Of a DNA stretch of 64,000 nt, positions 1 through 64,000 are shown piece by piece. A program made the translations under genes and the position numbers. The notes under the pieces are model-generated. The model was not told the origin of the DNA. It worked only from the letters and a program-made list of their open reading frames with translations, and did not search any database. The stretch is from Novosphingobium sp. 9U. GTDB taxonomy: Bacteria; Pseudomonadota; Alphaproteobacteria; Sphingomonadales; Sphingomonadaceae. Where the stretch lies: positions 186,001 to 250,000 of the forward strand of contig NZ_LR732469.1 in the NCBI RefSeq assembly GCF_902506425.1. Direction: 5' to 3'. Numbering within the stretch: the stretch's first letter is position 1; each line of letters starts with the position of its first letter.

Positions 1-1143
1 GAAGAGGTACGGCGAGAAGCTCCCCGATGCGGATAGCGACCAGCTGATGCCAAGCGCGCCCAATGCGGACGCCAGGAACGAGACGCAGTACAGTAGGCTG
101 AGCGTCGTCGCGTAGATGCGCAGCTGGAAGTAGCGTGCGACTAGGAACGAGATCAAATCGCTCTCCGCACCGATCGAGAGGCCCACCAGGAACATGGCCG
201 CGCCGATCACCGTCACGCTGTCGAGCGTGCTGCCCAGAAGCGCAAAGCCGATCGCGGGCAGGATCATCGAGAGCGCCGTCACCGGCGGCGTCGGATAACG
301 GTCGAGCGCCAGCCCGCAGGAGATCCGTCCGACGATGGTGCCAAAGGCGTAGAGCGGGACGATGTTGGCCGCCGCTTGCGCCGAGATGCCGTTGTCGACC
401 AGCATCAGGTTCATCTGGCTAGAATGCAGCGGCGTCTGCAGGAGGCACAGGAACATGCCGCCAAGGACGATCCAGAACACGCCGCTGCCCGTGATCGTCC
501 GATAATCCTGCCGCGCCGTGCGCCCGGCAGGATCGACCGTCGGCACGCTTTCGGGCACCATCTCCGGACTCTGGCGTACGCGGCCCTGCCCCCGCGGGAT
601 CAGCGCCAGCGCGGCGAGCCCCCCGGCCAGCGTCAGGGCGCCGAGCGCGAGATAGGCGCTGCGCCAGCCGAAGTGCTCGATCCACCAGTTCAGTGCCGGC
701 ACCAGCACGATCGCCAGTGCTGCCGGAAAACAGTTGACCACCGTCAAGGCAAGACCGGTGGCACGCTCGAACTTCTCGGCAACCAGGCGTGTGTAGACCA
801 GCGGGCTTGTGAGGCTCGCGACGGCAAGCACCACCGTGAAGATCGTCGCGTACCAGACGAAGTCGCCGTTCTGCATGGCGTAGGCGACGAAGCAGAGCGG
901 CACCAGCAGCGTGCCGAGCAAGGCGACGCGGCGCACGCCGACCCGATCGGTCAGGCGGCCGACCACAGGCAGCACCAGCAGCGTCGACAAGGTGGCGATG
1001 CCGATCAGCGCGAACTGCGCCCGCGACCACCCGAATTCGCGGATCAGGTGCGGAGCGAAGGCACTGTTGGTATAGGCGAACAGCGGCAGGCTGGTGCCCG
1101 ATCCGAGGCTCGCCGCCAGCAACGACCGCCAATTGCGGCGCAT
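1..1143 (-). CDS. MFS transporter, C-terminus cut by window edge
   Basis: Open reading frame on the minus strand that runs off the left edge after 381 codons, so the protein is incomplete at its C-terminus. Its translation is a run of hydrophobic segments typical of a 12-helix major facilitator. After the second helix it has the loop motif GRLTDRVGVRR, matching the MFS motif-A pattern G-x-x-x-D-R-x-G-R-R. I chose the ATG at 1143 (MRRNWRSLLAAS); a GTG at 1161 in the same frame would add six residues. It is divergent from the SDR gene at 1390 across a gap of about 250 bp. The substrate cannot be told from the sequence; a monocarboxylate or aromatic-acid porter is possible. The family call is firm and the substrate is unknown. 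Confidence 0.8.
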   Translation of the reverse strand, partial: MRRNWRSLLAASLGSGTSLPLFAYTNSAFAPHLIREFGWSRAQFALIGIATLSTLLVLPVVGRLTDRVGVRRVALLGTLLVPLCFVAYAMQNGDFVWYATIFTVVLAVASLTSPLVYTRLVAEKFERATGLALTVVNCFPAALAIVLVPALNWWIEHFGWRSAYLALGALTLAGGLAALALIPRGQGRVRQSPEMVPESVPTVDPAGRTARQDYRTITGSGVFWIVLGGMFLCLLQTPLHSSQMNLMLVDNGISAQAAANIVPLYAFGTIVGRISCGLALDRYPTPPVTALSMILPAIGFALLGSTLDSVTVIGAAMFLVGLSIGAESDLISFLVARYFQLRIYATTLSLLYCVSFLASALGALGISWSLSASGSFSPYLF

Positions 1144-1389
1144 TTCGCCCCAGTAACTCACATCGCCATCCCCGCAGCGCCGCTCGGAAGGCGGCATTCG
1201 TGCGCCGTTGTCCGCGATGCGCCTTCCAATGTCGAGGGCGTGCGGTTTGAAGGAAACGGCGCTCTCCCCACGCCTGTCCCGCACGAGCGATACTTGCGGG
1301 TGAAAGCAGTTGGCGTTTCGACAGCCACGCATCGAGCGGCTAGCCAAGCGCCCAACTTTGCGAATCGCAACAATCGGGGAGCTGCCGAA

Positions 1390-2184
1390 ATGAAGATCGA
1401 CAACACCATCGCCGCCATCGTCACCGGTGGCGCCTCGGGCCTGGGCCGCGCAAGTGCCAAGGCGCTGGCCGATGCCGGGGTGAAGGTCGCCATCTTCGAC
1501 ATCAGCGAAGAAGCCGGCGAGGCGTTCGCGTCCGAGATCGGTGGCGTGTTCTGCAACGTGAACATTATGGACGAAGAGAGCGTGGAAGCCGGCTTCGCCA
1601 AGGCCCGTGAGGCGCATGGCCAGGAGCGGATCGTGGTCCACTGCGCGGTTGTCGCCGGTGGCGGCAAGACGGTGTCGTTCGACAAGAAGACCGGCGCTTA
1701 CAAGCGCACCGCGACCGAGCAGATCGCGCGCTCGGCCGAAGGCATCTTCACCGCCAGCTACCGCGTCGCCTCCATTGCGGCGCTGGGCATGGCAAACGCC
1801 GATCCGCTGAACGAGGATGGCGAGCGTGGCTCGATCATCTTCACTTCGTCGGCAGCATCGCAGGATGGCCAGGTCGGCCAGGTCGCCTACGGCGGCGGCA
1901 AGGGCGCAGTGAACGCCATGGTCCTGCCGATGGCGCGCGACCTGATGGACCTGGGCATCCGCGTCAACGCGATCCTGCCCGGCACTTTCGCCACTCCGCC
2001 GATGCTGCGCGTCAAGGAGCATGCGCCCGAGGTGTTCGAAGGTCTCGGCAAGGCCGTCCCCTTCCCCAAGCGCCTGGGCAACCCCGAGGAGTTCGCCAGC
2101 TTGGTGCTCGAGCTTGCACGCAACACCTACATGAACGGCCAGCTGATCCGTCTCGACGGCGCGATCCGCATGCCGCCCAAGTAA
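1390..2184 (+). CDS. Short-chain dehydrogenase/reductase, HSD10-like
   Basis: A 264-residue classical SDR. The NAD(P)-binding motif TGGASGLG is at residues 12-19. The catalytic set is Ser153/154 (FTSSAAS), Tyr167 and Lys171 (YGGGK). The layout and length match the type-2 3-hydroxyacyl-CoA dehydrogenase group (HSD17B10-like), so oxidation of a 3-hydroxyacyl-CoA is plausible, but this subfamily call is an inference. The frame stays open far upstream; I chose ATG 1390 because the SDR fold begins there and a GGGGAG ribosome site sits about 9 nt before it. Divergent from the MFS gene and followed by a terminator hairpin at 2207-2235. Confidence 0.88.
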   Translation: MKIDNTIAAIVTGGASGLGRASAKALADAGVKVAIFDISEEAGEAFASEIGGVFCNVNIMDEESVEAGFAKAREAHGQERIVVHCAVVAGGGKTVSFDKKTGAYKRTATEQIARSAEGIFTASYRVASIAALGMANADPLNEDGERGSIIFTSSAASQDGQVGQVAYGGGKGAVNAMVLPMARDLMDLGIRVNAILPGTFATPPMLRVKEHAPEVFEGLGKAVPFPKRLGNPEEFASLVLELARNTYMNGQLIRLDGAIRMPPK

Positions 2185-2206
2185 GCGGGCTTTTCCAGGC
2201 AGAGTG

Positions 2207-2240
2207 AAGGGCCGTGCCGGAAGGTGCGGCCCTTTCTGGT
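2207..2240 (+). terminator. Intrinsic terminator after the SDR gene
   Basis: AAGGGCCG and CGGCCCTT pair as an 8-bp stem around a 12-nt loop, followed by a short T-rich run (TTTCTGGTT). It begins 22 nt after the SDR stop codon. The hairpin covers the possible GTG start at 2224 of the next gene, which argues against that start. Confidence 0.6.
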
Positions 2241-2319
2241 TCGGAAGGGTGTGCCGCACCGTGCAAGTCGAAGCGTTAACCTTCCTTCTCTAGAGGCTGA
2301 GGGCTCGGCGGAGGGTTCC

Positions 2320-3516
2320 TTGGGATTGTTGCGGCTACTTCTGGCGCTTGCGGTGCTAGTCAGCCATGCTGGCTTGCAGGGCCGCCCGCTGCTCGTCGAT
2401 GGCCCCGTGGCAGTGCAGATCTTCTACATCGTTTCAGGCTTCTACATGGGCCTGGTACTGAACGAACGCTACGATCGGCTGGCCCTCAACAGGGTGTTCT
2501 ACGTGAACCGGCTGGCGCGCATCTATCCAGTCTACTTCGCCTTCCTCGCGCTCTATCTTGCCGTTTTCGCATTGCTGCAGTGGAGCACTGGCACCTCGCC
2601 ATTAGCGCCATACTTTGGGGCCGGCGTGAGCATTGCCGACAAGGTCCTGCTGGGGCTGCTGAACCTGACCGTCGTGGGGCAGGACCTCACCTTTTACCTC
2701 GCTCCGGCAGACGGGCATCTGGTGCGAAGCGCCATGCCGTTCCAGCAAGGCGGCCACGAGGTGTTCCGCTTCATGGCCATTCCGATGGCATGGTCGCTCG
2801 CGCTGGAGCTGTACTTCTACGCCGTCGCGCCGTTCATCGCCCGCCGTCCGGTTCGGCAGATCGCGTGCGTGATGGTACTCTCGCTGCTCGCCCGGATCGT
2901 GGCAGCGTGCGCGGGCGTGAGCGCCGATCCATTCAGCTACCGCTTCTTCCCGTTCGAGCTTGCCCTCTTCCTGGCAGGTGTCCTCGGCTATCGAGCGTGG
3001 GCGGCATCGCCCCGGGCATGGCAAGGCACGCGTCCAAGGCTGCTCGCCGTCGCCGCCGTGGCCGCGGTCGTGTTCTACCCCGTCCTGCTCGGAAATTGGT
3101 CGGAGATCGCGTTCTTCACGCCGGCGCGCGTGACGACGCTCGCCCTCATGGCGGTCGCTCTCCCTGCGATCCACGAGTGTAGCCGCAACTGGCGGGCTGA
3201 CCGCAGGATCGGCGAATTGTCGTTCCCGCTCTACCTTGGTCACCTTCTCGTCCTGGGTTTGATCCCCAGGACCGGCATGCTGGAGAGCCATCCGCTGCTT
3301 TATCTTGCGGCTGCCATCACCGTCAGCGGCCTTCTGGCCTGGTTCGTGGTGCGGTTCGTCGAGAGCGGCGTCGAGCGCTGGCGCCGTCGCAACGCCGCGC
3401 GAGCTGGAGCAGTGGACCGCGCTCAGGAGCCTCCGCGCGTCCCCGACATCGAGCGCACTTACAAGCCACCATGCCCGGTGCACCTGTCCGCTTGCCAAGG
3501 GAGCGTCGCTGCCTGA
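2320..3516 (+). CDS. Acyltransferase family 3 membrane protein
   Basis: An integral membrane protein of about 398 residues with some ten hydrophobic segments, typical of the acyltransferase-3 family (OafA/NodX/ExoZ type) that O-acetylates or O-acylates surface polysaccharides or other envelope molecules. The N-terminal core LRLLLALAVLVSHA carries the usual His in the first helix, followed by an FYIVSGFYMG segment and the NRLARIYPVYF segment common in this family. I prefer the TTG at 2320, preceded by GCGGAGG, over a GTG at 2224 that lies inside the terminator hairpin and would add 32 atypical residues. The acyl acceptor is unknown. It sits 11 bp before rutB but has no evident link to pyrimidine breakdown. 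Confidence 0.8.
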   Translation: MGLLRLLLALAVLVSHAGLQGRPLLVDGPVAVQIFYIVSGFYMGLVLNERYDRLALNRVFYVNRLARIYPVYFAFLALYLAVFALLQWSTGTSPLAPYFGAGVSIADKVLLGLLNLTVVGQDLTFYLAPADGHLVRSAMPFQQGGHEVFRFMAIPMAWSLALELYFYAVAPFIARRPVRQIACVMVLSLLARIVAACAGVSADPFSYRFFPFELALFLAGVLGYRAWAASPRAWQGTRPRLLAVAAVAAVVFYPVLLGNWSEIAFFTPARVTTLALMAVALPAIHECSRNWRADRRIGELSFPLYLGHLLVLGLIPRTGMLESHPLLYLAAAITVSGLLAWFVVRFVESGVERWRRRNAARAGAVDRAQEPPRVPDIERTYKPPCPVHLSACQGSVAA

Positions 3517-3527
3517 TACTCCGCTAA

Positions 3528-4256
<729 letters not shown>

Positions 4257-4260
4257 CCGC

Positions 4261-4644
4261 TTGCCCTTCGAGCCGATCAACCCGCCCGCATTCCCCCCGC
4301 CAATCGCGCCCTACTCCGCCGGAGCGAAGGCGGGCAACGTGCTCTACGTATCGGGCATGCTGGCTTTGGGCGAAGGCGGCAGCGTGCTCCACATCGGCGA
4401 TCCGGCGGCACAGACGCGCCACGTCCTCGAAGCGATCAGGACGACGGTGGAGGCCGCCGGCGGCACCATGGCCGACATCGCGATGAACCACATCTTCCTG
4501 AAGAGCATGGCCGATTACGCCGCGTTTAACGGGGTCTATGCTGAGTACTTCCCCGGCGACAAGCCGGCGCGCTACTGCATCAAGTGCGATCTGGTGAAGC
4601 CCGAGTGCCTGGTCGAGATCGCCAGCGTGGCGCACCTTGCCTGA
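4261..4644 (+). CDS. rutC: RutC, aminoacrylate-processing RidA-family protein
   Basis: A 127-residue RidA/YjgF/UK114-family protein. RutC is thought to deaminate or otherwise process aminoacrylate produced in pyrimidine breakdown. The N-terminus [13 protein letters not shown], the [10 protein letters not shown] segment and the Cys-containing [10 protein letters not shown] region match RutC rather than generic RidA. It starts with TTG at 4261, supported by AGGAG at 4249-4253 with 7-nt spacing and by the position right after the rutB stop. Its end overlaps rutD by 8 bp, so the two are probably translationally coupled. Confidence 0.92.
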
Positions 4645-5422
4645 GGCCGCGGGGCTCTTCTACGAAACCCACGGCGATCCCGCGAACCCGCCGCTGATCC
4701 TCTCGAGCGGGTTGGGTGGATCGGCCGGATACTGGGCGCCGAACGTTGCGGCGCTAGCGACACGCTTCCACGTCATCGCCTACGATCACCGCGGCACCGG
4801 CCGGAGCGACCGCGCGCTGCCTGACGCCAGCATCGGTGCCATGGCGAGCGACGTGCTGGCTTTGTTGGACGCGCTGGGGATCGAGCGGGCCGATGTGATC
4901 GGCCATGCGCTCGGCGGCCATGTCGCGCTCGAACTGGCTCGGACAGCGCCCGAGCGCGCGGGGCGCCTGGTCGTGATCAACGGCTGGTCCAGTCTCGATC
5001 CGCAGACAGCACGCTGCTTCGACGTGCGTCTGACTTTGCTTCGCAGCGCCGGCGCGCGGGCCTACCTCCAGGCACAGCCCTTGTTCCTGTTTCCCGCCAC
5101 CTGGTTGTCCGATCACGACGCGCAGCTTTGCGCTGAACTAGAGACGCACCTGGCGCACTGGCCCGGCGACGCGACGATCGAAGCCAGGATCACGGCAGTG
5201 GCAGCGTTCGATGCGTCGGCGTGGTTGCACGAGATCGGCAGTCCGGTGCTGTTCGTGTGTGCCGTGGACGATCTCCTGGTGCCTTGGACGTGCTCGGCGC
5301 GAATGGTGGAGCGGCTCGGCGCATCGGCGGAACTGGTGCGGTTCGCCCATGGCGGACATGCCTGCAACGTGACCGAGGCAGAGCGCTTCAACGAAGCCGT
5401 CCTGGGGTTCCTGACAACATGA
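4637..5422 (+). CDS. rutD: RutD, alpha/beta hydrolase of the Rut pathway
   Basis: A 261-residue alpha/beta-hydrolase. RutD speeds late hydrolysis steps of the Rut route (aminoacrylate or carbamate level; its exact substrate is debated). The oxyanion stretch [11 protein letters not shown], the [10 protein letters not shown] loop and the nucleophile-elbow region [11 protein letters not shown] are visible. In the elbow Ala takes the usual nucleophile Ser position (G-H-A-L-G-G), as in many RutD proteins. A C-terminal catalytic His lies in FAHGGHACN. The start is TTG 4637 inside the end of rutC. It is separated from rutA by a palindromic repeat. Confidence 0.88.
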
Positions 5423-5430
5423 CCACCTCA

Positions 5431-5504
5431 CCCGTTCGTGTCGAGCGTAGTCGAGACGCGCTGGTGCGGCGCGATGTGTCTCGACTTCGCTCGATACGAA
5501 CGGG
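5431..5504. repeat. REP-like inverted repeat between rutD and rutA
   Basis: Two near-complementary arms, about 5431-5457 and 5478-5504, each containing CTCGACT or its complement, with ends CCCGTTCGT and ACGAACGGG. They would fold into a long hairpin separated by a GC-rich loop. Extragenic palindromes of this look are common in sphingomonad genomes (recalled, not searched). Its place inside the rut cluster may stabilise the upstream rutBCD message or lower read-through into rutA. Confidence 0.8.
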
Positions 5505-5526
5505 AACTCAGCGGAGGTAAGCAACC

Positions 5527-6600
5527 ATGCAAGTCGGCGTTTTCGTTCCCATCAACAACAACGGCTGGCTGATCAGCGAGAACGCGCCGCAGTACCTGCC
5601 CAGCTTCGATCTTAACAAGCAGATCGCCCAGAGCGCGGAAAAGCACGGCCTCGATTTCCTGCTCTCGATGATCAAACTGCGCGGGTTCGGCGGCAAGACG
5701 CAGTTCTGGGAGTATGGGCTGGAGAGCTTCACGCTGATGACGGGCCTCGCCGCCGTGACCGAGCGGATCAAGATCTACGCCACCTGCCCCACGCTGATCA
5801 TCCCACCGGCCTTCGCGGCACGGATGTGCAACACGATCGATTCTATCAGCCACGGCCGCTTCGGCCTGAACCTCATCACCGGCTGGCAGCCGCCCGAGTA
5901 CACGCAAATGGGGCTGTGGCCGGGCGACGAGCACTTCCGCAACCGCTACCAGGTGCTCGACGAATATGCCCGCATCCTGCGCGAGTTGTGGGAGACCGGG
6001 CGCAGCGACTTCAAGGGTCGGTTCTATCAGATGGATGACTGCCGGGTCGAACCGCGGCCTGAAGCGGAGATGAAGATCATCTGCGCCGGATCGTCGGACG
6101 CCGGGCTCGCGTTCTCGGCGCAGTGGGCGGACTATGCGTTTTGTCTGGGCGTGGGGGTCAACACGCCCACCTCCTTCGCCTCCAACAACACGCGCCTTGC
6201 GAAGTTCACGGCGGAGACGGGCCGTGCGGTGTCCGTCTTCGTGCTGATCATGATCATCGCCGCAGAGACCAACGAGGAGGCGATGGCGCGCTGGCAGCAC
6301 ATCAACGCCGGGGTCGACCTCGATGCGATCGCCTGGCTTGCCGACCAGGGCGCCAAGGACACGGTCAACACGGACACCAACGTGCGCCAGCTCGCCGCAC
6401 CCGAGGGCGCGGTGAACATCAATATGGGCACGCTGGTCGGCAGCTACGAAAGCGTTGCGCGCATGCTGGACGAGATGGCGGAAGTGCCAAACACCGGCGG
6501 CGTGCTGCTGACGTTCGACGACTTCGTGGAAGGCGTCGAGACGTTCGGCACCCGCATCCAGCCGCTGATGAAGAGCCGCTCGGCCGTCACGTCACCGTGA
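5527..6600 (+). CDS. rutA: Pyrimidine monooxygenase RutA
   Basis: A 357-residue flavin-dependent luciferase-family monooxygenase. RutA uses FMNH2 and O2 to open the uracil ring (N3-C4), yielding ureidoacrylate, the substrate of RutB. The N-terminus [12 protein letters not shown], the [15 protein letters not shown] segment and the [19 protein letters not shown] segment are hallmarks of RutA within the luciferase-like family. ATG 5527 follows GCGGAGG. Unlike the E. coli order (rutABCDEFG) it is last in this cluster, after rutBCD and a palindrome. No flavin reductase rutF, transporter rutG or regulator rutR is nearby, so FMNH2 must come from elsewhere. Its 3' end overlaps the convergent SDR gene by 14 bp. 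Confidence 0.94.
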
Positions 6601-7333
6601 AGCCGGCATCCACGTTCAGCACTTGGTTGGTCACCCGGTGCGCGGCAGGCGTCGCGAAGTAGAGCACGGCCGAACCGATGTCGCGCGGGGTGCACATGCC
6701 GAGCGGCGGGCGGCGATTGCCGGGTCCGACCGGTGGCGGCCCCTCTGCGCCGATCGCGCCGGGCGTGGCGACGCCGCCGGGCAGCACGGTATTGACGGTG
6801 ATCGCATGCTCGGCCAGCTCGAACGCGGCCGTCATCGTCAACGTGGCGAGCCCGCCCTTCGAGGCGAGATAGGCCGAGAGGCCTTGCACGATCTGGCCCT
6901 CTAGCCCGCACGAGGCGCAATTGACGATGCGTCCGCCCTCACCCTTGGCGATCATCGCGCGCGCGACTTCGCGGATCAGCAAGTAGGGCGCGAGGCCGTT
7001 CACCGCGTGGAGGCGCTGCCAGTGCGCCGCGGTCCCGTCCAGCAGCAGTTCGCGATGCTGAAGCCCGGCGTTGTTGACCAGCACCCAGGGCGCGCCGTGG
7101 CGCTCGACAACTTGGGCCACCGCGGAAACGATCGAGGCTTCGTCCGCCAGATCGGCCAGCACGAAGTCAGCCGCCACGCCGCGCTCGACCTGGTCGCGAG
7201 CGCCCGGCTCATCGCGGTCGAGTATGACAACCTTGGCGCCTGCTTCGCTCAGGACTTCGCAGATTCCCAAGCCGATGCCCATGGCGCCGCCAGTCACGAG
7301 TGCGACGCGCCCACTCAAGTCGAACAAACCCAT
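6587..7333 (-). CDS. Short-chain dehydrogenase/reductase
   Basis: A 248-residue classical SDR. The cofactor motif TGGAMGIG begins near residue 15, NNAG is at about 88-91, the catalytic Ser lies in CASCGLEG, and Tyr and Lys lie in YLASK. An Asp after the second beta strand (VVILDRDE) suggests NAD(H) preference. It is convergent with rutA and overlaps it by 14 bp, so it is not part of that operon. The rut cluster here lacks rutE (malonic-semialdehyde reductase); this SDR is a possible but unproven stand-in. The substrate is unknown. Confidence 0.85.
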
Positions 7334-7422
7334 CGAACCGGCACTCCCCGTGATCGAGCGCTTAGCGCCCTGTCACGCCGACATGCCCCGCCTTGCGAAC
7401 CCCGGCAAGCCGCGGGTCGCGC

Positions 7423-8409
7423 TCAGGCCGTCTGCTCGTTACCGATCGCCTGGGCGAGGATCACCATGAAGCGCCCTTGGGCGTCCATCCAGGTATGGCT
7501 CGGCTCCCAGCCCCCGGCGAGCAGCAGCGTGGCGGCACTGCGGCCTTCGTACTTGTGGCTGTTCTCCGTGTGGATCGTCTCGCCGCGGGAGAGGGAGAAG
7601 CTGCGCCCGGCAACCTCGAACGCGATATCGCGCCGGGCCTCCAGGTGCATTTCGATGCGGGCACGTGCATCGTTCCACACGGCGCGGTGAAGCAGCGCCT
7701 CCACCGGGATCGTGCCACCAAGCTCACGATTGATGCGGTGGGCCAGGTTGAGGTTGAACTCGGCCGTCACGCCCTGCGCATCGTCGTACGCCGCGGCGAG
7801 CACCGTCTCGTCCTTGATCCGGTCCATGCCGATCAGCAACTGGCTGCCGCTGCCCAGTGTCGCGCGCATGGTTCGCAGCAGGTCGACGGCGGCCGCAGGC
7901 TCCATGTTGCCGATGGTGGAGCCTGGGAAGAACCCCAGGCGCGGCTGCGAGGACAAAGCCGCGGGCAACTGCGCGGGTTCGCTGAAGTCCGCTTCGACCG
8001 GATGGATCGGCAAGCCCGGATAGCGCGCGGCCAGCGGCGCGCAGCTTTCCCGCAGGAAGTCGCCCGAGATGTCGATCGGCACGTAGCCGGAAGGGGCGAT
8101 GCAATCGAGCAGCAGTGGGGTCTTGGTGGCGCTGCCCGCGCCGAACTCGACCACGACCCTGCCGGGCCCCACGGTCGAGGCGATCTCCGCGCAGCGCTCC
8201 GACAGGATGCCGACTTCGGTGCGCGTCGGGTAGTACTCGGGCAGGACGGTGATCGCTTCGAACAGTTCGCTGCCGCGGTGGTCGTAGAACCAGCGGGCCG
8301 GGATCGCCTTGCGCGATTGCGACAGGCCGGTCAGTACGTCTTCGCGAAACTGGATGTGGAGCGTGTCGGAGGCACGGTCGTCCTCCCGGATCAGCGCTGT
8401 CGTGGCCAT
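7423..8409 (-). CDS. egtD: L-histidine N-alpha-methyltransferase EgtD
   Basis: A 328-residue SAM-dependent methyltransferase that trimethylates histidine to hercynine, the first step of ergothioneine synthesis. Seen features: the N-terminal ARWFYDHRGSELFE block, EYYPTRTE, the SAM site VVEFGAGSATKT, the FFPGSTIGN block, and a C-terminal HTENSHKY motif that helps form the histidine pocket. All are diagnostic for EgtD. The frame is open upstream; I chose ATG 8409 because it begins MATTALI two bases after the egtB stop. Second gene of an egtB-egtD operon. Confidence 0.95.
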   Translation of the reverse strand: MATTALIREDDRASDTLHIQFREDVLTGLSQSRKAIPARWFYDHRGSELFEAITVLPEYYPTRTEVGILSERCAEIASTVGPGRVVVEFGAGSATKTPLLLDCIAPSGYVPIDISGDFLRESCAPLAARYPGLPIHPVEADFSEPAQLPAALSSQPRLGFFPGSTIGNMEPAAAVDLLRTMRATLGSGSQLLIGMDRIKDETVLAAAYDDAQGVTAEFNLNLAHRINRELGGTIPVEALLHRAVWNDARARIEMHLEARRDIAFEVAGRSFSLSRGETIHTENSHKYEGRSAATLLLAGGWEPSHTWMDAQGRFMVILAQAIGNEQTA

Positions 8410-8411
8410 CG

Positions 8412-9647
8412 TCAGAGATCCTTGGCGAGGCGCAGACCGGTGAACTGCCAGCGCTGATGAGGGTAGAAGAAGTTGCGATAGCTGGCGCGGGAGTGACCGC
8501 GGGGCGTGGCGCAACTGGCGCCGCGCAGCACGAACTGGCCGCTCATGAACTTGCCGTTGTACTCGCCCACCGCGCCTGCGGCCGGACGGAAGCGCGGGTA
8601 GGGCAGGTAGGCGGAACGCGTCCACTGCCACACGTCTCCGAACAGGGTAGACCCGCCGGCAGGGCTGACGGCTCCACCCTGATCGAACTGGTTGCCCGAT
8701 CGCGCATCGTGGGCCTGCCCGATTGCTTCCCACTCGAACTCCGTGGGCAAGCGCAGCCCGGCCCAGGACGCGAAGGCATCGGCCTCGTAATACGAGATGT
8801 GCGTGACCGGCGCATCCGGATCGCGCACCCGCCAACCCTCGAGCATAAAGCTTTCGCCCTGTCGCCAATAGAGCGGCGCGTCGATGCCCTCGCGCTGCAC
8901 CCAAGCCCAGCCGTCGGAAAGCCACGGGGCAGCCGTGCGATAGCCACCGTCGGCGATGAAGGCATCCCAGTCGCGCTGGGTGACGAGGCGGTCGGCCAAT
9001 GCGAAAGGCTCGATCAGCACCCTGTGCGACGGGCCCTCGTTATCGAAGGCGAACCCCTCGCCGCCATGTCCGATGCGGGCGATGCCGCCCGGGTGCTCGT
9101 ACCAGCCGCTGGGCGACGGGCTGCGCTGCGTCGCTCCTCTTGCGGGAGCGTATGCGGGGCCGAGCGGATTGCTCCACAGCGCATGCTTGATGTCGGTGAG
9201 CAGGAGTTCCTGATGCTGCTGCTCGTGCTGGATGCCCAGTTCGATCAGTGGCGCCAGTTCCGGACGCGTCAGCAACGGCGCGAGCGCGGCGTCGACATGC
9301 GCGCGCCAAGCCAGCACCTCGTCGAGGCTCGGCCGCGAGAGCAGGCCACGCGCGGCGCGGGCATGGCGAGCGCCTTCCGCTTCGTAGTAGGAGTTGAACA
9401 GGAAGGGCCAGCGCTCGTCGAAGCGCGTGTAGCCCGGCAGGTGATCGCGCAGCAGGAAGGTCTCGAAGAACCACGTCGTGTGCGCCAGGTGCCACTTCGC
9501 CGGCGAGGCGTCGGGCATCGACTGAACGGTGGCGTCGGCATCGCTCAGCGGCGCGACCAAAGCCTCGCTCAAGAGCCGAGTGGCTCGAAAACGTTCTGCC
9601 TGAGATGCTCCCCAGGCCGCTCCGCTCAGAGTGGTCGCAGCCTCCAT
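8412..9647 (-). CDS. egtB: Hercynine oxygenase (sulfoxide synthase) EgtB
   Basis: A 411-residue protein with an N-terminal DinB-like iron domain and a C-terminal FGE-sulfatase (formylglycine-generating-enzyme-like) domain. It couples hercynine with a thiol donor (cysteine or gamma-glutamylcysteine) using O2 and non-haem iron. The iron site is seen as a His in WHLAH (53/56) and His141/His145 in HEQQHQE. The C-terminal half shows the W-G-D-V-W-Q-W-like segment (FGDVWQWTRS) and the end GLRLAKDL. Which thiol it uses cannot be settled here. It is first in the operon with egtD; egtA, egtC and egtE are not in the window, as is common outside actinobacteria. Confidence 0.94.
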   Translation of the reverse strand: MEAATTLSGAAWGASQAERFRATRLLSEALVAPLSDADATVQSMPDASPAKWHLAHTTWFFETFLLRDHLPGYTRFDERWPFLFNSYYEAEGARHARAARGLLSRPSLDEVLAWRAHVDAALAPLLTRPELAPLIELGIQHEQQHQELLLTDIKHALWSNPLGPAYAPARGATQRSPSPSGWYEHPGGIARIGHGGEGFAFDNEGPSHRVLIEPFALADRLVTQRDWDAFIADGGYRTAAPWLSDGWAWVQREGIDAPLYWRQGESFMLEGWRVRDPDAPVTHISYYEADAFASWAGLRLPTEFEWEAIGQAHDARSGNQFDQGGAVSPAGGSTLFGDVWQWTRSAYLPYPRFRPAAGAVGEYNGKFMSGQFVLRGASCATPRGHSRASYRNFFYPHQRWQFTGLRLAKDL

Positions 9648-9985
9648 GCGCGGTTAACGTACGATAAGCGCATCGGCTCCCGCAAGGCCGTTGCCCCCGG
9701 GGGAAAGTCGACGCGATCACGGGGCGCGAGCGCCAGGGCAGGCGAACCGCGGGGAATGGGGGAGCGATGAAGCTACGGACCCATTCGGCGCCAGTTCCGG
9801 ACCGAGCCTAAGGAACACGCGCCAGGATCAAGGGGTCAGTTTTGGCTGGTACACATTCGCATCGTATCACCTCTTCGTTGGCGAGAGGGGAACACGAGCC
9901 TGGCGTGGTCGCCTGAGACACTCGCGCGCTTTAGCCTTTGGTGACGCGGGGCAAGCTGCTTCCCATTCAAAAGCCGCGGGTCGGA

Positions 9986-10060
9986 AGGTGTGACTTCGCG
10001 AGAGCGTCCGACCAGCTCTCTCGGGAACACCTCAACCTTATGGGTAGAGATTGAGGGTGT
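9986..10060. other. Two mutually exclusive hairpins
   Basis: AGGTGT (9986-9991) can pair with ACACCT (10027-10032), extended by CGAGAG (9999-10004) with CTCTCG (10018-10023). The same ACACCTCAA (10027-10035) can instead pair with TTGAGGGTGT (10051-10060), one G bulged. The shared middle arm makes the two folds exclusive, as in attenuators, but no gene immediately downstream on the plus strand would use it. Confidence 0.4.
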
Positions 10061-10117
10061 CACGAAAGGTTTGCTGCTGGTGGTGGAAGTTGGGGTTGAT
10101 GCCGTGAGGAAGCGGAC

Positions 10118-10139
10118 GGGCTTGAACAAGCTCAGCCCG
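10118..10139. repeat. Short palindrome with AACAAGCTCAG core
   Basis: GGGCT and AGCCC arms surround a GAACAAGCTC core. The core resembles the copy at 28097-28122 (GACAAGCTCAGGCTGGGCAG), so this is probably a second kind of small dispersed palindrome in this genome. Confidence 0.5.
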
Positions 10140-10180
10140 GGCAGTCTCGGTGGTAAATCACGCAAGAAGCTCTAGCCTGC

Positions 10181-10203
10181 CCCCTCCCCTTGAGGGGAGA
10201 GGG
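10181..10203. repeat. Small GC-rich palindrome CCCTCCCC/GGGGAGAGGG
   Basis: A near-perfect inverted repeat of about 23 bp, 14 nt beyond the 3' end of the minus-strand peptidase gene. It resembles the outer arms of the larger dispersed repeat found elsewhere in the window and could act as a transcript-end hairpin. Confidence 0.55.
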
Positions 10204-10216
10204 CAAAGCGAGCCGA

Positions 10217-12358
10217 TCACCAGATCCGCACGCGCTGCTCGGGCGGCAGGTACAGCTTGTCGCCCGGCTTCACGTTGAACGCCTTGTACCACTCGTCGAA
10301 GTTCCGGACGATGCCGTTGATGCGGTACTGGTCGGGCGAGTGCGGGTCGACGATCAGGTATTGCCGCCCCTGCGCCTCGCGGATCTTCGAACGCCAGACT
10401 TGCGCCCAGCCCAGGAAGAAGCGCTGGTCGCCGGTCATGCCACCGATCACCTTGTCGGGCTTGCCGTTCAGCGAGAGCTTGTAGGCGCGGTAAGCCAGGC
10501 TGAGACCGCCGAGATCGCCGATGTTCTCGCCCATCGTCAGCTTGCCGTTCACGCAGGTCTTGCCCTCGTCGTAGGGGCACAGCGCATCGTATTGCGCGGC
10601 GAGCTTGTCCTGCAGCTTCTGGAAATTGGCCTGGTCCTGCGCCGTCCACCAATCGCGCAAGTTGCCGGTGCCGTCGTACTTCGAGCCCTGGTCGTCGAAG
10701 CCGTGGCCCATCTCGTGGCCGATCACGCCGCCGATCGCGCCGTAGTTCACCGCCGGATCGGCCGAGAGGTTGAAGAACGGCGGCTGCAGGATCGCGGCCG
10801 GGAACACGATCTCGTTCAGCGGCGGGTTGTAATAGGCGTTGACCGTCTCGGGCAGCATCAGCCACTCCTTGCGATCGACCGGCTTGCCGAGGCGGCGCAT
10901 CTGGTCCTGCTGCTTCCATGCTTCGGCGTTGATGGCGTTGCCGAGCGCGTCGGTAGGCGAGATCGTCAGGCCTTCGTAGGTCTTCCACTCGTCCGGTGCG
11001 CCGATCTTGGTGGTGAATGCGTCGAGCTTGGCTTCCGCTTCCTTGCGCGTTGCCGGACCCATCCAGGCGAGGTCCTGCAGGTTCGCAGCCATGGCCTTGC
11101 GCAAGTTGCCGACGAGGTCCGCCATCGCCGCCTTCTGCGCCGGCGGATAGTACTTGGCGGCGTAGATCCGGCCGAGCAGTTCGCCGATCTGACCCTCGAC
11201 CGCGGAGATGCCACGCTTCCAACGCGGGCGCTGTTCTGGCTGGCCGCTCAGCACCTTGCCATAGAAGGCGAAGTTCGCGTCATCAATCTCCTTGGGGAGG
11301 TAAGAGGCGTGCGCCGCGACGAAGCGGGTCGCCAGCCACGCCTGCCAGGTCGCGATCGGCGCGCTGTTCACCAGCTTGGCCGTCGCCGGCACGCCGCCGC
11401 CGAACAGCGCCTGGGCCTTGGCAGCATCAATCCCGGCGGTCTTCAGCTCATCGGCCGTCGGCGGCATCTGCGACACGACGACGTACTGCGGCGACACGCC
11501 CAGTGCTTGGAAGAACGCGTTCATCTCGCCAGGTGTGGCAAGCGCTTCCGCCTCTGCGCGCGACAGCTTGTTGTAGGTGAGTTCGGGGTTGCGCTGCGCG
11601 GCGCGGTCCCACTTGGCCTGCGCCAGTTGCGTCTCGAGCGCCAGGATCGCCTTGGCCGTGCCCGGCGCGTCGGCATAGCCGAGCTTGCCGAGCAGGAACG
11701 TCGTGTACTCCAGGTACTTGGCCCGGATCTCCTGCGACTTGGCGTCGTTCTTCAGGTAGTAGTCGCGGTCCGGCAGGCCTAGGTCGCCCTGGCTCAGATA
11801 GAGCGCGTAGATGCCGCTCTGCTTCTCGTCCGGGTCCATGCTGGCATCGATCGGCGAGGCGAAGCCGGGCTGGCCGAACAGGCTCATCAGCTTGGTCGGG
11901 GTGTTCGCGGCCTGGATCTTGGCGAGGTAGGGCTTGAGCGGCGCCATGCCCTTGGCATCGATCGCCGCGGTGTCGGTGAAGGCCTTGTACGCGTTCGCCA
12001 GGCGCTCCTCGGCGGTGCCAGGCGCCTGCTTGGTGGCGGCCAGCCCATCGAGGATGTCGTGCAAGCGCGCGATCGAAAGGTTGTTGAGAATGTCGAACGA
12101 GCCGAAGCGCGAGCGGTCGGCCGGGATCTCGGTCTGGCTCAGCCACTTGCCGTTGACGTAGGTGTTGAAGTCGTCGCCCGGCTTGACGCTCGGCTCGAAG
12201 TACTTGGTCTGCACACCGAACGTGCCCCAGTCGGTCTCAGGCTGGACGGCAGCCGCGTCAGCCTTGGCAGGAGTTGCGGTCTGCGCCTGGGCACAGGGCG
12301 ATGTGGCCAGCGCCGCCAGCGAGGCGGCGGCAAGAAGCGAGGTGAAGCGAAGAGGCAA
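10217..12358 (-). CDS. M13-family zinc metallopeptidase (neprilysin-like), secreted
   Basis: A 713-residue M13 peptidase (PepO/neprilysin type) cleaving peptides outside the cytoplasm. The zinc site is His548-Glu549-x-x-His552 (GHEMGHGFDD) with third ligand Glu611 in GENIGDLGG. Upstream is the substrate-binding NAYYNPPLNEIVFPA region. The N-terminus reads as a signal peptide (LLAAASLAALATSPCAQAQ, cleavage probably after AQA). I chose TTG 12358, preceded by GGAAGGA; the open frame extends 48 residues further but upstream residues do not look like a secretion signal. Length fits the family (about 680-720). It appears to be a single-gene unit. Confidence 0.93.
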   Translation of the reverse strand: MPLRFTSLLAAASLAALATSPCAQAQTATPAKADAAAVQPETDWGTFGVQTKYFEPSVKPGDDFNTYVNGKWLSQTEIPADRSRFGSFDILNNLSIARLHDILDGLAATKQAPGTAEERLANAYKAFTDTAAIDAKGMAPLKPYLAKIQAANTPTKLMSLFGQPGFASPIDASMDPDEKQSGIYALYLSQGDLGLPDRDYYLKNDAKSQEIRAKYLEYTTFLLGKLGYADAPGTAKAILALETQLAQAKWDRAAQRNPELTYNKLSRAEAEALATPGEMNAFFQALGVSPQYVVVSQMPPTADELKTAGIDAAKAQALFGGGVPATAKLVNSAPIATWQAWLATRFVAAHASYLPKEIDDANFAFYGKVLSGQPEQRPRWKRGISAVEGQIGELLGRIYAAKYYPPAQKAAMADLVGNLRKAMAANLQDLAWMGPATRKEAEAKLDAFTTKIGAPDEWKTYEGLTISPTDALGNAINAEAWKQQDQMRRLGKPVDRKEWLMLPETVNAYYNPPLNEIVFPAAILQPPFFNLSADPAVNYGAIGGVIGHEMGHGFDDQGSKYDGTGNLRDWWTAQDQANFQKLQDKLAAQYDALCPYDEGKTCVNGKLTMGENIGDLGGLSLAYRAYKLSLNGKPDKVIGGMTGDQRFFLGWAQVWRSKIREAQGRQYLIVDPHSPDQYRINGIVRNFDEWYKAFNVKPGDKLYLPPEQRVRIW

Positions 12359-12510
12359 GAGGCGAGGTCCTTCCCGGATCTGTAGCTGCGACCATGATGG
12401 CCAGCGGGTGCCGGACGGCCCCGCGCGATGGCCAAGGAGATAAGCGGATTCGCCGGGCAATCCAGTCCCTTGATCGGGTGGCGTTGCAGGTTGGTCGATC
12501 AAGGCGAGTC

Positions 12511-12650
12511 GATCCTCCCATACGAGGGGAGGTGGTGCACACGTACTGTGTGACGGAGGGGGGGCACCGCCAGCGGAGTGCTCGACCGAAAGGGTTACAC
12601 CCCTCCGTTAGCCGCTCCGCGCCTGCCAGCTCCCCTTGCAGGGGGAAGAT
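12511..12650. repeat. Dispersed palindromic repeat, copy 1
   Basis: Begins GATCCTCCCAT and ends TTGCAGGGGGAAGATC, so the ends are inverted complements. Inside is the nested pair GGAGGGGGGGCACC and GGGTTACACCCCTCC. The same architecture and wording occur at 23230-23372 and 36023-36167. It fills most of the gap between the peptidase and ABC genes. Confidence 0.8.
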
Positions 12651-12658
12651 CTCAGGCC

Positions 12659-14488
12659 TCACCCATGCGGCGTCACATGCGGCGCATCGAACTGCAGCGC
12701 CGCCAGCCGTGCATAGAGCCCACCGGCCGCGCTCAGCCGCTCGTGCGTGCCTTCCTCGACGATGCGGCCTTCGTCCATGACCACGATCCGGTCCGCCTGG
12801 CGCACGGTGGCGAGGCGGTGCGCGATCACCAGCGTCGTGCGGTCCTTCATCAGCCGGTCGAGAGCGTCCTGCACCAGCCGCTCGCTCTCGGCATCGAGCG
12901 CGCTGGTCGCCTCGTCGAGCAGCAGGATCGGCGCATCGCGCAAGATGGCGCGCGCAATCGCCAGCCGCTGGCGCTGGCCGCCCGAGAGGCGCGCCCCGCC
13001 CTCGCCCAGGAAGGTGTCCAGCCCTTGCGGCAGTTCGCGCAGAAAGGTCTCGGCGTTGGCAGCGCGGGCGGCTTCCCAAATCTGCTCGTCGCTCGCGTCC
13101 CAGCGGCCGTAGCGCAAGTTGTCGCGCGCGTCGGCGGCGAACAGGACGCCCTCCTGCGGCACCAGCGCGATGCGGCGGCGCACTTCGTCCGGGTCGGCGG
13201 AGGTGAGCGGCACGCCGTCGATCTTGATGGTGCCGGTCTGCGGATCGTAGAATCGCTCGGCGAGCAGGAACAGCGTAGACTTGCCCGCCCCCGACGGGCC
13301 GACGATCGCGACAGTCTCGCCCGGCTCCACGGTCAGGGAGAACTCTCGCACAGAGGCTTGAGTCGGACGCGAGGGATAGCGGAAGGTGACCCGCTCGAAG
13401 GCGATCTGCCCCCGCGGCGGGCTGGGCAGTGCGAGCGGCCGTGCAGGTGCGGCGATCAGCGGCCGCTCGCCGAGCAGTTCGGCGAGGCGGCTGGCCGCAC
13501 CAGCGCCGCGCACGAGATCGCCGTAGACTTCGGTCAGCGAACCGAACGCGCCTGCGACGATGCCGCCCGTCACCACGAAGGCAGCGATGGTCCCGCCCGA
13601 GATCACCCCGTTGGCCACGTCGATCGCGCCGCGCCACATCAGAAGGGTGATGGAACCGAAGATCAGGAACATGATCACCGCCGTCATCACCGCGCGGATC
13701 ATGATGCGCCGCTTGGCGACATCGAAGGTGCGCTCCACCGCGGCGCCGAAGCGGCTCGCCTCGCGCTTCTCCTGGTTAAAGGCCTGCACCACCCTCAGCG
13801 CGCCGAGCACTTCGGCGACCAGCGCGCCGATGTCGGCGACGCGGTCCTGGCTGGTGCGCGAGACGGTCCGCAGTTTTCGACCGAAGAATGCGATTGGCAG
13901 GATCACCACAGGGATCGCGAGCAGCAGCCCGAGCGTCAGTTGCGGCGCCAGTGCGAAGAGGTAGATCACCCCGCCCACCGCCATGATCGCATTGCGCAGC
14001 GCCACCGAGACGGTCGAGCCGACCACCTGCTCGATGATCGCGGTGTCGGCGGTCATTCGCGAGGCGATCTCCTTGGGGCTGTTCTCCTCGAAGAAGCTGG
14101 GCGACAGGCGCAGCAGGTTGTCCTGCACCGCCAGCCGCACGTCGGCGACCACGCGCTCGCCCAGCCAGGAAACGCTGTAGAAGCGCACCGCCGTGCCGAT
14201 CGCCAGCACCACCACGATCAGCAGCAGCAACTCGAACCAGCCGCCGATATCCGCCGGGTTGCCGCCATTGGCGAAGCCGCGGTCGATGACGAGGCGGAAC
14301 CCCGCGGGGATCGCCAGGGTCGCGCTGGCGGTGATGACCAGCGCCACCCCCGCCGTGACCAGCCGGCCCGGGTAATTCAGCAACTGGCGCCAGATCATCA
14401 CGAGTGGCGACAGGCTGCGCCGGCGAAGCGCCTCCGCTTCGATGTCCGAGTTCTGTGCGAGCGGGGCCGGACCGGCTGCTGGTTCCAT
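12659..14488 (-). CDS. ABC exporter, fused permease-ATPase (MsbA/MDR type)
   Basis: A 609-residue half-transporter: an N-terminal six-helix domain (about residues 30-320) and a C-terminal ATPase. Walker A GPSGAGKST, Q-loop region LVPQEG, signature LSGGQRQR, Walker B ILLLDEATSALD and the H-loop His in VIAHRL are all present. It would work as a homodimer in the inner membrane, exporting a lipid or hydrophobic compound; the cargo is unknown. ATG 14488 (MEPAAGPAP) was chosen from a much longer open frame because the conserved part starts soon after. Divergent from phaZ across about 240 bp. Confidence 0.92.
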   Translation of the reverse strand: MEPAAGPAPLAQNSDIEAEALRRRSLSPLVMIWRQLLNYPGRLVTAGVALVITASATLAIPAGFRLVIDRGFANGGNPADIGGWFELLLLIVVVLAIGTAVRFYSVSWLGERVVADVRLAVQDNLLRLSPSFFEENSPKEIASRMTADTAIIEQVVGSTVSVALRNAIMAVGGVIYLFALAPQLTLGLLLAIPVVILPIAFFGRKLRTVSRTSQDRVADIGALVAEVLGALRVVQAFNQEKREASRFGAAVERTFDVAKRRIMIRAVMTAVIMFLIFGSITLLMWRGAIDVANGVISGGTIAAFVVTGGIVAGAFGSLTEVYGDLVRGAGAASRLAELLGERPLIAAPARPLALPSPPRGQIAFERVTFRYPSRPTQASVREFSLTVEPGETVAIVGPSGAGKSTLFLLAERFYDPQTGTIKIDGVPLTSADPDEVRRRIALVPQEGVLFAADARDNLRYGRWDASDEQIWEAARAANAETFLRELPQGLDTFLGEGGARLSGGQRQRLAIARAILRDAPILLLDEATSALDAESERLVQDALDRLMKDRTTLVIAHRLATVRQADRIVVMDEGRIVEEGTHERLSAAGGLYARLAALQFDAPHVTPHG

Positions 14489-14725
14489 GCGGCGGCGCCT
14501 TACTCTTTCGCATGGAGCAGGGAAAGAGGTGGTTCCGGCCGGGCCGCTCCTGTCTGGGTTTAGGGCCAGCGTGTTGGCACGCACATCGCTGCACGCTGTC
14601 GGAGTGGGTCCATAGGCACGCCTCCTGGCCAAATGCCGCATTGCACAATAACCGGATGTGCACCAAATAGAGCGCATTGAAACGGATGCGGCGTGCAAGC
14701 GTCGCGGCCCGAGGAGATCGGCTTC

Positions 14726-15970
<1,245 letters not shown>

Positions 15971-16065
15971 CCGCATGATCGGATCGACTGGGCGCGAGAT
16001 GCCTGTCCGCCTCGGGTGTGTCTCGCCGGCCGTACTGGTTAGATTAAGCGAAATCCGCTAGACCA

Positions 16066-16806
16066 ATGCCCATGGATCGGATGCTAGGCAGACGCGATGT
16101 TCTGAAGGGTACGGTGGCGATCGGCACGGGGCTCGCTGCCGTCGGCTGGGCTACGCCCGGTCTGGCGCAAGCCTTGCCGGCGCCCCTGCCCACGACTGCA
16201 GCCCCCGCTGGAGCCCCGCTCGATGGGCTCTTGCCCGGCGCGGCCCCTGTCAGCCCCGCCGCCGCGCTGCCGACCTCGCCGGTCGGCACGCCCGAGTACA
16301 ACCGCCGCATCCTGGCCAATGCCAAGCGTCAGGTCGAACGGCTCGGCAGCAAGCTGTGGCGCACCGACTTGGTCGGTATCGCCGACTTCTCGCGTCCTTC
16401 GTGGGAGCCGCGGCTGCACTTCGCCAACTTGGAGAACGGCACCGTTCGCTCTTTCCTGCTCGCGCACGGCAAGGGTTCGGACCTCAGCCACACCGGTTGG
16501 CTGCAGAACTTCTCCGACCAGTACGGCTCGCTCGCGACCTCGCGCGGCGCGTATCTGACGTGCGAGTGGTACACCGGCAAGTACGGCACCTCGATCCGCC
16601 TGGTCGGGCTTGATCCTGACAACCGCACCGCGCTCGAACGCATGATCGTGATGCACTCGGCCTGGTATGTCGATGCCGGCATGATCGCCAAGTGGGGCAA
16701 GATCGGCCGTAGCGACGGCTGCTTCGCCATGAGCCCGGCCGACTTCAACGAGGCCCTGTGGCACCTTTCGGGCGGGCGCCTGCTGTTCGCGGATCGCATC
16801 GTCTAG
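16066..16806 (+). CDS. Murein L,D-transpeptidase-like protein (YkuD_2), Tat-exported
   Basis: A 246-residue exported protein. The N-terminus has a twin-arginine motif (GRRDVLKG) followed by a hydrophobic stretch ending AQA, so folded export by Tat is likely. A Pro/Ala-rich linker (about 40-75) precedes a catalytic domain with LLAHGKGSD, a YGSLATSRGAY segment, HSAWYV and the catalytic block GRSDGCFAM with Cys219. This is the pattern of the murein L,D-transpeptidase catalytic family. It probably acts on peptidoglycan cross-links; no direct proof. Three in-frame ATGs (16066, 16072, 16081) make the exact start uncertain. It stands alone. Confidence 0.85.
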   Translation: MPMDRMLGRRDVLKGTVAIGTGLAAVGWATPGLAQALPAPLPTTAAPAGAPLDGLLPGAAPVSPAAALPTSPVGTPEYNRRILANAKRQVERLGSKLWRTDLVGIADFSRPSWEPRLHFANLENGTVRSFLLAHGKGSDLSHTGWLQNFSDQYGSLATSRGAYLTCEWYTGKYGTSIRLVGLDPDNRTALERMIVMHSAWYVDAGMIAKWGKIGRSDGCFAMSPADFNEALWHLSGGRLLFADRIV

Positions 16807-16879
16807 ACTCGTCTGACTTGGGCGCGGACTCGCGTTCTCGCCAAGCATCGACAGCACCGGCCTGCGATGTTACGCGACC

Positions 16880-17485
16880 ATGATGGCAACACTGAGCGGG
16901 ACCAAGCTGGCCGAACCCACCGACGCGCGGCAAGTCCGCTCGCGCAAGGCCCTCAATGCGGCGCTGCTGGCGCTGCTGGAAGAGAAGCCGTTCGACCAGC
17001 TCACCATCCGCGAGATCAGCGCGCGCGCCGGCACCGGCTATGCGACCTTCTTTCGCCACTACGAGACCAAGGAAGCGCTGCTGGGCGATGTCGCGTCCGA
17101 GGAGATCGGCGGTCTGCTGGCGATGACGCTGCCGATCCTGGACCAGGCAAACAGCTACGATTCCACGCTGGCGCTGTGCGGCTACGTCGCCGAGCACCGC
17201 GCCTTGTGGTCGGCCCTCCTCGCCGGCGGCGCCGCAGCGATCGTGCGCAATGAGTTCATCCGCCAGGCGCGCCTCTTGCCGCTCGCCGCGCAGCAGCAGA
17301 AGCCGTGGCTTCCGGCTGACCTGGGCGTGGTGCACGGCACCGGCGCGATGATCGACGGTCTGGCGTGGTGGCTGACGATCGGCACCGACCTTTCGGCCGA
17401 GCAGATCGCCACGATCCTCCACCGGCTGATCATCGCGCCGCTAGTCGGGGACACAGCGCCGCGTGAGGCCGCTGCGGCGCAGTAG
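16880..17485 (+). CDS. TetR/AcrR-family transcriptional regulator
   Basis: A 201-residue regulator. The N-terminal helix-turn-helix is at about residues 20-70 (LTIREISARAGTGYATFFRHYETKE read in part), with the family's conserved Phe-His-Tyr turn. The C-terminal ligand domain is alanine-rich and unassignable. It lies 78 bp before the XdhC-like/MocA-like pair in the same direction, so it may control that pair; a TATATAC sequence lies between them, as might a promoter. Confidence 0.87.
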   Translation: MMATLSGTKLAEPTDARQVRSRKALNAALLALLEEKPFDQLTIREISARAGTGYATFFRHYETKEALLGDVASEEIGGLLAMTLPILDQANSYDSTLALCGYVAEHRALWSALLAGGAAAIVRNEFIRQARLLPLAAQQQKPWLPADLGVVHGTGAMIDGLAWWLTIGTDLSAEQIATILHRLIIAPLVGDTAPREAAAAQ

Positions 17486-17562
17486 TCCGCGCAGGACCGC
17501 CGGTTCGCCTTTGTCTTCATCGATCGTGGCGTGACCAGGCGCCCGCTCCTATATACCTGCCG

Positions 17563-18564
17563 ATGCTGCCAAACGCCTACCCAGTCGAAGCCGATGTGCT
17601 GCTCGCCGATGCCGATTGGCCGACATTCGGCTGGAGCGACGACGTTCGTCCAGCGCTGGCGCAGGCCATGGCAGCGGGCCGACCCGCCGCGCTCGCGACA
17701 CTGTTCGAAGTCGGTGGCAGCGCGCCGCGTGGTCCCGGCGCGCAGATGCTGTTCGTCGGCAATGCGGCGACCGGCTACTTCTCGGGCGATTGCATCGAGG
17801 GCGATGTCGCCGGCCATGCCCGGCAGGTGCTCGAAGACGGCGAACCGCGCCGGCTCCACTATGGCATGGGCAGTCCGTGGATCGACATTCGCCTGCGCTG
17901 CGGCGGCGCGCTGCACGTCCTGGTCGAGCGTATCCTGCCCGACAGTCCGCCAGCCCGGGCTCTGATCGCGCACGCTCGCGAGCGGACCGTGTGCCGCTGG
18001 CAGAGCGATGGGCGTGACCAGCAGGTACTGGTAGGTGACGGACCTCTGCTCGACATGAGCGACGAGCCGCTGACCATCCGCCGCCGCTATGATCCGCCAC
18101 GCCGCCTTATCGTCACGGGCGGCGACCCCGGCGCGCTTGCGTTGGCGCGCCTCGGCCACGATGCAAGGTTCGAGACGATTCTCGTGCGCCCCCTCGGCCC
18201 GGAGGCCCCGCCGCCCTTCCCCGTGGCGCAGTACTTGCGCGAGCCTGTCGGCGAGGCGCTGGAGCGTCTTGGAGTGGACCGCTGGACGGCATACGTCGGC
18301 GCGACGCATGAGGACGAGCACGATCTGGGCGGGTGCCTTGCGGCGCTGCGGGGCGGTGCCGGCTATGTCGCGATGATCGGCGCGCGATCTCGGGCCGCGG
18401 CGCGCCTGGCCGCGCTCGAAGCCGCCGGAGCGACGCCTGAAGAGCTCGCGCGGCTGCAACTCTCACCTGGGGTTCCGGGGCTGGGCAAGGCGCCATGGGA
18501 AGTCGCGACCGGCATCCTCGCATCGGTCATGCAGGCGCTCAACCCGGCGCGCGAGCGGGCATGA
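17563..18564 (+). CDS. XdhC/CoxI-family protein, orphan copy
   Basis: A 333-residue XdhC/CoxI-family protein. Such proteins bind molybdenum cofactor and help insert or sulfurate it in xanthine-dehydrogenase-type enzymes. The N-terminal part has LATLFEVGGSAPRGPGAQM, the GDCIEGDV segment where other members have a G-G-C/Q motif, and MGSPWIDIRLRCGG. The C-terminal Rossmann part has GGDPGA instead of the usual GxGxxG, so nucleotide binding may be altered, but VAMIGARSR is retained. It overlaps the MocA-like gene by 4 bp (ATGA). No molybdenum hydroxylase subunit is adjacent; a different XdhC lies at 45958. Confidence 0.85.
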   Translation: MLPNAYPVEADVLLADADWPTFGWSDDVRPALAQAMAAGRPAALATLFEVGGSAPRGPGAQMLFVGNAATGYFSGDCIEGDVAGHARQVLEDGEPRRLHYGMGSPWIDIRLRCGGALHVLVERILPDSPPARALIAHARERTVCRWQSDGRDQQVLVGDGPLLDMSDEPLTIRRRYDPPRRLIVTGGDPGALALARLGHDARFETILVRPLGPEAPPPFPVAQYLREPVGEALERLGVDRWTAYVGATHEDEHDLGGCLAALRGGAGYVAMIGARSRAAARLAALEAAGATPEELARLQLSPGVPGLGKAPWEVATGILASVMQALNPARERA

Positions 18565-19127
18565 CGCGCGCGGCGCTGGTCCTCGCGGCGGGATCGGCTC
18601 GCCGCTTCGGCAGCGACAAGCTCTCGGCGCCGTTCCGAGGCGAGCCGCTGCTGTTCCAGGCCATCCGCGCGGCACGCGCGGCACCGGTCGACCGCGTGAT
18701 CGTGGTCGCTCGTCCAGGCCTCGACTGCGGCACATGGCCCGGGGCACCGGCAACGGCGGTAGTCCGGGTGACAAGCGAAGCTTTGTCGGCATCACTCAAG
18801 GCAGGCCTTACCGCCGCCGGTGAGATCGAGACGCTGACCGTATTCCTAGGCGACATGCCGCTGGTTCCGCCCGATCTCGCCGCCAGCCTCGCCGCAATCC
18901 TGGACGACAGCTACGCCGCGATGCCGCGCCAGGGCGGCAAGCCGGGGCATCCTGTCGTGCTGAGCCGGCGAGCCCTTGCTGATATCCCAGGCCTGCAAGG
19001 CGACGCCGGCGCGGGCAAGCTGCTGCGGTCGCGCGACGATGTGGTCTTCCTAGACTGCGACGATGCTGGCATCCACGCCGACGTCGATCGGCCCGACGAT
19101 CTGGAGCGCTTGGCAGTCAGCTCGTAG
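18561..19127 (+). CDS. MocA/MobA-like nucleotidyltransferase
   Basis: A 188-residue NTP-transferase-like protein. It begins with the nucleotide-binding block LVLAAGSARRFGSDK and has the metal-binding FLGDMPLVPPDL segment and GKPGHPVVLS. This is the pattern of MocA, which transfers CMP to molybdopterin (MCD cofactor), or of related MobA-like proteins. With the XdhC-like gene it forms a cofactor-maturation pair for a molybdenum hydroxylase not in view. I chose ATG 18561 because it overlaps the upstream stop. Its 3' end overlaps the convergent TetR gene by 11 bp. Confidence 0.83.
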   Translation: MTRAALVLAAGSARRFGSDKLSAPFRGEPLLFQAIRAARAAPVDRVIVVARPGLDCGTWPGAPATAVVRVTSEALSASLKAGLTAAGEIETLTVFLGDMPLVPPDLAASLAAILDDSYAAMPRQGGKPGHPVVLSRRALADIPGLQGDAGAGKLLRSRDDVVFLDCDDAGIHADVDRPDDLERLAVSS

Positions 19128-19851
19128 CGCGCAGCCGTTCCAGCCTTTCGCGCGCATCGTCCAGCAGCCTGGCCGCCTCGTCGATCAACCCGGCGTCCGC
19201 CGCCCCGTCACTCGCTTGCGATTGCGACAGGCCATGGAGGAACAGCTGCACGCCGAAGCGAGTCTGGCGGGTCACGGCCGCCATATCGAGATCGAGGCCC
19301 CATGCGGCGCTGTTGGCCGGGCCGGCAACGATGAGGTTGAGGAACGCATGCGCGGCCTCCATCGCCTGTCCCGGCTCCAGGTCCATGCGACGCGTGAACA
19401 GATCGGCGAGGTACGTCAGCGTCGGCTCGGTGCCGAGCCGCACGTTTTCGATGCTGATCTCGGGCATGCGCACCGACTCGGCATTGGTGAGCCGCATTAG
19501 CCGCAGGCCGGCGGGCTGAAGCACGTTGCCGACGAGCGCATCGCCGATGCGCACCAGGCTCTGCTCGAGGTCGGCCGCCTCGAGTGCGCGCAAATTCTCC
19601 ACGGGGACCATCCACTCGTCGATCGCGCGCGAGAGTGCCGCCTTGAACAGGCGCGTCTTGTCCCCGTAGCGCGCGTACACGGTGCGCTTCGCCATGCCGG
19701 CAGCGGCCGTGATCGCATCGATGCTGGTGCCGTCGAACCCTTTTTCGAGGAACAGGTCCAGGGCCTTATCCAGCAGTTCCTCATTGCTCAGCGAGGGCCG
19801 GCCCGGGCGGCGCCGGACGGATAGATCGCCTGTCGCTTCTGCGTCCTGCAA
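19117..19851 (-). CDS. TetR/AcrR-family transcriptional regulator
   Basis: A 244-residue regulator. The DNA-binding domain (about 15-75) contains RRPGRPSLSNEELLDKAL, FDGTSIDAITAAAGMAKRT and the VYARYGDKTRLF turn. The C-terminal half resembles the AefR-like TetR effector domain. It is divergent from the TauD-SDR-TauD-ABM module at 20075 with a 223-bp gap, the classical layout for a repressor of the adjacent operon. The gap holds TTGGTAACCCAA and two GCCTAAC copies that could be operator parts, but no strong palindrome stands out. Confidence 0.88.
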   Translation of the reverse strand: MQDAEATGDLSVRRRPGRPSLSNEELLDKALDLFLEKGFDGTSIDAITAAAGMAKRTVYARYGDKTRLFKAALSRAIDEWMVPVENLRALEAADLEQSLVRIGDALVGNVLQPAGLRLMRLTNAESVRMPEISIENVRLGTEPTLTYLADLFTRRMDLEPGQAMEAAHAFLNLIVAGPANSAAWGLDLDMAAVTRQTRFGVQLFLHGLSQSQASDGAADAGLIDEAARLLDDARERLERLRATS

Positions 19852-20074
19852 AGCTGCCTAACCCCCATCCGATTGGTAACCCAAAGAAGCCTAACAGCCC
19901 GGTTCCCCTGCGGCAACGCCAGTATGAAACGACATAGGTGTGATTTGCGGGTGGAGGCATCTAGATTGTAAGTGACGTCGAGCTATGGAGGTGCTATTAA
20001 AACGACCAGGGTAACAATCGTGAGAGCACCATGAGCCGCTAAGACGGCCGCTCTCTCCAGCCTGGAGGAAGCCG

Positions 20075-20959
20075 ATGACCCTCAGCTCAGTGCGGCTCAC
20101 GCCGCGGATTGGGTCGGAACTGAAGATCACCAAGGCCGACCTGCTCGGCGGCAGCATGGCGACGGACATCAGAGCCCTTCTGGTCGCACGCGGCGCGGTG
20201 GTAATCCGCGATCTGCACCTCGACGACGAAGAGCTACGCACGGTCGCGCGATCGCTCGGAGATCTGCGCCTGGGCTCGGCCAAGCGGGCGAGTGACGGCA
20301 AGCTGCTGAACGAAGGCGATGGCGGCGTGCTGAAGGTCAGCCTCGATCCCAAGGTCAACCCGGACTACGCCCGGTTCCTGTTCGGCAACCACCTCTGGCA
20401 CATGGATGGCACGTACGAGGCAGTGCCGCCGTTCGCGACGCTGTTCACACCGTTCCGCCTCTCGGTCGAGGGTGGCGACACCATGTTCGCCAGCACTTAC
20501 GCGGCCTACGAGGATCTGCCCGCCGACGAGCAGCGGCAGCTCGACGGCCTGCGCGTGGTACACACGATGCAAGCGGCGCTGTTTCCCGCCAAGCGCGATT
20601 GCACGCCCGAGGAGTTCGCCGTCTGGTCGAGCTATCCGCAGCGGTCCCACCCGCTGGTGTGGCAGCACAAGTCGGGCCGCAAGTCGCTGGTGCTCAGCAC
20701 CTCGGGCGCGTGGATCGAGGGGATGCATGCGGCGCAAAGTCACGATCTGCTGCAGCGGCTGATGGTGCACGCCACGCAGGACAAGTACACCTATCGCCAC
20801 CAGTGGCGCCTCGGCGACCTGGCGATCTGGGACAACACCGGCGTCATGCACCGAGCGATGCCGTTCGAGCCAGGCAGCCAGCGCGAGTTCCACCGCTGCA
20901 CGCTGAACGGCGAGGAAGCGATTACCGCGCCTAAGCGGGAGTTGGCGGAAGCGAGCTAA
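20075..20959 (+). CDS. TauD/TfdA-family 2-oxoglutarate dioxygenase
   Basis: A 294-residue Fe(II)/2-oxoglutarate dioxygenase. The iron triad is His109 and Asp111 (WHMDGTY) and distal His259 (GVMHRAMPF), with the oxoglutarate-binding Arg in REFHRCTL. The IWDNTGVMHRA block is closest in wording to TfdA-type enzymes that cleave ether or sulfonate-like substrates by hydroxylation. ATG 20075 follows GGAGGA. First gene of a four-gene unit with an SDR, a second dioxygenase and a small monooxygenase. The substrate is unknown; a xenobiotic, aryl ether or fatty-acid-like compound is possible. Confidence 0.9.
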   Translation: MTLSSVRLTPRIGSELKITKADLLGGSMATDIRALLVARGAVVIRDLHLDDEELRTVARSLGDLRLGSAKRASDGKLLNEGDGGVLKVSLDPKVNPDYARFLFGNHLWHMDGTYEAVPPFATLFTPFRLSVEGGDTMFASTYAAYEDLPADEQRQLDGLRVVHTMQAALFPAKRDCTPEEFAVWSSYPQRSHPLVWQHKSGRKSLVLSTSGAWIEGMHAAQSHDLLQRLMVHATQDKYTYRHQWRLGDLAIWDNTGVMHRAMPFEPGSQREFHRCTLNGEEAITAPKRELAEAS

Positions 20960-21007
20960 AAGCCGGAATCCTCCTGTGCAAGGCGGATATCAAGGGAGGA
21001 GAAACGC

Positions 21008-21904
21008 ATGACCGAGATCACCGGTCGCACCGCGGTCGTCACCGGCGGGGGCAGCGGCATCGGCATGGGCCTGGCGCAGGCACTCGCTCGCGAAGGTGCC
21101 CGCGTCGCCGTGGCGGACATCATGATCGGCAACGCGCAGAAGGTCGCCGACGCGATCCGCAGCGAGGGCGGCGCAGCGATCGCCGTCGAGTGTGACGTGT
21201 GCGAACGCGCCTCGATCGCCGCCATGAAGGACGCGGTTCATGCCGCCTTCGGCCCGGTCCAGCTCCTGTTCGCCAATGCCGGCGCGACCTCGTTCGACCC
21301 GCTGATGGAGATGAGCGACGAAGACGTAGACTGGATCCTCCAGGTCAACCTGCACGGCGTGATGAACACCACGCGCGCCTTCCTGCCCGACATGATCGCT
21401 GCCGGAGAAGGCCACATCTGTGCCACGGCCTCCATGGCAGGGCTGCTGCCGGGGTGGATCCCGGTTCATGCGCCTTACTCGGCGGCGAAGGCCGGCATTA
21501 TCGGCCTGATGATGAACCTCGCGCTGGAGCTGTCCGAGCACAACGTCCATACCACCAGCTATTGCCCGGGCGGGGTGGCGACGGGCATGAAGGTCAACAA
21601 CGCACGATACCGCCCGCCGCGTTTCGGTGGCCCGGCGGACGAGGCGCCGCTGCATGTCGGCGAAGAGTCCGCCGCGGTCGCCGCTTCCCATGCCTTCTAC
21701 ACGCCCGAGGCGATCGCGCCGATGGTGCTTGACGCGGTGCGCCACAACCGCGCCTTCGTGTTCGACCACCCCGACCAGCGCGAGCACTTCCGTCGCACCT
21801 ATTCGGCGGTAGTGGAGGCATGCTATGACGCCGCCGACGAGTGGCATCGCGATAACGGCACGCCGGCCGCAAACCCGCACGGCGCGATGTTGCTCCAGGA
21901 CTGA
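21008..21904 (+). CDS. Short-chain dehydrogenase/reductase of the TauD module
   Basis: A 298-residue SDR, longer than the classical 250 because of a C-terminal extension of about 40 residues. TGGGSGIGMG lies near residue 13, NAG at about 88-92, the catalytic region ATASMAG, and Tyr/Lys in YSAAKAG. The Asp after beta 2 (VAVADIM) suggests NAD(H). It lies between two TauD/TfdA dioxygenases and may oxidise an alcohol or hemiacetal product. AAGGGAGGAG precedes the ATG. Confidence 0.87.
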   Translation: MTEITGRTAVVTGGGSGIGMGLAQALAREGARVAVADIMIGNAQKVADAIRSEGGAAIAVECDVCERASIAAMKDAVHAAFGPVQLLFANAGATSFDPLMEMSDEDVDWILQVNLHGVMNTTRAFLPDMIAAGEGHICATASMAGLLPGWIPVHAPYSAAKAGIIGLMMNLALELSEHNVHTTSYCPGGVATGMKVNNARYRPPRFGGPADEAPLHVGEESAAVAASHAFYTPEAIAPMVLDAVRHNRAFVFDHPDQREHFRRTYSAVVEACYDAADEWHRDNGTPAANPHGAMLLQD

Positions 21905-21941
21905 CACGCTGCAAGACTGACATGAGGCACGAGGATTACCG

Positions 21942-22907
21942 ATGAGCGATCTTGATTTCCGTCCCCTGATCGAAGGCCGCAACTTCGGCGCACGCCTGCG
22001 CGGCATCACGTTCGAGCAGACTCAGGACCCTGAGATCCGAACCCAGGTGAACGCCTTGTTCGAGCGTCACGGCATGATCGTGTTCGAGGATGTCGAGCCT
22101 TCGGGCCGCATGCATGTCGCGCTCTCGAACATCTTCGGGCCGATGAAGGATCACCCCAGCAAGGCGGTGCCGCGCGTCGACCAGGACGCGATGCCTGGCG
22201 TCATCGACATGACCGCCAAACCCAACCTGGAAGGCCGCATCCAGGTCGGCGGCAAGGAACTGGTCAGCTGGCTCCCCTGGCACTTCGACCATGCCTACAA
22301 CAACGAGCTGAACCGTGCCGGCGTCTTGCGCGCGCTCGACATTCCGCCGGAAGGTGGCCTCACGGGCTTCGTCGACGGTATCGAGCTGTACCAGGCGCTC
22401 TCGCCCGAGCTGCGTAATCGCATCGAGGGCAAGAACATTCTCTATCGAATGAACGTCTACATGGAGGACTTCCGGTTCGGCGCGCCCGACGATTACAAGT
22501 GCCTGGCCGAGAACCCCTACGCCAAGCCGGTGATGGACGAGGCGATTGGCGTACCGCGCTCGGTTCATCCCGCGGTGTGGACGCGCGCGAGCGGCGAGAA
22601 GGTGCTCCACGTCTCGCCATGGATGGCCGAGGGCATCGAGGGCGAGGAAACGCCCGAGGGCCATGCGCTGCTCGATGCAGTCAGCAAGGAAGTTTTCTCG
22701 CTCTCAAAGAGCCTCGGCTACTGGCACGAGTGGAAGCCTACGGACATGCTGATCTGGGACAACTGGCGCGCGCTCCACGCCGTCAGCGGCCACGACCCGC
22801 AGTACGGCCGCCGCATGCAGCGCACCACGATCAAGGGCGACTACGGCCTGGGCTACTTCGAAGGCGGTGCATCGAGCGACAACAAGGTGCTCGAGCGCAC
22901 GTACTGA
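21942..22907 (+). CDS. TauD/TfdA-family 2-oxoglutarate dioxygenase, second type
   Basis: A 321-residue Fe(II)/2-oxoglutarate dioxygenase with His114 and Asp116 (WHFDHAY), distal His279 (WRALHAVSG) and the Arg-bearing RRMQRTTIKG segment. Apart from these sites its sequence is clearly different from the dioxygenase at 20075, so the two are not a recent duplication and may act on successive intermediates. Starts at ATG 21942, 37 bp after the SDR. Confidence 0.88.
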   Translation: MSDLDFRPLIEGRNFGARLRGITFEQTQDPEIRTQVNALFERHGMIVFEDVEPSGRMHVALSNIFGPMKDHPSKAVPRVDQDAMPGVIDMTAKPNLEGRIQVGGKELVSWLPWHFDHAYNNELNRAGVLRALDIPPEGGLTGFVDGIELYQALSPELRNRIEGKNILYRMNVYMEDFRFGAPDDYKCLAENPYAKPVMDEAIGVPRSVHPAVWTRASGEKVLHVSPWMAEGIEGEETPEGHALLDAVSKEVFSLSKSLGYWHEWKPTDMLIWDNWRALHAVSGHDPQYGRRMQRTTIKGDYGLGYFEGGASSDNKVLERTY

Positions 22908-22931
22908 CAGCTGCGGCGTGATCCTCGCCTG

Positions 22932-23219
22932 ATGATAATGGTCATCGCCACCGTCCGCCTGCACCCGGGCAAAGACCCGGAATACGAGGCGGCGGTGGCG
23001 CGGATCATGCCCGAGGTGCGCGCGGCCAATCCGGGCATCGTGTTCTACCATGCGGCGCGCTGCCGCGAGGAGGCGGATACCTATCGCGTGGTCGAAGCCT
23101 ATGCCGATCAGGCGGCGATGGACCGGCACATTGGCAGTGCGGCATTGCAGGCGTCACTGGCGGGGCTGATGCCGCTGGTGGCAGGCATCGAGATCAAGCT
23201 GCACGACGCGGTGGCGTAG
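22932..23219 (+). CDS. Antibiotic-biosynthesis-monooxygenase (ABM) domain protein
   Basis: A 95-residue single ABM-fold protein (MVIATVRLHPGKDPEY at the start, then YHAARCREEADTYRVVEAYADQ read in part). Small dimeric ABM proteins act as cofactor-free monooxygenases or serve unknown roles. It is last in the TauD-SDR-TauD unit, 24 bp after it. The catalytic role is unproven. Confidence 0.75.
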   Translation: MIMVIATVRLHPGKDPEYEAAVARIMPEVRAANPGIVFYHAARCREEADTYRVVEAYADQAAMDRHIGSAALQASLAGLMPLVAGIEIKLHDAVA

Positions 23220-23229
23220 TCTATCCTCT

Positions 23230-23372
23230 GATCCCCCCCTCCAAGGGGAGGTGGCGCGCACGCAGTGCGTGACGGAGGGGTGTCACCGCTGGCGTAATGC
23301 CGAGACGAGAGGGTTACACCCCTCCAACACCGGTTACGGCGGCGGTCCCTCTCCCCTTGCAGGGGAGGATCT
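23230..23372. repeat. Dispersed palindromic repeat, copy 2
   Basis: Runs from CCCCCCTCCAAGGGGAGG to CTCCCCTTGCAGGGGAGGAT. Inner arms GGAGGGGTGTCACC and GGGTTACACCCCTCC are near-complementary. It fills the whole gap between the convergent ABM and YqgE genes, where a long hairpin could end transcription from both sides. Confidence 0.85.
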
Positions 23373-23384
23373 GGCGCTTCGGAC

Positions 23385-23945
23385 CTAAGCCCGTCCGGTC
23401 GTGTTCGCCAAGAACGACGGGTCGATCCCCTCCGCCCGCCAGGTCGCCGCCCAGCGCCCTTCCGCGGGTGTATCGAACAGCACCTCACGATGCCCGCCGG
23501 CCGCGTACCAGCCGTGTTGGCGCATCTCGCCCTCCAGCTGTCCGCCGCCCCAGCCGGCATAGCCAAGCGCGATCAGCCAGTCCTTGGGCCCACGCCCCTC
23601 GGCGATGGCGCGCAGCACGTCCAGCGACGCCGACAGCGCACAGAGCGGCTCGACGGCGATGGTGTCCTGCCCGCCCCAATCGGTCGAGTGGAGCACGAAG
23701 CCGCGCCCCGGCTCGACCGGTCCGCCATGATGCACCTCGCGGTCGGGCGCGTCGCCAGGATCGATGCCGACTTCCTCCAGCAGCTCGCGAAACCGCACGC
23801 CTTCGCGCAAGTGGCCGATGCCGATGCCCAGCGCGCCGTGCTCGTCATGGACGCACATAACGTTGACGGAGCGTTCGAACCGCGGATCGAACATGCCGGG
23901 CATGGCCAGCAGGATGCGGCCGGAGAGGTACTGTTCCTGTGTCAC
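23385..23945 (-). CDS. YqgE/AlgH family protein
   Basis: A 186-residue UPF0301/YqgE/AlgH protein. Recognised by the N-terminal GRILLAMPGMFDPRF, VNVMCVHDEHGALG, the VHHGGPVEPGRGFVLH block and ALGYAGWGGGQLEGE. The molecular role is unresolved; AlgH was first linked to alginate regulation in Pseudomonas. GTG start at 23945. No functional link to its neighbours. Confidence 0.92.
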   Translation of the reverse strand: MTQEQYLSGRILLAMPGMFDPRFERSVNVMCVHDEHGALGIGIGHLREGVRFRELLEEVGIDPGDAPDREVHHGGPVEPGRGFVLHSTDWGGQDTIAVEPLCALSASLDVLRAIAEGRGPKDWLIALGYAGWGGGQLEGEMRQHGWYAAGGHREVLFDTPAEGRWAATWRAEGIDPSFLANTTGRA

Positions 23946-24077
23946 GCGTACGAATGTAGCCGCTCGGGCGCGCGCGGCAAGCGCAGGCGGAGTTCGGGCG
24001 GTCGAGCAGGCCGCGCGTCTTGGCGCGCGGCGACACGGCGGCTAGGGCGACACGGTCCATCTGGAGATCCGCGCTTC

Positions 24078-24770
24078 GTGAGCCTGCTGTTCGACCTGCC
24101 TCCTCCGCCCGCCGTCCCGCTGCTCGGCGAGGACGCGCGGTTCCCCGTCCACCGCGTGTTCTGCGTCGGCCGCAACTACGAGGCACATGCCCGCGAGATG
24201 GGCGACACATCGGTGCGCGAGACGCCGATCTGGTTCACGAAAGCGCCCAGCGCCGTGTGCCTGGCGGGTGGCGTGATCCCCTACCCTCCCGGCACCGCCA
24301 ACTGCCACTATGAAATGGAACTGGTAGTGGCGATCGGGGCGCCGGGTTTTCGAGTCTCGGCGGATGAGGCGCCTGCGCTGGTGCTCGGCTACGCCTGCGG
24401 GCTCGACCTCACCCGACGCGACCTGCAGAATGCTGCCAAGGCCAAGGGCTATCCGTGGGACACCGGCAAGGACTTCGAGAACGGGGCCGTGATTGGGCCG
24501 ATCACGCGCGTGTCGGCTTTCGGCGCGGTCGACGCACAGAAGATCGCGTTGCGCCAGAACGGCGCCGTGAAGCAGGAGGCGCAGCTCTCCGACATGATCT
24601 GGAACGTCGGCGAACTGATCGCGGATCTCTCCACGCTATACCACCTGATCCCGGGCGACCTTATCTACACCGGCACACCGGCCGGCGTGGGACCGTTCGT
24701 GACCGGCGACGTTCTGGAGGGTGAAATCGAAGAATTGGCGGCGATCAAGGTTGAGATCGGCGCCAGCTAA
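24078..24770 (+). CDS. FAH-family hydrolase, fumarylpyruvate-hydrolase-like
   Basis: A 230-residue fumarylacetoacetate-hydrolase-fold enzyme. Seen: VFCVGRNYEAHAREMG, PIWFTKAPSAV, the metal-binding HYEMELVVAIG with its E-x-E pattern, a GLDLTRRDLQ segment and YTGTPAGVGPF. Length and the AKGYPWDTGKDFE block resemble fumarylpyruvate hydrolases of the gentisate route (NagK type), but no gentisate genes are near, so the substrate is open. The start is GTG 24078 (reads SLLFDLP); the long upstream extension of the frame is antisense to yqgE and not credible. Confidence 0.85.
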   Translation: MSLLFDLPPPPAVPLLGEDARFPVHRVFCVGRNYEAHAREMGDTSVRETPIWFTKAPSAVCLAGGVIPYPPGTANCHYEMELVVAIGAPGFRVSADEAPALVLGYACGLDLTRRDLQNAAKAKGYPWDTGKDFENGAVIGPITRVSAFGAVDAQKIALRQNGAVKQEAQLSDMIWNVGELIADLSTLYHLIPGDLIYTGTPAGVGPFVTGDVLEGEIEELAAIKVEIGAS

Positions 24771-24904
24771 CCCAGGCGATGCGGCGTCGGGTCGCCGCGC
24801 TCGGCGATGAGTTGGCGGCGCGCCTGGTTACGGGCGGCAAGGTACTCGCGCCCATGTTCGTGCAGCGTCGTGTCAATCATCTGAAGCGCGGCTGGCAGCG
24901 CCAT
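24767..24904 (-). CDS. Possible 45-residue small protein
   Basis: An ATG frame of 45 codons, polar and charged at its C-terminus (HGREYLAARNQARRQLIAE), starting 23 bp after the stop of the 99-residue gene and ending on the FAH stop codon. The helix-like composition and position after another small gene suggest a real peptide, but no family is recognised and no ribosome site is clear. Confidence 0.3.
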   Translation of the reverse strand: MALPAALQMIDTTLHEHGREYLAARNQARRQLIAERGDPTPHRLG

Positions 24905-24927
24905 GTCACTACGAACGCGCGCCCGCG

Positions 24928-25227
24928 CTACGTCTCGGTGGCGAACCGTGCCGGCTTGGACAGCAGCATCGGCAAGTCGGGCGAGGCGATGCGCGATTCG
25001 CGTCCGTTGGCGTGGATCAGGACGACGCGGCCAACCCCGGGCGTCGCCACGACGGCGGTGACCGTCTCGACCCAATCGTGCAAGATCGCCTTGAGTTCGG
25101 CCAAGGCACCCTGCGCCGTGGTGGCATCGCCGGCTGCTTCGAGTTCGGCCTCGAGTTCGAGGATCCGGCTCGTCGCCTCGCTCATGCGGTCGTCGGGCGT
25201 ATCGTTCGTGCCTGCGTCCTGGCTCAT
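24928..25227 (-). CDS. Hypothetical 99-residue protein, divergent from P450
   Basis: No family recognised. From ATG 25227 the protein starts MSQDAGTNDTPDD, then a probable amphipathic or coiled segment (SRILELEAELEAAGDATTAQ), then a mixed region ending near SKPARFATET. No membrane segment or signal peptide. The frame is open further upstream to 25374, but that part overlaps the P450 promoter region and looks non-coding. It is divergent from the P450 gene. Confidence 0.55.
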   Translation of the reverse strand: MSQDAGTNDTPDDRMSEATSRILELEAELEAAGDATTAQGALAELKAILHDWVETVTAVVATPGVGRVVLIHANGRESRIASPDLPMLLSKPARFATET

Positions 25228-25339
25228 CTCACGGGTCCCTCTTGTCGGTTCGGACCATCTGGGAACGTGTGAGCCGCGCGCAAGCTGCAAACCGACAGGC
25301 ATCGCCGCAGCGACCATTGACACGCATGAGCAGCGATTT

Positions 25340-25380
25340 ATGATCCATTGTGTATCATCAATCGTCCGAAACAAGGACGA
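25340..25380. promoter_or_regulatory. Paired inverted repeats upstream of the P450 gene
   Basis: ATGAT (25340-25344) and ATCAT (25354-25358) flank 9 nt. Directly downstream TCGTCC (25362-25367) and GGACGA (25375-25380) flank GAAACAA. The second dyad ends 17 nt before the P450 start codon. They are candidate operator or 5'-leader hairpin sites; the regulator is unknown. Confidence 0.4.
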
Positions 25381-25397
25381 ACGCCTGGAGAGCCATC

Positions 25398-26693
25398 ATG
25401 GCAACTACTGCCGAACGACCCGCCGACCTACCACTGGCCCAGCGCGACTACTTCAGCGACCACTCGCTGCTGGTGGACCCTTACGCCTACTTTGAGGCGA
25501 TGCGCGCCGAAGGGCCGATCCATCGCGCGCCCAATGGCGTGGTGTTCATCACCGGCTTCCAGGAATCGGTCGACGTACTACTCGATACCGAGCATTTCTC
25601 CTCGTTCCAGACGCAGCTGGGGCCGGTCGCGCCCCTGCCCTTCGTGCCCGAGGGTGACGACTTGTCCGACCAGATCGCCGCGCATCGCGATCCCAGCACG
25701 ATGTCCGAGCTGATGGTCGGCTACGATGGCGAGCAACATGCCAATGCCCGCTCGCTGCTCAACCGCTTGTTCGTGCCCTCGCGCCTGCGCGCCAACGAGG
25801 AGTACATGTGGATTTTCGCGGGCGAGCTTGTCGACGATGCCGTGGCGCGCGGCGGTTGCGAGCTGATCAGCGAGATCGCCACGCCCTATGTCACGCTGGT
25901 GATCGCCGACCTGCTTGGCGTACCGGAGCAGGACCGCGAGAAGTTCCGCGCCGTCATCGACGCCGGGCCGCCCCCGGGCAGCCTCGACGATGAAGGCTAC
26001 GCGCGGGAGAGCCACCCACTGATGTTCATGGCGCAGTTCTTCATGCAGTACGTCACCGAACGTCGCGCCAATCCGCGCGAGGATGTGCTGAGCATGCTCG
26101 CCAATGCGAACTTCCCCGACGGCACCCAGCCCGATGCGCTGGAGGTGGTGAAGTCGGCGATGTTCCTGTTCGCGGCCGGGCAGGATACCAGCGCCAAGCT
26201 GCTAGGCAATGCCATGCAGCGCGTCGCGCGCGACAAGGCGCTGCAATCCCGACTGCGCGCCGAACCCAAGCTGATCGCCGGGTTCCTGGAGGAGACGCTG
26301 CGCCTCGAGGGCTCGACCAAGGCGACGTTCCGGGTGGTCAAGAAGGCCGTCAAGATCAGTGACTACCAACTGGTGCCGGGCGACCGCGTGTTCGTCGGCC
26401 TTGCCGCGGCCAACCGCGATCCGGTCCGCTGGGAGAACCCGACCCAGTTCGAGCTCGGCCGTCGCAAGATCCAGGAACATCTGGGCTTTGGTCGCGGTGC
26501 GCACACGTGCCTGGGCGCACCGCTCGCGCGCGTCGAAGTGCGGGTGATCTTCGAGCGCTTCTTCGAGAAGACCAGCGACATCTCGCTGGGCGACGAGCAC
26601 CTTGGCGCCGACGGTGAGGCCCTGCTGGACTACGAGCCCAGCTTCATCATTCGCGGCCTGTCCAACTTGCGCCTCAAGCTCACGCCCGCGTGA
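25398..26693 (+). CDS. Cytochrome P450
   Basis: A 431-residue soluble bacterial P450. The I-helix oxygen-activation motif is AGQDTS, the K-helix E-x-x-R is EETLR, and the haem loop FGRGAHTCLGAPLA has Cys371 as iron ligand. There is no membrane anchor, so it would use ferredoxin and reductase partners, none of which are next to it. I chose ATG 25398 with GGAGAG upstream; an in-frame ATG at 25350 lies before the dyad elements. The substrate is unknown; sphingomonad P450s often hydroxylate terpenes, alkanes or steroids. Convergent with a sulfotransferase gene. Confidence 0.93.
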   Translation: MATTAERPADLPLAQRDYFSDHSLLVDPYAYFEAMRAEGPIHRAPNGVVFITGFQESVDVLLDTEHFSSFQTQLGPVAPLPFVPEGDDLSDQIAAHRDPSTMSELMVGYDGEQHANARSLLNRLFVPSRLRANEEYMWIFAGELVDDAVARGGCELISEIATPYVTLVIADLLGVPEQDREKFRAVIDAGPPPGSLDDEGYARESHPLMFMAQFFMQYVTERRANPREDVLSMLANANFPDGTQPDALEVVKSAMFLFAAGQDTSAKLLGNAMQRVARDKALQSRLRAEPKLIAGFLEETLRLEGSTKATFRVVKKAVKISDYQLVPGDRVFVGLAAANRDPVRWENPTQFELGRRKIQEHLGFGRGAHTCLGAPLARVEVRVIFERFFEKTSDISLGDEHLGADGEALLDYEPSFIIRGLSNLRLKLTPA

Positions 26694-26700
26694 CCTGCTG

Positions 26701-26725
26701 ATCCTCTCCCCGCCGGGGAGAGGAC
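26701..26725. terminator. GC-rich palindrome between convergent genes
   Basis: ATCCTCTCCCC-gcc-GGGGAGAGGA is a near-perfect 11-bp-stem hairpin 7 nt after the P450 stop and 6 nt before the end of the sulfotransferase gene. It resembles a minimal form of the dispersed repeat. No T-run follows, so termination is plausible rather than shown. Confidence 0.5.
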
Positions 26726-26731
26726 GGAGCG

Positions 26732-27976
26732 CTAAGCAGCCGCCAGCACACTCGCGTCGCGCGGCTGCAGCGTGGCGGCGATCTGATCCTCGGTCAGGCC
26801 GTAGTCGGCGATGTCGTAGCGATGCCGCTGCAGCTTGCGATGGCCGCGCCTGGCCATGAACTTGGCCATCTGCCGCTCCACGTCCAACGTGAACGGGGTG
26901 CCGAGCATGGCGTAAACCTTGCCCATTTCGGCCCGCCAATCCTGGTGCATGTCGGTGAAGGCGACATCGATCCCCGCCACCGCATGGCGATCTCGCGCGT
27001 GCGCCGTCCGTTCGGTGCGCAGCGCCACCTTGCGCAGCCATTCGCGCCCGATCCAATGGCGGTCGACCTCGTCCGATTGCACCATCATCTGATTATGAAC
27101 AAGCGAGGCGGAGGAGCCGACCACCTCCTTGCCGTTACGGTGGAGCACGACGATGCGCGCATCTGGAAACGTGTGCAGCACCGCGTCGAGATCCTGGCTG
27201 AACTGCGGCAGCTTGAGGATCCAGGGCCGGTTGCCCTTGTCACGCCGCAGCCACTTGATCGTCTGCAGGTGCTGGCGGAACTCGGCGTAGATCGGCCGGC
27301 TGTCCAGCGCCTCGGCATAGCGAGCGAAGCTGGGGATGCACCATTGTGCTTCGAACGCTGCGCCATAGAGCGCGACGTTATGGAGGCCGATCTCCTCGTC
27401 CGCCTGATGCGGTCGGACCGGGTGGATCACGCCGAAGCGCGGATTGAGCCAGTGTGCCACGCGCAAGGCCAGCCATCCGCGCAGGCGCCGATCGTCGATC
27501 GGCAGCCAGTTCCAGCGCGGCAGCGGGTTCCAGCTTTCGAAGAACCGCGTGTAGGCGAACCGCTTGTCGCAAGCGAGCAGGCGCTGCATCCGCGTGCTGC
27601 CCGACCGCATCTGGCCAACGACGATGATCGGCGCGCGCAGCGGCACTTGTGCGATCTCGGGGCGGCGCTGCCACAACGCGGTCGCGCGCAATCGACCGGC
27701 GAGAGCCGCGACGAGCTGGCCGTAGGCAATCGTGGTGCCCAGCGGCGTCAGCGCCGCTTCGTCATGCAACGAGGCGGTCAGCCGGTCCAACCGGTCGCGC
27801 CAACCATCCTCGGCGCCGAAGTCGTGCAAGCCGGTGGTCTGCCGCGCGGCCGCGAGCAGCGCGTTCGGCTCCAGGCTCGGTCGCGAAAACCAGCCACGCC
27901 GCCAGGCACGCTCCAACCCCTCGTTCACGAAGCCGAGTCGGTCGTTGCCGCTGCTGCACCCTGCGGAGATAACCAT
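26732..27976 (-). CDS. Sulfotransferase-family protein
   Basis: About 414 residues. The PAPS phosphosulfate-binding loop is seen as IIVVGQMRSGSTRMQRLLA, followed by a later RIVVLHRNGKEVVGSSASLV region matching the 3'-phosphate-binding motif. This is the sulfotransfer_3-like arrangement of bacterial sulfotransferases acting on small molecules, lipids or glycans. ATG 27976 is given as start; an in-frame TTG at 27997 would add seven residues. It is convergent with the P450; whether they share a pathway is unknown. Confidence 0.8.
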   Translation of the reverse strand: MVISAGCSSGNDRLGFVNEGLERAWRRGWFSRPSLEPNALLAAARQTTGLHDFGAEDGWRDRLDRLTASLHDEAALTPLGTTIAYGQLVAALAGRLRATALWQRRPEIAQVPLRAPIIVVGQMRSGSTRMQRLLACDKRFAYTRFFESWNPLPRWNWLPIDDRRLRGWLALRVAHWLNPRFGVIHPVRPHQADEEIGLHNVALYGAAFEAQWCIPSFARYAEALDSRPIYAEFRQHLQTIKWLRRDKGNRPWILKLPQFSQDLDAVLHTFPDARIVVLHRNGKEVVGSSASLVHNQMMVQSDEVDRHWIGREWLRKVALRTERTAHARDRHAVAGIDVAFTDMHQDWRAEMGKVYAMLGTPFTLDVERQMAKFMARRGHRKLQRHRYDIADYGLTEDQIAATLQPRDASVLAAA

Positions 27977-28096
27977 CCCTGCGACAACTCGCGACAACTG
28001 CTAAGGTGCCGCGGAAGCTCGGCTTTGCCCGTGAGTACTCGCGAATGTTGCCGCAGTGAGGCCTGATGCGGATGTCCGCCGAGAGGTTGCGGGCGG

Positions 28097-28122
28097 CCTT
28101 CGACAAGCTCAGGCTGGGCAGC
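28097..28122. repeat. Short palindrome after the fdhF-like gene
   Basis: CCTTCGACAAGCTCAGGCTGGGCAG, immediately past the stop of the minus-strand molybdoenzyme gene. Similar to the element at 10118-10139 and of the same look as small extragenic palindromes seen in many proteobacteria. Confidence 0.5.
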
Positions 28123-28123
28123 A

Positions 28124-30400
28124 TCAAGCCACGACGCGCACCGGCACACCCTTCGCCGCCGGCGTCTTCGACTCCTCGTCATGATACCACACGGGGATCA
28201 GCGGATTGAGCTCCGGATAGTACCCCGCGATGCAGCCGCGCGGCAGCAGGAAGGGCGTCACGGCCAAACCATCGACCTGCCTGTGCACGCCATCGCCCGC
28301 ATCGGTGACCAAGCCGACGACCTGACCCTTCGCCAACCCTGCAGCCTCGATGTCTTCGGGGTTCATCAGCACCACGTCGCGTGTGCCCTCGATCCCGCGC
28401 AGGCGGTCCGAATAGCCATAGATCGTGGTGTTGAACTGGTCGTTGGAGCGCAAGGTGATCAGGCGGAAGCGACCCGGCGCATCCTCGAACCCGACCGAAC
28501 GCAGCCCGGTCGGCACGGTGAACTGCGCCTTGCCGCTTTCGGTCTTCCAGACCCGCTCTCGCGCGGCATTGCCCTTGTAGAAGCCGCCTGGCGTGAAGAC
28601 GCGATCGTTGAAGTCGTGGAATATCTCCGGATAGGTCTCCGCGATCGCATCGCGGATCGTGGCGTAGTCGCCGACCCAGGTGTCCCACGGCACCTTGGCA
28701 TTGGGCGGCAGCGTCGCCTTGGCCATGCCGGCGACGATCGCGACTTCGGACTTCAGGTGTTTGGACGCTGGCGTGTTCTTGCCCAGCGAGCCGTGGATGC
28801 AGGAGAGCGAATCCTCCATCGTCACGGCCTGTTCGCCGGTCGCCTGCGCATCGGTTTCTGAGCGGCCGAGGCATGGCAGCAGGTAGGCGACCTGGCCGTT
28901 GATCAGGTGGCTGCGATTAAGCTTGGTCGCGATCTGCACGGTGAGGCGCATGCGGGTCCACGCCTCCTCCATCGCCCGATGTTCGGGAATGGCGCGCACG
29001 AAGTTGCCGCCCAGGCCGATGAAGGCCTTGACCTGGCCCGACAGGATGTTCTGGCACGCCACCACGGTGGTCATGCCTTCGTCCCGCGGCGGCTCGAAGC
29101 CGAACTGCTCGGCCAGCTTGTCGAGCGGTACCAGATCGGGCTTTTCCGAGATGCCGACGGTACGCTGGCCCTGCACGTTGGAGTGCCCGCGGACCGGCGA
29201 GATGCCTGCCCCCTCGCGCCCGACATTGCCCTTCAGCAGCCACAGGTTGGTCAGCGTGGACAGGTTGTGGAAGCCGTGCACCTGCTGCGTCAGGCCCATG
29301 CCGTACATGCAGATCGAGTTCTTGGACTCGACGTAGATCTGCGCCGCCTCCTCGATGTCGGCGCGCCGCAAGCCACTCTCGCGCTCGATCTCGTCCCAGC
29401 CGGTCGCGTCGGCGTGGGCCTTGATCTCGGCAAAGCCAATGGTGTGCTGCTCGATGAAGTCGACGTCGAGGACGTGCGGCCCACCTGCCGCCAGCGCCTG
29501 CTCCTCGGCCGCGAGCACGTACTTGATCATGCCGGTGATCGCCGCGATGTCGCCGCCCGCCTTCACCTGCAGGTAGAGCGTGGAGATCTGCGTCGCCTTG
29601 GGCGTCAGCATCTCGACGGGGCTCTGGGGGTTCTTGAACACCTCCAGCCCCTTCTCGCGAATGGGATTGAAAGTGACGATCCGGCAGCCGCGCTTTACCG
29701 CTTCCTGCAACGGGTGCAGCAGGCGCGGGCTGTTGGTACCCGGGTTCTGGCCGAAGAAGAAGATGGAGTCGCAATGGTCGAAGTCGCTCAGCACGCACGT
29801 GCCGACGGGCGAGCCGATCACCTTCTTGAGCGCGACCGAGGTCGTCTCGTGGCACATGTTCGAGCTGTCGGGCAGGTTGTTGTGCCCATAGAGCCTGGCG
29901 AACAGAGCGTAGAGGTAGCTCGTCTCCAGGCTGGCGCGCCCCGACGAGTAGAACACCGCGGCACCGGGATCGATCGCCTTGAGCTCGGCGCCGATCGCAT
30001 TGAACGCCTCATCCCAGGAACAGGGTACGTATTTATCGCTGGCCGGATCGTAGCGCATCGGGTGCGTCAGCCGGCCGGTCTGCTCGAGGTCGTGGTCCTT
30101 CCAGCCCTTCAGCTCGGTGACGGTGTGCTTGGCGAAGAACTCGGGCGTGCAGCGCCGCGTGGTCAGCTCCCACAGCGTCGCCTTGGCGCCGTTCTCGCAG
30201 AACTCGGCGACGTGGGGCTTTGCAGGCTTACCCCACGCGCATGAGACGCACATGAAGCCCTTGACCTTGTTCTGCCGCCGCAGCGTGTCGATCGCACCTG
30301 GCGTCGGCCGCTCACGCAGGGCCGTCTCGGCGATCCCGCGCAGCGATCCCCAGCCGCCTTCCGTTCCGGTGTAGTGAACGGTCTCGTCTTCGTCGGCCAT
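28124..30400 (-). CDS. FdhF/YdeP-family molybdopterin oxidoreductase
   Basis: A 758-residue molybdopterin-guanine-dinucleotide oxidoreductase of the FdhF/YdeP type, related to formate dehydrogenase H. Residue Cys183 in SNMCHETTS occupies the position of the Sec/Cys molybdenum ligand. The N-terminal Cys pair CVSCAWG is present, but the full four-Cys iron-sulfur domain of FdhF is not obvious. The FFFGQNPGTNSPR, GNVGREGAGISPVRGHSNVQG and C-terminal LRSNDQFNTTIYGYSDR blocks are typical of this subgroup. The physiological substrate is uncertain. It is a single gene, divergent from the purine operon at 30555. Confidence 0.9.
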   Translation of the reverse strand: MADEDETVHYTGTEGGWGSLRGIAETALRERPTPGAIDTLRRQNKVKGFMCVSCAWGKPAKPHVAEFCENGAKATLWELTTRRCTPEFFAKHTVTELKGWKDHDLEQTGRLTHPMRYDPASDKYVPCSWDEAFNAIGAELKAIDPGAAVFYSSGRASLETSYLYALFARLYGHNNLPDSSNMCHETTSVALKKVIGSPVGTCVLSDFDHCDSIFFFGQNPGTNSPRLLHPLQEAVKRGCRIVTFNPIREKGLEVFKNPQSPVEMLTPKATQISTLYLQVKAGGDIAAITGMIKYVLAAEEQALAAGGPHVLDVDFIEQHTIGFAEIKAHADATGWDEIERESGLRRADIEEAAQIYVESKNSICMYGMGLTQQVHGFHNLSTLTNLWLLKGNVGREGAGISPVRGHSNVQGQRTVGISEKPDLVPLDKLAEQFGFEPPRDEGMTTVVACQNILSGQVKAFIGLGGNFVRAIPEHRAMEEAWTRMRLTVQIATKLNRSHLINGQVAYLLPCLGRSETDAQATGEQAVTMEDSLSCIHGSLGKNTPASKHLKSEVAIVAGMAKATLPPNAKVPWDTWVGDYATIRDAIAETYPEIFHDFNDRVFTPGGFYKGNAARERVWKTESGKAQFTVPTGLRSVGFEDAPGRFRLITLRSNDQFNTTIYGYSDRLRGIEGTRDVVLMNPEDIEAAGLAKGQVVGLVTDAGDGVHRQVDGLAVTPFLLPRGCIAGYYPELNPLIPVWYHDEESKTPAAKGVPVRVVA

Positions 30401-30414
30401 GGATTCTGCCTTAT

Positions 30415-30429
30415 GTTGCGCAACGTTGC
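30415..30429. promoter_or_regulatory. Overlapping palindromes before the fdhF-like gene
   Basis: GTTGCGCAAC (30415-30424) and GCAACGTTGC (30420-30429) are two perfect 10-bp palindromes sharing five bases, 15 nt upstream of the minus-strand start codon at 30400. Candidate binding site for a regulator of that gene. Confidence 0.35.
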
Positions 30430-30485
30430 TGTAACGCGTCGCAGCGACTGAGGTTCACGGGCTTGCGGGAGCAGTAGCGCTCGCA

Positions 30486-30520
30486 TTTTTGCATCGATCT
30501 GTTCGTTTCATTGCGTTTGC
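30486..30520 (+). promoter_or_regulatory. Candidate LysR operator upstream of hpxX
   Basis: TTTTTGCA at 30486-30493 and TTCATTGCGTTTGC at 30507-30520, 21 bp start to start. The same two blocks at the same spacing occur at 51907-51941, next to the LysR gene of this locus. It ends 34 bp before the hpxX start codon, a position suited to activation or repression of the purine operon. Confidence 0.65.
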
Positions 30521-30554
30521 TCGATAGGGTAGCGGTAGGCAGGAGGAAGCACCC

Positions 30555-30785
30555 ATGCGTCGCGCGTCACTCATCCCCAGCATCGGCCTCCTGCTGCTGT
30601 GCCTCGGCGTCGGTATCGACGGCGTGCGGAGGTGGCGCAGGCGAAGCGGCGCGGTCCCCCGAACTCCTGAAGAGATTGCCGCGGCCGCACAGGCCCGCGG
30701 GCTGCCGATCCCGCCTGCATGCGAGGCGGGCGTCTCCGCCAACCTGGCGCTGCTGGCCGAGCACGCGGCGCGCCTGCGCGCATGA
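30555..30785 (+). CDS. hpxX: HpxX / AtzG-like small subunit (DUF4089)
   Basis: The C-terminal 40 residues (EEIAAAAQARGLPIPPACEAG... then NLALLAEHAARL) match the AtzG/HpxX group, small GatC-like partners of AtzE-type amidases. ATG 30555 has a perfect AGGAGG at 30541-30546 and gives 76 residues, but the first 20 are a hydrophobic stretch (LIPSIGLLLLCLGVGI) not expected in a cytoplasmic AtzG protein. A GTG at 30624 would remove it but lacks a good ribosome site. The 3' end overlaps hpxY by 4 bp (ATGA). First gene of the purine operon. Confidence 0.75.
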   Translation: MRRASLIPSIGLLLLCLGVGIDGVRRWRRRSGAVPRTPEEIAAAAQARGLPIPPACEAGVSANLALLAEHAARLRA

Positions 30786-32134
30786 GTGCGATCCTGGATC
30801 TTGCGGCGCAGGTGCGCTCCGGTGCGGTCAGCGCCGTCAGCCTGGCCGAACGCACGCTCGCCGATATCGCGCGTGCCGATATCGGCTTGAACGCCGTCAC
30901 CCGCCTGCTGCCCGAGCGCGCCCTGAAGGAAGCCGCAGAGGTGGACGCCATGGTGGCAGCCGGGCGCGATCCCGGCCCGCTTGCAGGCGTGCCCTATGGC
31001 GTGAAGGACCTGTTCGACGTCCGCGGCCTGGCGACCACCGCCGGCTCCACGCTCTACGCCGGTGCGCCGCCGGCGACGCGCGATGCCGAAGCAGTGGCGC
31101 GCTTGCGTTCCGCCGGCGCGGTGCTGGTGGCGACGCTCAACATGGACGCGTTCGCCTACGGCTTTGCGACCATCAACGCCCATCACGGCACCACCCTGAA
31201 CCCGCACGATCCCGCACGCCTTGCAGGCGGGTCTTCCGGCGGTTCGGCGGCGCTGGTCGCAGCGGGGCTGGTCCCCTTCTCGCTCGGCTCGGACACCAAC
31301 GGCTCGATCCGCGTGCCGGCCAGTCTGACGGGGACCTTCGGCCTCAAGCCTACGCACGGGGACTTGCCGATGGACGGCGTCTTCCCGTTCGCAGCCAGCT
31401 TCGACGACATCAGCCCCTTCGCCAACAGCACCGCAGACCTCCACGCGGTCTGGGAAGTGCTGGCGGCTCGCGTCGTTGAGCCCCGGCGACGTGAGTTCCG
31501 GGTGGCTCGCCTCGGTGGCCGGTTCCGCCAGAACATCGACCCGGACCAGCTCGCCGCCATCGACGCGATTGCGCCGACAGCGCCGCTGCTGGACTTGCCC
31601 GACGTGGCGCGCGCACGCTCCGCCGCGTTCATCATCACCGCCTACGAAGGTGGCGCACTCCACCGCGAGCGCCTGGCGCGCGAAGCGATGGCCTTCGATC
31701 CCGCCGTGCGCGACCGCCTGCTCGCGGGCGCACTCCTGCCCAAGCGCCTGTACCTCGAAGCGCAGGCTTTCCGCCGCGCCTACGAGGCCAGAATCGCAGC
31801 GCTGGTTGCGGAGTTCGACGTATTGCTCGCGCCGGCGACGCCCTGTGCCGCGCCGCTGGTGGAGGACCCGCGCATTCTCATCGACGGTGCGCTGTCCCCC
31901 GCACGGGCGGATCTGGGCATCCACACCCAACCGATCAGCTTCCTCCGCCTGCCCGCGCTGAGCGTGCCCCTGCACCGGCCCGGTCGCTTGCCGCTCGGCC
32001 TGCAGCTGATCGGCCGGGCGCATCGCGAAGCGGACGTGTTTGCGTTTGCCGCGCAGCTGGAGGCACAAGGCGTGATCGGATGGTCGCAGCCGCGCGACAC
32101 GGGGCAGGCTACGCAGCAGGGGGCAATGGCGTGA
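30782..32134 (+). CDS. hpxY: HpxY / AtzE-family amidase
   Basis: A 450-residue amidase-signature enzyme. The catalytic triad is Lys75 (YGVKDLF), Ser151 (GGSSGGSAA) and nucleophile Ser175 (GSDTNGSIR), with spacing nearly identical to GatA. Together with the overlapping hpxX gene it matches the AtzE-AtzG pair that hydrolyses 1-carboxybiuret and the HpxY-HpxX pair of Klebsiella purine clusters. Oxalurate, chemically close to carboxybiuret, is the likely substrate here because a ureidoglycine transaminase producing oxalurate lies in the same operon; this is an inference. GTGA overlap with the permease gene. Confidence 0.88.
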   Translation: MSAILDLAAQVRSGAVSAVSLAERTLADIARADIGLNAVTRLLPERALKEAAEVDAMVAAGRDPGPLAGVPYGVKDLFDVRGLATTAGSTLYAGAPPATRDAEAVARLRSAGAVLVATLNMDAFAYGFATINAHHGTTLNPHDPARLAGGSSGGSAALVAAGLVPFSLGSDTNGSIRVPASLTGTFGLKPTHGDLPMDGVFPFAASFDDISPFANSTADLHAVWEVLAARVVEPRRREFRVARLGGRFRQNIDPDQLAAIDAIAPTAPLLDLPDVARARSAAFIITAYEGGALHRERLAREAMAFDPAVRDRLLAGALLPKRLYLEAQAFRRAYEARIAALVAEFDVLLAPATPCAAPLVEDPRILIDGALSPARADLGIHTQPISFLRLPALSVPLHRPGRLPLGLQLIGRAHREADVFAFAAQLEAQGVIGWSQPRDTGQATQQGAMA

Positions 32135-33504
32135 CACAGACCACCTTGGTGGAGGCGCAAGAGCCGCCACCCGCTGCAGAGACCGGCGCCCTCGCCCGCT
32201 ACTTCCAACTGGGCGCCCGTGGCACCGACGTGCGCACCGAAGTGCTTGCCGGCGTTACGACCTTCCTGACGATGGCCTATATCGTGCTGGTGAACCCGGC
32301 GATCCTGGGTAGCGCCGGCATGCCGGTGGCGGCGGTGGCAGCGGCAACCTGCTTTGCCGCGGCATTCGCCTCGATCTTGATGGGCCTGGTCGCCAACACG
32401 CCGTTGGCGCTGGCGCCGGGCATGGGGCTGAACGCCTACTTCAGCTACACCGTCGTCCAGCAGATGGGGGTGCCCTGGCAAGTCGCGCTGGGATGCGTGT
32501 TCATCTCCGGCGTCGCGTTCCTGGTGTTGACCGCGACCGGCGTACGCCAGTTGATCGTCGCTTCGATCCCGCAATATCTCTTCGCCGCGGTGGCAGGCGG
32601 GATCGGGCTGTTCATCGGCTTCATCGGCCTCAAGGACGCAGAGATCGTCGTCGCCAATCCGGCGACCTTCGTGGCGCTGGGCGATCTCAAGGCACCCGGC
32701 GCGGCGCTGGCGCTGTTCGGCCTGGTGGTGATCGGCGCGCTGAGCGTCTGGAAGGTGCGTGGGGCGATGCTGATCGGCATCGTCGCCACCGCGATCGTCG
32801 GCTGGCTGGCGGGACAGGTGAAGATCGACCCGCAGCCTTACTCGCTCTCCGCTCTGACGGGCACGGCCTTGCAGCTCGACCTCAAGGGCGTGTTCGGCCT
32901 TGGCGGCAGTCACGGGTTGGGCTTGCTGGAGATCCTGTTCGTGTTCCTGTTCGTCGACCTGTTCGACAACATCGGCACGCTGGTGGCCGTGACCAAGCGT
33001 GCCGGGCTGATGGACTCGGCGGGCCGTATCCCACGGCTCAACCGTATCCTGTTCACCGATGCCACTGCCACGATCGTGGGCTCGATGGCGGGCACCAGCA
33101 CCGTCACCAGCTATGTCGAGAGCGCCGCCGGCGTGCAGGCGGGCGGGCGCACCGGGCTGACCGCGGTCGTCACCGGAGTGCTGTTCCTGCTGACCATGTT
33201 CGTTGCGCCCTGTGCCCAGCTGATCCCGCTTGCCGCCACCGCGCCTGCGCTGATCATCGTCGGCGGGCTGATGCTGCTGCCCTTGACCGAGGTCGAGTGG
33301 GAGGATCCGCTCTCCGCCATCCCTGCCTTCCTCACAGTGGCGATGATCCCGCTGACCTTCTCGATCGCCAACGGCCTGGCCTTCGGCATCACGGCGCATG
33401 CCGCGCTCAAGCTGGTGCGCGGCACGGTGGTCAAGGGTGACTGGTTCCTGCTGCTGCTCGCCGCCTTGTTCGTGGTGCGCTTCGCCTGGATGGGAGGCGC
33501 ATGA
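32131..33504 (+). CDS. NCS2 purine permease, AzgA-like
   Basis: A 457-residue inner-membrane permease with 12-14 hydrophobic segments. The N-terminal TEVLAGVTTFLTMAYIVLVNP and the NTPLALAPGMGLNAYFSY block define the AzgA/AdeP/GhxP branch of NCS2, proton symporters of adenine, guanine or hypoxanthine. FVFLFVDLFDNIGTLV and GTSTVTSYVESAAGV carry further conserved residues. GTG 32131 overlaps the hpxY stop. It likely imports bases released by the periplasmic nucleosidases of this locus. Confidence 0.93.
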   Translation: MTQTTLVEAQEPPPAAETGALARYFQLGARGTDVRTEVLAGVTTFLTMAYIVLVNPAILGSAGMPVAAVAAATCFAAAFASILMGLVANTPLALAPGMGLNAYFSYTVVQQMGVPWQVALGCVFISGVAFLVLTATGVRQLIVASIPQYLFAAVAGGIGLFIGFIGLKDAEIVVANPATFVALGDLKAPGAALALFGLVVIGALSVWKVRGAMLIGIVATAIVGWLAGQVKIDPQPYSLSALTGTALQLDLKGVFGLGGSHGLGLLEILFVFLFVDLFDNIGTLVAVTKRAGLMDSAGRIPRLNRILFTDATATIVGSMAGTSTVTSYVESAAGVQAGGRTGLTAVVTGVLFLLTMFVAPCAQLIPLAATAPALIIVGGLMLLPLTEVEWEDPLSAIPAFLTVAMIPLTFSIANGLAFGITAHAALKLVRGTVVKGDWFLLLLAALFVVRFAWMGGA

Positions 33505-34430
33505 TGCGGTTGCTCTTCACGCTTGCCTTGTCGCTGTTGGCGACGCCCGCCCTCGCCAAGCCGCTCGACAAGACACCTCGCACAGTGGTCATGACCGCGT
33601 TCTTCCCCGAGTGGCAGGCGCTGGAGCACGCGGTTGAGACGCCCCGGACCTACAAGATCAACGGCCTGACCTTCCTCACTGGCAAGATGGAGGGCAAGCC
33701 GGTGGTGCTGATGCAAAGCGGCGTCAGCATGGTCAACGCGGCGATGAACACGCAGCTGGTGCTCGACCGTTTCAAGGTGAAGCGCATCGTCTTTTCCGGT
33801 ATCGCCGGCGGCGTCGACCCGGACCTGACGATCGGCGACGTGGTCGTCGCGCAGGACTGGGCGCAGTACCTGGAGGTCTCCTTCGCGCGCAAGACGGCGC
33901 AGGGATGGAAGACGCCCGAGCCGGTCGACCCCGCAGCACCGAAGAACTGGGGCATGATGTTCCCGCGCGGCGTGCGCGTGGGCAACGCCAGCGAGCCGGC
34001 CGAGCGGCGCTACACCATCGCCGTCGATCCCGGCCTCGTCGCCCTTGCCCGGCAAGTGGCGGGCACGACGCGCCTGCAGCGTTGCGTCAGCGCGCAGCAG
34101 GCGCAGGCAGACGCACCGCGCGGCTCCTGCCTCGATCACGAGCCCAAGATCGTCGTCGGCGGCACGGGCGTCAGCGCCAGCGTGTTCGCCGACAATGCCG
34201 AGTTCCGCGAGTACCTTCAGGCCACCTACAAGGCCCGCGTGCTCGACATGGAGAGCGCCGCCGTGGCACAAGTCGCCTATGCGAACCAGGTGCCCGCGGT
34301 GGTGTTCCGCAGCTTGTCGGACCTCGCCGGAGGCGACGAGAGCGAGAACCAGATGCAGACCTTCATGGCGCTCGCCTCGGTGAACTCGGCGCAAGTGGTG
34401 CGCGCCTTCGTGAAGGCGCTGCCGAACTGA
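33501..34430 (+). CDS. Secreted MTA/SAH-nucleosidase-like protein
   Basis: A 309-residue member of the nucleoside phosphorylase/nucleosidase superfamily (Pfs/MTAN side). SGIAGGVDPDLTIGDVVVAQ, the LDMESAAVAQVA ribose-binding block and FRSLSDLAGG with the catalytic Asp are visible. Unusually it has a classical signal peptide (LLFTLALSLLATPALA), so it should act in the periplasm. In a purine operon the likely task is hydrolysis of nucleosides to free bases for the adjacent AzgA-like permease. An insert with two cysteines (QRCVSAQ and RGSCLDH) may form a disulfide, fitting a periplasmic location. Confidence 0.85.
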   Translation: MMRLLFTLALSLLATPALAKPLDKTPRTVVMTAFFPEWQALEHAVETPRTYKINGLTFLTGKMEGKPVVLMQSGVSMVNAAMNTQLVLDRFKVKRIVFSGIAGGVDPDLTIGDVVVAQDWAQYLEVSFARKTAQGWKTPEPVDPAAPKNWGMMFPRGVRVGNASEPAERRYTIAVDPGLVALARQVAGTTRLQRCVSAQQAQADAPRGSCLDHEPKIVVGGTGVSASVFADNAEFREYLQATYKARVLDMESAAVAQVAYANQVPAVVFRSLSDLAGGDESENQMQTFMALASVNSAQVVRAFVKALPN

Positions 34431-36007
34431 TGGAGACCGTGCGCGCCACGAACGCCATCGTCACTGCGCCGCACGTGCTCGCCGCCGAGGCCGGCTGTGC
34501 CGTATTGCGCGACGGCGGCAACGCGATCGAGGCGACGGTGGCTGTGGCGGCGGCGCTGGCGGTGGTCTACCCGCACATGACCGGGATCGGCGGCGATGGC
34601 TTCTGGTTGATCCGCGAGCCGGATGGCCACGTGCACTCGATCCACGGGTGCGGCGGCGCGGCGGCCGCGGCAGACCTGTCGCTTTATGCCGCAATGGACG
34701 CGGTGCCGACCCGCGGGCCGCTTGCCGCAAACACGGTGGCAGGCACGATTTCCGGCTGGGCGGCGGCACTGGAAGAGCCGGGCTGCACTCTGCCGCTCGA
34801 CCGGCTGCTGCGCGACGCGATCCACCATGCGGGGGCCGGCGTGCCCGTCACGGCCGGCGGAGAAGCGATCGCCGCGGCGAAGAGCGCGGAACTGCGCGCG
34901 CAACCGGGCAGCTACGGCGCGGTGTTCGAGCCGGAAGGCCGCCCGCTCCGCCAGGGCGACGTGCTGCGCCAGCCGCTGCTCGCCGCGACCCTGCGCCGGC
35001 TGGCGGCAAATGGGCTCGACGACTTCTATAGGGGCGAACTGGCCGCCGCGATTGCGCAAGACCTGCAGGCCTTGGGAAGTCCCGTCGTCGCCGCCGACCT
35101 CGCCGCACACGCGTCCAGCCGGCCCGAACCGCTGAGCGTGCCGATCGCCGGCGCCCGGCTCTACAACAGCACGCCGCCAACTCAAGGGTTCGCCTCGCTG
35201 GTGATCCTGGCGCTGTTCGACCGTCTCGTGGCGGACGCACCGGACCAGTTCGCGCACGTCCACGGCTTGATCGAGGCGACCAAGCAGGCCTTCCTCCTGC
35301 GCGATGCCCACGTCGGCGATCCGCTTCACACGGATTACGACTTCCAGGCCCTCCTCGACGATCCCGCGGCGCTCGACGCCCTCGCTGCCCGGCTCGATCC
35401 GGTGCGTGCCCTGCCCTGGCCCCAGCCGCCGCAATGGGGCGACACCTGCTGGTTCGGTGCGGCGGATAGCGAGGGTCGGGTCGTCTCCGCGATCCAATCG
35501 ACGTACTTCGAGTTCGGCTCGGGCCTGGTGCTGCCGCAGACCGGGATCACCTGGCAGAACCGCGGCAGCTCGTTCCGCCTGGCCGAGTCCGGCTGGAATG
35601 CGCTCAAGCCCGGGCGCAAGCCGTTCCACACGCTCAATCCGGCGCTGGCGGTGTTCGACGATGGGCGCGTCATGGCTTACGGCACCATGGGCGGCGAGGG
35701 TCAGCCGCAGACGCAGGCTGCGTTGTTCACCCGCTATGCCCGCTTTGGGATCGACCTGCAGGAGGCGATCAGCGCGCCGCGTTGGCTGCTGGGGCGCACC
35801 TGGGGCGAGCAGTCGACCACGCTCAAGCTGGAGGACGGGTTCAACGAGGCGCTCTACGCGCAACTGGCGCAAGCCGGCCACGACGTGGAGCGGGTCGGCC
35901 CACTGACCGCAACCATGGGCCACGCCGGCGCCATCGTACGCCTTTCTGGCGGCGGCTTCCAAGGCGCCACCGACCCACGCAGCGACGGTGGAGTGAGCGG
36001 GTGGTGA
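34430..36007 (+). CDS. hpxW: Oxamate amidohydrolase-like proenzyme HpxW (gamma-glutamyltransferase fold)
   Basis: A 525-residue Ntn-hydrolase of the gamma-glutamyltransferase family. The predicted autocleavage nucleophile is Thr339 in WGDTCWFG; the downstream GSGLVLPQTGITWQNRG block and TMGGEGQPQTQ (instead of the GGSRI/GG motif of true GGT) match HpxW, which hydrolyses oxamate to oxalate and ammonia in Klebsiella urate breakdown. No signal peptide, unlike most GGTs, supports a cytoplasmic catabolic role. ATG 34430 shares one base with the preceding stop. Followed by a dispersed repeat. Confidence 0.85.
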   Translation: METVRATNAIVTAPHVLAAEAGCAVLRDGGNAIEATVAVAAALAVVYPHMTGIGGDGFWLIREPDGHVHSIHGCGGAAAAADLSLYAAMDAVPTRGPLAANTVAGTISGWAAALEEPGCTLPLDRLLRDAIHHAGAGVPVTAGGEAIAAAKSAELRAQPGSYGAVFEPEGRPLRQGDVLRQPLLAATLRRLAANGLDDFYRGELAAAIAQDLQALGSPVVAADLAAHASSRPEPLSVPIAGARLYNSTPPTQGFASLVILALFDRLVADAPDQFAHVHGLIEATKQAFLLRDAHVGDPLHTDYDFQALLDDPAALDALAARLDPVRALPWPQPPQWGDTCWFGAADSEGRVVSAIQSTYFEFGSGLVLPQTGITWQNRGSSFRLAESGWNALKPGRKPFHTLNPALAVFDDGRVMAYGTMGGEGQPQTQAALFTRYARFGIDLQEAISAPRWLLGRTWGEQSTTLKLEDGFNEALYAQLAQAGHDVERVGPLTATMGHAGAIVRLSGGGFQGATDPRSDGGVSGW

Positions 36008-36022
36008 GTGTAAGCCTGTCCA

Positions 36023-36167
36023 GATCCTCCCCTGCAAGGGGAGGTGGCGCGCGGCGCAAGCCGCGTGACGGAGGGGTGTCACCGCTGGCGGAGTGCATGA
36101 CCGAGAGGGTTACACCCCTCCACCACCGCCTACGGCGGCGGTCCCCCTCCCCTTGCAGGGAAGGATC
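36023..36167. repeat. Dispersed palindromic repeat, copy 3, inside the purine operon
   Basis: GATCCTCCCCTGCAAGGGG at the left end and CCCCTTGCAGGGAAGGATC at the right are inverted complements, with inner arms GGAGGGGTGTCACC and GGGTTACACCCCTCC. The right end contains GGGAAGGA (36158-36165), the apparent ribosome site of the next gene at 36174. The hairpin lies within a polycistronic message and could act as an RNA processing or stability element. Confidence 0.85.
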
Positions 36168-36173
36168 TTGGCG

Positions 36174-37418
36174 ATGACCGGCGCCCGCGCGGTGACCCGA
36201 TGCGATGAACTCGGCCTGCCGCCTTACAGCGACATGCCGGGCGGGCTCTACCGCGGCTATCTCACCCCCGCCTACCTTGCCGCGCAGGATGCGCTCGCCG
36301 GCTGGATGGCCGAGGCTGGCATGGCCGTCCGCCGCGACCCGGCCGCCAATCTCGTCGGCCGCTACGAGGGCACGGATCCGCAAGCGCCGGCCCTGCTCAT
36401 CGGCAGCCATCTCGATTCCGTGCGCGACGGCGGCCGCTATGACGGGCCGCTGGGCATTATGCTCGGCATTGAGTGCGTCGCCGCGCTCAGCGCGCAGGGC
36501 CGGCGCTTGAAGTTTCCCATCGAGGTCTACGCCTTCGGAGACGAGGAGGGCTCCCGCTTTCCTGCGGCCATGCTGACCAGCCGCGCAATAGCCGGGACTT
36601 TGACACCGGCCGCGCTGGAGATTGCCGATGCCGAGGGCATGACCTTGCAGGCGGCGCTCGAACTCGCGTCTACCTCCCCGTTCGTTCTTGAGGCTTACCT
36701 GACCGCCGCTCGCGCACCTGGCTCTACCCTCGCCTACCTCGAAGCCCATATCGAGCAAGGTCCGGTCCTCGAAGCCGAGGGCCTGGCCGTCGGCACCGTT
36801 ACCGGCATCGCCGCGCAGCTGCGCTACAAGGTGAGCGTGCAAGGCATGGCGGGCCACGCCGGCACCACCACGATGCACCTGCGCCGCGATCCGCTCGCCG
36901 GCGCGGCAGAGATGGTGCTCGCGGTGGAGGCGCTGGCCCGGGCCGACAACTCGGACGTGGTCGCCACTGTCGGCGCGATCGAGGCGCTGCCGGGCGCGCC
37001 TAACGTGATCCCCGGCGAAGTCCGCTTCACCATCGACGTGCGCTCCGGCGCCGTCGAACGCCGCGACGCGGTGGCCGAGGCGATCCTGGCCCGAATTGCC
37101 GACATTGCCAGCGTGCGCAATCTGAACCTAGCCGTGCCCCGCATCCACGACTTGCCCGCCAGCCCCTGCGACCCCTTGCTGATGAACCTCATGGATCAGG
37201 CGCTCGCCGGGGCTGGCCAGCCCGTCCGTCGCCTAGTCTCGGGCGCCGGGCACGACGCCATGAACATCGCCGCGCTGTGCCCCACCGCAATGCTGTTCAT
37301 TCGCTGCAAGGACGGTATCAGCCACAATCCCGCCGAGCACGTCGACCCCGCCGATGCGCAGATCGCGTTGCAGGTCATGCTCGGATTCATCGAACGACTG
37401 GCCGCCACTTATGCCTGA
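36174..37418 (+). CDS. hpxK: Allantoate amidohydrolase
   Basis: A 414-residue M20-family amidohydrolase of the allantoate/N-carbamoyl-amino-acid group. It hydrolyses allantoate to ureidoglycine, CO2 and ammonia with two metal ions. Metal ligands are seen in GSHLDSV, the bridging GDEEGSRF, EAHIEQGPVLE and the C-terminal SHNPAEHV; substrate-binding blocks are GHAGTTTMHLRRDP and SGAGHDAMN. ATG 36174 follows GGGAAGGA by 8 nt, and that site belongs to the repeat. It overlaps the transaminase gene by 8 bp. Confidence 0.9.
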   Translation: MTGARAVTRCDELGLPPYSDMPGGLYRGYLTPAYLAAQDALAGWMAEAGMAVRRDPAANLVGRYEGTDPQAPALLIGSHLDSVRDGGRYDGPLGIMLGIECVAALSAQGRRLKFPIEVYAFGDEEGSRFPAAMLTSRAIAGTLTPAALEIADAEGMTLQAALELASTSPFVLEAYLTAARAPGSTLAYLEAHIEQGPVLEAEGLAVGTVTGIAAQLRYKVSVQGMAGHAGTTTMHLRRDPLAGAAEMVLAVEALARADNSDVVATVGAIEALPGAPNVIPGEVRFTIDVRSGAVERRDAVAEAILARIADIASVRNLNLAVPRIHDLPASPCDPLLMNLMDQALAGAGQPVRRLVSGAGHDAMNIAALCPTAMLFIRCKDGISHNPAEHVDPADAQIALQVMLGFIERLAATYA

Positions 37419-38643
37419 CCTGGACCCGCTTCTGTTCGGCGAGATCGACCCGCCTCAGCGCCTGCTGATGGGCCCCGGCCCGGTCAATGCGCACCCGCGC
37501 GTGCTGCGGGCGATGAGCGCGGACCTTCTGGGCCAGTTCGATCCCGAGATGACCGGCTACATGAACCAGGTCATGGCGCTCTACCGCCCGATCTTCGGCA
37601 CGGCGAATGAGTGGACGATGCTGGTCGACGGCACCGCGCGCGCCGGGATCGAAGCCGCGCTGGTCAGCCTGGTGGCACCGGGCGACACCGTGCTGGTCGT
37701 CAACTTCGGGCGCTTCGGCCTGCTGCTGACCGAGATCCTGGCGCGGATCGGCGCAGTGGTCGAGACGGTCGAGGCGCCCTGGGGCGAGGTCGTGCAGCTC
37801 GAGGCCATCGGCGAGGCGATCCACCGCGTCCAGCCGCACGTCGTCGCCACCATCCACGGCGACACCTCGACCACGATGGCGCAGCCGCTCGATGGCCTTG
37901 GCGAGCTGGCCCATGCCGCCGGCGCGCTGCTCTATGTCGATGCGACCGCGACCATCGGCGGCATGGAGCTCGCCGCCGACCGCTGGGGCGCGGACGTCGT
38001 GACCGGCGGCTTGCAGAAGTGCCTGGGCGGGCCCTCCGGATCGGCGCCGATCACCATCTCGCCTCGTTCCGCCGAGCACATCGGGCGCCGCCGCCATGTC
38101 GAACAGGGCATCCGCCGCCGCGACATCGCCGATGGGCAAGGACCGCGGATCGGTTCGAACTACTTCGACCTGGCCATGATCATGGATTATTGGTCCGAGA
38201 AGCGACTGAACCACCACACCGAGGCGACCAGCATGCTCTACGCCGCGCGCGAATGTGCGCGCATCGCGCTGGGCGAGGGTCTGGAGGCGCGATACGCCCG
38301 CCACGCCAGCGCCGGCCGGGCGATGACCGTGGGCCTACGCGCCATGGGGCTGACGGTGTTCGGCGACGATGCCTATCGCATGACGAACGTCACCGGCGTG
38401 CACATCCCGGACGGTGTGGATGGCGAGGCGGTCCGCACCATGATGCGCGAGGCGTTCGAGATCGAGATCGGCACCGCGTTTGGTCCTTTGCAGGGCAAGA
38501 TCTGGCGTCTGGGCGCGATGGGCTACAACGCGATGAAGCACAAAGTGCTGCTGACGCTCGCGGCGCTGGAGGCGTGCCTGAGAGCGCAGGGCTACGCCGT
38601 GCCGCTGGGCGAGGCGGTGCCGGCGGCACTGGAGGCATGGTGA
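37411..38643 (+). CDS. pucG: (S)-ureidoglycine-glyoxylate transaminase, PucG-like
   Basis: A 410-residue class-V PLP aminotransferase. The N-terminal LLMGPGPVNAHPRVLRAM and the Lys in GGLQKCLGGPSG (PLP Schiff base) are family marks, as is the preceding Asp in VDATATIGG. In purine operons this group transaminates ureidoglycine with glyoxylate, giving oxalurate and glycine, the product used by the oxalurate/oxamate genes hpxX, hpxY and hpxW of this operon. A general alanine-glyoxylate role is possible, but context favours ureidoglycine. ATG 37411 overlaps the preceding stop. Confidence 0.87.
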   Translation: MPDLDPLLFGEIDPPQRLLMGPGPVNAHPRVLRAMSADLLGQFDPEMTGYMNQVMALYRPIFGTANEWTMLVDGTARAGIEAALVSLVAPGDTVLVVNFGRFGLLLTEILARIGAVVETVEAPWGEVVQLEAIGEAIHRVQPHVVATIHGDTSTTMAQPLDGLGELAHAAGALLYVDATATIGGMELAADRWGADVVTGGLQKCLGGPSGSAPITISPRSAEHIGRRRHVEQGIRRRDIADGQGPRIGSNYFDLAMIMDYWSEKRLNHHTEATSMLYAARECARIALGEGLEARYARHASAGRAMTVGLRAMGLTVFGDDAYRMTNVTGVHIPDGVDGEAVRTMMREAFEIEIGTAFGPLQGKIWRLGAMGYNAMKHKVLLTLAALEACLRAQGYAVPLGEAVPAALEAW

Positions 38644-38656
38644 CCGGGGGCGTGCC

Positions 38657-38796
38657 TGTCCTCCCCGGGACGGGGAGGGGGACAATCCGCAGGATGGTGG
38701 AGGGGACTCGCGTCCTCAAGCAGCCTCGCGTGCGGGCGAGAATTCCCTCCACCACCGGCTGCGCCGGCGGTCCCCCTCCCCGCACCGGGGAGGACA
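38657..38796. repeat. Dispersed palindromic repeat, copy 4, inside the purine operon
   Basis: TGTCCTCCCCGGGACGGGGA at the left and CCCCGCACCGGGGAGGACA at the right are inverted complements; GGTGGAGGGGA and TCCCTCCACCACC form inner arms. The middle differs from copies 1-3, so this is a diverged subtype. Its right end GGGGAGGA (38787-38794) is placed as ribosome site for puuE at 38801. Confidence 0.82.
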
Positions 38797-38800
38797 GGTC

Positions 38801-39673
38801 GTGAGAGACCTCGTCGGCTACGGCGCCCACCCGCCCGACCCGCAGTGGCCGAACGGCGCGCGGGTGGCGGTGCAATTCGTCATCAATTACGAGGAAGGCG
38901 CCGAAAATTCGGTGCTGAACGGCGACGCGGGCTCCGAGGCGTTCCTGTCCGAGATGGTCGGTGCACAAAGCCACCCGGCCCGCGCGATGGCGATGGAGAG
39001 CCTCTACGAATACGGCAGCCGCGCCGGGTTCTGGCGGCTCCATCGCCTGTTCACGCAGCGCGCCCTGCCCGTCACCGTGTTCGGCGTCGCCAAGGCCATG
39101 GAGATGAACCCCGAGGCGGTCGCTGCCATGCTCGCCGCGGGATGGGAAATCGCCAGCCACGGCCTGCGCTGGATCGACTACCAGACGGTGCCCGAAGCCG
39201 TCGAACGCTCCCACATCGCCGAGGCCATCGCGCTGCACACGCAGCTCACCGGCAGCCGCCCACTCGGCTGGTATCAGGGCCGCACCTCGCCCAACACTGC
39301 GCGGCTAGTCGCCGAGGAAGGCGGCTTTCTCTACGATGCCGATAGCTACGCCGACGATCTGCCCTATTGGCAAGGCCCCCAGCTGATCGTCCCCTACACG
39401 CTCGACGTGAACGACATGAAGATCGTCGCACTCAACGGCTTCACCGAGGGCGAGCAGTTCTTCCGGCATCTGCGCGACACCTTCGACCAGCTGCGCGAGG
39501 AAGGCGGCCGCATGATGAGCGTAGGGCTTCACGGCCGCATCGCCGGCAAGCCCGGCCGCGCACGCTGGCTCGCCCGCTTCCTCGACCATGTGATGCAGCA
39601 CGAGGACGCCTGGGTAGCGCGACGGATCGATATTGCCCGCCACTGGATGGAGGTGCACCCTCATGCGGATTGA
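38801..39673 (+). CDS. puuE: Allantoinase PuuE
   Basis: A 290-residue polysaccharide-deacetylase-fold allantoinase that opens allantoin to allantoate without the metal set of classical allantoinases. The N-terminus DLVGYGAHPPDPQWPNGA, VQFVINYEEGAENSVL, SHGLRWIDYQ and the GWYQGRTSPNT block are typical of PuuE. GTG 38801 is about five residues short of the usual N-terminus but follows GGGGAGGA closely. It overlaps hpxZ by 11 bp. Confidence 0.93.
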   Translation: MRDLVGYGAHPPDPQWPNGARVAVQFVINYEEGAENSVLNGDAGSEAFLSEMVGAQSHPARAMAMESLYEYGSRAGFWRLHRLFTQRALPVTVFGVAKAMEMNPEAVAAMLAAGWEIASHGLRWIDYQTVPEAVERSHIAEAIALHTQLTGSRPLGWYQGRTSPNTARLVAEEGGFLYDADSYADDLPYWQGPQLIVPYTLDVNDMKIVALNGFTEGEQFFRHLRDTFDQLREEGGRMMSVGLHGRIAGKPGRARWLARFLDHVMQHEDAWVARRIDIARHWMEVHPHAD

Positions 39674-40043
39674 CGATCCCGCGCTCCTCGCCGAAGTCAC
39701 CGCCGCGTTCCACGCCTACGAAGCCGCACTGATGGCCGACGACATCGCCGCGATGGACGCGCTGTTCCACGATGCGCCTACCACCAACCGCTATGGGGTC
39801 GGCGAAGTGCTCTACGGCATCGAGGCGATCCGGGCGTTCCGCAAGGGCCGCGGCGGCTCGCCCCCGCGCAAGCTCGGCCGGGTGGCGATCACCACTTATG
39901 GCGACAGCTTCGCCACTGCCGATGCCGAGTTCGTCCGCGAAGGATCGGACCGCCGGGGACGCCAGACGCAGACGTGGGTCAGGTTCGCGGATGGCTGGAA
40001 GGTCGTCTCCGCCCACGTCAGCCTGGAAGGGACGACCGCGTGA
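39663..40043 (+). CDS. hpxZ: HpxZ (DUF3225), SnoaL/NTF2-like fold
   Basis: A 126-residue protein of the DUF3225/HpxZ family (IDDPALLAEVTAAFHAYE, LFHDAPTTNRYGVGE, YGIEAIRAFRKGR). HpxZ accompanies hpxW, hpxX and hpxY in Klebsiella; its biochemical task is not established. The predicted NTF2-like cone fold could bind a small intermediate. Here it is separated from hpxW, hpxX and hpxY by six or more genes but stays in the same operon, directly before uraD. Confidence 0.87.
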   Translation: MRIDDPALLAEVTAAFHAYEAALMADDIAAMDALFHDAPTTNRYGVGEVLYGIEAIRAFRKGRGGSPPRKLGRVAITTYGDSFATADAEFVREGSDRRGRQTQTWVRFADGWKVVSAHVSLEGTTA

Positions 40044-40483
40044 CCGCGCTGTTCGAGCACAGCCCCTGGGTCGAGGAGCGCGCCGATGCCCGGCCCTCCT
40101 CGGGCGATCGCCATGCCGACCTGATGGCCGTACTTTATATGGCCAGCCCCGAGGAGCAGCTCGCCCTGATCCGCGCGCATCCTGAGCTCGCCGGCAAGGC
40201 CGCGATCGACCGGACGCTCACCCAAGTTTCCGCCGCCGAGCAAGCCAGTGCCGGGCTCGATCGCCTCACCCCGGAGGAATACGAGCGCTTCCACGCGCTC
40301 AACGCCGCCTATCGTGCGCGCTTCGACATGCCGTTCATCATCTGCGTGCGCCTGACCGACAAGGCCGGTATCCTTCGCGAAATGGAGCGCCGCCTCGGCA
40401 ACACGCGCGACGAGGAAGTCGCCACCGCGCTCGCGCAGATCGGCGAGATTGTCCGGCTGCGCCTCCAGGACACCGGCTCATGA
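40040..40483 (+). CDS. uraD: OHCU decarboxylase UraD
   Basis: A 147-residue 2-oxo-4-hydroxy-4-carboxy-5-ureidoimidazoline decarboxylase, forming S-allantoin. Seen: FEHSPWVEE, the catalytic His/Pro block IRAHPELAGKAA, ASAGLDRLTPEEYERFH and the C-terminal RLGNTRDEE. It is some 15-20 residues shorter at the N-terminus than most UraD proteins, because GTG 40040 overlaps the hpxZ stop; the first helix is therefore reduced. It overlaps the FAD-enzyme gene by 4 bp. Confidence 0.92.
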   Translation: MTALFEHSPWVEERADARPSSGDRHADLMAVLYMASPEEQLALIRAHPELAGKAAIDRTLTQVSAAEQASAGLDRLTPEEYERFHALNAAYRARFDMPFIICVRLTDKAGILREMERRLGNTRDEEVATALAQIGEIVRLRLQDTGS

Positions 40484-41895
40484 GCCTGGCCGAGCTCGAA
40501 GCGGACCTCGCCCGCCAGCTCATGCTGATCGGCCACGGTGGCGCCGACTGGACTCGTCCACGCACACATCCCGATGGCCATGTCCACGACGTGATCATCG
40601 TGGGCGGCGGGCAGAGCGGGCTGGCCGCTGCGTTCGGCCTGCTGCGCGAGCGGGTGTCGAACATCCTGGTCATCGACGAGAACCCGGCGGGTTACGAAGG
40701 GCCCTGGGAAACCTACGCGCGCATGATCACGCTGCGCACGCCCAAGGACCTGACGCCGATCGACTTCGGCGTCCCCGCCCTCACCTACCGCGCCTGGTGG
40801 GAAGCGCAGCACGGCGCGGACGGATGGGCCGAGGTCGATAAGATCGCTCGCGGCGACTGGATGCGCTACTTGCGCTGGTACCGCCAGGTGCTGAACCTGC
40901 CGGTGCGCAACGACACCAGGCTCAAGGCGATCGTGCCGCTCGGAGACGGGCTGTTCCGTCTAGACCTCGTCGGCGGAGATCGCCTGCTCACCCGCAAGGT
41001 CGTGCTCGCCACCGGCATCCAGGGCGGCGGCGAGTGGCACACGCCGCCGATGATCTCGCGCGCGCTCGCGCCCGACCGCTACGCGCACACCAGCCAGCCG
41101 ATCGACTTCGCCCCGCTCGCCGGCAAGCGCGTCGCCATCCTGGGCGGCGGCGCCTCGGCGTTCGACAATGCCAATGCGGCGCTCAGCCAACGTGTCGGCG
41201 AAGTTCACGTCCACATCCGCCGCAAAGTGCTGCCGCGCATCAACCCGATCCGCTTCATGGAGCGCGTGGGCTTCACCGCGCGCTATCCGGCGCTCAGCGA
41301 CGCCGAAAAGTACGCGGTGATGCACGCGTTCCTGGGCCATAACCAACCCCCTACGAACGACACCTTCCACCGCGCCGCCGCGTGGCCGGGGTTTCAGCTG
41401 CACTTGGGCTCGCCCTGGCTCTCCGTCGAGGAGACGGGAGATGGCGCCAGGGTCCAGACCCCGCAGGGGAGCTTCGAGTACGACTTCCTGATCCTTTCGA
41501 CCGGCCTCGTCAGTGACCCCGCCCTGCGCCCCGAACTGCGGCTGGTCGCCGACCGGATCGCCCGCTGGTCAGACCGCTACACGCCCCCGAACGGCCAGGA
41601 GAATGCCCTCATCGATGCGCATCCTTATCTCGGCCCTGCGTTCGAGTTTCTTGCGCGCGATCCTGCCGACACCACTCTGCACGGGCTGTTCGCCTTCAAC
41701 TATTCGGCGCTGATCAGTCTGGGCCTCTCCGCCTCGGCGCTGTCAGGCCTCAGGAACGCGCTGCCCCGGCTGGTCAAGGGCGTAGCCGACCAGCTGTTCC
41801 TCGACGATCGCGCGGAGCTCATCGCCGACCTCATCGCCTACGAGGAGCACGAGTTCCTGGGCGAATGGCCTTCCAATGCGGAGGCCGCAGCATGA
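40480..41895 (+). CDS. FAD/NAD(P)-dependent oxidoreductase, candidate urate hydroxylase
   Basis: A 471-residue flavoprotein with two dinucleotide folds: VIIVGGGQSGLAAAFG near residue 38-55 for FAD and RVAILGGGASAFDNANAA near residue 215-235 for NAD(P)H, plus an ATG-type motif (LATGIQGG). The overall pattern resembles flavin-containing monooxygenases. It lies exactly between uraD and uraH, and no uricase, PuuD or HpxO homologue is in the window, so oxidation of urate to 5-hydroxyisourate (as by the HpyO-type enzyme of Xanthomonas) is the natural inference. The assignment rests on context, not on a recognised active-site motif. Confidence 0.75.
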   Translation: MSLAELEADLARQLMLIGHGGADWTRPRTHPDGHVHDVIIVGGGQSGLAAAFGLLRERVSNILVIDENPAGYEGPWETYARMITLRTPKDLTPIDFGVPALTYRAWWEAQHGADGWAEVDKIARGDWMRYLRWYRQVLNLPVRNDTRLKAIVPLGDGLFRLDLVGGDRLLTRKVVLATGIQGGGEWHTPPMISRALAPDRYAHTSQPIDFAPLAGKRVAILGGGASAFDNANAALSQRVGEVHVHIRRKVLPRINPIRFMERVGFTARYPALSDAEKYAVMHAFLGHNQPPTNDTFHRAAAWPGFQLHLGSPWLSVEETGDGARVQTPQGSFEYDFLILSTGLVSDPALRPELRLVADRIARWSDRYTPPNGQENALIDAHPYLGPAFEFLARDPADTTLHGLFAFNYSALISLGLSASALSGLRNALPRLVKGVADQLFLDDRAELIADLIAYEEHEFLGEWPSNAEAAA

Positions 41896-42221
41896 GCAGC
41901 CTCTCCACCCACGTGCTCGACACCACCCACGGCCGCCCTGCCGCCGGCGTCGCGCTCACGTTGTATGACGCCCATGGCGCACCGCTGTTCGCCGGCACGA
42001 CCAACGAGGACGGCCGCTGCCCCGGGTTGCCCGCGCTCGCCACGGGGCTCTACGCCTTGCGCTTCGCCGTCGCCGATTACTTCCGGGCGTCGGGTGTCGA
42101 TCTGCCGGAGCCACCGTTCCTCGACGTGGTGACGATCGACTTCGGCGTCTCGGGCGAAGGCCACTACCACGTGCCCTTGCTGGTCTCGCCGTTCGGCTAC
42201 TCGACCTATCGGGGCAGCTGA
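41892..42221 (+). CDS. uraH: 5-hydroxyisourate hydrolase UraH
   Basis: A 109-residue transthyretin-like protein hydrolysing 5-hydroxyisourate to OHCU. The N-terminal LSTHVLDTTHGRPAAG with catalytic His, an Arg in NEDGRC, and the hallmark C-terminal tetrapeptide YRGS preceded by PFGYSTY are present. The protein is cytoplasmic (no signal). It overlaps the FAD-enzyme gene by 4 bp and ends 1 bp before xdhA. Confidence 0.95.
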   Translation: MSSLSTHVLDTTHGRPAAGVALTLYDAHGAPLFAGTTNEDGRCPGLPALATGLYALRFAVADYFRASGVDLPEPPFLDVVTIDFGVSGEGHYHVPLLVSPFGYSTYRGS

Positions 42222-42222
42222 G

Positions 42223-43650
42223 GTGACCGTGCGCTTCCTTGTCGACGGCGAGGTGATCGCGCTGGATGAGGTCGATCCGACCGCCACCCTGCTCGACCAC
42301 TTGCGCTACCGCCTGCGCCGCACCGGCACCAAGGAAGGCTGCGCGGAAGGCGACTGCGGCGCCTGCACGGTGCTGGTGGGGGAGCTTCAGCCCAATGCGG
42401 TCGCATGGCGCGCGGTGAATGCCTGCGTGACGTTCCTGCCGATGCTCCATGGCAAGGCGCTGATGACTGTCGAAAGCCTGGTTACGGACGGTCAGCTCAC
42501 CCCCCTGCAGGCTTGCATGGCCGCCAACGGCAGCTCGCAGTGCGGGTTCTGCACACCCGGGTTCGTCATGTCGCTGCACGGCCGCGCGATCGGTGCCAGC
42601 GGGTGCGAGTTGCCGGTAGCGGATGTGATTGCCGGCAACTTGTGCCGCTGCACCGGCTACGGGCCGATCCTGGCGGCAGGCGACACGGTCGCTGCGCTGT
42701 CGCAGGACGATGCCGCGCTGGTGCCTGCACTCCAGGCGATCGCCCTGCACGACACTGCCGGAGGCGAGTGGCACGGCCGCCGCTGGTTCGCCCCGCGCAG
42801 CGCCGACATGCTCGCGCAACTCCTTGCCGAGCACCCCCAGGCGCGCATCGTGGCGGGCGCGACCGACGTCGGGCTGTGGGTCACCAAAGGTCTGCGCGAA
42901 CTCGACACGCTGATCTTCATCAGAGACGTCGAAGAACTGCGCGCGATCGACGAAACGCCCGACAGCCTGACGCTAGGCGCAGCGGTGACTTATGCTCAGG
43001 CGCACGCCGCCCTCGGCCGGCTGCACCCGGACATGGGCGAACTGGTGCGGCGGATCGGCGGCCTGCAGGTGCGCAATGCCGCCACCATTGGCGGCAACAT
43101 CGCCAACGGCTCGCCGATCGGCGATGGTCCGCCCGCGCTGATCGCGCTCGGCGCCACTCTGACGCTGCGCAGCACGCAAGGCCGCCGCACCATGCCGCTG
43201 GAGGACTACTTCCTCGACTACGGCCGGCAGGACTTGCGCGCGGGCGAGTTCGTGGAGAGCCTCTCCGTGCCACGCCCCGCCCCTGAGACCGTGATCCATA
43301 TCGCCAAGCTGTCGCGCCGTTTCGACAGCGACATCTCCGCCGTGTGCGGCGCGATTGCGCTTACCTTGCGCGACGGCTTGATCGCCGAAGCCCGCGTCGC
43401 GTTCGGCGGCATGGCCGCGACGCCGCGCCGGGCGGCGGCCTGCGAGGCGGCGCTGATGGGCCAACCCTTTACGCACACTACCATGACGGTAGCCGGCCAG
43501 GCCCTCCGCCAGGATTTTGCGCCGCTCACCGACGTTCGAGGGAGCGCCGACTATCGCCTTGAAGCTGCCGCCAACCTTCTGTACCGCCTTTTCGCGCGCG
43601 AGCAGGGGCAGGCGACCAGCGTGCTGGAACTCGAGCCGACCGATGGCTGA
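42223..43650 (+). CDS. xdhA: Xanthine dehydrogenase small subunit XdhA (2Fe-2S + FAD)
   Basis: A 475-residue subunit. The plant-ferredoxin-type cluster is bound by GCAEGDCGACTV and the second [2Fe-2S] by QCGFCTPGFVMS and GNLCRCTGY. The FAD-binding domain follows (VAGATDVGLW, then GLQVRNAATIGGNIANGSP read in part) and the C-terminal CO-dehydrogenase flavoprotein-like domain ends it. Electrons flow from the molybdenum subunit XdhB to NAD+. GTG 42223, 1 bp after uraH. It overlaps xdhB by 8 bp. Confidence 0.95.
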   Translation: MTVRFLVDGEVIALDEVDPTATLLDHLRYRLRRTGTKEGCAEGDCGACTVLVGELQPNAVAWRAVNACVTFLPMLHGKALMTVESLVTDGQLTPLQACMAANGSSQCGFCTPGFVMSLHGRAIGASGCELPVADVIAGNLCRCTGYGPILAAGDTVAALSQDDAALVPALQAIALHDTAGGEWHGRRWFAPRSADMLAQLLAEHPQARIVAGATDVGLWVTKGLRELDTLIFIRDVEELRAIDETPDSLTLGAAVTYAQAHAALGRLHPDMGELVRRIGGLQVRNAATIGGNIANGSPIGDGPPALIALGATLTLRSTQGRRTMPLEDYFLDYGRQDLRAGEFVESLSVPRPAPETVIHIAKLSRRFDSDISAVCGAIALTLRDGLIAEARVAFGGMAATPRRAAACEAALMGQPFTHTTMTVAGQALRQDFAPLTDVRGSADYRLEAAANLLYRLFAREQGQATSVLELEPTDG

Positions 43651-45961
43651 ACGCGACCCGGCCCTGGTGCTCGACAAGCCCTCGCACCCGCACGACAGCG
43701 CACACCTGCATGTCAGCGGCGCGGCGCGCTACGCTGATGACATGCCCGAGCCGGCGGACATACTCCATCTCGCCTTTGGCCAGAGCAAACAGGCGCATGC
43801 CCGCATCGTCGCGATGGACCTGTCCCAGGTCCTCGCCGCGGAGGGCGTGATCGCAGTCTATACCGCAGGCGACATCCCGGGCGAGAACAACGTCGGCCCC
43901 GTCGCGCACGACGACCGGCTGCTGGCCGATGGCGAGGTCGTGTTCATGGGCCAGCCGGTGTTCCTCGTCGCCGCGACGAGCCAGCTTGCGGCGCGCGAGG
44001 CCGCACGGTTGGGGCAAGTTTCCTACGAAGTGCGCGAAGCGTTGCTGACCGTCGACCAGGCACGTGCCGCCGCCTCGCTGATCGAGCCGACCCAGCACAT
44101 GCGCCGCGGCGATGCCGGGGCCGGTCTGGCAAGCGCCGCAAATCGGCTCGCCGGCCGCTTCGCTATGGGCGGGCAGGATCATTTCTACCTTGAAGGCCAG
44201 GTCGCCGTCGCGACTCCGGGCGAGGACGGGCAGGTGCACCTGCTCAGTTCGACTCAGCACCCCAGCGAAGTGCAGCACCTGGTCGCCAACCTGCTCAACC
44301 TCACCTCGGCCGACGTGACCGTCGAAGTGCGGCGCATGGGCGGTGCGTTTGGGGGCAAGGAAACGCAGGCCGCGCTGTTCGCCGCCGCCGCCGCGCTCGT
44401 CGCGCATCGCACCGGCCGCCCCGCCAAGTTCCGCTGCGATCGCGACGACGACATGGTCCTGACCGGCAAGCGCCACCCCTTCGAAGTCGCCTACGAAGTC
44501 GGCTTCGACGACGAGGGCCGCTTGCACGCGCTATCCCTGCAGCTTGCCTCGAACTGCGGTGCAACGCTCGACTTGTCCTCCGCCATCAACGACCGCGCGA
44601 TGTTCCATGCGGACAACTGCTACTTCGTGCCTCACATCGCCATCGCGTCGGAGCGGCTGAAGACCAACACCGTGTCCGCGACCGCGTTCCGTGGCTTCGG
44701 TGGCCCGCAAGGCATGCTGGCGATCGAACGCGTGATCGATCACGTAGCCGCCGCCCTCGGCCGCGACCCGCTCGATGTGCGCGTGATCAACCTCTACGGG
44801 CCCGGCCGCGACTTGACCCCCTACGACATGCCGGTGGCCGACAACATCGCCCCGCCACTCATCGCGCGGCTGCGCGAGACGTCCCGCTACGACGCGCGCG
44901 TTCGCGAGGTGGAAGCGTTCAATGCCGCCAACGCGATCCTGAAAAAGGGCATCGCACTCACCCCGGTGAAGTTCGGCATCAGCTTCACGACCACCCACCT
45001 CAACCAGGCGGGCGCGCTGGTGCACGTCTATGCCGACGGCTCCATCCAGGTGAACCACGGCGGCACCGAGATGGGCCAAGGGCTCTACGTGAAGGTGGCG
45101 CAAGTGGTGGCGGACGTGTTCGCAGTGCCGCTTGCGCGCGTGCGCATCACCGCCACCCGGACCGACAAGGTTCCCAACACCTCGGCCACCGCAGCCTCGT
45201 CGGGTGCGGACCTCAATGGCATGGCCGCGTTTGAGGCGGCAATGACGATCCGCGACCGGCTCGCCGCCTTCCTTGCGCGAACATACGACTGCGAGCCTGG
45301 CCATGTGCTGTTCACTCCGGCCGGCGTGCTGGTGGCGGGCGAAGTGCTGGAGTTCGGCCATGTCGCGCGCAAGGCGCACATCGGCCGCGTGTCCCTATCT
45401 TCGACCGGATACTATGCGACACCCGGCATCGCCTACGACCGGGCCGCGCACAAAGGCCGTCCGTTCTACTACTTCGCCTATGGCGCCGCCGTGTCGGAAG
45501 TCGCGATCGACACCCTGACCGGCGAGCACAAGGTTCTGGCGGTCGACATCCTTCATGATGTCGGCCGCTCATTGAACGCCGCCATCGACCTTGGGCAGAT
45601 CGAAGGCGGGTTCCTGCAGGGCCAGGGGTGGCTCACCACGGAGGAGCTGGTGTGGGACAAGACCGGGCGCCTGCTCACGCATAGCCCCGCGACCTACAAG
45701 ATCCCCACCGCCTCCGACCGACCCAAGCGGCTGCGGATCGACTTGTGGGATGGCGAGAATGCCGAGCCGACGATCAATCGCTCCAAGGCCGTGGGCGAGC
45801 CGCCGTTCATGCTGGCGATCTCCGTCTTCTCCGCGCTCAATCGTGCGATCGCCGCCACCAACCCCGACAAGCGCGACATGCCGCCGCTGAACGCCCCCGC
45901 CACGCCCCAGGCGATCCTCGCCGCCATTGCGAGGCATCGCCAAGGGTCGTTGGGCGCATGA
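43643..45961 (+). CDS. xdhB: Xanthine dehydrogenase large subunit XdhB (molybdopterin)
   Basis: A 772-residue molybdopterin subunit oxidising hypoxanthine and xanthine to urate. Seen: HVSGAARYADD, GQDHFYLEGQ, the MGGAFGGKE block, the substrate Arg in SATAFRGFGGPQG, GTEMGQGLYVKV and the catalytic Glu719 in AVGEPPFML, all as in bacterial XdhB. No signal peptide. The ATG is inside the end of xdhA and its stop overlaps xdhC, so xdhABC are translationally coupled. Confidence 0.96.
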   Translation: MAERDPALVLDKPSHPHDSAHLHVSGAARYADDMPEPADILHLAFGQSKQAHARIVAMDLSQVLAAEGVIAVYTAGDIPGENNVGPVAHDDRLLADGEVVFMGQPVFLVAATSQLAAREAARLGQVSYEVREALLTVDQARAAASLIEPTQHMRRGDAGAGLASAANRLAGRFAMGGQDHFYLEGQVAVATPGEDGQVHLLSSTQHPSEVQHLVANLLNLTSADVTVEVRRMGGAFGGKETQAALFAAAAALVAHRTGRPAKFRCDRDDDMVLTGKRHPFEVAYEVGFDDEGRLHALSLQLASNCGATLDLSSAINDRAMFHADNCYFVPHIAIASERLKTNTVSATAFRGFGGPQGMLAIERVIDHVAAALGRDPLDVRVINLYGPGRDLTPYDMPVADNIAPPLIARLRETSRYDARVREVEAFNAANAILKKGIALTPVKFGISFTTTHLNQAGALVHVYADGSIQVNHGGTEMGQGLYVKVAQVVADVFAVPLARVRITATRTDKVPNTSATAASSGADLNGMAAFEAAMTIRDRLAAFLARTYDCEPGHVLFTPAGVLVAGEVLEFGHVARKAHIGRVSLSSTGYYATPGIAYDRAAHKGRPFYYFAYGAAVSEVAIDTLTGEHKVLAVDILHDVGRSLNAAIDLGQIEGGFLQGQGWLTTEELVWDKTGRLLTHSPATYKIPTASDRPKRLRIDLWDGENAEPTINRSKAVGEPPFMLAISVFSALNRAIAATNPDKRDMPPLNAPATPQAILAAIARHRQGSLGA

Positions 45962-46875
45962 CCCAGTGGATCGGCTGGCTCCGCCATTTGCCCGACCGCC
46001 CTACGGCCATGATCTCGCTGCTCGCGACCGAGGGGTCCGCCCCGCGTGGCGCCGGCACCCGCATGCTGGTCTGGGCCGAGGGGCAGGAAGGCACGATTGG
46101 CGGCGGGCAGCTGGAGCTGCGCGCCATCGAGCAGGCGCGCGCGGTACTGGACCTGCCGCGCGGCACGTGGCGGGTGCAGGACTACCCGCTCGGGCCACTG
46201 CTCGGCCAGTGCTGCGGCGGGCGGGTGCGGCTGATGGTGGAGCATCTCGATCCAGCGGCGCTCGACTGGCTGCACGATGCCGAACCCGGCCGCATGCTGG
46301 AGACGCGGCTGCGCGATGGTGCGGTGACTCGCGCCGTACACTTGCGCGAGACCGCCACGCGCCAGTCCGCACGCGGCGAGCGGCCCGTTGCGGGTGCGCG
46401 CATGGTCGAACCGGTCGGCGAGCGCCCGCGCCCGTTGTACCTGTTCGGCGCCGGTCACGTCGGCCAGGCGATTGCCCGGCACGCCGTCGGCCTGCCCTTC
46501 CAGCTGGCCTGGTTCGACACCCGGCCCGAGGAGGCGGCGATCGACGGCGTGACCCTCGTGTCCGAGGAGACCGTGGCCGATTGCCTCGCCGACGCGCCGG
46601 CGGATGCGGCGGTGGCGATCCTGACGCACGACCATCCGCTCGACTACCACCTCGCGCTCGCGGCGCTGTCCGGCAAGCCGCTCACCTTCGTCGGCCTGAT
46701 CGGCTCATCGACCAAGATCGCCCGCTTCCGCTCGCGCCTGGCCGCGGATGGCGTCGGCGAAGAGGCGCTCGCCCGCCTAACCGCACCGATCGGCCTTCCC
46801 GGCGTGCGCGGCAAGGAGCCGGATGTGATCGCGATCTCAGTGTTGGCGCAACTGCTGACGCTGAGGGCCGAGTGA
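45958..46875 (+). CDS. xdhC: Xanthine dehydrogenase accessory protein XdhC
   Basis: A 305-residue XdhC that binds molybdopterin, protects its sulfurated form and inserts it into XdhB. The N-terminal ATEGSAPRGAGTRM, the IGGGQLELRAIE motif, LGQCCGGRV with two Cys, and the C-terminal Rossmann block LFGAGHVGQAIARH are all intact, in contrast to the orphan copy at 17563. Followed by a shortened dispersed repeat before guaD. Confidence 0.95.
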   Translation: MTQWIGWLRHLPDRPTAMISLLATEGSAPRGAGTRMLVWAEGQEGTIGGGQLELRAIEQARAVLDLPRGTWRVQDYPLGPLLGQCCGGRVRLMVEHLDPAALDWLHDAEPGRMLETRLRDGAVTRAVHLRETATRQSARGERPVAGARMVEPVGERPRPLYLFGAGHVGQAIARHAVGLPFQLAWFDTRPEEAAIDGVTLVSEETVADCLADAPADAAVAILTHDHPLDYHLALAALSGKPLTFVGLIGSSTKIARFRSRLAADGVGEEALARLTAPIGLPGVRGKEPDVIAISVLAQLLTLRAE

Positions 46876-46888
46876 GCGTGGGCAACGC

Positions 46889-46960
46889 AGATCCTCCCCT
46901 GCAAGCGGAGGGGGACGGCCTGCAAGGCCTGCGCATCTCGCTACAGGCGGTCCCCTCACA
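46889..46960. repeat. Dispersed palindromic repeat, shortened copy 5
   Basis: Begins CAGATCCTCCCCTGCAAG as in copy 3, but only about 70 bp remain, ending GGCGGTCCCCTCAC. The inner part of the element is missing or decayed. It fills the gap between xdhC and guaD inside the operon. Confidence 0.7.
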
Positions 46961-46978
46961 CGTCGGGGCTCGCACCTC

Positions 46979-48262
46979 ATGATCCACGCCTTGCGCGCCG
47001 AGCTGCTCTCCGTCCCGCATGATCCTCGCGATCACCCCCACCCTATGCGCCACGAAGCCGACGGCTTGCTCGTCATCGAGGATGGCATTGTCGTCGCCCG
47101 CGGGCGCTACGCTGAGCTCTCCAAGCGCTACCCCGACGTCCCGACCCAAACCCTCCCCGGCCTCGTCGTCCCCGGCTTCATCGACGCGCACGTCCACTAC
47201 CCTCAGACCGACCGCATCGCCTCGCACGGCGAGCAGTTGCTCGACTGGCTGGATCGCCACATCTTTCCCGCCGAACAGGCCTTCGCCGATCGCGCCCACG
47301 CCGACGAAGTCGCAGGGTTCTTTCTCGACGAACTGCTGCGCAACGGCACCACCAGTGCGCTGGTATTCCCGACCGTGCACGAGGGTTCGGTCGACGCGCT
47401 GTTCGACGCAGCGCAACAGCGCAACATGCGCGTGATCTCGGGCAAAGTACTGATGGACCGCGGCCCCGTAGGCCTGCGCGACACGGTGGCGAGCGGGCGG
47501 GCTGAGAGCGAAGCGCTGATCCGGCGCTGGCGCGGACGCGGCCGGCTGGGCTACGCAGTCACTCCTCGCTTCGTGCTCGCCTCCAGCGACGCACAGCTGG
47601 CGGACGCGGGCGCGTTGCTCGCCGAGCACCCGGACGTGCTGATGCATACGCACCTAGCCGAGAATGTTCGCGAATGCGACGCGGTCGCCGAGCGGTTCGC
47701 CGACGCCGCAGACTACCTCGACGTCTACGACCGCTTCCGCCTGGTGACCGCGCGTTCGGTCTTCGCACATGGCATCCACATGTCCGATCGGGCCTGCGCG
47801 CACTTGCACCACAGCGGCGCGGGGGTGGCGATATGCCCCAGCTCCAACTTGTTCCTGGGCTCGGGCTTCTTCAACTTCGGCCTGAACGATCGCCACAAGG
47901 TGCGCCTAGGCCTCGGCACCGACGTGGGTGCGGGCACTTCGTTCTCCATGCTGCGCACGGCGGGCCTCGCGTACCAGGCGGCGCTGGCGCGGTGCGAGGC
48001 GCTGGACCCGTTCCGGGCGCTGTATCTCGCGACCGCCGGTAGCGCCGCCCTGCTTCACATCGGCGACAAGGTCGGCGCGCTGGAGCCGGGGCAAGAAGCC
48101 GATTTCCTTGTGCTCGATCCCGCCGCCACGCCTTTGCTGGCGCGCCGCACCGCGCGAGCCGATCTCGCGGACCGGCTGTTCGCGTTGCAGATCCTGGGCG
48201 ACGACCGCGCGGTGGCCGCCACGTACGTCATGGGCCAGCGCGCCTGGAGCCGAGGGACGTAA
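46979..48262 (+). CDS. guaD: Guanine deaminase GuaD
   Basis: A 427-residue zinc amidohydrolase converting guanine to xanthine. Zinc ligands include His71 and His73 (IDAHVHYPQTD), a His in THLAEN, a His in FAHGIHMS, and Asp in LGTDVGAGTSFSM. The YPQTD and CPSSNLFLGSGFF blocks distinguish guanine deaminase from related deaminases. ATG 46979. It feeds XdhAB of the same operon. Confidence 0.94.
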   Translation: MIHALRAELLSVPHDPRDHPHPMRHEADGLLVIEDGIVVARGRYAELSKRYPDVPTQTLPGLVVPGFIDAHVHYPQTDRIASHGEQLLDWLDRHIFPAEQAFADRAHADEVAGFFLDELLRNGTTSALVFPTVHEGSVDALFDAAQQRNMRVISGKVLMDRGPVGLRDTVASGRAESEALIRRWRGRGRLGYAVTPRFVLASSDAQLADAGALLAEHPDVLMHTHLAENVRECDAVAERFADAADYLDVYDRFRLVTARSVFAHGIHMSDRACAHLHHSGAGVAICPSSNLFLGSGFFNFGLNDRHKVRLGLGTDVGAGTSFSMLRTAGLAYQAALARCEALDPFRALYLATAGSAALLHIGDKVGALEPGQEADFLVLDPAATPLLARRTARADLADRLFALQILGDDRAVAATYVMGQRAWSRGT

Positions 48263-48288
48263 GAGTCAGCACAACCAGGGGCAGCGAC

Positions 48289-49761
48289 ATGCACGATCAA
48301 GACGACGCGCTCTGGAACGCCGACCTCGCGCCGACGGGGCCGGAGCAGCGCACTTGGCGCTGGTACCACTTCGCGGCGCTGTGGGTGGGCATGGTCGTCG
48401 CGGTCCCGACCTGGATGCTGGCGTCCGGGCTGATCGAGCAAGGCATGTCGGCCGTGCAGGCGACCTGGACGGTGCTGCTGGGCAACGTGATCATCCTGGC
48501 GCCGATGCTGCTGATCGGCCATCCCGGAGCGCGCTACGGCGTGCCGTTTGCAGTGCTGGTGCGCGCCTCGTTCGGCACCACCGGCGCGCGGCTGCCGGCG
48601 CTTGCCCGCGCGCTGGTCGCCTGCGGATGGTACGGCATCCAGACCTGGATCGGCGGCGAGGCGCTGCTGACGCTGCTCGGCATCTTCCTGCGCCAGGACT
48701 TGCGCGGTGCGGTCCTGCCGATCGTGGGTATCGGCGCCGGTCAACTGCTCGCCTTCCTGGTGTTCTGGGCGGTGCAGCTGCTGTTCGTGCGCAAGGGGCT
48801 GTTGACCATCCGGCGGCTGGAGACCTGGACCGCACCGCTCAAGCTGCTGGCCTGTGCCGGCTTGCTGTGGTGGGCGATCAGCGCTGCCGGAGGGCTCGGG
48901 CCGATCTTTGCGCAGCCCTCCGCCTTCGCGCCCGGCGGCCCGAAGCAGGGCCAGTTCTGGGCGGTGTTCCTGCCCACGCTGACCGCCATGGTCGGCTTCT
49001 GGGGAACGCTGGCGCTCAACATTCCGGACTTCACCCGCTTTGCGCGCAGCCAGCGCGACCAGGCCATCGGCCAGACACTCGGCCTTCCTCCCACGATGGG
49101 CCTGATCGCGCTGATCAGCGTGATGACCACGTCGGCGACGGTCGTGATCTACGGCAAGGCGATCTGGGACCCGGTCGCGCTCGCCGGCACGCTGAGCGGA
49201 CCCTTCGTACTGCTCGGCCTACTGGTGATCGCGGTCGACACCGTCTCGTGCAACATCGCCGCCAACCTGGTGTGCTCGGCCTACGACTTCGCCTCGATCG
49301 CGCCCTCGCGCATCGACTATCGCCGCGGCGCGCTGATCACCGCGGCGATCGGCCTCTTCATGATGCCTTGGAAGCTGCTGGAGAGCACGCAAGGCTACAT
49401 ATTTACCTGGCTGACCGGCTACGGCGCGCTGCTGGGGCCGATCGCGGGCATCCTGATCGCCGACTACTGGATGGTGCGCGGCACGCGGCTGGACGTCGAG
49501 GGACTGTACCGCGTCGATGGCCCGTACAGCTACGGCAACGGCTGGAACGGCAAGGCGCTCGCGGCGCTGGCTCTCGGCATCGCGCCGAACCTGCCGGGGT
49601 TCCTGGCCGTCTCCGCGCCCGGAGTTTTCAGCCGCGTTGGCTCACTGTGGACCGGCATCTACAGCTACGCATGGTTCGTCGGCGTGGGTGTCTCGCTGAC
49701 AAGCTATGCCTTGCTGATGAAGGCGCGGCCTGCCGGTACGCCGGCAATCGGTTCTGCTTGA
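48289..49761 (+). CDS. NCS1-family permease (allantoin/nucleobase type)
   Basis: A 490-residue NCS1 cation symporter with about 12 membrane segments. The N-terminal NADLAPTGPEQRTWRWYHF, GHPGARYGVPFAVLVRASFG, the ACGWYGIQTWIGG stretch with conserved Trp, and LNIPDFTRFARS match the bacterial allantoin/uracil/hydantoin branch (PucI, Mhp1). With an AzgA-like permease already present, it more likely imports allantoin, uracil or a related ring. Last gene of the purine operon, 26 bp after guaD. Confidence 0.9.
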   Translation: MHDQDDALWNADLAPTGPEQRTWRWYHFAALWVGMVVAVPTWMLASGLIEQGMSAVQATWTVLLGNVIILAPMLLIGHPGARYGVPFAVLVRASFGTTGARLPALARALVACGWYGIQTWIGGEALLTLLGIFLRQDLRGAVLPIVGIGAGQLLAFLVFWAVQLLFVRKGLLTIRRLETWTAPLKLLACAGLLWWAISAAGGLGPIFAQPSAFAPGGPKQGQFWAVFLPTLTAMVGFWGTLALNIPDFTRFARSQRDQAIGQTLGLPPTMGLIALISVMTTSATVVIYGKAIWDPVALAGTLSGPFVLLGLLVIAVDTVSCNIAANLVCSAYDFASIAPSRIDYRRGALITAAIGLFMMPWKLLESTQGYIFTWLTGYGALLGPIAGILIADYWMVRGTRLDVEGLYRVDGPYSYGNGWNGKALAALALGIAPNLPGFLAVSAPGVFSRVGSLWTGIYSYAWFVGVGVSLTSYALLMKARPAGTPAIGSA

Positions 49762-49774
49762 GCATGCGGAGACC

Positions 49775-50353
49775 TCAAACGTCCTTGTCGCCAAGCCAGT
49801 GCTCCGTCTCGGGTGGCACGAACCCCGCGATCCGGTCGAGCATCGCCTCGGGATCCTTCTCCACCAGCAGCATCGCGCGGTGGCGCGGCTGGAGGAATCC
49901 TTGCGACACGACATGGTCGATGAAATCGCGCAAGCCCGAGTAGAAACCGCCCACGTCCAGCAGTCCGACGGGCTTGGCGTGGTATCCCAGCTGCGACCAG
50001 CACCAGGCCTCGAACATCTCCTCGAAGGTGCCGATGCCTCCGGGCAGCGTCACGAAGCCGTCGGCAAGGTTCGCCATCAGCGCCTTGCGCTCGTGCATGG
50101 TCTGGACGACGTGGAGCTCGCTGATACCCTGGTGGTCGTGCTCACGCGCGCGCAGCGCTTCGGGGATGACGCCGATCACTTCGCCGCCCGCGGAGCAGAC
50201 CGCATCGGCGATCACGCCCATCAGGCCGACCGTGCCGCCGCCGTAGACCAGCCCGATGCCGCGCTTTGCCAGCAGGGTACCGAACTGCTCGGCCGCTTGG
50301 CGATAGATCGGTAGGGTCCCGGCGGAGGAGCCCAAGTAGACGCAGATGCGCAT
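49775..50353 (-). CDS. LOG-family (TIGR00730-type) nucleotide phosphoribohydrolase
   Basis: A 192-residue Rossmann-fold LOG protein. The signature PGGIGTFEEMFE is intact, as are YGGGTVGLMG and the Arg/Lys of MHERKALM. LOG enzymes hydrolyse AMP or cytokinin-riboside monophosphates to base and ribose-5-phosphate. Its ATG overlaps the stop of the phosphoribosyltransferase gene (TGATG), so the two are co-translated. It is convergent with the purine operon, 13 bp from its end. Confidence 0.9.
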   Translation of the reverse strand: MRICVYLGSSAGTLPIYRQAAEQFGTLLAKRGIGLVYGGGTVGLMGVIADAVCSAGGEVIGVIPEALRAREHDHQGISELHVVQTMHERKALMANLADGFVTLPGGIGTFEEMFEAWCWSQLGYHAKPVGLLDVGGFYSGLRDFIDHVVSQGFLQPRHRAMLLVEKDPEAMLDRIAGFVPPETEHWLGDKDV

Positions 50354-50886
50354 CAGGACAGGCGCTCCGGCACGGACAGCGCTTCCTCCAACAGGACCTC
50401 CTTCGAGCTGACCGATTCCCACGGGAACACGAACCAGCGCTTGTCCTCGGCCCGATCGATCGCGTCGGTCCAGTAATCGACTTGCGCGCGCGAGCCCGAG
50501 TTGTTGATCAGTACGGCAAAGCGCAGGTTCTCCGCCGCGCAGCCGTTCCCCACCAGCAACTCGCGAATGTAGGTGATGGTGCTGCCACTGTCGTTGATGT
50601 CGTCCACGAACAGCAGCCGCGATCCTTCGGCGCTCATGGTCGCGATCTTGGCAAGCAGTTCGTCGGCAAAGCCCGGCACGCGCGAGGAGTGGTCGATCGA
50701 GAGCATCGGCAAGTCGAGCTGGTGCGAAATGTAGACCGCCGGCACCAACCCGCCCCGGCCCACGCCGATCACGAATTCCGGCGCCCAGTCGCTTTCGCGG
50801 ATCTTGCGCGAAAGCAGGCGAACTTTGGCGAGGAACTCCTCGTAGTATTCCAGGTAGTAGAGGTCGGGTTCTGCCGTTTCGCTCAT
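50353..50886 (-). CDS. Purine-type phosphoribosyltransferase
   Basis: A 177-residue type-I phosphoribosyltransferase. The PRPP-binding motif is LLFVDDINDSGST; an upstream FVIGVGRGGLVPAV block is the usual second loop. This is the pattern of xanthine-guanine or hypoxanthine PRTases that salvage bases to nucleotides. AAGGAA precedes ATG 50886. Co-encoded with a LOG protein that catalyses roughly the reverse release of base from nucleotide. Base specificity is not readable here. Confidence 0.85.
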   Translation of the reverse strand: MSETAEPDLYYLEYYEEFLAKVRLLSRKIRESDWAPEFVIGVGRGGLVPAVYISHQLDLPMLSIDHSSRVPGFADELLAKIATMSAEGSRLLFVDDINDSGSTITYIRELLVGNGCAAENLRFAVLINNSGSRAQVDYWTDAIDRAEDKRWFVFPWESVSSKEVLLEEALSVPERLS

Positions 50887-50974
50887 CGGGGGTTCCTTGC
50901 GCAATTGCCCGGGGAGTAACGGACCCGTGCGGGATCGGCAATGCGGCGCAGGGTAAACCGAAAAGTTGGCTGCC

Positions 50975-51892
50975 TCACCCGGGACCGGCATAGCTCAGCT
51001 GCGCAAACCCGTTCTCGATCTCCCCCAGCACGATCCCAGCCGCATAGGACGGCGTCCGCGCGGCGGCGGTGCAAAGCGCCAGGGTCATCGGCCGCAGCAG
51101 GGCGTCCGAGATGCGCGTGAAGGAGAGCACGCCCGCCTCCACCTCGGTCTTGACGTCTAGCGAGGTGAGAATGCCGATGCCGACCCGCTCCAGAACTAGC
51201 GAGGTGATCATCTGGATGTTGTCGGAGATCGCCGCGCGCTCGGCCGCCATTCCCGTCGCGCCTTCCAGCACCGCGATCTGCTGCGAAACCGCCAGCGGCT
51301 CACCGGGCACTATCAACGGCTCGCCCAGGCAAGCCGAGAAGCGCGTCTCGCCCGTACCCGCAAGCGGGTGGTCGGGCGGCGTGACGAAGCCCAGCACCAC
51401 CTCGACGAAAGCGCGCACCGTCAGGTCGCGATAGGAGTGCGGTTCGAACAGAATGCCGAAGTCAACCTCGCCGTCTGCCACCGCCTTGCGCACGGCCTCG
51501 TTCTCCAGCACGCGCACGCCGATGGTGATGCCCGGATAGCGCGTCTTGATCGAGCGGATCGCGGCGGGGATCGCGCCCTTCGCCAGCGCATCGATCACCG
51601 CCATCTCGACATGGCCGCGTTTCAGCCCGCGCAAGTCCTCGATCTGCGCGCGCACGTCGAGCATGTTCTTCTGCCAGCGCCCGCCCGCCGCCATCATGAT
51701 CTCGCCCGCGGCCGTCAGCCGCAAGCCCGAGGGCAAGCGCTCGAACAAGGGCGCGCCAATCTCGGCCTCGACGTTCAGGATCTGACGCGCGATCGCCGAG
51801 GCTGAGACGTTCAGCTCGTCGGCCGCACGCCGGATCGAGCCGAGCCGACCCACCGCCATGAAGTAGCGCAGAAAGCGTGAGAATGCCGGCAT
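50975..51892 (-). CDS. LysR-family regulator of the purine locus
   Basis: A 305-residue LysR regulator. The winged HTH is at residues 1-60 (RRAADELNVSASAIARQI) and the effector domain follows, with VDFGILFEP and VGIGILTSL. It is divergent from the TonB receptor gene, and a motif 15-49 bp upstream of its start is repeated upstream of hpxX, so autoregulation and control of the purine operon are likely. The effector may be urate or another purine intermediate; this is not shown. Confidence 0.88.
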   Translation of the reverse strand: MPAFSRFLRYFMAVGRLGSIRRAADELNVSASAIARQILNVEAEIGAPLFERLPSGLRLTAAGEIMMAAGGRWQKNMLDVRAQIEDLRGLKRGHVEMAVIDALAKGAIPAAIRSIKTRYPGITIGVRVLENEAVRKAVADGEVDFGILFEPHSYRDLTVRAFVEVVLGFVTPPDHPLAGTGETRFSACLGEPLIVPGEPLAVSQQIAVLEGATGMAAERAAISDNIQMITSLVLERVGIGILTSLDVKTEVEAGVLSFTRISDALLRPMTLALCTAAARTPSYAAGIVLGEIENGFAQLSYAGPG

Positions 51893-52202
51893 CGACCCCG
51901 CTCTAATTTTTGCAACGCAGCATGGAATTCATTGCGTTTGCGAGCATTAAGTCAAGCGCATAGCACCATGTTGAGCAAGATCGGGCGACCTGCGGGCGCG
52001 TGTTCTTGCAAGGGGCTTGGCAAACAGGGCGGAACAAGTGGGCAGTGCGGGCTGCCCTTCATCACACGACCAGGCTGCAGGCGATCCGTCAGAGATCGCA
52101 GCCAAGCCACGCGCGTAACGACATCGGGGAGAGGCCAACAGCATCGGGGACCGGACCGGAGGGACAGCCCTGCCGCGAACCGGCCCGCACAGGGGGTAAG
52201 AC
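51893..52202. promoter_or_regulatory. Divergent LysR / TonB-receptor intergenic region
   Basis: A 310-bp gap with no gene. It contains the candidate operator at 51907-51941 close to the LysR start, then about 260 bp of leader before the receptor start, where ATG 52203 is preceded by CAGGGGGTAAG. No strong hairpin or riboswitch pattern was recognised in the leader. Confidence 0.7.
51907..51941 (+). promoter_or_regulatory. Candidate LysR operator, LysR/TonB-receptor side
   Basis: TTTTTGCA at 51907-51914 and TTCATTGCGTTTGC at 51928-51941, identical in wording and spacing to the site at 30486-30520. GCAACGCA and the complement of TTGCGTTTGC form an imperfect dyad, as expected for a LysR dimer or tetramer site. 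Confidence 0.65.
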
Positions 52203-54758
52203 ATGACGGCCAAGCGCACACCTGCCGATCGGGCGGCGACCACTGCATCACGTTCAAAGCGCCACCGGGCGCTGCTCGCCGCCACGGCGAGCCTGCTGTG
52301 CTGCTCGGCCCTGTGCAGCCCAGCGATGGCCGAAGATGCTGCCGCAGCGGATGCTGCCGACGAGGCGCCTGGAGACGAGATCGTCGTCACCGGCGCGCTC
52401 GACGCGCTGCCGGTCAAGGACGTTGGCACCGTATTCGGCTTCGACAAGACGGTGACCGAAACGCCGCGCTCGGTATCGACCGTCAGCCAGGCGCAGATCG
52501 AACGCTTCGGCGTGACCAGCATCTACGACCTGATCGCGCAGGCGCCGGGCACCTTCACCAACTCGTTCTTCGGCGTCGGCGGTTCGCTCGACATTCGCGG
52601 CACGCCCGGCGAGACCTATTTTCGCGGCATCCGGCGCCTGGACAACCCGGGCAACTACCCCACCCCGATCGGCGCCGCCGACCGCATCGACATCGTGCGC
52701 GGGCCTGCCTCTCCCATCATGGGCCCAGCCAAGACCGGCGGCTACATCAACTTCGTGCCCAAGTCCGCCCGCGTCGGCAAGGGCAGCTACTTGAGCGAGC
52801 CAAAAGCGGAGCTGACCTACACTCGCGGCAGCTGGAACAACAACATGCTGTCCGGCAGCATCGTCGGCCCTGGCAACATCGGCAACCACGAGTTCGGCTA
52901 TAGCCTTTACGGCGAGCTGACCGATGCCGACAGCTACTACGACAACATCGAGACGCGTCAGACGCTGCTCCAGGCCTCGTTCGACACCGACCTCACGCCC
53001 GAGCTGCGGATCGAGTTCGGCGGCATGTACCAGAACTTCAAGGGCACGCAGAACGGCGGCTGGAACCGCGTGACGCAGGACCTGATCGACAACGGCACCT
53101 ACATTACCGGCCAGGCGAGCAACCTCGACACCAACGGCGACGGCAAGATCTCCCCCGCCGAGAGCCGCGCGGCCAACGGCGGTCTAGGCCTGGGCACCTT
53201 CGGCGGTGCGTTCTGCACCACCCCGCCCTTCTCGGTGCCCTTTGCCTTCGGCCTCAACAACGCGTGCCTCTCCACGCTCTACCCCGACTCCGGCCTGACG
53301 AACGTCGGCACCACCAAGCTCAGCCGCAAGAAGACGCTGACCGGCCCCAACGACTTTCTCGATAACATCGCCAAGACGCTCTACGCCGACCTGATCTGGG
53401 ATGCGGGCGAAGACCTGGAGATCAAGAATCAGTTCTTCTACGACGGGTACAAGAACAGCAACGAGAACGCATACGGCTTCTCGCAGAAGGCGAACTCCTA
53501 CGTGATCGAGGATCGGCTGGTCCTGTCCAAGAAGATCACCAACGAAGCCGGCACCTTCCAGATCCAGGCGGCGCCGTCGATCCGCTATACCAAGTTCAAG
53601 CACGCCGATGACTTTGGCTACGAATACTTCGGCCGCGTCGATTTGACCGAGGGTTACACGCCGCGCTCTACGCGCCTGCTCTCGACCCAGACAGATTCCG
53701 AATACTCGAGCTATTTTCAGGGCCATTATACCGACGCGGCGTTCAGTCTGCTCGCCGACCTGGACTTCGACTTCGGCCTCGATGTGACACTGGGCGGCCG
53801 TTACGACCGCATGAGCGTCACTTCCAGCGCGGTGCTACCCAAGATCGACCCGACGCAGTTCGGCGTCAACATTCCGCTGGCGGCGGTGAACACGCCCAAC
53901 CGTGCGAACGGCTACAATACGCAGAAGGACACCAAGGGCGTATGGTCGTGGACGGCCAGCGCCAACTACGAGCTGCCCTTCGGCCTGATCCCCTACGCCA
54001 CGATTGCCAAGCAGTCGGTGATCATCACCGGCCAGGGCGCCGAGGTCGATCCGTCGAACGTCTATGGCGACAGCTGGATCACCTCGTCCAAGCTTTACGA
54101 AGGCGGCATCAAGGGCAGCTGGCTGGACAGCAAGCTCTATGCCGCGCTGTCGGTCTACAAACAGACGCGCACCGACTATTCGATCCAGTCGCTGACGGTG
54201 AACCAGGCCATTCGCACCACCGGGCTGGAGGCGGAAGCGCGCTGGTCGGTTGATCGCCACTTGCTGCTGACCACCGCCTACACCCATACGAAAGTGCTGA
54301 ACCAGGCCTTCGCCAACGGCGGCGGTGTGTTCTTCTACTACTACGGCGCCGACCTACTTTCCGCCAACGGCGTCGACCCGACGCTGATCCTGGGCGGCGC
54401 GCCCAATGGCCTCGTCCTGCTCACCGACAAAAGCCTGGCCGAGCGTCCCGGCATCCCGCGCAACCTCTATTCGGGCACCGCGTCCTATGCGTTCGACAAC
54501 GGCATCGCCCTGACCGCCAGCGCTTACCATGTGCCCAAGACCTGGGCCGACTACCCTCACACGCTGCGGCTGCCTTCATACACCATCGTCGACCTGGGCG
54601 TGTCGTTCGAGACCGAGCACTGGCTGTTCCAGGTCAACGTCAAGAACGCGCTGAACGAACGGTACTTCCGCGCCAACTTCGTCGAGCTCTACGCCTCGCA
54701 GAACGTGAAGCCGGAACTGCCGCGTAGCTGGCAGGCGGCGATTAAGTATAAGTTCTGA
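52203..54758 (+). CDS. TonB-dependent outer-membrane receptor
   Basis: An 851-residue TonB-dependent receptor. A signal peptide of about 43 residues ends near SPAMA; a short TonB-box-like stretch DEIVVTGA follows; the plug runs from about 75 to 200 (TETPRSVSTVSQAQI, IDIVRGPASPIMGPA); a 22-strand barrel ends with the typical aromatic terminus IKYKF. At residues 309-320 there is a perfect EF-hand loop pattern (DTNGDGKISPAE), likely in a surface loop and perhaps calcium-binding. Siderophore-type plugs look alike, but its place next to the purine regulator and a NUP gene suggests import of a purine compound. Confidence 0.92.
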   Translation: MTAKRTPADRAATTASRSKRHRALLAATASLLCCSALCSPAMAEDAAAADAADEAPGDEIVVTGALDALPVKDVGTVFGFDKTVTETPRSVSTVSQAQIERFGVTSIYDLIAQAPGTFTNSFFGVGGSLDIRGTPGETYFRGIRRLDNPGNYPTPIGAADRIDIVRGPASPIMGPAKTGGYINFVPKSARVGKGSYLSEPKAELTYTRGSWNNNMLSGSIVGPGNIGNHEFGYSLYGELTDADSYYDNIETRQTLLQASFDTDLTPELRIEFGGMYQNFKGTQNGGWNRVTQDLIDNGTYITGQASNLDTNGDGKISPAESRAANGGLGLGTFGGAFCTTPPFSVPFAFGLNNACLSTLYPDSGLTNVGTTKLSRKKTLTGPNDFLDNIAKTLYADLIWDAGEDLEIKNQFFYDGYKNSNENAYGFSQKANSYVIEDRLVLSKKITNEAGTFQIQAAPSIRYTKFKHADDFGYEYFGRVDLTEGYTPRSTRLLSTQTDSEYSSYFQGHYTDAAFSLLADLDFDFGLDVTLGGRYDRMSVTSSAVLPKIDPTQFGVNIPLAAVNTPNRANGYNTQKDTKGVWSWTASANYELPFGLIPYATIAKQSVIITGQGAEVDPSNVYGDSWITSSKLYEGGIKGSWLDSKLYAALSVYKQTRTDYSIQSLTVNQAIRTTGLEAEARWSVDRHLLLTTAYTHTKVLNQAFANGGGVFFYYYGADLLSANGVDPTLILGGAPNGLVLLTDKSLAERPGIPRNLYSGTASYAFDNGIALTASAYHVPKTWADYPHTLRLPSYTIVDLGVSFETEHWLFQVNVKNALNERYFRANFVELYASQNVKPELPRSWQAAIKYKF

Positions 54759-54764
54759 TCTTGT

Positions 54765-54880
54765 CTCCCTCCCCGGCGGGGGGGGGGGCTGTGAGTGGCG
54801 GCGCGTGGCCGAAGGCCGCGCGTCCACGCTGGCGTGAGTACGCCCCCACCCAACCTTCCGCTTCAGGGAGGGCCCGTCTT
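54765..54880. repeat. Dispersed palindromic repeat, diverged copy 6, with G-run
   Basis: CTCCCTCCCCGGCGGG at the left and CTTCAGGGAGGG at the right, with a central GCGCGTGGCC-gaa-GGCCGCGCGT hairpin. A run of 11 G residues lies at 54778-54788. It lies between the TonB receptor and the NUP gene and may reduce co-transcription. Confidence 0.65.
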
Positions 54881-54908
54881 GCACAATCGAAAGGGTAGAG
54901 CCTCGCCT

Positions 54909-55991
54909 ATGGCTTTCCGCAACCTCTTGGCCGCCGGCGCACTGACCATGGCGCTCGCAACACAAGCAGCAGCCGCACCGTCGGAGTGCGCCCCCACCCA
55001 GCTCTGCGCCAACCCGCTACCGGTCAAGGTCGTGATCGTCTCGCTGTTCGAGATCGGCGCCGATGAAGGCGACGCTGCCGGCGAGTTCCAGCTGTGGAAG
55101 ACACGGCGACAGCTCACCCAGCGCATTGCCTTTCCGCAAGGCTACCATGACCTCTACTACAATCCGCAAACGCAAGTGCTGGGCATGGTCACCGGTGTCG
55201 GCACCGCCCGCTCGACCGCGGCGACCATGGCGTTGGGGCTCGATCCCCGCTTTGACCTGACCCATGCTTATTGGCTGGTGGCCGGCATCGCAGGGATCGA
55301 TCCCGAGGACGCCTCGATCGGCTCCGCCGCGTGGGCGCGCTATGTCGTCGATGGCGACCTGGCGCACGAGATCGACGCGCGCGAAATCCCCAAGGACTGG
55401 AAGTGGGGCTACTTTCCGCGCGGTGCAAAGGGCCCGAACGACACGACCGCCAAGCTTAACCCGGACGGCAACGTCTTCCAGGTCAACCCCGCGCTGGTCG
55501 GCTGGGCCTTTCGCCTGACCAAGGACATGGCGCTACCCGACTCGCCAGCGATCCGGACCGAGCGGATGCGCTACACCGGCTATCCTAACGCCCAGAGGCC
55601 GCCGTTCGTGCTGCAGGGCGAGCAGTTGGCGGCGATGACCTTCTGGCACGGCGCGCTGCTGAACGGCTGGGCGAACGACTGGGTCAAGCGCTGGACCGGC
55701 GGCAAAGGTGAGTTCGTCACGTCCGCGATGGAGGACAGCGGCGTGTTCCAGGCGATGACTTACCTCGATCATGCCGGGCGCGCGGACAAGGACCGGGTGC
55801 TCGTGCTGCGCGCGGGCAGCAACTACACCATGCCACCGCCCGGCGTGGACGCGGCCTCGTACCTGTTGCGCGAGAACGAAGGCTATGCCGGCCTCGAAGC
55901 GGCGGTGGAGAGCCTGTACCAGGTCGGGTCTAAAGTGGTCGATGAGTGGCTCGACCACTGGGACCGCTACGAAGCGCAGCCGCCGCGCTGA
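54909..55991 (+). CDS. Secreted purine nucleoside protein (NUP family)
   Basis: A 360-residue protein of the NUP/purine-nucleoside-permease family with a signal peptide (LLAAGALTMALATQAAAA). Conserved blocks: PVKVVIVSLFEIG, GYHDLYYNPQTQVLGMVTGVGTA (read in part), WLVAGIAGIDPEDAS, TSAMEDSGVFQAM and VLRAGSNYTMPPP. The fold is related to nucleoside phosphorylases rather than to membrane carriers, and there are no membrane helices, so a periplasmic nucleoside-cleaving or binding role is more likely than transport. ATG 54909. Confidence 0.88.
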   Translation: MAFRNLLAAGALTMALATQAAAAPSECAPTQLCANPLPVKVVIVSLFEIGADEGDAAGEFQLWKTRRQLTQRIAFPQGYHDLYYNPQTQVLGMVTGVGTARSTAATMALGLDPRFDLTHAYWLVAGIAGIDPEDASIGSAAWARYVVDGDLAHEIDAREIPKDWKWGYFPRGAKGPNDTTAKLNPDGNVFQVNPALVGWAFRLTKDMALPDSPAIRTERMRYTGYPNAQRPPFVLQGEQLAAMTFWHGALLNGWANDWVKRWTGGKGEFVTSAMEDSGVFQAMTYLDHAGRADKDRVLVLRAGSNYTMPPPGVDAASYLLRENEGYAGLEAAVESLYQVGSKVVDEWLDHWDRYEAQPPR

Positions 55992-56047
55992 AGTTCGCGC
56001 ATATCGATACGCATAGCCTTCTCTCTGCCTGAGTGGAGAGCAGACGC

Positions 56048-56076
56048 AAAAAAAGGGCCGATCCGAAGACCGACCC
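56048..56076 (-). terminator. Intrinsic terminator with UUCG loop
   Basis: Read on the minus strand: GGGTCGGTC-TTCG-GATCGGCCC, a 9-bp stem (two G-U pairs) closed by a UUCG tetraloop, followed by seven T. It lies 115 bp beyond the end of the acyl-CoA dehydrogenase gene and is the clearest terminator in the window. Confidence 0.85.
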
Positions 56077-56085
56077 ACTGAAAGT

Positions 56086-56118
56086 TTGGGAGAGGATGCC
56101 TGAAAGGCACCCCCTCTC
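56086..56118. other. Hairpin between NUP gene and acyl-CoA dehydrogenase gene
   Basis: GGGAGAGGatGCCTgaaAGGCaccCCCTCTC folds into a stem of two blocks. No T-run on either side. It may be a transcript-end hairpin shared by the two convergent units. Confidence 0.5.
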
Positions 56119-56190
56119 TGGCCCAAGCCCAGCCATGCTGCAAGTGCGAAGAACGACGCAGGGTGTTCTCTTTTTTGCAACCCCGCTGGC

Positions 56191-57360
56191 TTACTGCGCC
56201 GCGGGAGCGTCATGGGCGACCAGCTCGCGTCCGATCAGCATGCGCCGCACCTCGTTGGTGCCCGCGCCGATGTCGAGCAACTTGGCATCGCGCCAGAAGC
56301 GTTCGACCGGCCAGTCCTTGGTGTAGCCCGCGCCGCCCAGCGCCTGGATCGCCTCGCCCGCGACCTTCACCGCGTTCTCGGAGGCGAGCAGGATGCAGCC
56401 CGCCGCGTCGAAGCGCGTGGTGCGCCCGGCATCGCACGCCTTGGCGACGGCATAGACGTAAGCGCGCGAGGAGTTCAGCGCGACGTACATGTCGGCGACT
56501 TTGGCCTGCATCAGCTGGAACTCGCCGATCGGCCGCCCGAATTGCTTGCGTTCGCGCACATAGGGCAGCACCACGTCGAGGCAGGCCTGCATGATGCCCA
56601 GCTGGATGCCCGAGAGCACGACGCGCTCGTAGTCCAGGCCCGACATCAGCACTTTGACGCCGCCGTTCAGCGGCCCCATGACTTGCGCATCGGGCACGAA
56701 GCAATCGTCGAACACGAGCTCGGCGGTGGGTGAGCCGCGCATCCCAACCTTGTCGATCTTCTGCCCGATCGAGAACCCGGCGAAATCCCTCTCGATCAGG
56801 AAGGCGGTGATGCCCTTCGATCCGGCATCGGGGATCGTCTTGGCATAGACCACCAGCGTGTCGGCGTAAGCGGCGTTGGTGATCCAGAACTTGGTGCCGT
56901 TCAGCCGATAGCCGCCGTCCACCTTGTCGGCGCGCAGCTTCATCGAGACCACGTCCGACCCAGCGCCCGCTTCCGACATCGCCAGGCTGCCCACGTGCTC
57001 GCCCGATATCAGCTTTGGCAGGTACTTGGCCTTCTGCTCGGGACTGCCCCAGCGGCGGATCTGGTTGACGCACAAGTTCGAATGCGCCCCGTAGCTCAGG
57101 CCCACCGATGCGGAGGAACGGCTGATCTCCTCGCAGGCGATCAGGTGCTCCAGATAGCCCAGGCCCAGGCCACCATCGGCCTCCTCGACGGTGATGCCGT
57201 GCAGGCCGAGCTCGCCCATCTGTGGCCACAGATCTCGCGGGAACGCGTCGTCGGCATCCACCCGCGCCGCGATCGGTTCGATCCGGTCGAGCGCGAACCG
57301 CCGCGTGGTCGCACGGATGGTGTCGGCCATCTCGCCAAGATCGAAATCCATGTTCGCCAT
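56191..57360 (-). CDS. Acyl-CoA dehydrogenase, isovaleryl-CoA dehydrogenase-like
   Basis: A 389-residue FAD acyl-CoA dehydrogenase. The catalytic Glu appears to be Glu245 in SGLDYERVVLSG, while the usual C-terminal Glu position reads GAGTNEVRR without Glu, the arrangement of isovaleryl-CoA dehydrogenase. MSEAGAGSDVVSMKLRA and KFWITNA are FAD-domain marks. It would convert isovaleryl-CoA to 3-methylcrotonyl-CoA in leucine breakdown. I chose ATG 57360 (MANMDFDLG) after AGGAGAG over an in-frame start 16 codons earlier. Co-directional with and 94 bp after the E1-like gene. Confidence 0.9.
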   Translation of the reverse strand: MANMDFDLGEMADTIRATTRRFALDRIEPIAARVDADDAFPRDLWPQMGELGLHGITVEEADGGLGLGYLEHLIACEEISRSSASVGLSYGAHSNLCVNQIRRWGSPEQKAKYLPKLISGEHVGSLAMSEAGAGSDVVSMKLRADKVDGGYRLNGTKFWITNAAYADTLVVYAKTIPDAGSKGITAFLIERDFAGFSIGQKIDKVGMRGSPTAELVFDDCFVPDAQVMGPLNGGVKVLMSGLDYERVVLSGIQLGIMQACLDVVLPYVRERKQFGRPIGEFQLMQAKVADMYVALNSSRAYVYAVAKACDAGRTTRFDAAGCILLASENAVKVAGEAIQALGGAGYTKDWPVERFWRDAKLLDIGAGTNEVRRMLIGRELVAHDAPAAQ

Positions 57361-57454
57361 GTCGCTCTCCTGAATGCTCTCATCGACCATCCAGGCCGTG
57401 TTGCGCATCTTGGCAGTAGCCTCGACATGGTACAGGGCAAGCCACGCGATTGGG

Positions 57455-59794
57455 TCAGTCCCTGAGGATCAACTCCGCGGCGGCATCGATGATGGCATCG
57501 GCGTCGAGACGATAGGTACGGTACAAGTCGGGCAGGTTGCCGGTCTGGCCGAAGCGATCGGTGCCCAGCGGGCTCACGACCATGCCACGCACGCCGCCCA
57601 GCCATGACAGCGCCCCGGGCGAACCGTCGAGCACGGTGACGAGCCCGCAACCGCGCGGCAGGTCCGCCAGCAGGCGCTCGGCGTGGCACGGCGGCGATGC
57701 CCGGCCACCCCAGCGCGCGGCCCGGCTGGCGGACCATTCGCGGTGCAGCAGGTCGGGCGAGGTAACGTTCAGCAGGCCCAAGCCGGGCATGTCGTCCGCC
57801 AGCTGCTCCCACGCCGACAGCGCTTCGGGCGCGACAGCACCGCTGAAGATGATCGCCATCTCTGCATCGGCTGCAGGCTTCCTCAGCCAATAGCCGCCGG
57901 CGAGTGCATCGGCCTTCCAGCTATCGTCCGCACGCTCGACCTGCGGGATCGCTCGGGTGGTCAGCCGCAGATAGACGGAACTCCCATCCGCCCCCTGCAA
58001 GTACCCGAAGGCCCACTGCATGATCAGCGCCAGTTCGTCGGCAAACGCGGGCTCGAAGTACGTGAGGCCGGGCTGGCCCATACCAATCAGCGGCGTGTTG
58101 ATCGACTGGTGCGCCCCGCCCTCCGCCGCGAGGGTCAGGCCCGATGGCGTCCCCACCAGCAGGAAGCGCGCGTCCTGATAGCAACCATAGTTCAGCACAT
58201 CGAGGCCGCGGGCAATGAACGGATCGTAGACCGTCCCCACCGGGATCAGCCGCGTGCCGAAGTGCGGTGCCGCAAGGCCGAGAGCGGTGAGCAGCGAAAA
58301 GAAGTTGTGCTCGGCAATGCCCAGCTCGATGTGCTGCCCGGCCGCATGTGCCGACCACTTCTGCGCCGAGGGGATCCGCGCCTGGTGGAACACGTCGGTC
58401 AGCTCGCTGCGGCGAAACAGGCCACGCTGGTTGACGAAGCCGCCGAGGTTGGTGGTCTGGGTCACGTCGGGCGCGGTGGTGACGATCCGGTCGGCCAGCG
58501 CCTCGCCCGACTTCGCGAGGTCGAGCATGATGCGCCCGAAGGCGGCCTGGGTCGACAGCTCGGCGCCGCTGGGCACTGTCAGGTCCGGCACCGCGACGGC
58601 CGATGGCGCGGGCTCTGCCTCACGTCGAGCCAGCGCGCTGGCCTGCACCAATGCCTGCGCCTCGGCCGCGATGTTGTCACCCAGGCCCGCCCAGGGCTCC
58701 CACTCCTGTCCTTCGGCGATTCCCATGTCGGAGCGGAACTGCGCCATCTGCGGCGGGTTCATCATGCCCGAATGGTTGTCCTTGTGCCCGGCAAGGGGCA
58801 GGCCGTAGCCCTTCACCGTGTAGGCGATGAACAACGTTGGCCGTTCGTCCTGGCAAGCATCGAACGCCTCGACCAGCGTCTCCAGGCAATGGCCGCCCAG
58901 GTTGGTCATCAGCCGTCCAAGGGCATCGTCATCGAAGCTGGCGAGCAGCTTGGCGACGTTCGCCTTTGCGCCGATATCAGCGGTGAGCCGCGCCCGCCAC
59001 GCGGCACCGCCCTGGTAGGTCAGCGCGGCGAAATCGGCATTGGGGCAGTTGTCGATCCACTCCTGCAAGTGCCGGCCGCCCGGCCGCTTGAAAGCGGCGA
59101 GCTGGCGCTTGCCGTACTTCAGCGTCAGCACCCGCCAGCCGCAAGTCTCGAAGATGTCGTCGAAGCGGCGAAACATGCGATCGGCAGTGGTGTAGTCGAG
59201 CGACTGGCGGTTGTAGTCGACCACCCACCAGCAGTTGCGCACGTCGTGCTTGTAGGCCTCGATCAGGCACTCATAGATGTTGCCCTCGTCCAGCTCGGCA
59301 TCACCCATCAGCGCGATCATGCGGCCGGCGTCCTCCTCGCGCAGCTGGCCATGCGCGATCAGGTAGTCCTGCACCAGGCTGGTGAACGCCGTCGCCGCCA
59401 CGCCGAGGCCGACCGACCCGGTCGAGAAATCGACGGGGATCGCGTCCTTGGTGCGCGAGGGGTAGCTCTGCGCTCCGCCCAGCCCGCGGAACCGCTCGAG
59501 CGCGTCGCGCGACTGCTGGCCCAGCAGGTAGTGGATCGCGTGCAGCACCGGACCTGCATGCGGCTTCACCGCGACCTTGTCCTGCGGGCGCAAGGCGTGG
59601 AAGTAGAGCGCGGCCATGATCGTCGTCATCGAGGCGCAGCTCGCCTGATGGCCGCCCACTTTCAGGCCGTCCACCTTGGGGCGCAAGTGGTTGGCGTTGT
59701 GGACGATCCAGGACGAGAGCCAGCGCAATCGACTGTCGAGCGCCTCCAGCGTCGCGATCTCCGCCCTGGCGCTGCTCTCGATAGCTTGTGACAT
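57455..59794 (-). CDS. Single-chain thiamine-diphosphate 2-oxo-acid dehydrogenase E1-like / transketolase-like
   Basis: A 779-residue thiamine-diphosphate enzyme with fused alpha-beta layout. The N-terminal pyrophosphate/cofactor block is GDAELDEGNIYE followed by WWVVDYNRQS; the central pyrimidine-binding and C-terminal domains have GQHIELGIAEHNFF, GTPSGLTLAAEGGAHQS and GTDRFGQTGN. This is the AceE-like homodimeric E1 type, shorter than AceE (about 890). With an isovaleryl-CoA dehydrogenase downstream and an Lrp/AsnC gene divergent, a branched-chain 2-oxo acid is a likely substrate; pyruvate or a transketolase role is not excluded. AGGAGG precedes ATG 59794. No E2 or E3 is adjacent. Confidence 0.8.
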   Translation of the reverse strand: MSQAIESSARAEIATLEALDSRLRWLSSWIVHNANHLRPKVDGLKVGGHQASCASMTTIMAALYFHALRPQDKVAVKPHAGPVLHAIHYLLGQQSRDALERFRGLGGAQSYPSRTKDAIPVDFSTGSVGLGVAATAFTSLVQDYLIAHGQLREEDAGRMIALMGDAELDEGNIYECLIEAYKHDVRNCWWVVDYNRQSLDYTTADRMFRRFDDIFETCGWRVLTLKYGKRQLAAFKRPGGRHLQEWIDNCPNADFAALTYQGGAAWRARLTADIGAKANVAKLLASFDDDALGRLMTNLGGHCLETLVEAFDACQDERPTLFIAYTVKGYGLPLAGHKDNHSGMMNPPQMAQFRSDMGIAEGQEWEPWAGLGDNIAAEAQALVQASALARREAEPAPSAVAVPDLTVPSGAELSTQAAFGRIMLDLAKSGEALADRIVTTAPDVTQTTNLGGFVNQRGLFRRSELTDVFHQARIPSAQKWSAHAAGQHIELGIAEHNFFSLLTALGLAAPHFGTRLIPVGTVYDPFIARGLDVLNYGCYQDARFLLVGTPSGLTLAAEGGAHQSINTPLIGMGQPGLTYFEPAFADELALIMQWAFGYLQGADGSSVYLRLTTRAIPQVERADDSWKADALAGGYWLRKPAADAEMAIIFSGAVAPEALSAWEQLADDMPGLGLLNVTSPDLLHREWSASRAARWGGRASPPCHAERLLADLPRGCGLVTVLDGSPGALSWLGGVRGMVVSPLGTDRFGQTGNLPDLYRTYRLDADAIIDAAAELILRD

Positions 59795-59912
59795 CCGCGT
59801 CCTCCTGGACATACAATACCGCATGAGCGTGAGGCGCGTCCTTGCGTAGCGCGGCAGGAAACTGGCAGGAGGCGCAATCTTCCACTCGCCTCAGTCAGGA
59901 AGGCCGCAGAAT

Positions 59913-60377
59913 ATGCCAAGAACGCTCGACGACATCGATCGGCGCATCCTGATGGAGATCCAGCGCAATGGCCGCATCTCCAACCAGGAACTGGCCGAGC
60001 GCATCGGCCTCTCACCCAGCCCCTGCCTGCGGCGGACCAAGAGCCTGGAGGAGCAAGGCCTGATCTCCGGCTATGTCGGGCTGGTCGACCCGGCGCTCGT
60101 CGGGTTGAGCGTGACCGCCTTCGTGCGGGTCAGGCTTGAGAAGCAGGGCGACCGCCACCTGACCGAGTTCGAGGAGGCGGTGGCCCAGTTGCCCGAAGTC
60201 ATGGAGTGCTATCTGATGACCGGCGAGGCCGACTATCAGCTGCGGGTGCTGGTCGGATCACTGGCTGAGTTCGAGGACTTCCTGCGCCAGAAGATCACCC
60301 GGATCGGCGTGGTGGCCGAAGTCACCAGCAGCTTCGCCCTGCGCCCGGTGGTGTACCGGACCGCCTTGCCAGTCTGA
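59913..60377 (+). CDS. Lrp/AsnC-family regulator
   Basis: A 154-residue Lrp/AsnC protein: N-terminal HTH (LDDIDRRILMEIQRNGRIS, then ERIGLSPSPCLRR) and C-terminal RAM ligand-binding domain (VMECYLMTGEADYQLRVLV). Such regulators sense amino acids, often leucine or branched-chain ones. Divergent from the E1-like gene across 118 bp, so it probably controls that unit. It abuts the end of nagE with no gap. Confidence 0.92.
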   Translation: MPRTLDDIDRRILMEIQRNGRISNQELAERIGLSPSPCLRRTKSLEEQGLISGYVGLVDPALVGLSVTAFVRVRLEKQGDRHLTEFEEAVAQLPEVMECYLMTGEADYQLRVLVGSLAEFEDFLRQKITRIGVVAEVTSSFALRPVVYRTALPV

Positions 60378-62018
60378 TCAGGAGGCTGGCTCAGGCGCGG
60401 CCTGCGGGATAGAACCGATCCAGTCGGCGCCCTGCCAATCGCCGATCAGGTGGACGGAGCCCTCGCCAATCATGGCGGCCTGCACGCCCGCTTGTAGGAA
60501 CAGGTCGGCCTGCGCCTGGCCCGCGGCATCGGTCATCACGATCAGGCGCCGTCCGCGGATCTCCAACCGCTCGGGATGGAGCGCTCTCACCAGGCCGGCC
60601 ACATTGGGCGTCGGTGCCGGCGTACCGCCAGCCAGTCGCTGGCGGATCGCGCGGGCGAGTTGGTCCGCTTCGGTCCCCACAACCACTTGCACGCGGCCGC
60701 TTCCCAACTTGAGCACTCCGCGCGCGCCGCTCGCGCGCAAGGCGGCTTCGTCTAGCCGGTTCGCGTCGGAGACGACGAGTCGCAGCCGCGTGGTGCAGGC
60801 GTCCACTTCGACGAGGTTGCCGGCGCCGCCGAGGGCGCCGATGATCGCGGATGTCCGGTCCTGCGGCACGGTGGCGGCGGATACTTCGGCGTCGCGACCC
60901 GGTGTCTTCAAGTCGAAGCGGCGGATGCAGAAGGCGAACGCCGCGTAATAGATCGCGGCATAGGCAATCCCCACCGGGATCAGCAGCAGCGGGCGCGTGG
61001 CGAGGCCGTAGTTCAGCACGTAATCGAGCAGGCCGGCGGAGAAGCCGAAGCCCAGCCTCACCCCCAGCAGCGACATGATCACCATCGCCAGGCCGGTCAG
61101 GATCGCATGGATCAGGAACAGCAGTGGCGCCAGGAACAGGAAGGTGAACTCGATCGGCTCGGTCACACCGGTCAGGAATGCCGTCAGCGCCAGGCTGAGG
61201 TACAGGCCGGACACTGCCTTGCGCCGCTGGGGCAGCGCGGCGCGGTACATCGCCAGGCACGCGGCGGGCAGGCCGAACATCATCACCGGGAAGAAGCCGG
61301 CCATGAACCCGCCGGCTTGCGGGTCGCCAGCGAAGAAGCGCTTCAAGTCTCCGGTGGCGCCGTGGAAGTCGCCGATCAGGAACCAGGCGATGTTGTTGAG
61401 GATATGGTGCAGCCCGGTCACCAGCAGCAGCCGGTTGAGCAAGCCATAGACGAACAGCCCGATCGGCCCGGAGGTGACCACCCAGTAGCTCAGACCGTCG
61501 ACGCCGCGCTCGAACCAGGGGAACGAAACCCCCAGCGCCACGCCAATTGCGAGGCCCGCCAGTCCCCCGGCAATCGGCACGAAGCGGCGGCCGGCGAAGA
61601 AGCCGAGGTATGGCGGCAAGGCGATGTCGCTGAAGCGATTGTAGAGCACGCCAGCAGCGAGGCCCGCGGTGATGCCGGCCGGAACGCTCAGCTTGGCCAT
61701 CGCCTTCGCCGTCTCGACCGCGTCGCCGGGCAGCAGCGACTCCGCGCTCTTGGTGGCGACAAGGAAGCAGACGACACCCGCAAGTCCTGCAGCGCCATGG
61801 TTCTCGCGCGCCAGTCCGACCGCAACGCCGATGGCGAACAGCAAGCCCAGGTTGGCGAAGATCGCATCGCCGGCGGCAGCGACGAAGGCGACGTCCAGCA
61901 TGTCGGGCTGGCCCAAGCGCAGCAGCAGCGCCGCGATCGGCAGGACCGCGATCGGCAGCATCAGCGCCCGCCCGAGCGGCTGCAGGCGCTGCAGGATCAC
62001 GCCGCCCACTCGCTTCAT
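60378..62018 (-). CDS. nagE: N-acetylglucosamine PTS EIICB component NagE
   Basis: A 546-residue PTS permease. The EIIC membrane domain (about 1-370) starts LQRLQPLGRALMLPIAVLPIAALLL, with GLHHILNN and GVTEPIEF, the substrate-binding segment. The first EIIB domain has the phosphorylated Cys in EVDACTTRLRL; a second EIIB-like segment near the C-terminus (RRLIVMTDAAGQ, MIGEGSVHLIG) lacks that Cys and seems degenerate. No EIIA is fused. ATGA overlap with the HPr-EI gene upstream suggests one operon. GlcNAc specificity is from overall family wording. Confidence 0.9.
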   Translation of the reverse strand: MKRVGGVILQRLQPLGRALMLPIAVLPIAALLLRLGQPDMLDVAFVAAAGDAIFANLGLLFAIGVAVGLARENHGAAGLAGVVCFLVATKSAESLLPGDAVETAKAMAKLSVPAGITAGLAAGVLYNRFSDIALPPYLGFFAGRRFVPIAGGLAGLAIGVALGVSFPWFERGVDGLSYWVVTSGPIGLFVYGLLNRLLLVTGLHHILNNIAWFLIGDFHGATGDLKRFFAGDPQAGGFMAGFFPVMMFGLPAACLAMYRAALPQRRKAVSGLYLSLALTAFLTGVTEPIEFTFLFLAPLLFLIHAILTGLAMVIMSLLGVRLGFGFSAGLLDYVLNYGLATRPLLLIPVGIAYAAIYYAAFAFCIRRFDLKTPGRDAEVSAATVPQDRTSAIIGALGGAGNLVEVDACTTRLRLVVSDANRLDEAALRASGARGVLKLGSGRVQVVVGTEADQLARAIRQRLAGGTPAPTPNVAGLVRALHPERLEIRGRRLIVMTDAAGQAQADLFLQAGVQAAMIGEGSVHLIGDWQGADWIGSIPQAAPEPAS

Positions 62019-64000
62019 TGCACGGCCCCCTTCAGGATGGTGCGCACCTCTTGCGCGCAAGACGCAGCGCAGGCGCGTTCGGCCAAGGCAACGCACGCCG
62101 CCATGTCGAGCCGGCGCACCGCGGCCTTGATCGCCGGGATCGCAGCAGGAGGCGCCGACAGCTCGGTCACGCCCAGGCCGATGAGCACCGGCGCAGCCAG
62201 CGTGTCCGCGGCCAAGCCGCCGCACACACCGATCCACCGCCCATGCGAACGCGCGCCCTGCGCCGCCATGCCGATCAGGCGCAGCACGGCGGGGTGCAGA
62301 GCGTCGACCTTGGCCGAAACCGCCGCGTTCCCGCGGTCGCAAGCGAGCGCATACTGAGTGAGGTCGTTGGTGCCGATCGACAGGAAGTCCGCCTCTGCGG
62401 CGATCTGGTCGGCGAGCAGGGCGGCGGATGGTGTCTCGATCATCACGCCCAGCGCTACCGGCTTGCTGCGCCCGACGGCGGCGATCGCCCGATCGAGCAT
62501 GGCGCGGACCGCGCGCAGCTCGGCAAGGTCGGTGATCATTGGCACCATGATGCGGCATTGCTCACCAGGAACACCTGCCACCGCCGCGCATAGCTGGGTC
62601 TCCAGCAAGTCGGGCCGGGCGAGGCTGAGACGAACGCCGCGCAGGCCCAGCGCCGGGTTCTCCTCGTGCGCCGCGGGCAGGTAGGGCACCGGCTTGTCCC
62701 CGCCGATGTCGAGCGTGCGCAAGATCAGCGGCCGATCGCCGAGCGTCGCCGCAATGCTGGCGTAGAGTGCGCGCTGCTCGTCCTCGTCGGGTGCGTGCTC
62801 GCGATCGAGGAACAGGAACTCGGTGCGAAGCAGGCCGCAGCCTTCTGCTCCCGTCGAAACGGCAGCAGCCGCATCGGCGAGCGAGCCCAGGTTGGCGAAC
62901 ACCTCGATCCGGGTGCCGTCCGCCATGTGGCAGAGTTCATGCGCCGAGGAGGCGTCCGCCGCGCGGCGCTCTCGCCGCTCGGCAATGGTCTGTGCGACGC
63001 TGGCCAGGCGATCGACTGCCGGTTCGCTCTCGATCCGGGCCGCGTCGGCATCCAGGATGATCGACTGTCCCTCAGGGATGGCGAGGACACCCTCGCCCGC
63101 AGCGACGATCATGGGAATACCGGCCGAACTGGCGAGAATGGCGACATGCGCGGTCGGGCCGCCTGCCGCCGTGACGATCCCGGCCAGTCGCGCTTGATCG
63201 AGCGCCAGGAACTGCGAAGGCAGCAAGTCCTGTGCGATCAGGATCGCGCTCTTGGGCAGCGCAGGCGGGGCTGCCTCGACGCCCGTGAGGGCCTGCACCA
63301 CTTGCTGGCCCACGTCCTCCAGATCGGCCGCGCGCTCCATCAGCAGGCTGTCGCCCGTGGCGCGCAGCACCGCCGCCGCTTGCTCGGTCGCAACGAGCCA
63401 GGCGTGCGCGGCGCTCCGCCCCTCCGCGATCTCGCGCTGGGCGGTGGCGAGCAGATCAGGGTCTTCGATCAAGGCACGGTGCGCCTCACCGATCGCGCCC
63501 GCCTGCATGGCGGCGGTCTGTCGGAGTGCGGCGTCGAGCGCCTCGCGCTCCAGCGCGACCCCGGCTCCGTCACGCGGAGGTGCCACGGTGCGGGCGCGGT
63601 AGTGGAACGCCTGGCCGATCGCGAGGCCGGGCGAGGCGCAGATGCCCCCGCCGCCCTGGGTACTCGGCTTCATGGGAGCTTCGGCGCCCTCCTCGTCCCC
63701 GAAGCGCTCGGCGGCAAAGGCGGCCAAGGCATCAAGCGCAGCCTCTGCATCCGCGCCGCTAGCCTCGGCTTCGATCCGCTGGCCGTGCTTGGCGGCCAGC
63801 GCCAGGAGCGATGTCGTACTGCGCGCATTGGCGAAGGCGTCGCCATTGCGAAGCGTCACCTCGGCGACATAGGGCCGCAGCAAGGCGACGATCCGCGCCG
63901 CCGGACGCGCGTGAATGCCATGCGGCGCGCTGATCTGGATCGTGCGCCGTGCGATGCTTCCGGTCCGCGTCTGCGGCGCCGCGGCGGCGCCTGCCTCGAC
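62015..64000 (-). CDS. PTS HPr-Enzyme I fusion (probably EIIA-HPr-EI), N-terminus outside window
   Basis: Open to the right edge; at least 661 codons are in view. From the edge inward: a low-complexity Ala-rich linker, an HPr domain with the phosphorylatable His in PHGIHARPAARI, a linker (GDEEGAEAPMKPSTQGGGG), then Enzyme I with the active His in GGPTAHVAILAS, the PEP-binding FLFLDRE region and GVCGGLAAD. The linker before HPr suggests an EIIA domain further upstream, as in FruB/NagF-type multiphosphoryl proteins. It would pass phosphate from PEP to NagE. Confidence 0.92.
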   Translation of the reverse strand, partial: VEAGAAAAPQTRTGSIARRTIQISAPHGIHARPAARIVALLRPYVAEVTLRNGDAFANARSTTSLLALAAKHGQRIEAEASGADAEAALDALAAFAAERFGDEEGAEAPMKPSTQGGGGICASPGLAIGQAFHYRARTVAPPRDGAGVALEREALDAALRQTAAMQAGAIGEAHRALIEDPDLLATAQREIAEGRSAAHAWLVATEQAAAVLRATGDSLLMERAADLEDVGQQVVQALTGVEAAPPALPKSAILIAQDLLPSQFLALDQARLAGIVTAAGGPTAHVAILASSAGIPMIVAAGEGVLAIPEGQSIILDADAARIESEPAVDRLASVAQTIAERRERRAADASSAHELCHMADGTRIEVFANLGSLADAAAAVSTGAEGCGLLRTEFLFLDREHAPDEDEQRALYASIAATLGDRPLILRTLDIGGDKPVPYLPAAHEENPALGLRGVRLSLARPDLLETQLCAAVAGVPGEQCRIMVPMITDLAELRAVRAMLDRAIAAVGRSKPVALGVMIETPSAALLADQIAAEADFLSIGTNDLTQYALACDRGNAAVSAKVDALHPAVLRLIGMAAQGARSHGRWIGVCGGLAADTLAAPVLIGLGVTELSAPPAAIPAIKAAVRRLDMAACVALAERACAASCAQEVRTILKGAVQ

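Follow-up and report, generated by a model that had tools for sequence, protein, structure and literature searches.

The polysaccharide utilization loci (PULs) and the CUT loci of Xanthomonas are carbohydrate utilization loci with TonB-dependent transporters. The hpx operon serves purine utilization in Klebsiella and other bacteria. The NUP protein family presumably takes its name from the 'purine nucleoside permease' of Candida albicans. C. albicans NUP is reported to enable an adenine-auxotrophic yeast to use adenosine (PMC9431476). This yeast result, together with a reported lack of sensitization to toyocamycin, would also fit cleavage of adenosine outside the cell, a reading which is ours and not that of the authors. 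At the outer membrane, E. coli possesses Tsx, a nucleoside channel named in PMC11658791.

Here we describe a locus of Novosphingobium sp. 9U contained in a 64,000-nucleotide stretch of contig NZ_LR732469.1 (positions 186,001 to 250,000; hereafter the window), which is probably a single LysR-operator regulon for the use of purine nucleosides from outside the cell. Like PULs and CUT loci, it combines one regulator with a TonB-type outer-membrane receptor, cleaving enzymes that are exported, carriers in the inner membrane and catabolism in the cytoplasm, but its putative substrate class is purine nucleosides instead of glycans, and the predicted control is by LysR. No SusD-like surface lipoprotein, the mark of PUL/SusCD systems, is found among the window genes scanned. 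The catabolic genes resemble the Klebsiella hpx operon in hpxX, hpxY, an hpxW-like gene, hpxZ, puuE, uraD, uraH, guaD and permeases, and differ from it in the presence of XdhABC, an exported MTAN-like enzyme and an operator held in common with the TonB receptor operon. Passage of nucleosides across the outer membrane would be common to this locus and Tsx; Tsx is a porin, whereas the window candidate is a plugged receptor, presumably TonB-driven. PqqU resembles the receptor in its TonB-type fold and small ligand, the cofactor PQQ: the PqqU-PQQ structure is among the receptor's fold matches (row 36), although the fold alignment has 12% identity and the predicted ligand is unrelated to PQQ. The first-pass annotation had spoken of a new type of uptake system, which is an overstatement, as nutrient loci with TonB-dependent transport are already familiar; the apparent novelty lies in purine nucleosides as the substrate class of such a locus. 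Among the papers listed by searches of the open-access literature, none links a TonB receptor with the uptake of purines or nucleosides, which is weak evidence of absence.

Organization of the locus

Seventeen genes in one direction form the purine array at 30555-49761, followed by LOG, PRTase and LysR genes on the opposite strand and then by the receptor and NUP genes (Table 1). The first-pass annotation had described this arrangement from open reading frames, and Pfam and NCBIfam profiles bear it out. All enzymes leading from guanine to allantoate are encoded in the one array, as in an hpx purine-catabolic operon. NCBIfam cut-offs are passed by AtzE/HpxY, allantoate amidohydrolase, PuuE, UraD, UraH, XdhA, XdhB, XdhC, GuaD and HpxZ, and the gamma-glutamyltransferase (GGT)-like and HpyO-like proteins fall short of them. 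Pfam and NCBIfam matches of the latter are those of a general flavoprotein, which we take to be a urate hydroxylase of the HpyO kind; the GGT-like protein we take to be HpxW-like, and the class V aminotransferase, judging by its position, is presumably HpxJ/PucG-like.

Table 1. Features of the purine locus, in window positions, with the profile matches of their products.
Feature	Position	Strand	Evidence
Operator copy 1 (TTCATTGCGTTTGC), upstream of catabolic operon	30507..30520	+	exact match; PWM 22.7
hpxX (AtzG-like small subunit)	30555..30785	+	PF13318 21.7 bits, below cut-off 24; tblastn matches in 13 loci
hpxY, AtzE-family amidohydrolase	30782..32134	+	NF006631 548 bits, cut-off 461
NCS2 nucleobase permease	32131..33504	+	PF00860 142 bits; no NCBIfam match
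MTAN-like nucleosidase with predicted signal peptide	33501..34430	+	PF01048 142.8 bits; PF06516 29.7 bits, cut-off 27
Gamma-glutamyltransferase-like (presumably hpxW-like)	34430..36007	+	PF01019 above Pfam cut-off; NCBIfam 312.6 bits, below cut-off 357.85
Allantoate amidohydrolase (M20)	36174..37418	+	NF006775 586 bits, cut-off 479
Class V aminotransferase	37411..38643	+	PF00266
puuE allantoinase	38801..39673	+	TIGR03212 504 bits, cut-off 424.6
hpxZ	39663..40043	+	NF033625 159 bits, cut-off 135; PF11533
uraD, OHCU decarboxylase	40040..40483	+	TIGR03164 above cut-off
FAD/NAD(P)-binding oxidoreductase, presumed urate hydroxylase (HpyO-like)	40480..41895	+	PF13454/PF13738
uraH, hydroxyisourate hydrolase	41865..42221	+	TIGR02962 above cut-off
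xdhA	42223..43650	+	TIGR02963 578 bits
xdhB (start approximate)	43670..45961	+	TIGR02965 1190 bits
xdhC	45958..46875	+	TIGR02964 256 bits
guaD guanine deaminase	46979..48262	+	TIGR02967 515 bits
NCS1 permease	48289..49761	+	TIGR00800 387 bits, cut-off 353
LOG-family phosphoribohydrolase	49775..50353	-	TIGR00730 196 bits, cut-off 96
Phosphoribosyltransferase (xanthine PRT-like)	50353..50886	-	PF00156; NF006613 47.9 bits, below cut-off 138
LysR-type regulator, divergent from receptor	50975..51892	-	PF00126/PF03466
Operator copy 2, LysR-TBDR gap	51928..51941	+	exact match
TonB-dependent receptor (TBDR): plug, presumed signal peptide, TonB box-like EIVVTG	52203..54758	+	PF07715 53.8 bits, cut-off 23.9
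Exported NUP-family protein, presumed periplasmic purine-nucleoside cleaving enzyme	54909..55991	+	PF06516 379 bits, cut-off 27

Conservation of the receptor with purine genes

The first-pass annotation had made its proposal depend on the receptor and NUP genes keeping their place beside the purine operon in relatives, and such linkage is conserved. Among 195 genomes of the genus, the receptor occurs with NUP in 72 and alone in 2, while NUP occurs alone in 3 and neither in 118 (Fisher p 5e-47; co-occurrence p-values here take no account of shared ancestry). Receptor and allantoinase PuuE are found together in 73 genomes, the receptor alone in 1, PuuE alone in nine and neither in 112. Only the first receptor row of each genome was counted, which drops the second pieces found in G180 and in G288 and, for G149, a paralogue of 35%; three sub-cut-off NUP rows and PuuE matches below cut-off were likewise left out (82 of 92 genomes kept). 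In 69 of the 74 receptor-bearing genomes, a NUP gene lies no more than 1.5 kb from the receptor. A comparison of gene order, as the first-pass annotation had suggested, places purine genes beside the receptor in 64 of 66 named loci with more than 5 kb on both sides, a count without the 14 of the 80 loci in which at least one side does not exceed 5 kb. Across all 80 loci, matches are found to LysR (69), downstream NUP (70), an adenosine-deaminase-family (ADA) protein (55), 8-oxoguanine deaminase (50), the xanthine permease PbuX (54) and xdh (47). For six distinct receptors, the available flanks contain no purine genes (L045, L065, L180, L093, L098 and L121, the last three with flanks short on a side); their genomes encode NUP elsewhere in all six cases and PuuE elsewhere in four.

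In the phylogenetic tree the receptor family forms a supported clade of 86 rows, 80 of them labelled with purine context, and the other six need three losses. The labels rest on tblastn matches above 40% identity with no coverage floor, and the tree leaves out L173, which has an internal stop, and L182, which represents the same locus as L065. In an even sample of 119 genomes of the family, a receptor match of at least 59% identity is present in only 4, the window's genome included. Among 289 sampled genomes of the class, receptors other than the window's reach only 33-36% identity (E up to 1e-60); they occur in five genomes, all of which lack NUP. NUP itself is above cut-off in three genomes, counting the window's own. 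The system is therefore not class-wide. The predicted regulon occurs in Sphingomonadales, and Hyphomonadaceae appear to have the same genes in a different order.

Predicted exported enzymes

The window NUP is unlike a membrane permease in sequence: its hydropathy, averaged over 19 residues, nowhere exceeds 1.6. The MTAN-like protein cross-matches the NUP profile. Set against its C. albicans namesake, the bacterial copies look exported and soluble. A search for NUP relatives of solved structure returned none at E up to 0.1, and hhalign of the NUP and MTAN-like profiles gives weak similarity (P 0.028, probability 1.7%). The MTAN-like protein has conserved stretches in common with solved MTANs; in NCBIfam it passes TIGR01704 (100.9 bits, cut-off 73.8) and scores 140 bits for NF004079, below the cut-off of 169.

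Many relatives add an exported ADA-family protein, 8-oxoguanine deaminase and xanthine permease, and some have a second NUP. The ADA-like protein examined (L060) is above the Pfam cut-off, with an NCBIfam adenosine deaminase score of 71 bits, far under 216.55; no ADA gene is present at the receptor in the window. Signal-like starts were called for 35 of 41 ADA, 79 of 90 NUP, 24 of 25 MTAN-like and 75 of 83 receptor proteins, compared with none of the GuaD (0/50), PRT (0/58), LysR (0/69) and PuuE (0/22). The rule is generous and leaky: it also calls XdhC (30/46), 8-oxoguanine deaminase (9/53) and HpxY (3/27).

A common operator

The 14-bp operator has exactly two exact copies in the 4.6-Mb genome, one before the catabolic operon and the other in the LysR/receptor divergon. 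LysR is divergent from the receptor in 68 loci, and the operator precedes it in 68 of 68, a count that excludes the 12 of the 80 loci which lack a divergent LysR. The position weight matrix (PWM) was built from these 68 sites (59 distinct), and the independent tests are confined to the sites of catabolic operons and to the pattern search across the genome; related loci are not mutually independent. The operator lies before hpxY in 13 of 14 receptor-bearing loci (hpxY of at least 64% identity, no shared gap), scoring 7.1-21.4, and is absent before hpxY in eight loci where hpxY is divergent. Among 12 catabolic operons that the assembly does not link to the receptor, it is present in 4 (L148, L149, L153, L159) and absent in 8; the operons of L148 and L149 are far from the receptor on the same contig. 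In 500 random 1600-bp controls the 95th percentile of the score is 0.9 and the maximum 17.4, so single sites scoring 11 to 16 are no proof alone. A mere LysR autoregulation site is made unlikely by the operators before catabolic operons far from LysR (L148, L149), and is further weakened by loci in which an operator separates the TBDR from hpxY and no LysR match is present (L088, L097). Computationally, the common operator points to co-regulation of the kind seen in PULs and CUT loci. No Fur-like site is found in the LysR-TBDR gap: the closest candidate departs from a Fur consensus at 8 of 19 positions, and sphingomonad Fur sites may differ from that consensus. This sequence-based test speaks only weakly against iron control of the receptor.

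Synteny, co-occurrence and the operator rule out chance linkage of the receptor and purine genes. The first-pass proposal that receptor, exported enzymes, carriers and operon work as one uptake-and-use system gains strong support from co-occurrence, adjacency, synteny, the operator and the exported ADA of relatives.

The receptor and its ligand

The receptor begins with a hydrophobic run to SPAMA followed by EIVVTG, which we take to be a signal peptide and a TonB box. PF00593 (beta-barrel) gives no match in the window receptor and is annotated for many of its homologues among the matches listed; the genome has 67 PF00593 matches, 66 of them above cut-off. Public records, among the matches listed, often name relatives of the receptor 'siderophore receptor'. 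An AlphaFold model built with 77 sequences (mean pLDDT 76.3) is consistent with an outer-membrane beta-barrel of many long strands (uncounted) and is usable for the barrel only, the plug being poorly modelled; an earlier model from 23 sequences was poor (pLDDT 61.7). Residues 309-320 (53127-53162) form an EF-hand-like loop, in which D309, D313, G314 and E320 are invariant in 77 of 77 receptors. The loop probably lies outside the cell, and may make ligand capture calcium-dependent.

The first-pass annotation had left the ligand as nucleosides or purines, which can be narrowed to probably purine nucleosides. It is unlikely that the receptor, as a member of the regulon, takes up urate, purines in free base form or some other heterocycle, with nucleosides entering otherwise and the exported enzymes acting on nucleosides already periplasmic or outside. 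The NCS carriers, XDH and urate/allantoin genes in the same locus would suit such a receptor, as would the PbuX-like permease near it in 54 of the 80 loci; however, the receptor tracks NUP more tightly (2 + 3 discordant genomes) than PuuE (1 + 9), and in L169 (G262) receptor, ADA and operator stand together with PuuE 216 kb away. Somewhat less likely still is import of bulkier purine compounds that could not simply diffuse, such as nucleotides, oligonucleotides, NAD or cytokinin ribosides, on which NUP and ADA would act after further trimming. TonB transport serves compounds too large or scarce for porins, as stated in PMC11658791, and a LOG phosphoribohydrolase adjoins the regulator. Against such ligands, no nuclease or 5'-nucleotidase family is found among the locus proteins scanned, a set that stops short of the locus flanks, and a small TonB ligand has its precedent in PqqU-PQQ.

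Siderophore receptors are the best profile and fold matches: TIGR01783 'TonB-siderophor' is the best NCBIfam match at 140.1 bits, far short of its cut-off of 223.5, and the nearest solved folds in Foldseek are mostly siderophore receptors (PiuA at E 3.8e-31, with FoxA and FhuA among the next matches). XDH requires iron-sulphur clusters and molybdopterin, yet a siderophore or metal-chelate receptor (for iron, or molybdenum for XDH) merely located in or co-regulated with the purine locus is very improbable, given that its operator is that of the purine operon, that it keeps the company of ADA and NUP in loci whose flanks lack xdh (e.g. L100, L103) and, by a weak test, that its gap with LysR has no Fur-like site.

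A model for purine nucleoside use

On balance we favour a TonB-powered importer dedicated to purine nucleosides as a PUL counterpart, with a loop that may be calcium-linked, periplasmic deamination and base release before inner-membrane transport, and a single LysR regulon. The receptor would draw on TonB energy to bring purine nucleosides through the outer membrane, and NUP and the MTAN-like enzyme would cut the base from them in the periplasm, joined in many relatives by the exported ADA-family protein and in some by the second NUP for deamination or base release. NCS2 and NCS1 carriers, in relatives also the PbuX-type permease, would bring the bases into the cytoplasm, where guanine deaminase, xanthine dehydrogenase, urate hydroxylase/UraH/UraD, PuuE, allantoate amidohydrolase and the Hpx enzymes would strip them for their nitrogen and carbon, part being salvaged by LOG and PRTase. 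LysR, encoded between the two units, would act at the conserved site before both, its inducer presumably being a purine.

With this locus, one receptor family gains a likely substrate other than iron, together with a regulator and an operator sequence. If the model is true, the ligands of TonB transport would widen to nucleosides, a dissolved nitrogen source, and bacterial NUP proteins would be recast as exported enzymes instead of permeases.

Gene content of the locus

The source genome (4.64 Mb, 75 contigs) belongs to a Novosphingobium-like sphingomonad, judged by its protein neighbours. Pfam and NCBIfam scans bear out the 17 purine genes counted in the first-pass annotation: the array holds hpxX, hpxY, an NCS2 permease, an MTAN-like enzyme with a signal peptide, a GGT-like gene and an allantoate amidohydrolase, then an aminotransferase, puuE, hpxZ, uraD, an HpyO-like flavoprotein, uraH, xdhABC, guaD and an NCS1 permease. 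hpxX scores 21.7 bits, below the Pfam cut-off of 24, and nonetheless has matches in 13 loci. LOG, PRTase and LysR regulator genes lie on the opposite strand, followed by the TonB-dependent receptor and the exported NUP-family protein. A molybdopterin oxidoreductase (PF00384) adjoins, divergently, the operon holding xanthine dehydrogenase, and four intergenic gaps contain GC-rich repeat-like elements with CTCCCC/GGGGAG-type arms.

Coordinates of features in the window and in relatives
Feature	Sequence	Position	Strand
Molybdopterin oxidoreductase	window	28124-30400	
Operator copies	window	30507-30520; 51928-51941	
Catabolic (hpx) operon	window	30555-49761	
Repeat-like elements	window	36005-36175; 38641-38805; 46872-46982; 54756-54912	
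Receptor	window	52203-54758	+
EF-hand-like stretch	window	53127-53162	
NUP	window	54909-55991	+
ADA-family protein, exported-looking, between LysR and receptor	L060	8099-9775	
ADA-family protein, exported-looking, between LysR and receptor	L066	8060-9844	
SBF-like transporter	L060	16497-17645	
Operator-like sites (L133, L141)	G000	C1:2272846; C54:5982	
Split receptor match	G180	C155:84587-87042	

The receptor combines a plug with a signal peptide and a TonB box-like EIVVTG; its barrel model matches PiuA, FoxA and FhuA-type receptors, and its score falls under the cut-off of the siderophore receptor profile. Residues 309-320 form an EF-hand-like stretch in an inter-strand loop (D-x-N-x-D-G-x-I-S-x-x-E in the window), of which D309, D313, G314 and E320 are invariant in 77/77 aligned receptors. 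Of the 120 homologues listed, 106 have the strict pattern; the eight paralogue loci of the same genome lack it, and one of six distant homologue loci has it. The fold matches include a BtuB structure containing calcium, and calcium-assisted ligand binding by the receptor loop is conceivable.

Co-inheritance of receptor, NUP and purine genes

All 195 genomes of the genus were searched, with a receptor threshold of E <= 1e-90 and PuuE counted above its cut-off. The receptor is present in 74 genomes, NUP in 75 and PuuE in 82. A lack of conserved linkage in relatives, named beforehand as grounds for refutation, was not seen: the receptor occurs together with NUP in 72 genomes and with PuuE in 73 (Fisher p-values for co-occurrence take no account of shared ancestry). 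NUP lies within 1.5 kb of the receptor in 69 of the 74 receptor genomes. Of the 73 genomes with both receptor and PuuE, 49 have the two genes no more than 25 kb apart; in 19 PuuE sits on another contig, and in five it is on the same contig more than 117 kb away. This last group is important because it shows the genes co-occurring even when unlinked. The phylogenetic breadth of the receptor system is limited: of 119 family genomes sampled evenly, only four, one of them the window's, have a receptor match of at least 59% identity, a fifth has one at 36%, and, the window aside, no match in a class sample of 289 genomes went beyond 36%.

The best 80 of 151 stretches found in named genomes were set against the window genes by tblastn; LysR was recovered from 69 of these loci, a downstream NUP from 70, guaD from 48 and xdh from 47. 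Where these best 80 extend more than 5 kb on both sides, purine genes are present in 64/66 loci, the exceptions being L045 and L065. Most of the loci are from Sphingomonadaceae and Sphingobiaceae; one is from Erythrobacteraceae, three are from Hyphomonadaceae (L111, L118 and L119, with the same genes in a different order), and some belong to unplaced metagenome bins. Six distinct genomes carry the receptor without purine neighbours within the examined stretch (L045, L065, L093, L098, L121, L180); NUP is encoded elsewhere in all six and PuuE in four, both misses being metagenome bins. The family forms a single supported clade of 86 when 91 receptors are placed in a tree; 80 of the 86 carry the purine-neighbour label, and the other six require three losses. 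One locus, L177 (G154), has LysR, NUP, 8-oxoguanine deaminase and the operator, with guaD and an MTAN-like gene nearby, and lacks the receptor, perhaps a natural receptor loss. The receptor match in genome G180 consists of two abutting pieces, possibly a broken gene or an assembly error.

A common operator sequence

An exact search finds TTCATTGCGTTTGC exactly twice in the genome: one copy begins 48 bases before the hpxX start, the other 36 bases before the LysR start, inside the LysR-receptor gap. Allowing two mismatches brings the genome matches to 19, against 12 for a reversed control pattern, and weight is therefore placed only on the exact copies. Every locus whose LysR is divergent (68/68) has the site in front of that gene; 67 of these copies differ at three positions or fewer, and one at four. 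The hpx operon site, left out when a matrix was built from these 68 LysR-side sites, scores 22.7 with that matrix; a Markov control of 2.56 Mb gave two hits of at least 13 and none of at least 20. No Fur-like site was found in the LysR-receptor gap with a Fur consensus, from which sphingomonad Fur sites may differ. Two identical operator-like sites, L133 and L141, score 15.5 and are perhaps inside a repeated element.

The region before hpxY was searched in 28 loci (1,600 bases each, 836 in L157), several of them close kin, so that counts are not independent; random controls (n=500) had a 95th percentile of 0.9 and a maximum of 17.4. Among 14 receptor-bearing loci with hpxY of at least 64% identity and no gap common with the receptor, 13 have a best site of 7.1-21.4 at 264-288 bases or about 1.2 kb, the latter in the group of relatives including L060; the sole miss is L157. 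The site is also present in L088 and L097, where hpxY shares its gap with the receptor. No site precedes hpxY in eight loci with hpxY of 47-56% identity (L120, L150, L151, L154-L156, L158, L179) or in four receptor-less genomes (L161-L164). Of the 12 operons that the assembly does not link to the receptor (L148-L159), four have a site of at least 13: L148 and L149, known to lie far from the receptor on the same contig, and L153 and L159, on other contigs of draft assemblies.

Exported enzymes and the likely substrate

Among the best 80 of 151 stretches, an adenosine-deaminase-family (ADA) gene lies near the receptor in 55, usually between LysR and the receptor, an 8-oxoguanine deaminase is present in 50 (3/3 scanned exceed the cut-off) and a PbuX-type xanthine permease in 54 (of two scanned on NCBIfam, one is just above its cut-off and one below). 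In 19 of these 80 a NUP is found upstream of the receptor, and in 16 of the 19 it is a second, co-directional copy. Both ADA-like proteins scanned pass the Pfam A_deaminase cut-off of 27 bits (78.3 and 94.5), and the one also tried on NCBIfam falls far below the adenosine deaminase cut-off (71 vs 216.55 bits); adenosine deamination is thus a candidate activity. In the window genome no ADA accompanies the receptor, and the sole PF00962 match is situated elsewhere. Three genus members (L168-L170) have ADA and the receptor behind an operator-like site (19.4-21.6), with no NUP nearby. In L060 an SBF-like transporter (PF13593) is directly upstream of hpxY.

Signal-like N-terminal starts were found in 35/41 ADA, 79/90 NUP and 24/25 MTAN-like proteins, and, among the controls, in no guaD (0/50), PRTase (0/58), LysR (0/69) or puuE (0/22) product; the rule, which allows a start anywhere in frame within 330 bases upstream, leaks, as in xdhC (30/46), 8-oxoguanine deaminase (9/53) and hpxY (3/27). 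The exported deaminase and nucleoside-cleaving enzymes in relatives' operons are best explained by purine nucleosides reaching the periplasm, and for this reason nucleosides are the likely substrate. NUP itself is probably an enzyme and not a permease, because membrane spans are absent and the MTAN-like protein cross-hits the NUP profile; direct comparison of the two profiles gives weak similarity (P 0.028, probability 1.7%).

Comparison with known systems

Systems already known include TonB-linked utilisation loci, hpx operons and Tsx. The available text of a 2024 review of TonB substrates names nucleosides for Tsx only and 'purine' nowhere (PMC11658791), and two marine studies contain both terms and, in the portions available, no nucleoside-linked TonB receptor (PMC7992965, PMC9870897). 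In one of them (PMC7992965), nucleosides were not depleted by more than 20% by a Polaribacter that has 41 TonB transporter genes, meaning that uptake of this kind is not general. No equivalent system was found in the open-access literature searched, with partial coverage.

The analysis establishes the gene set, the co-inheritance of its members and the common operator site. We infer that the receptor would import purine nucleosides, which would be converted in the periplasm by NUP and the MTAN-like enzyme, joined in relatives by the ADA-like protein; NCS1, NCS2 and PbuX carriers would take the bases inward, the operon would break them down, and LysR may sense a purine.
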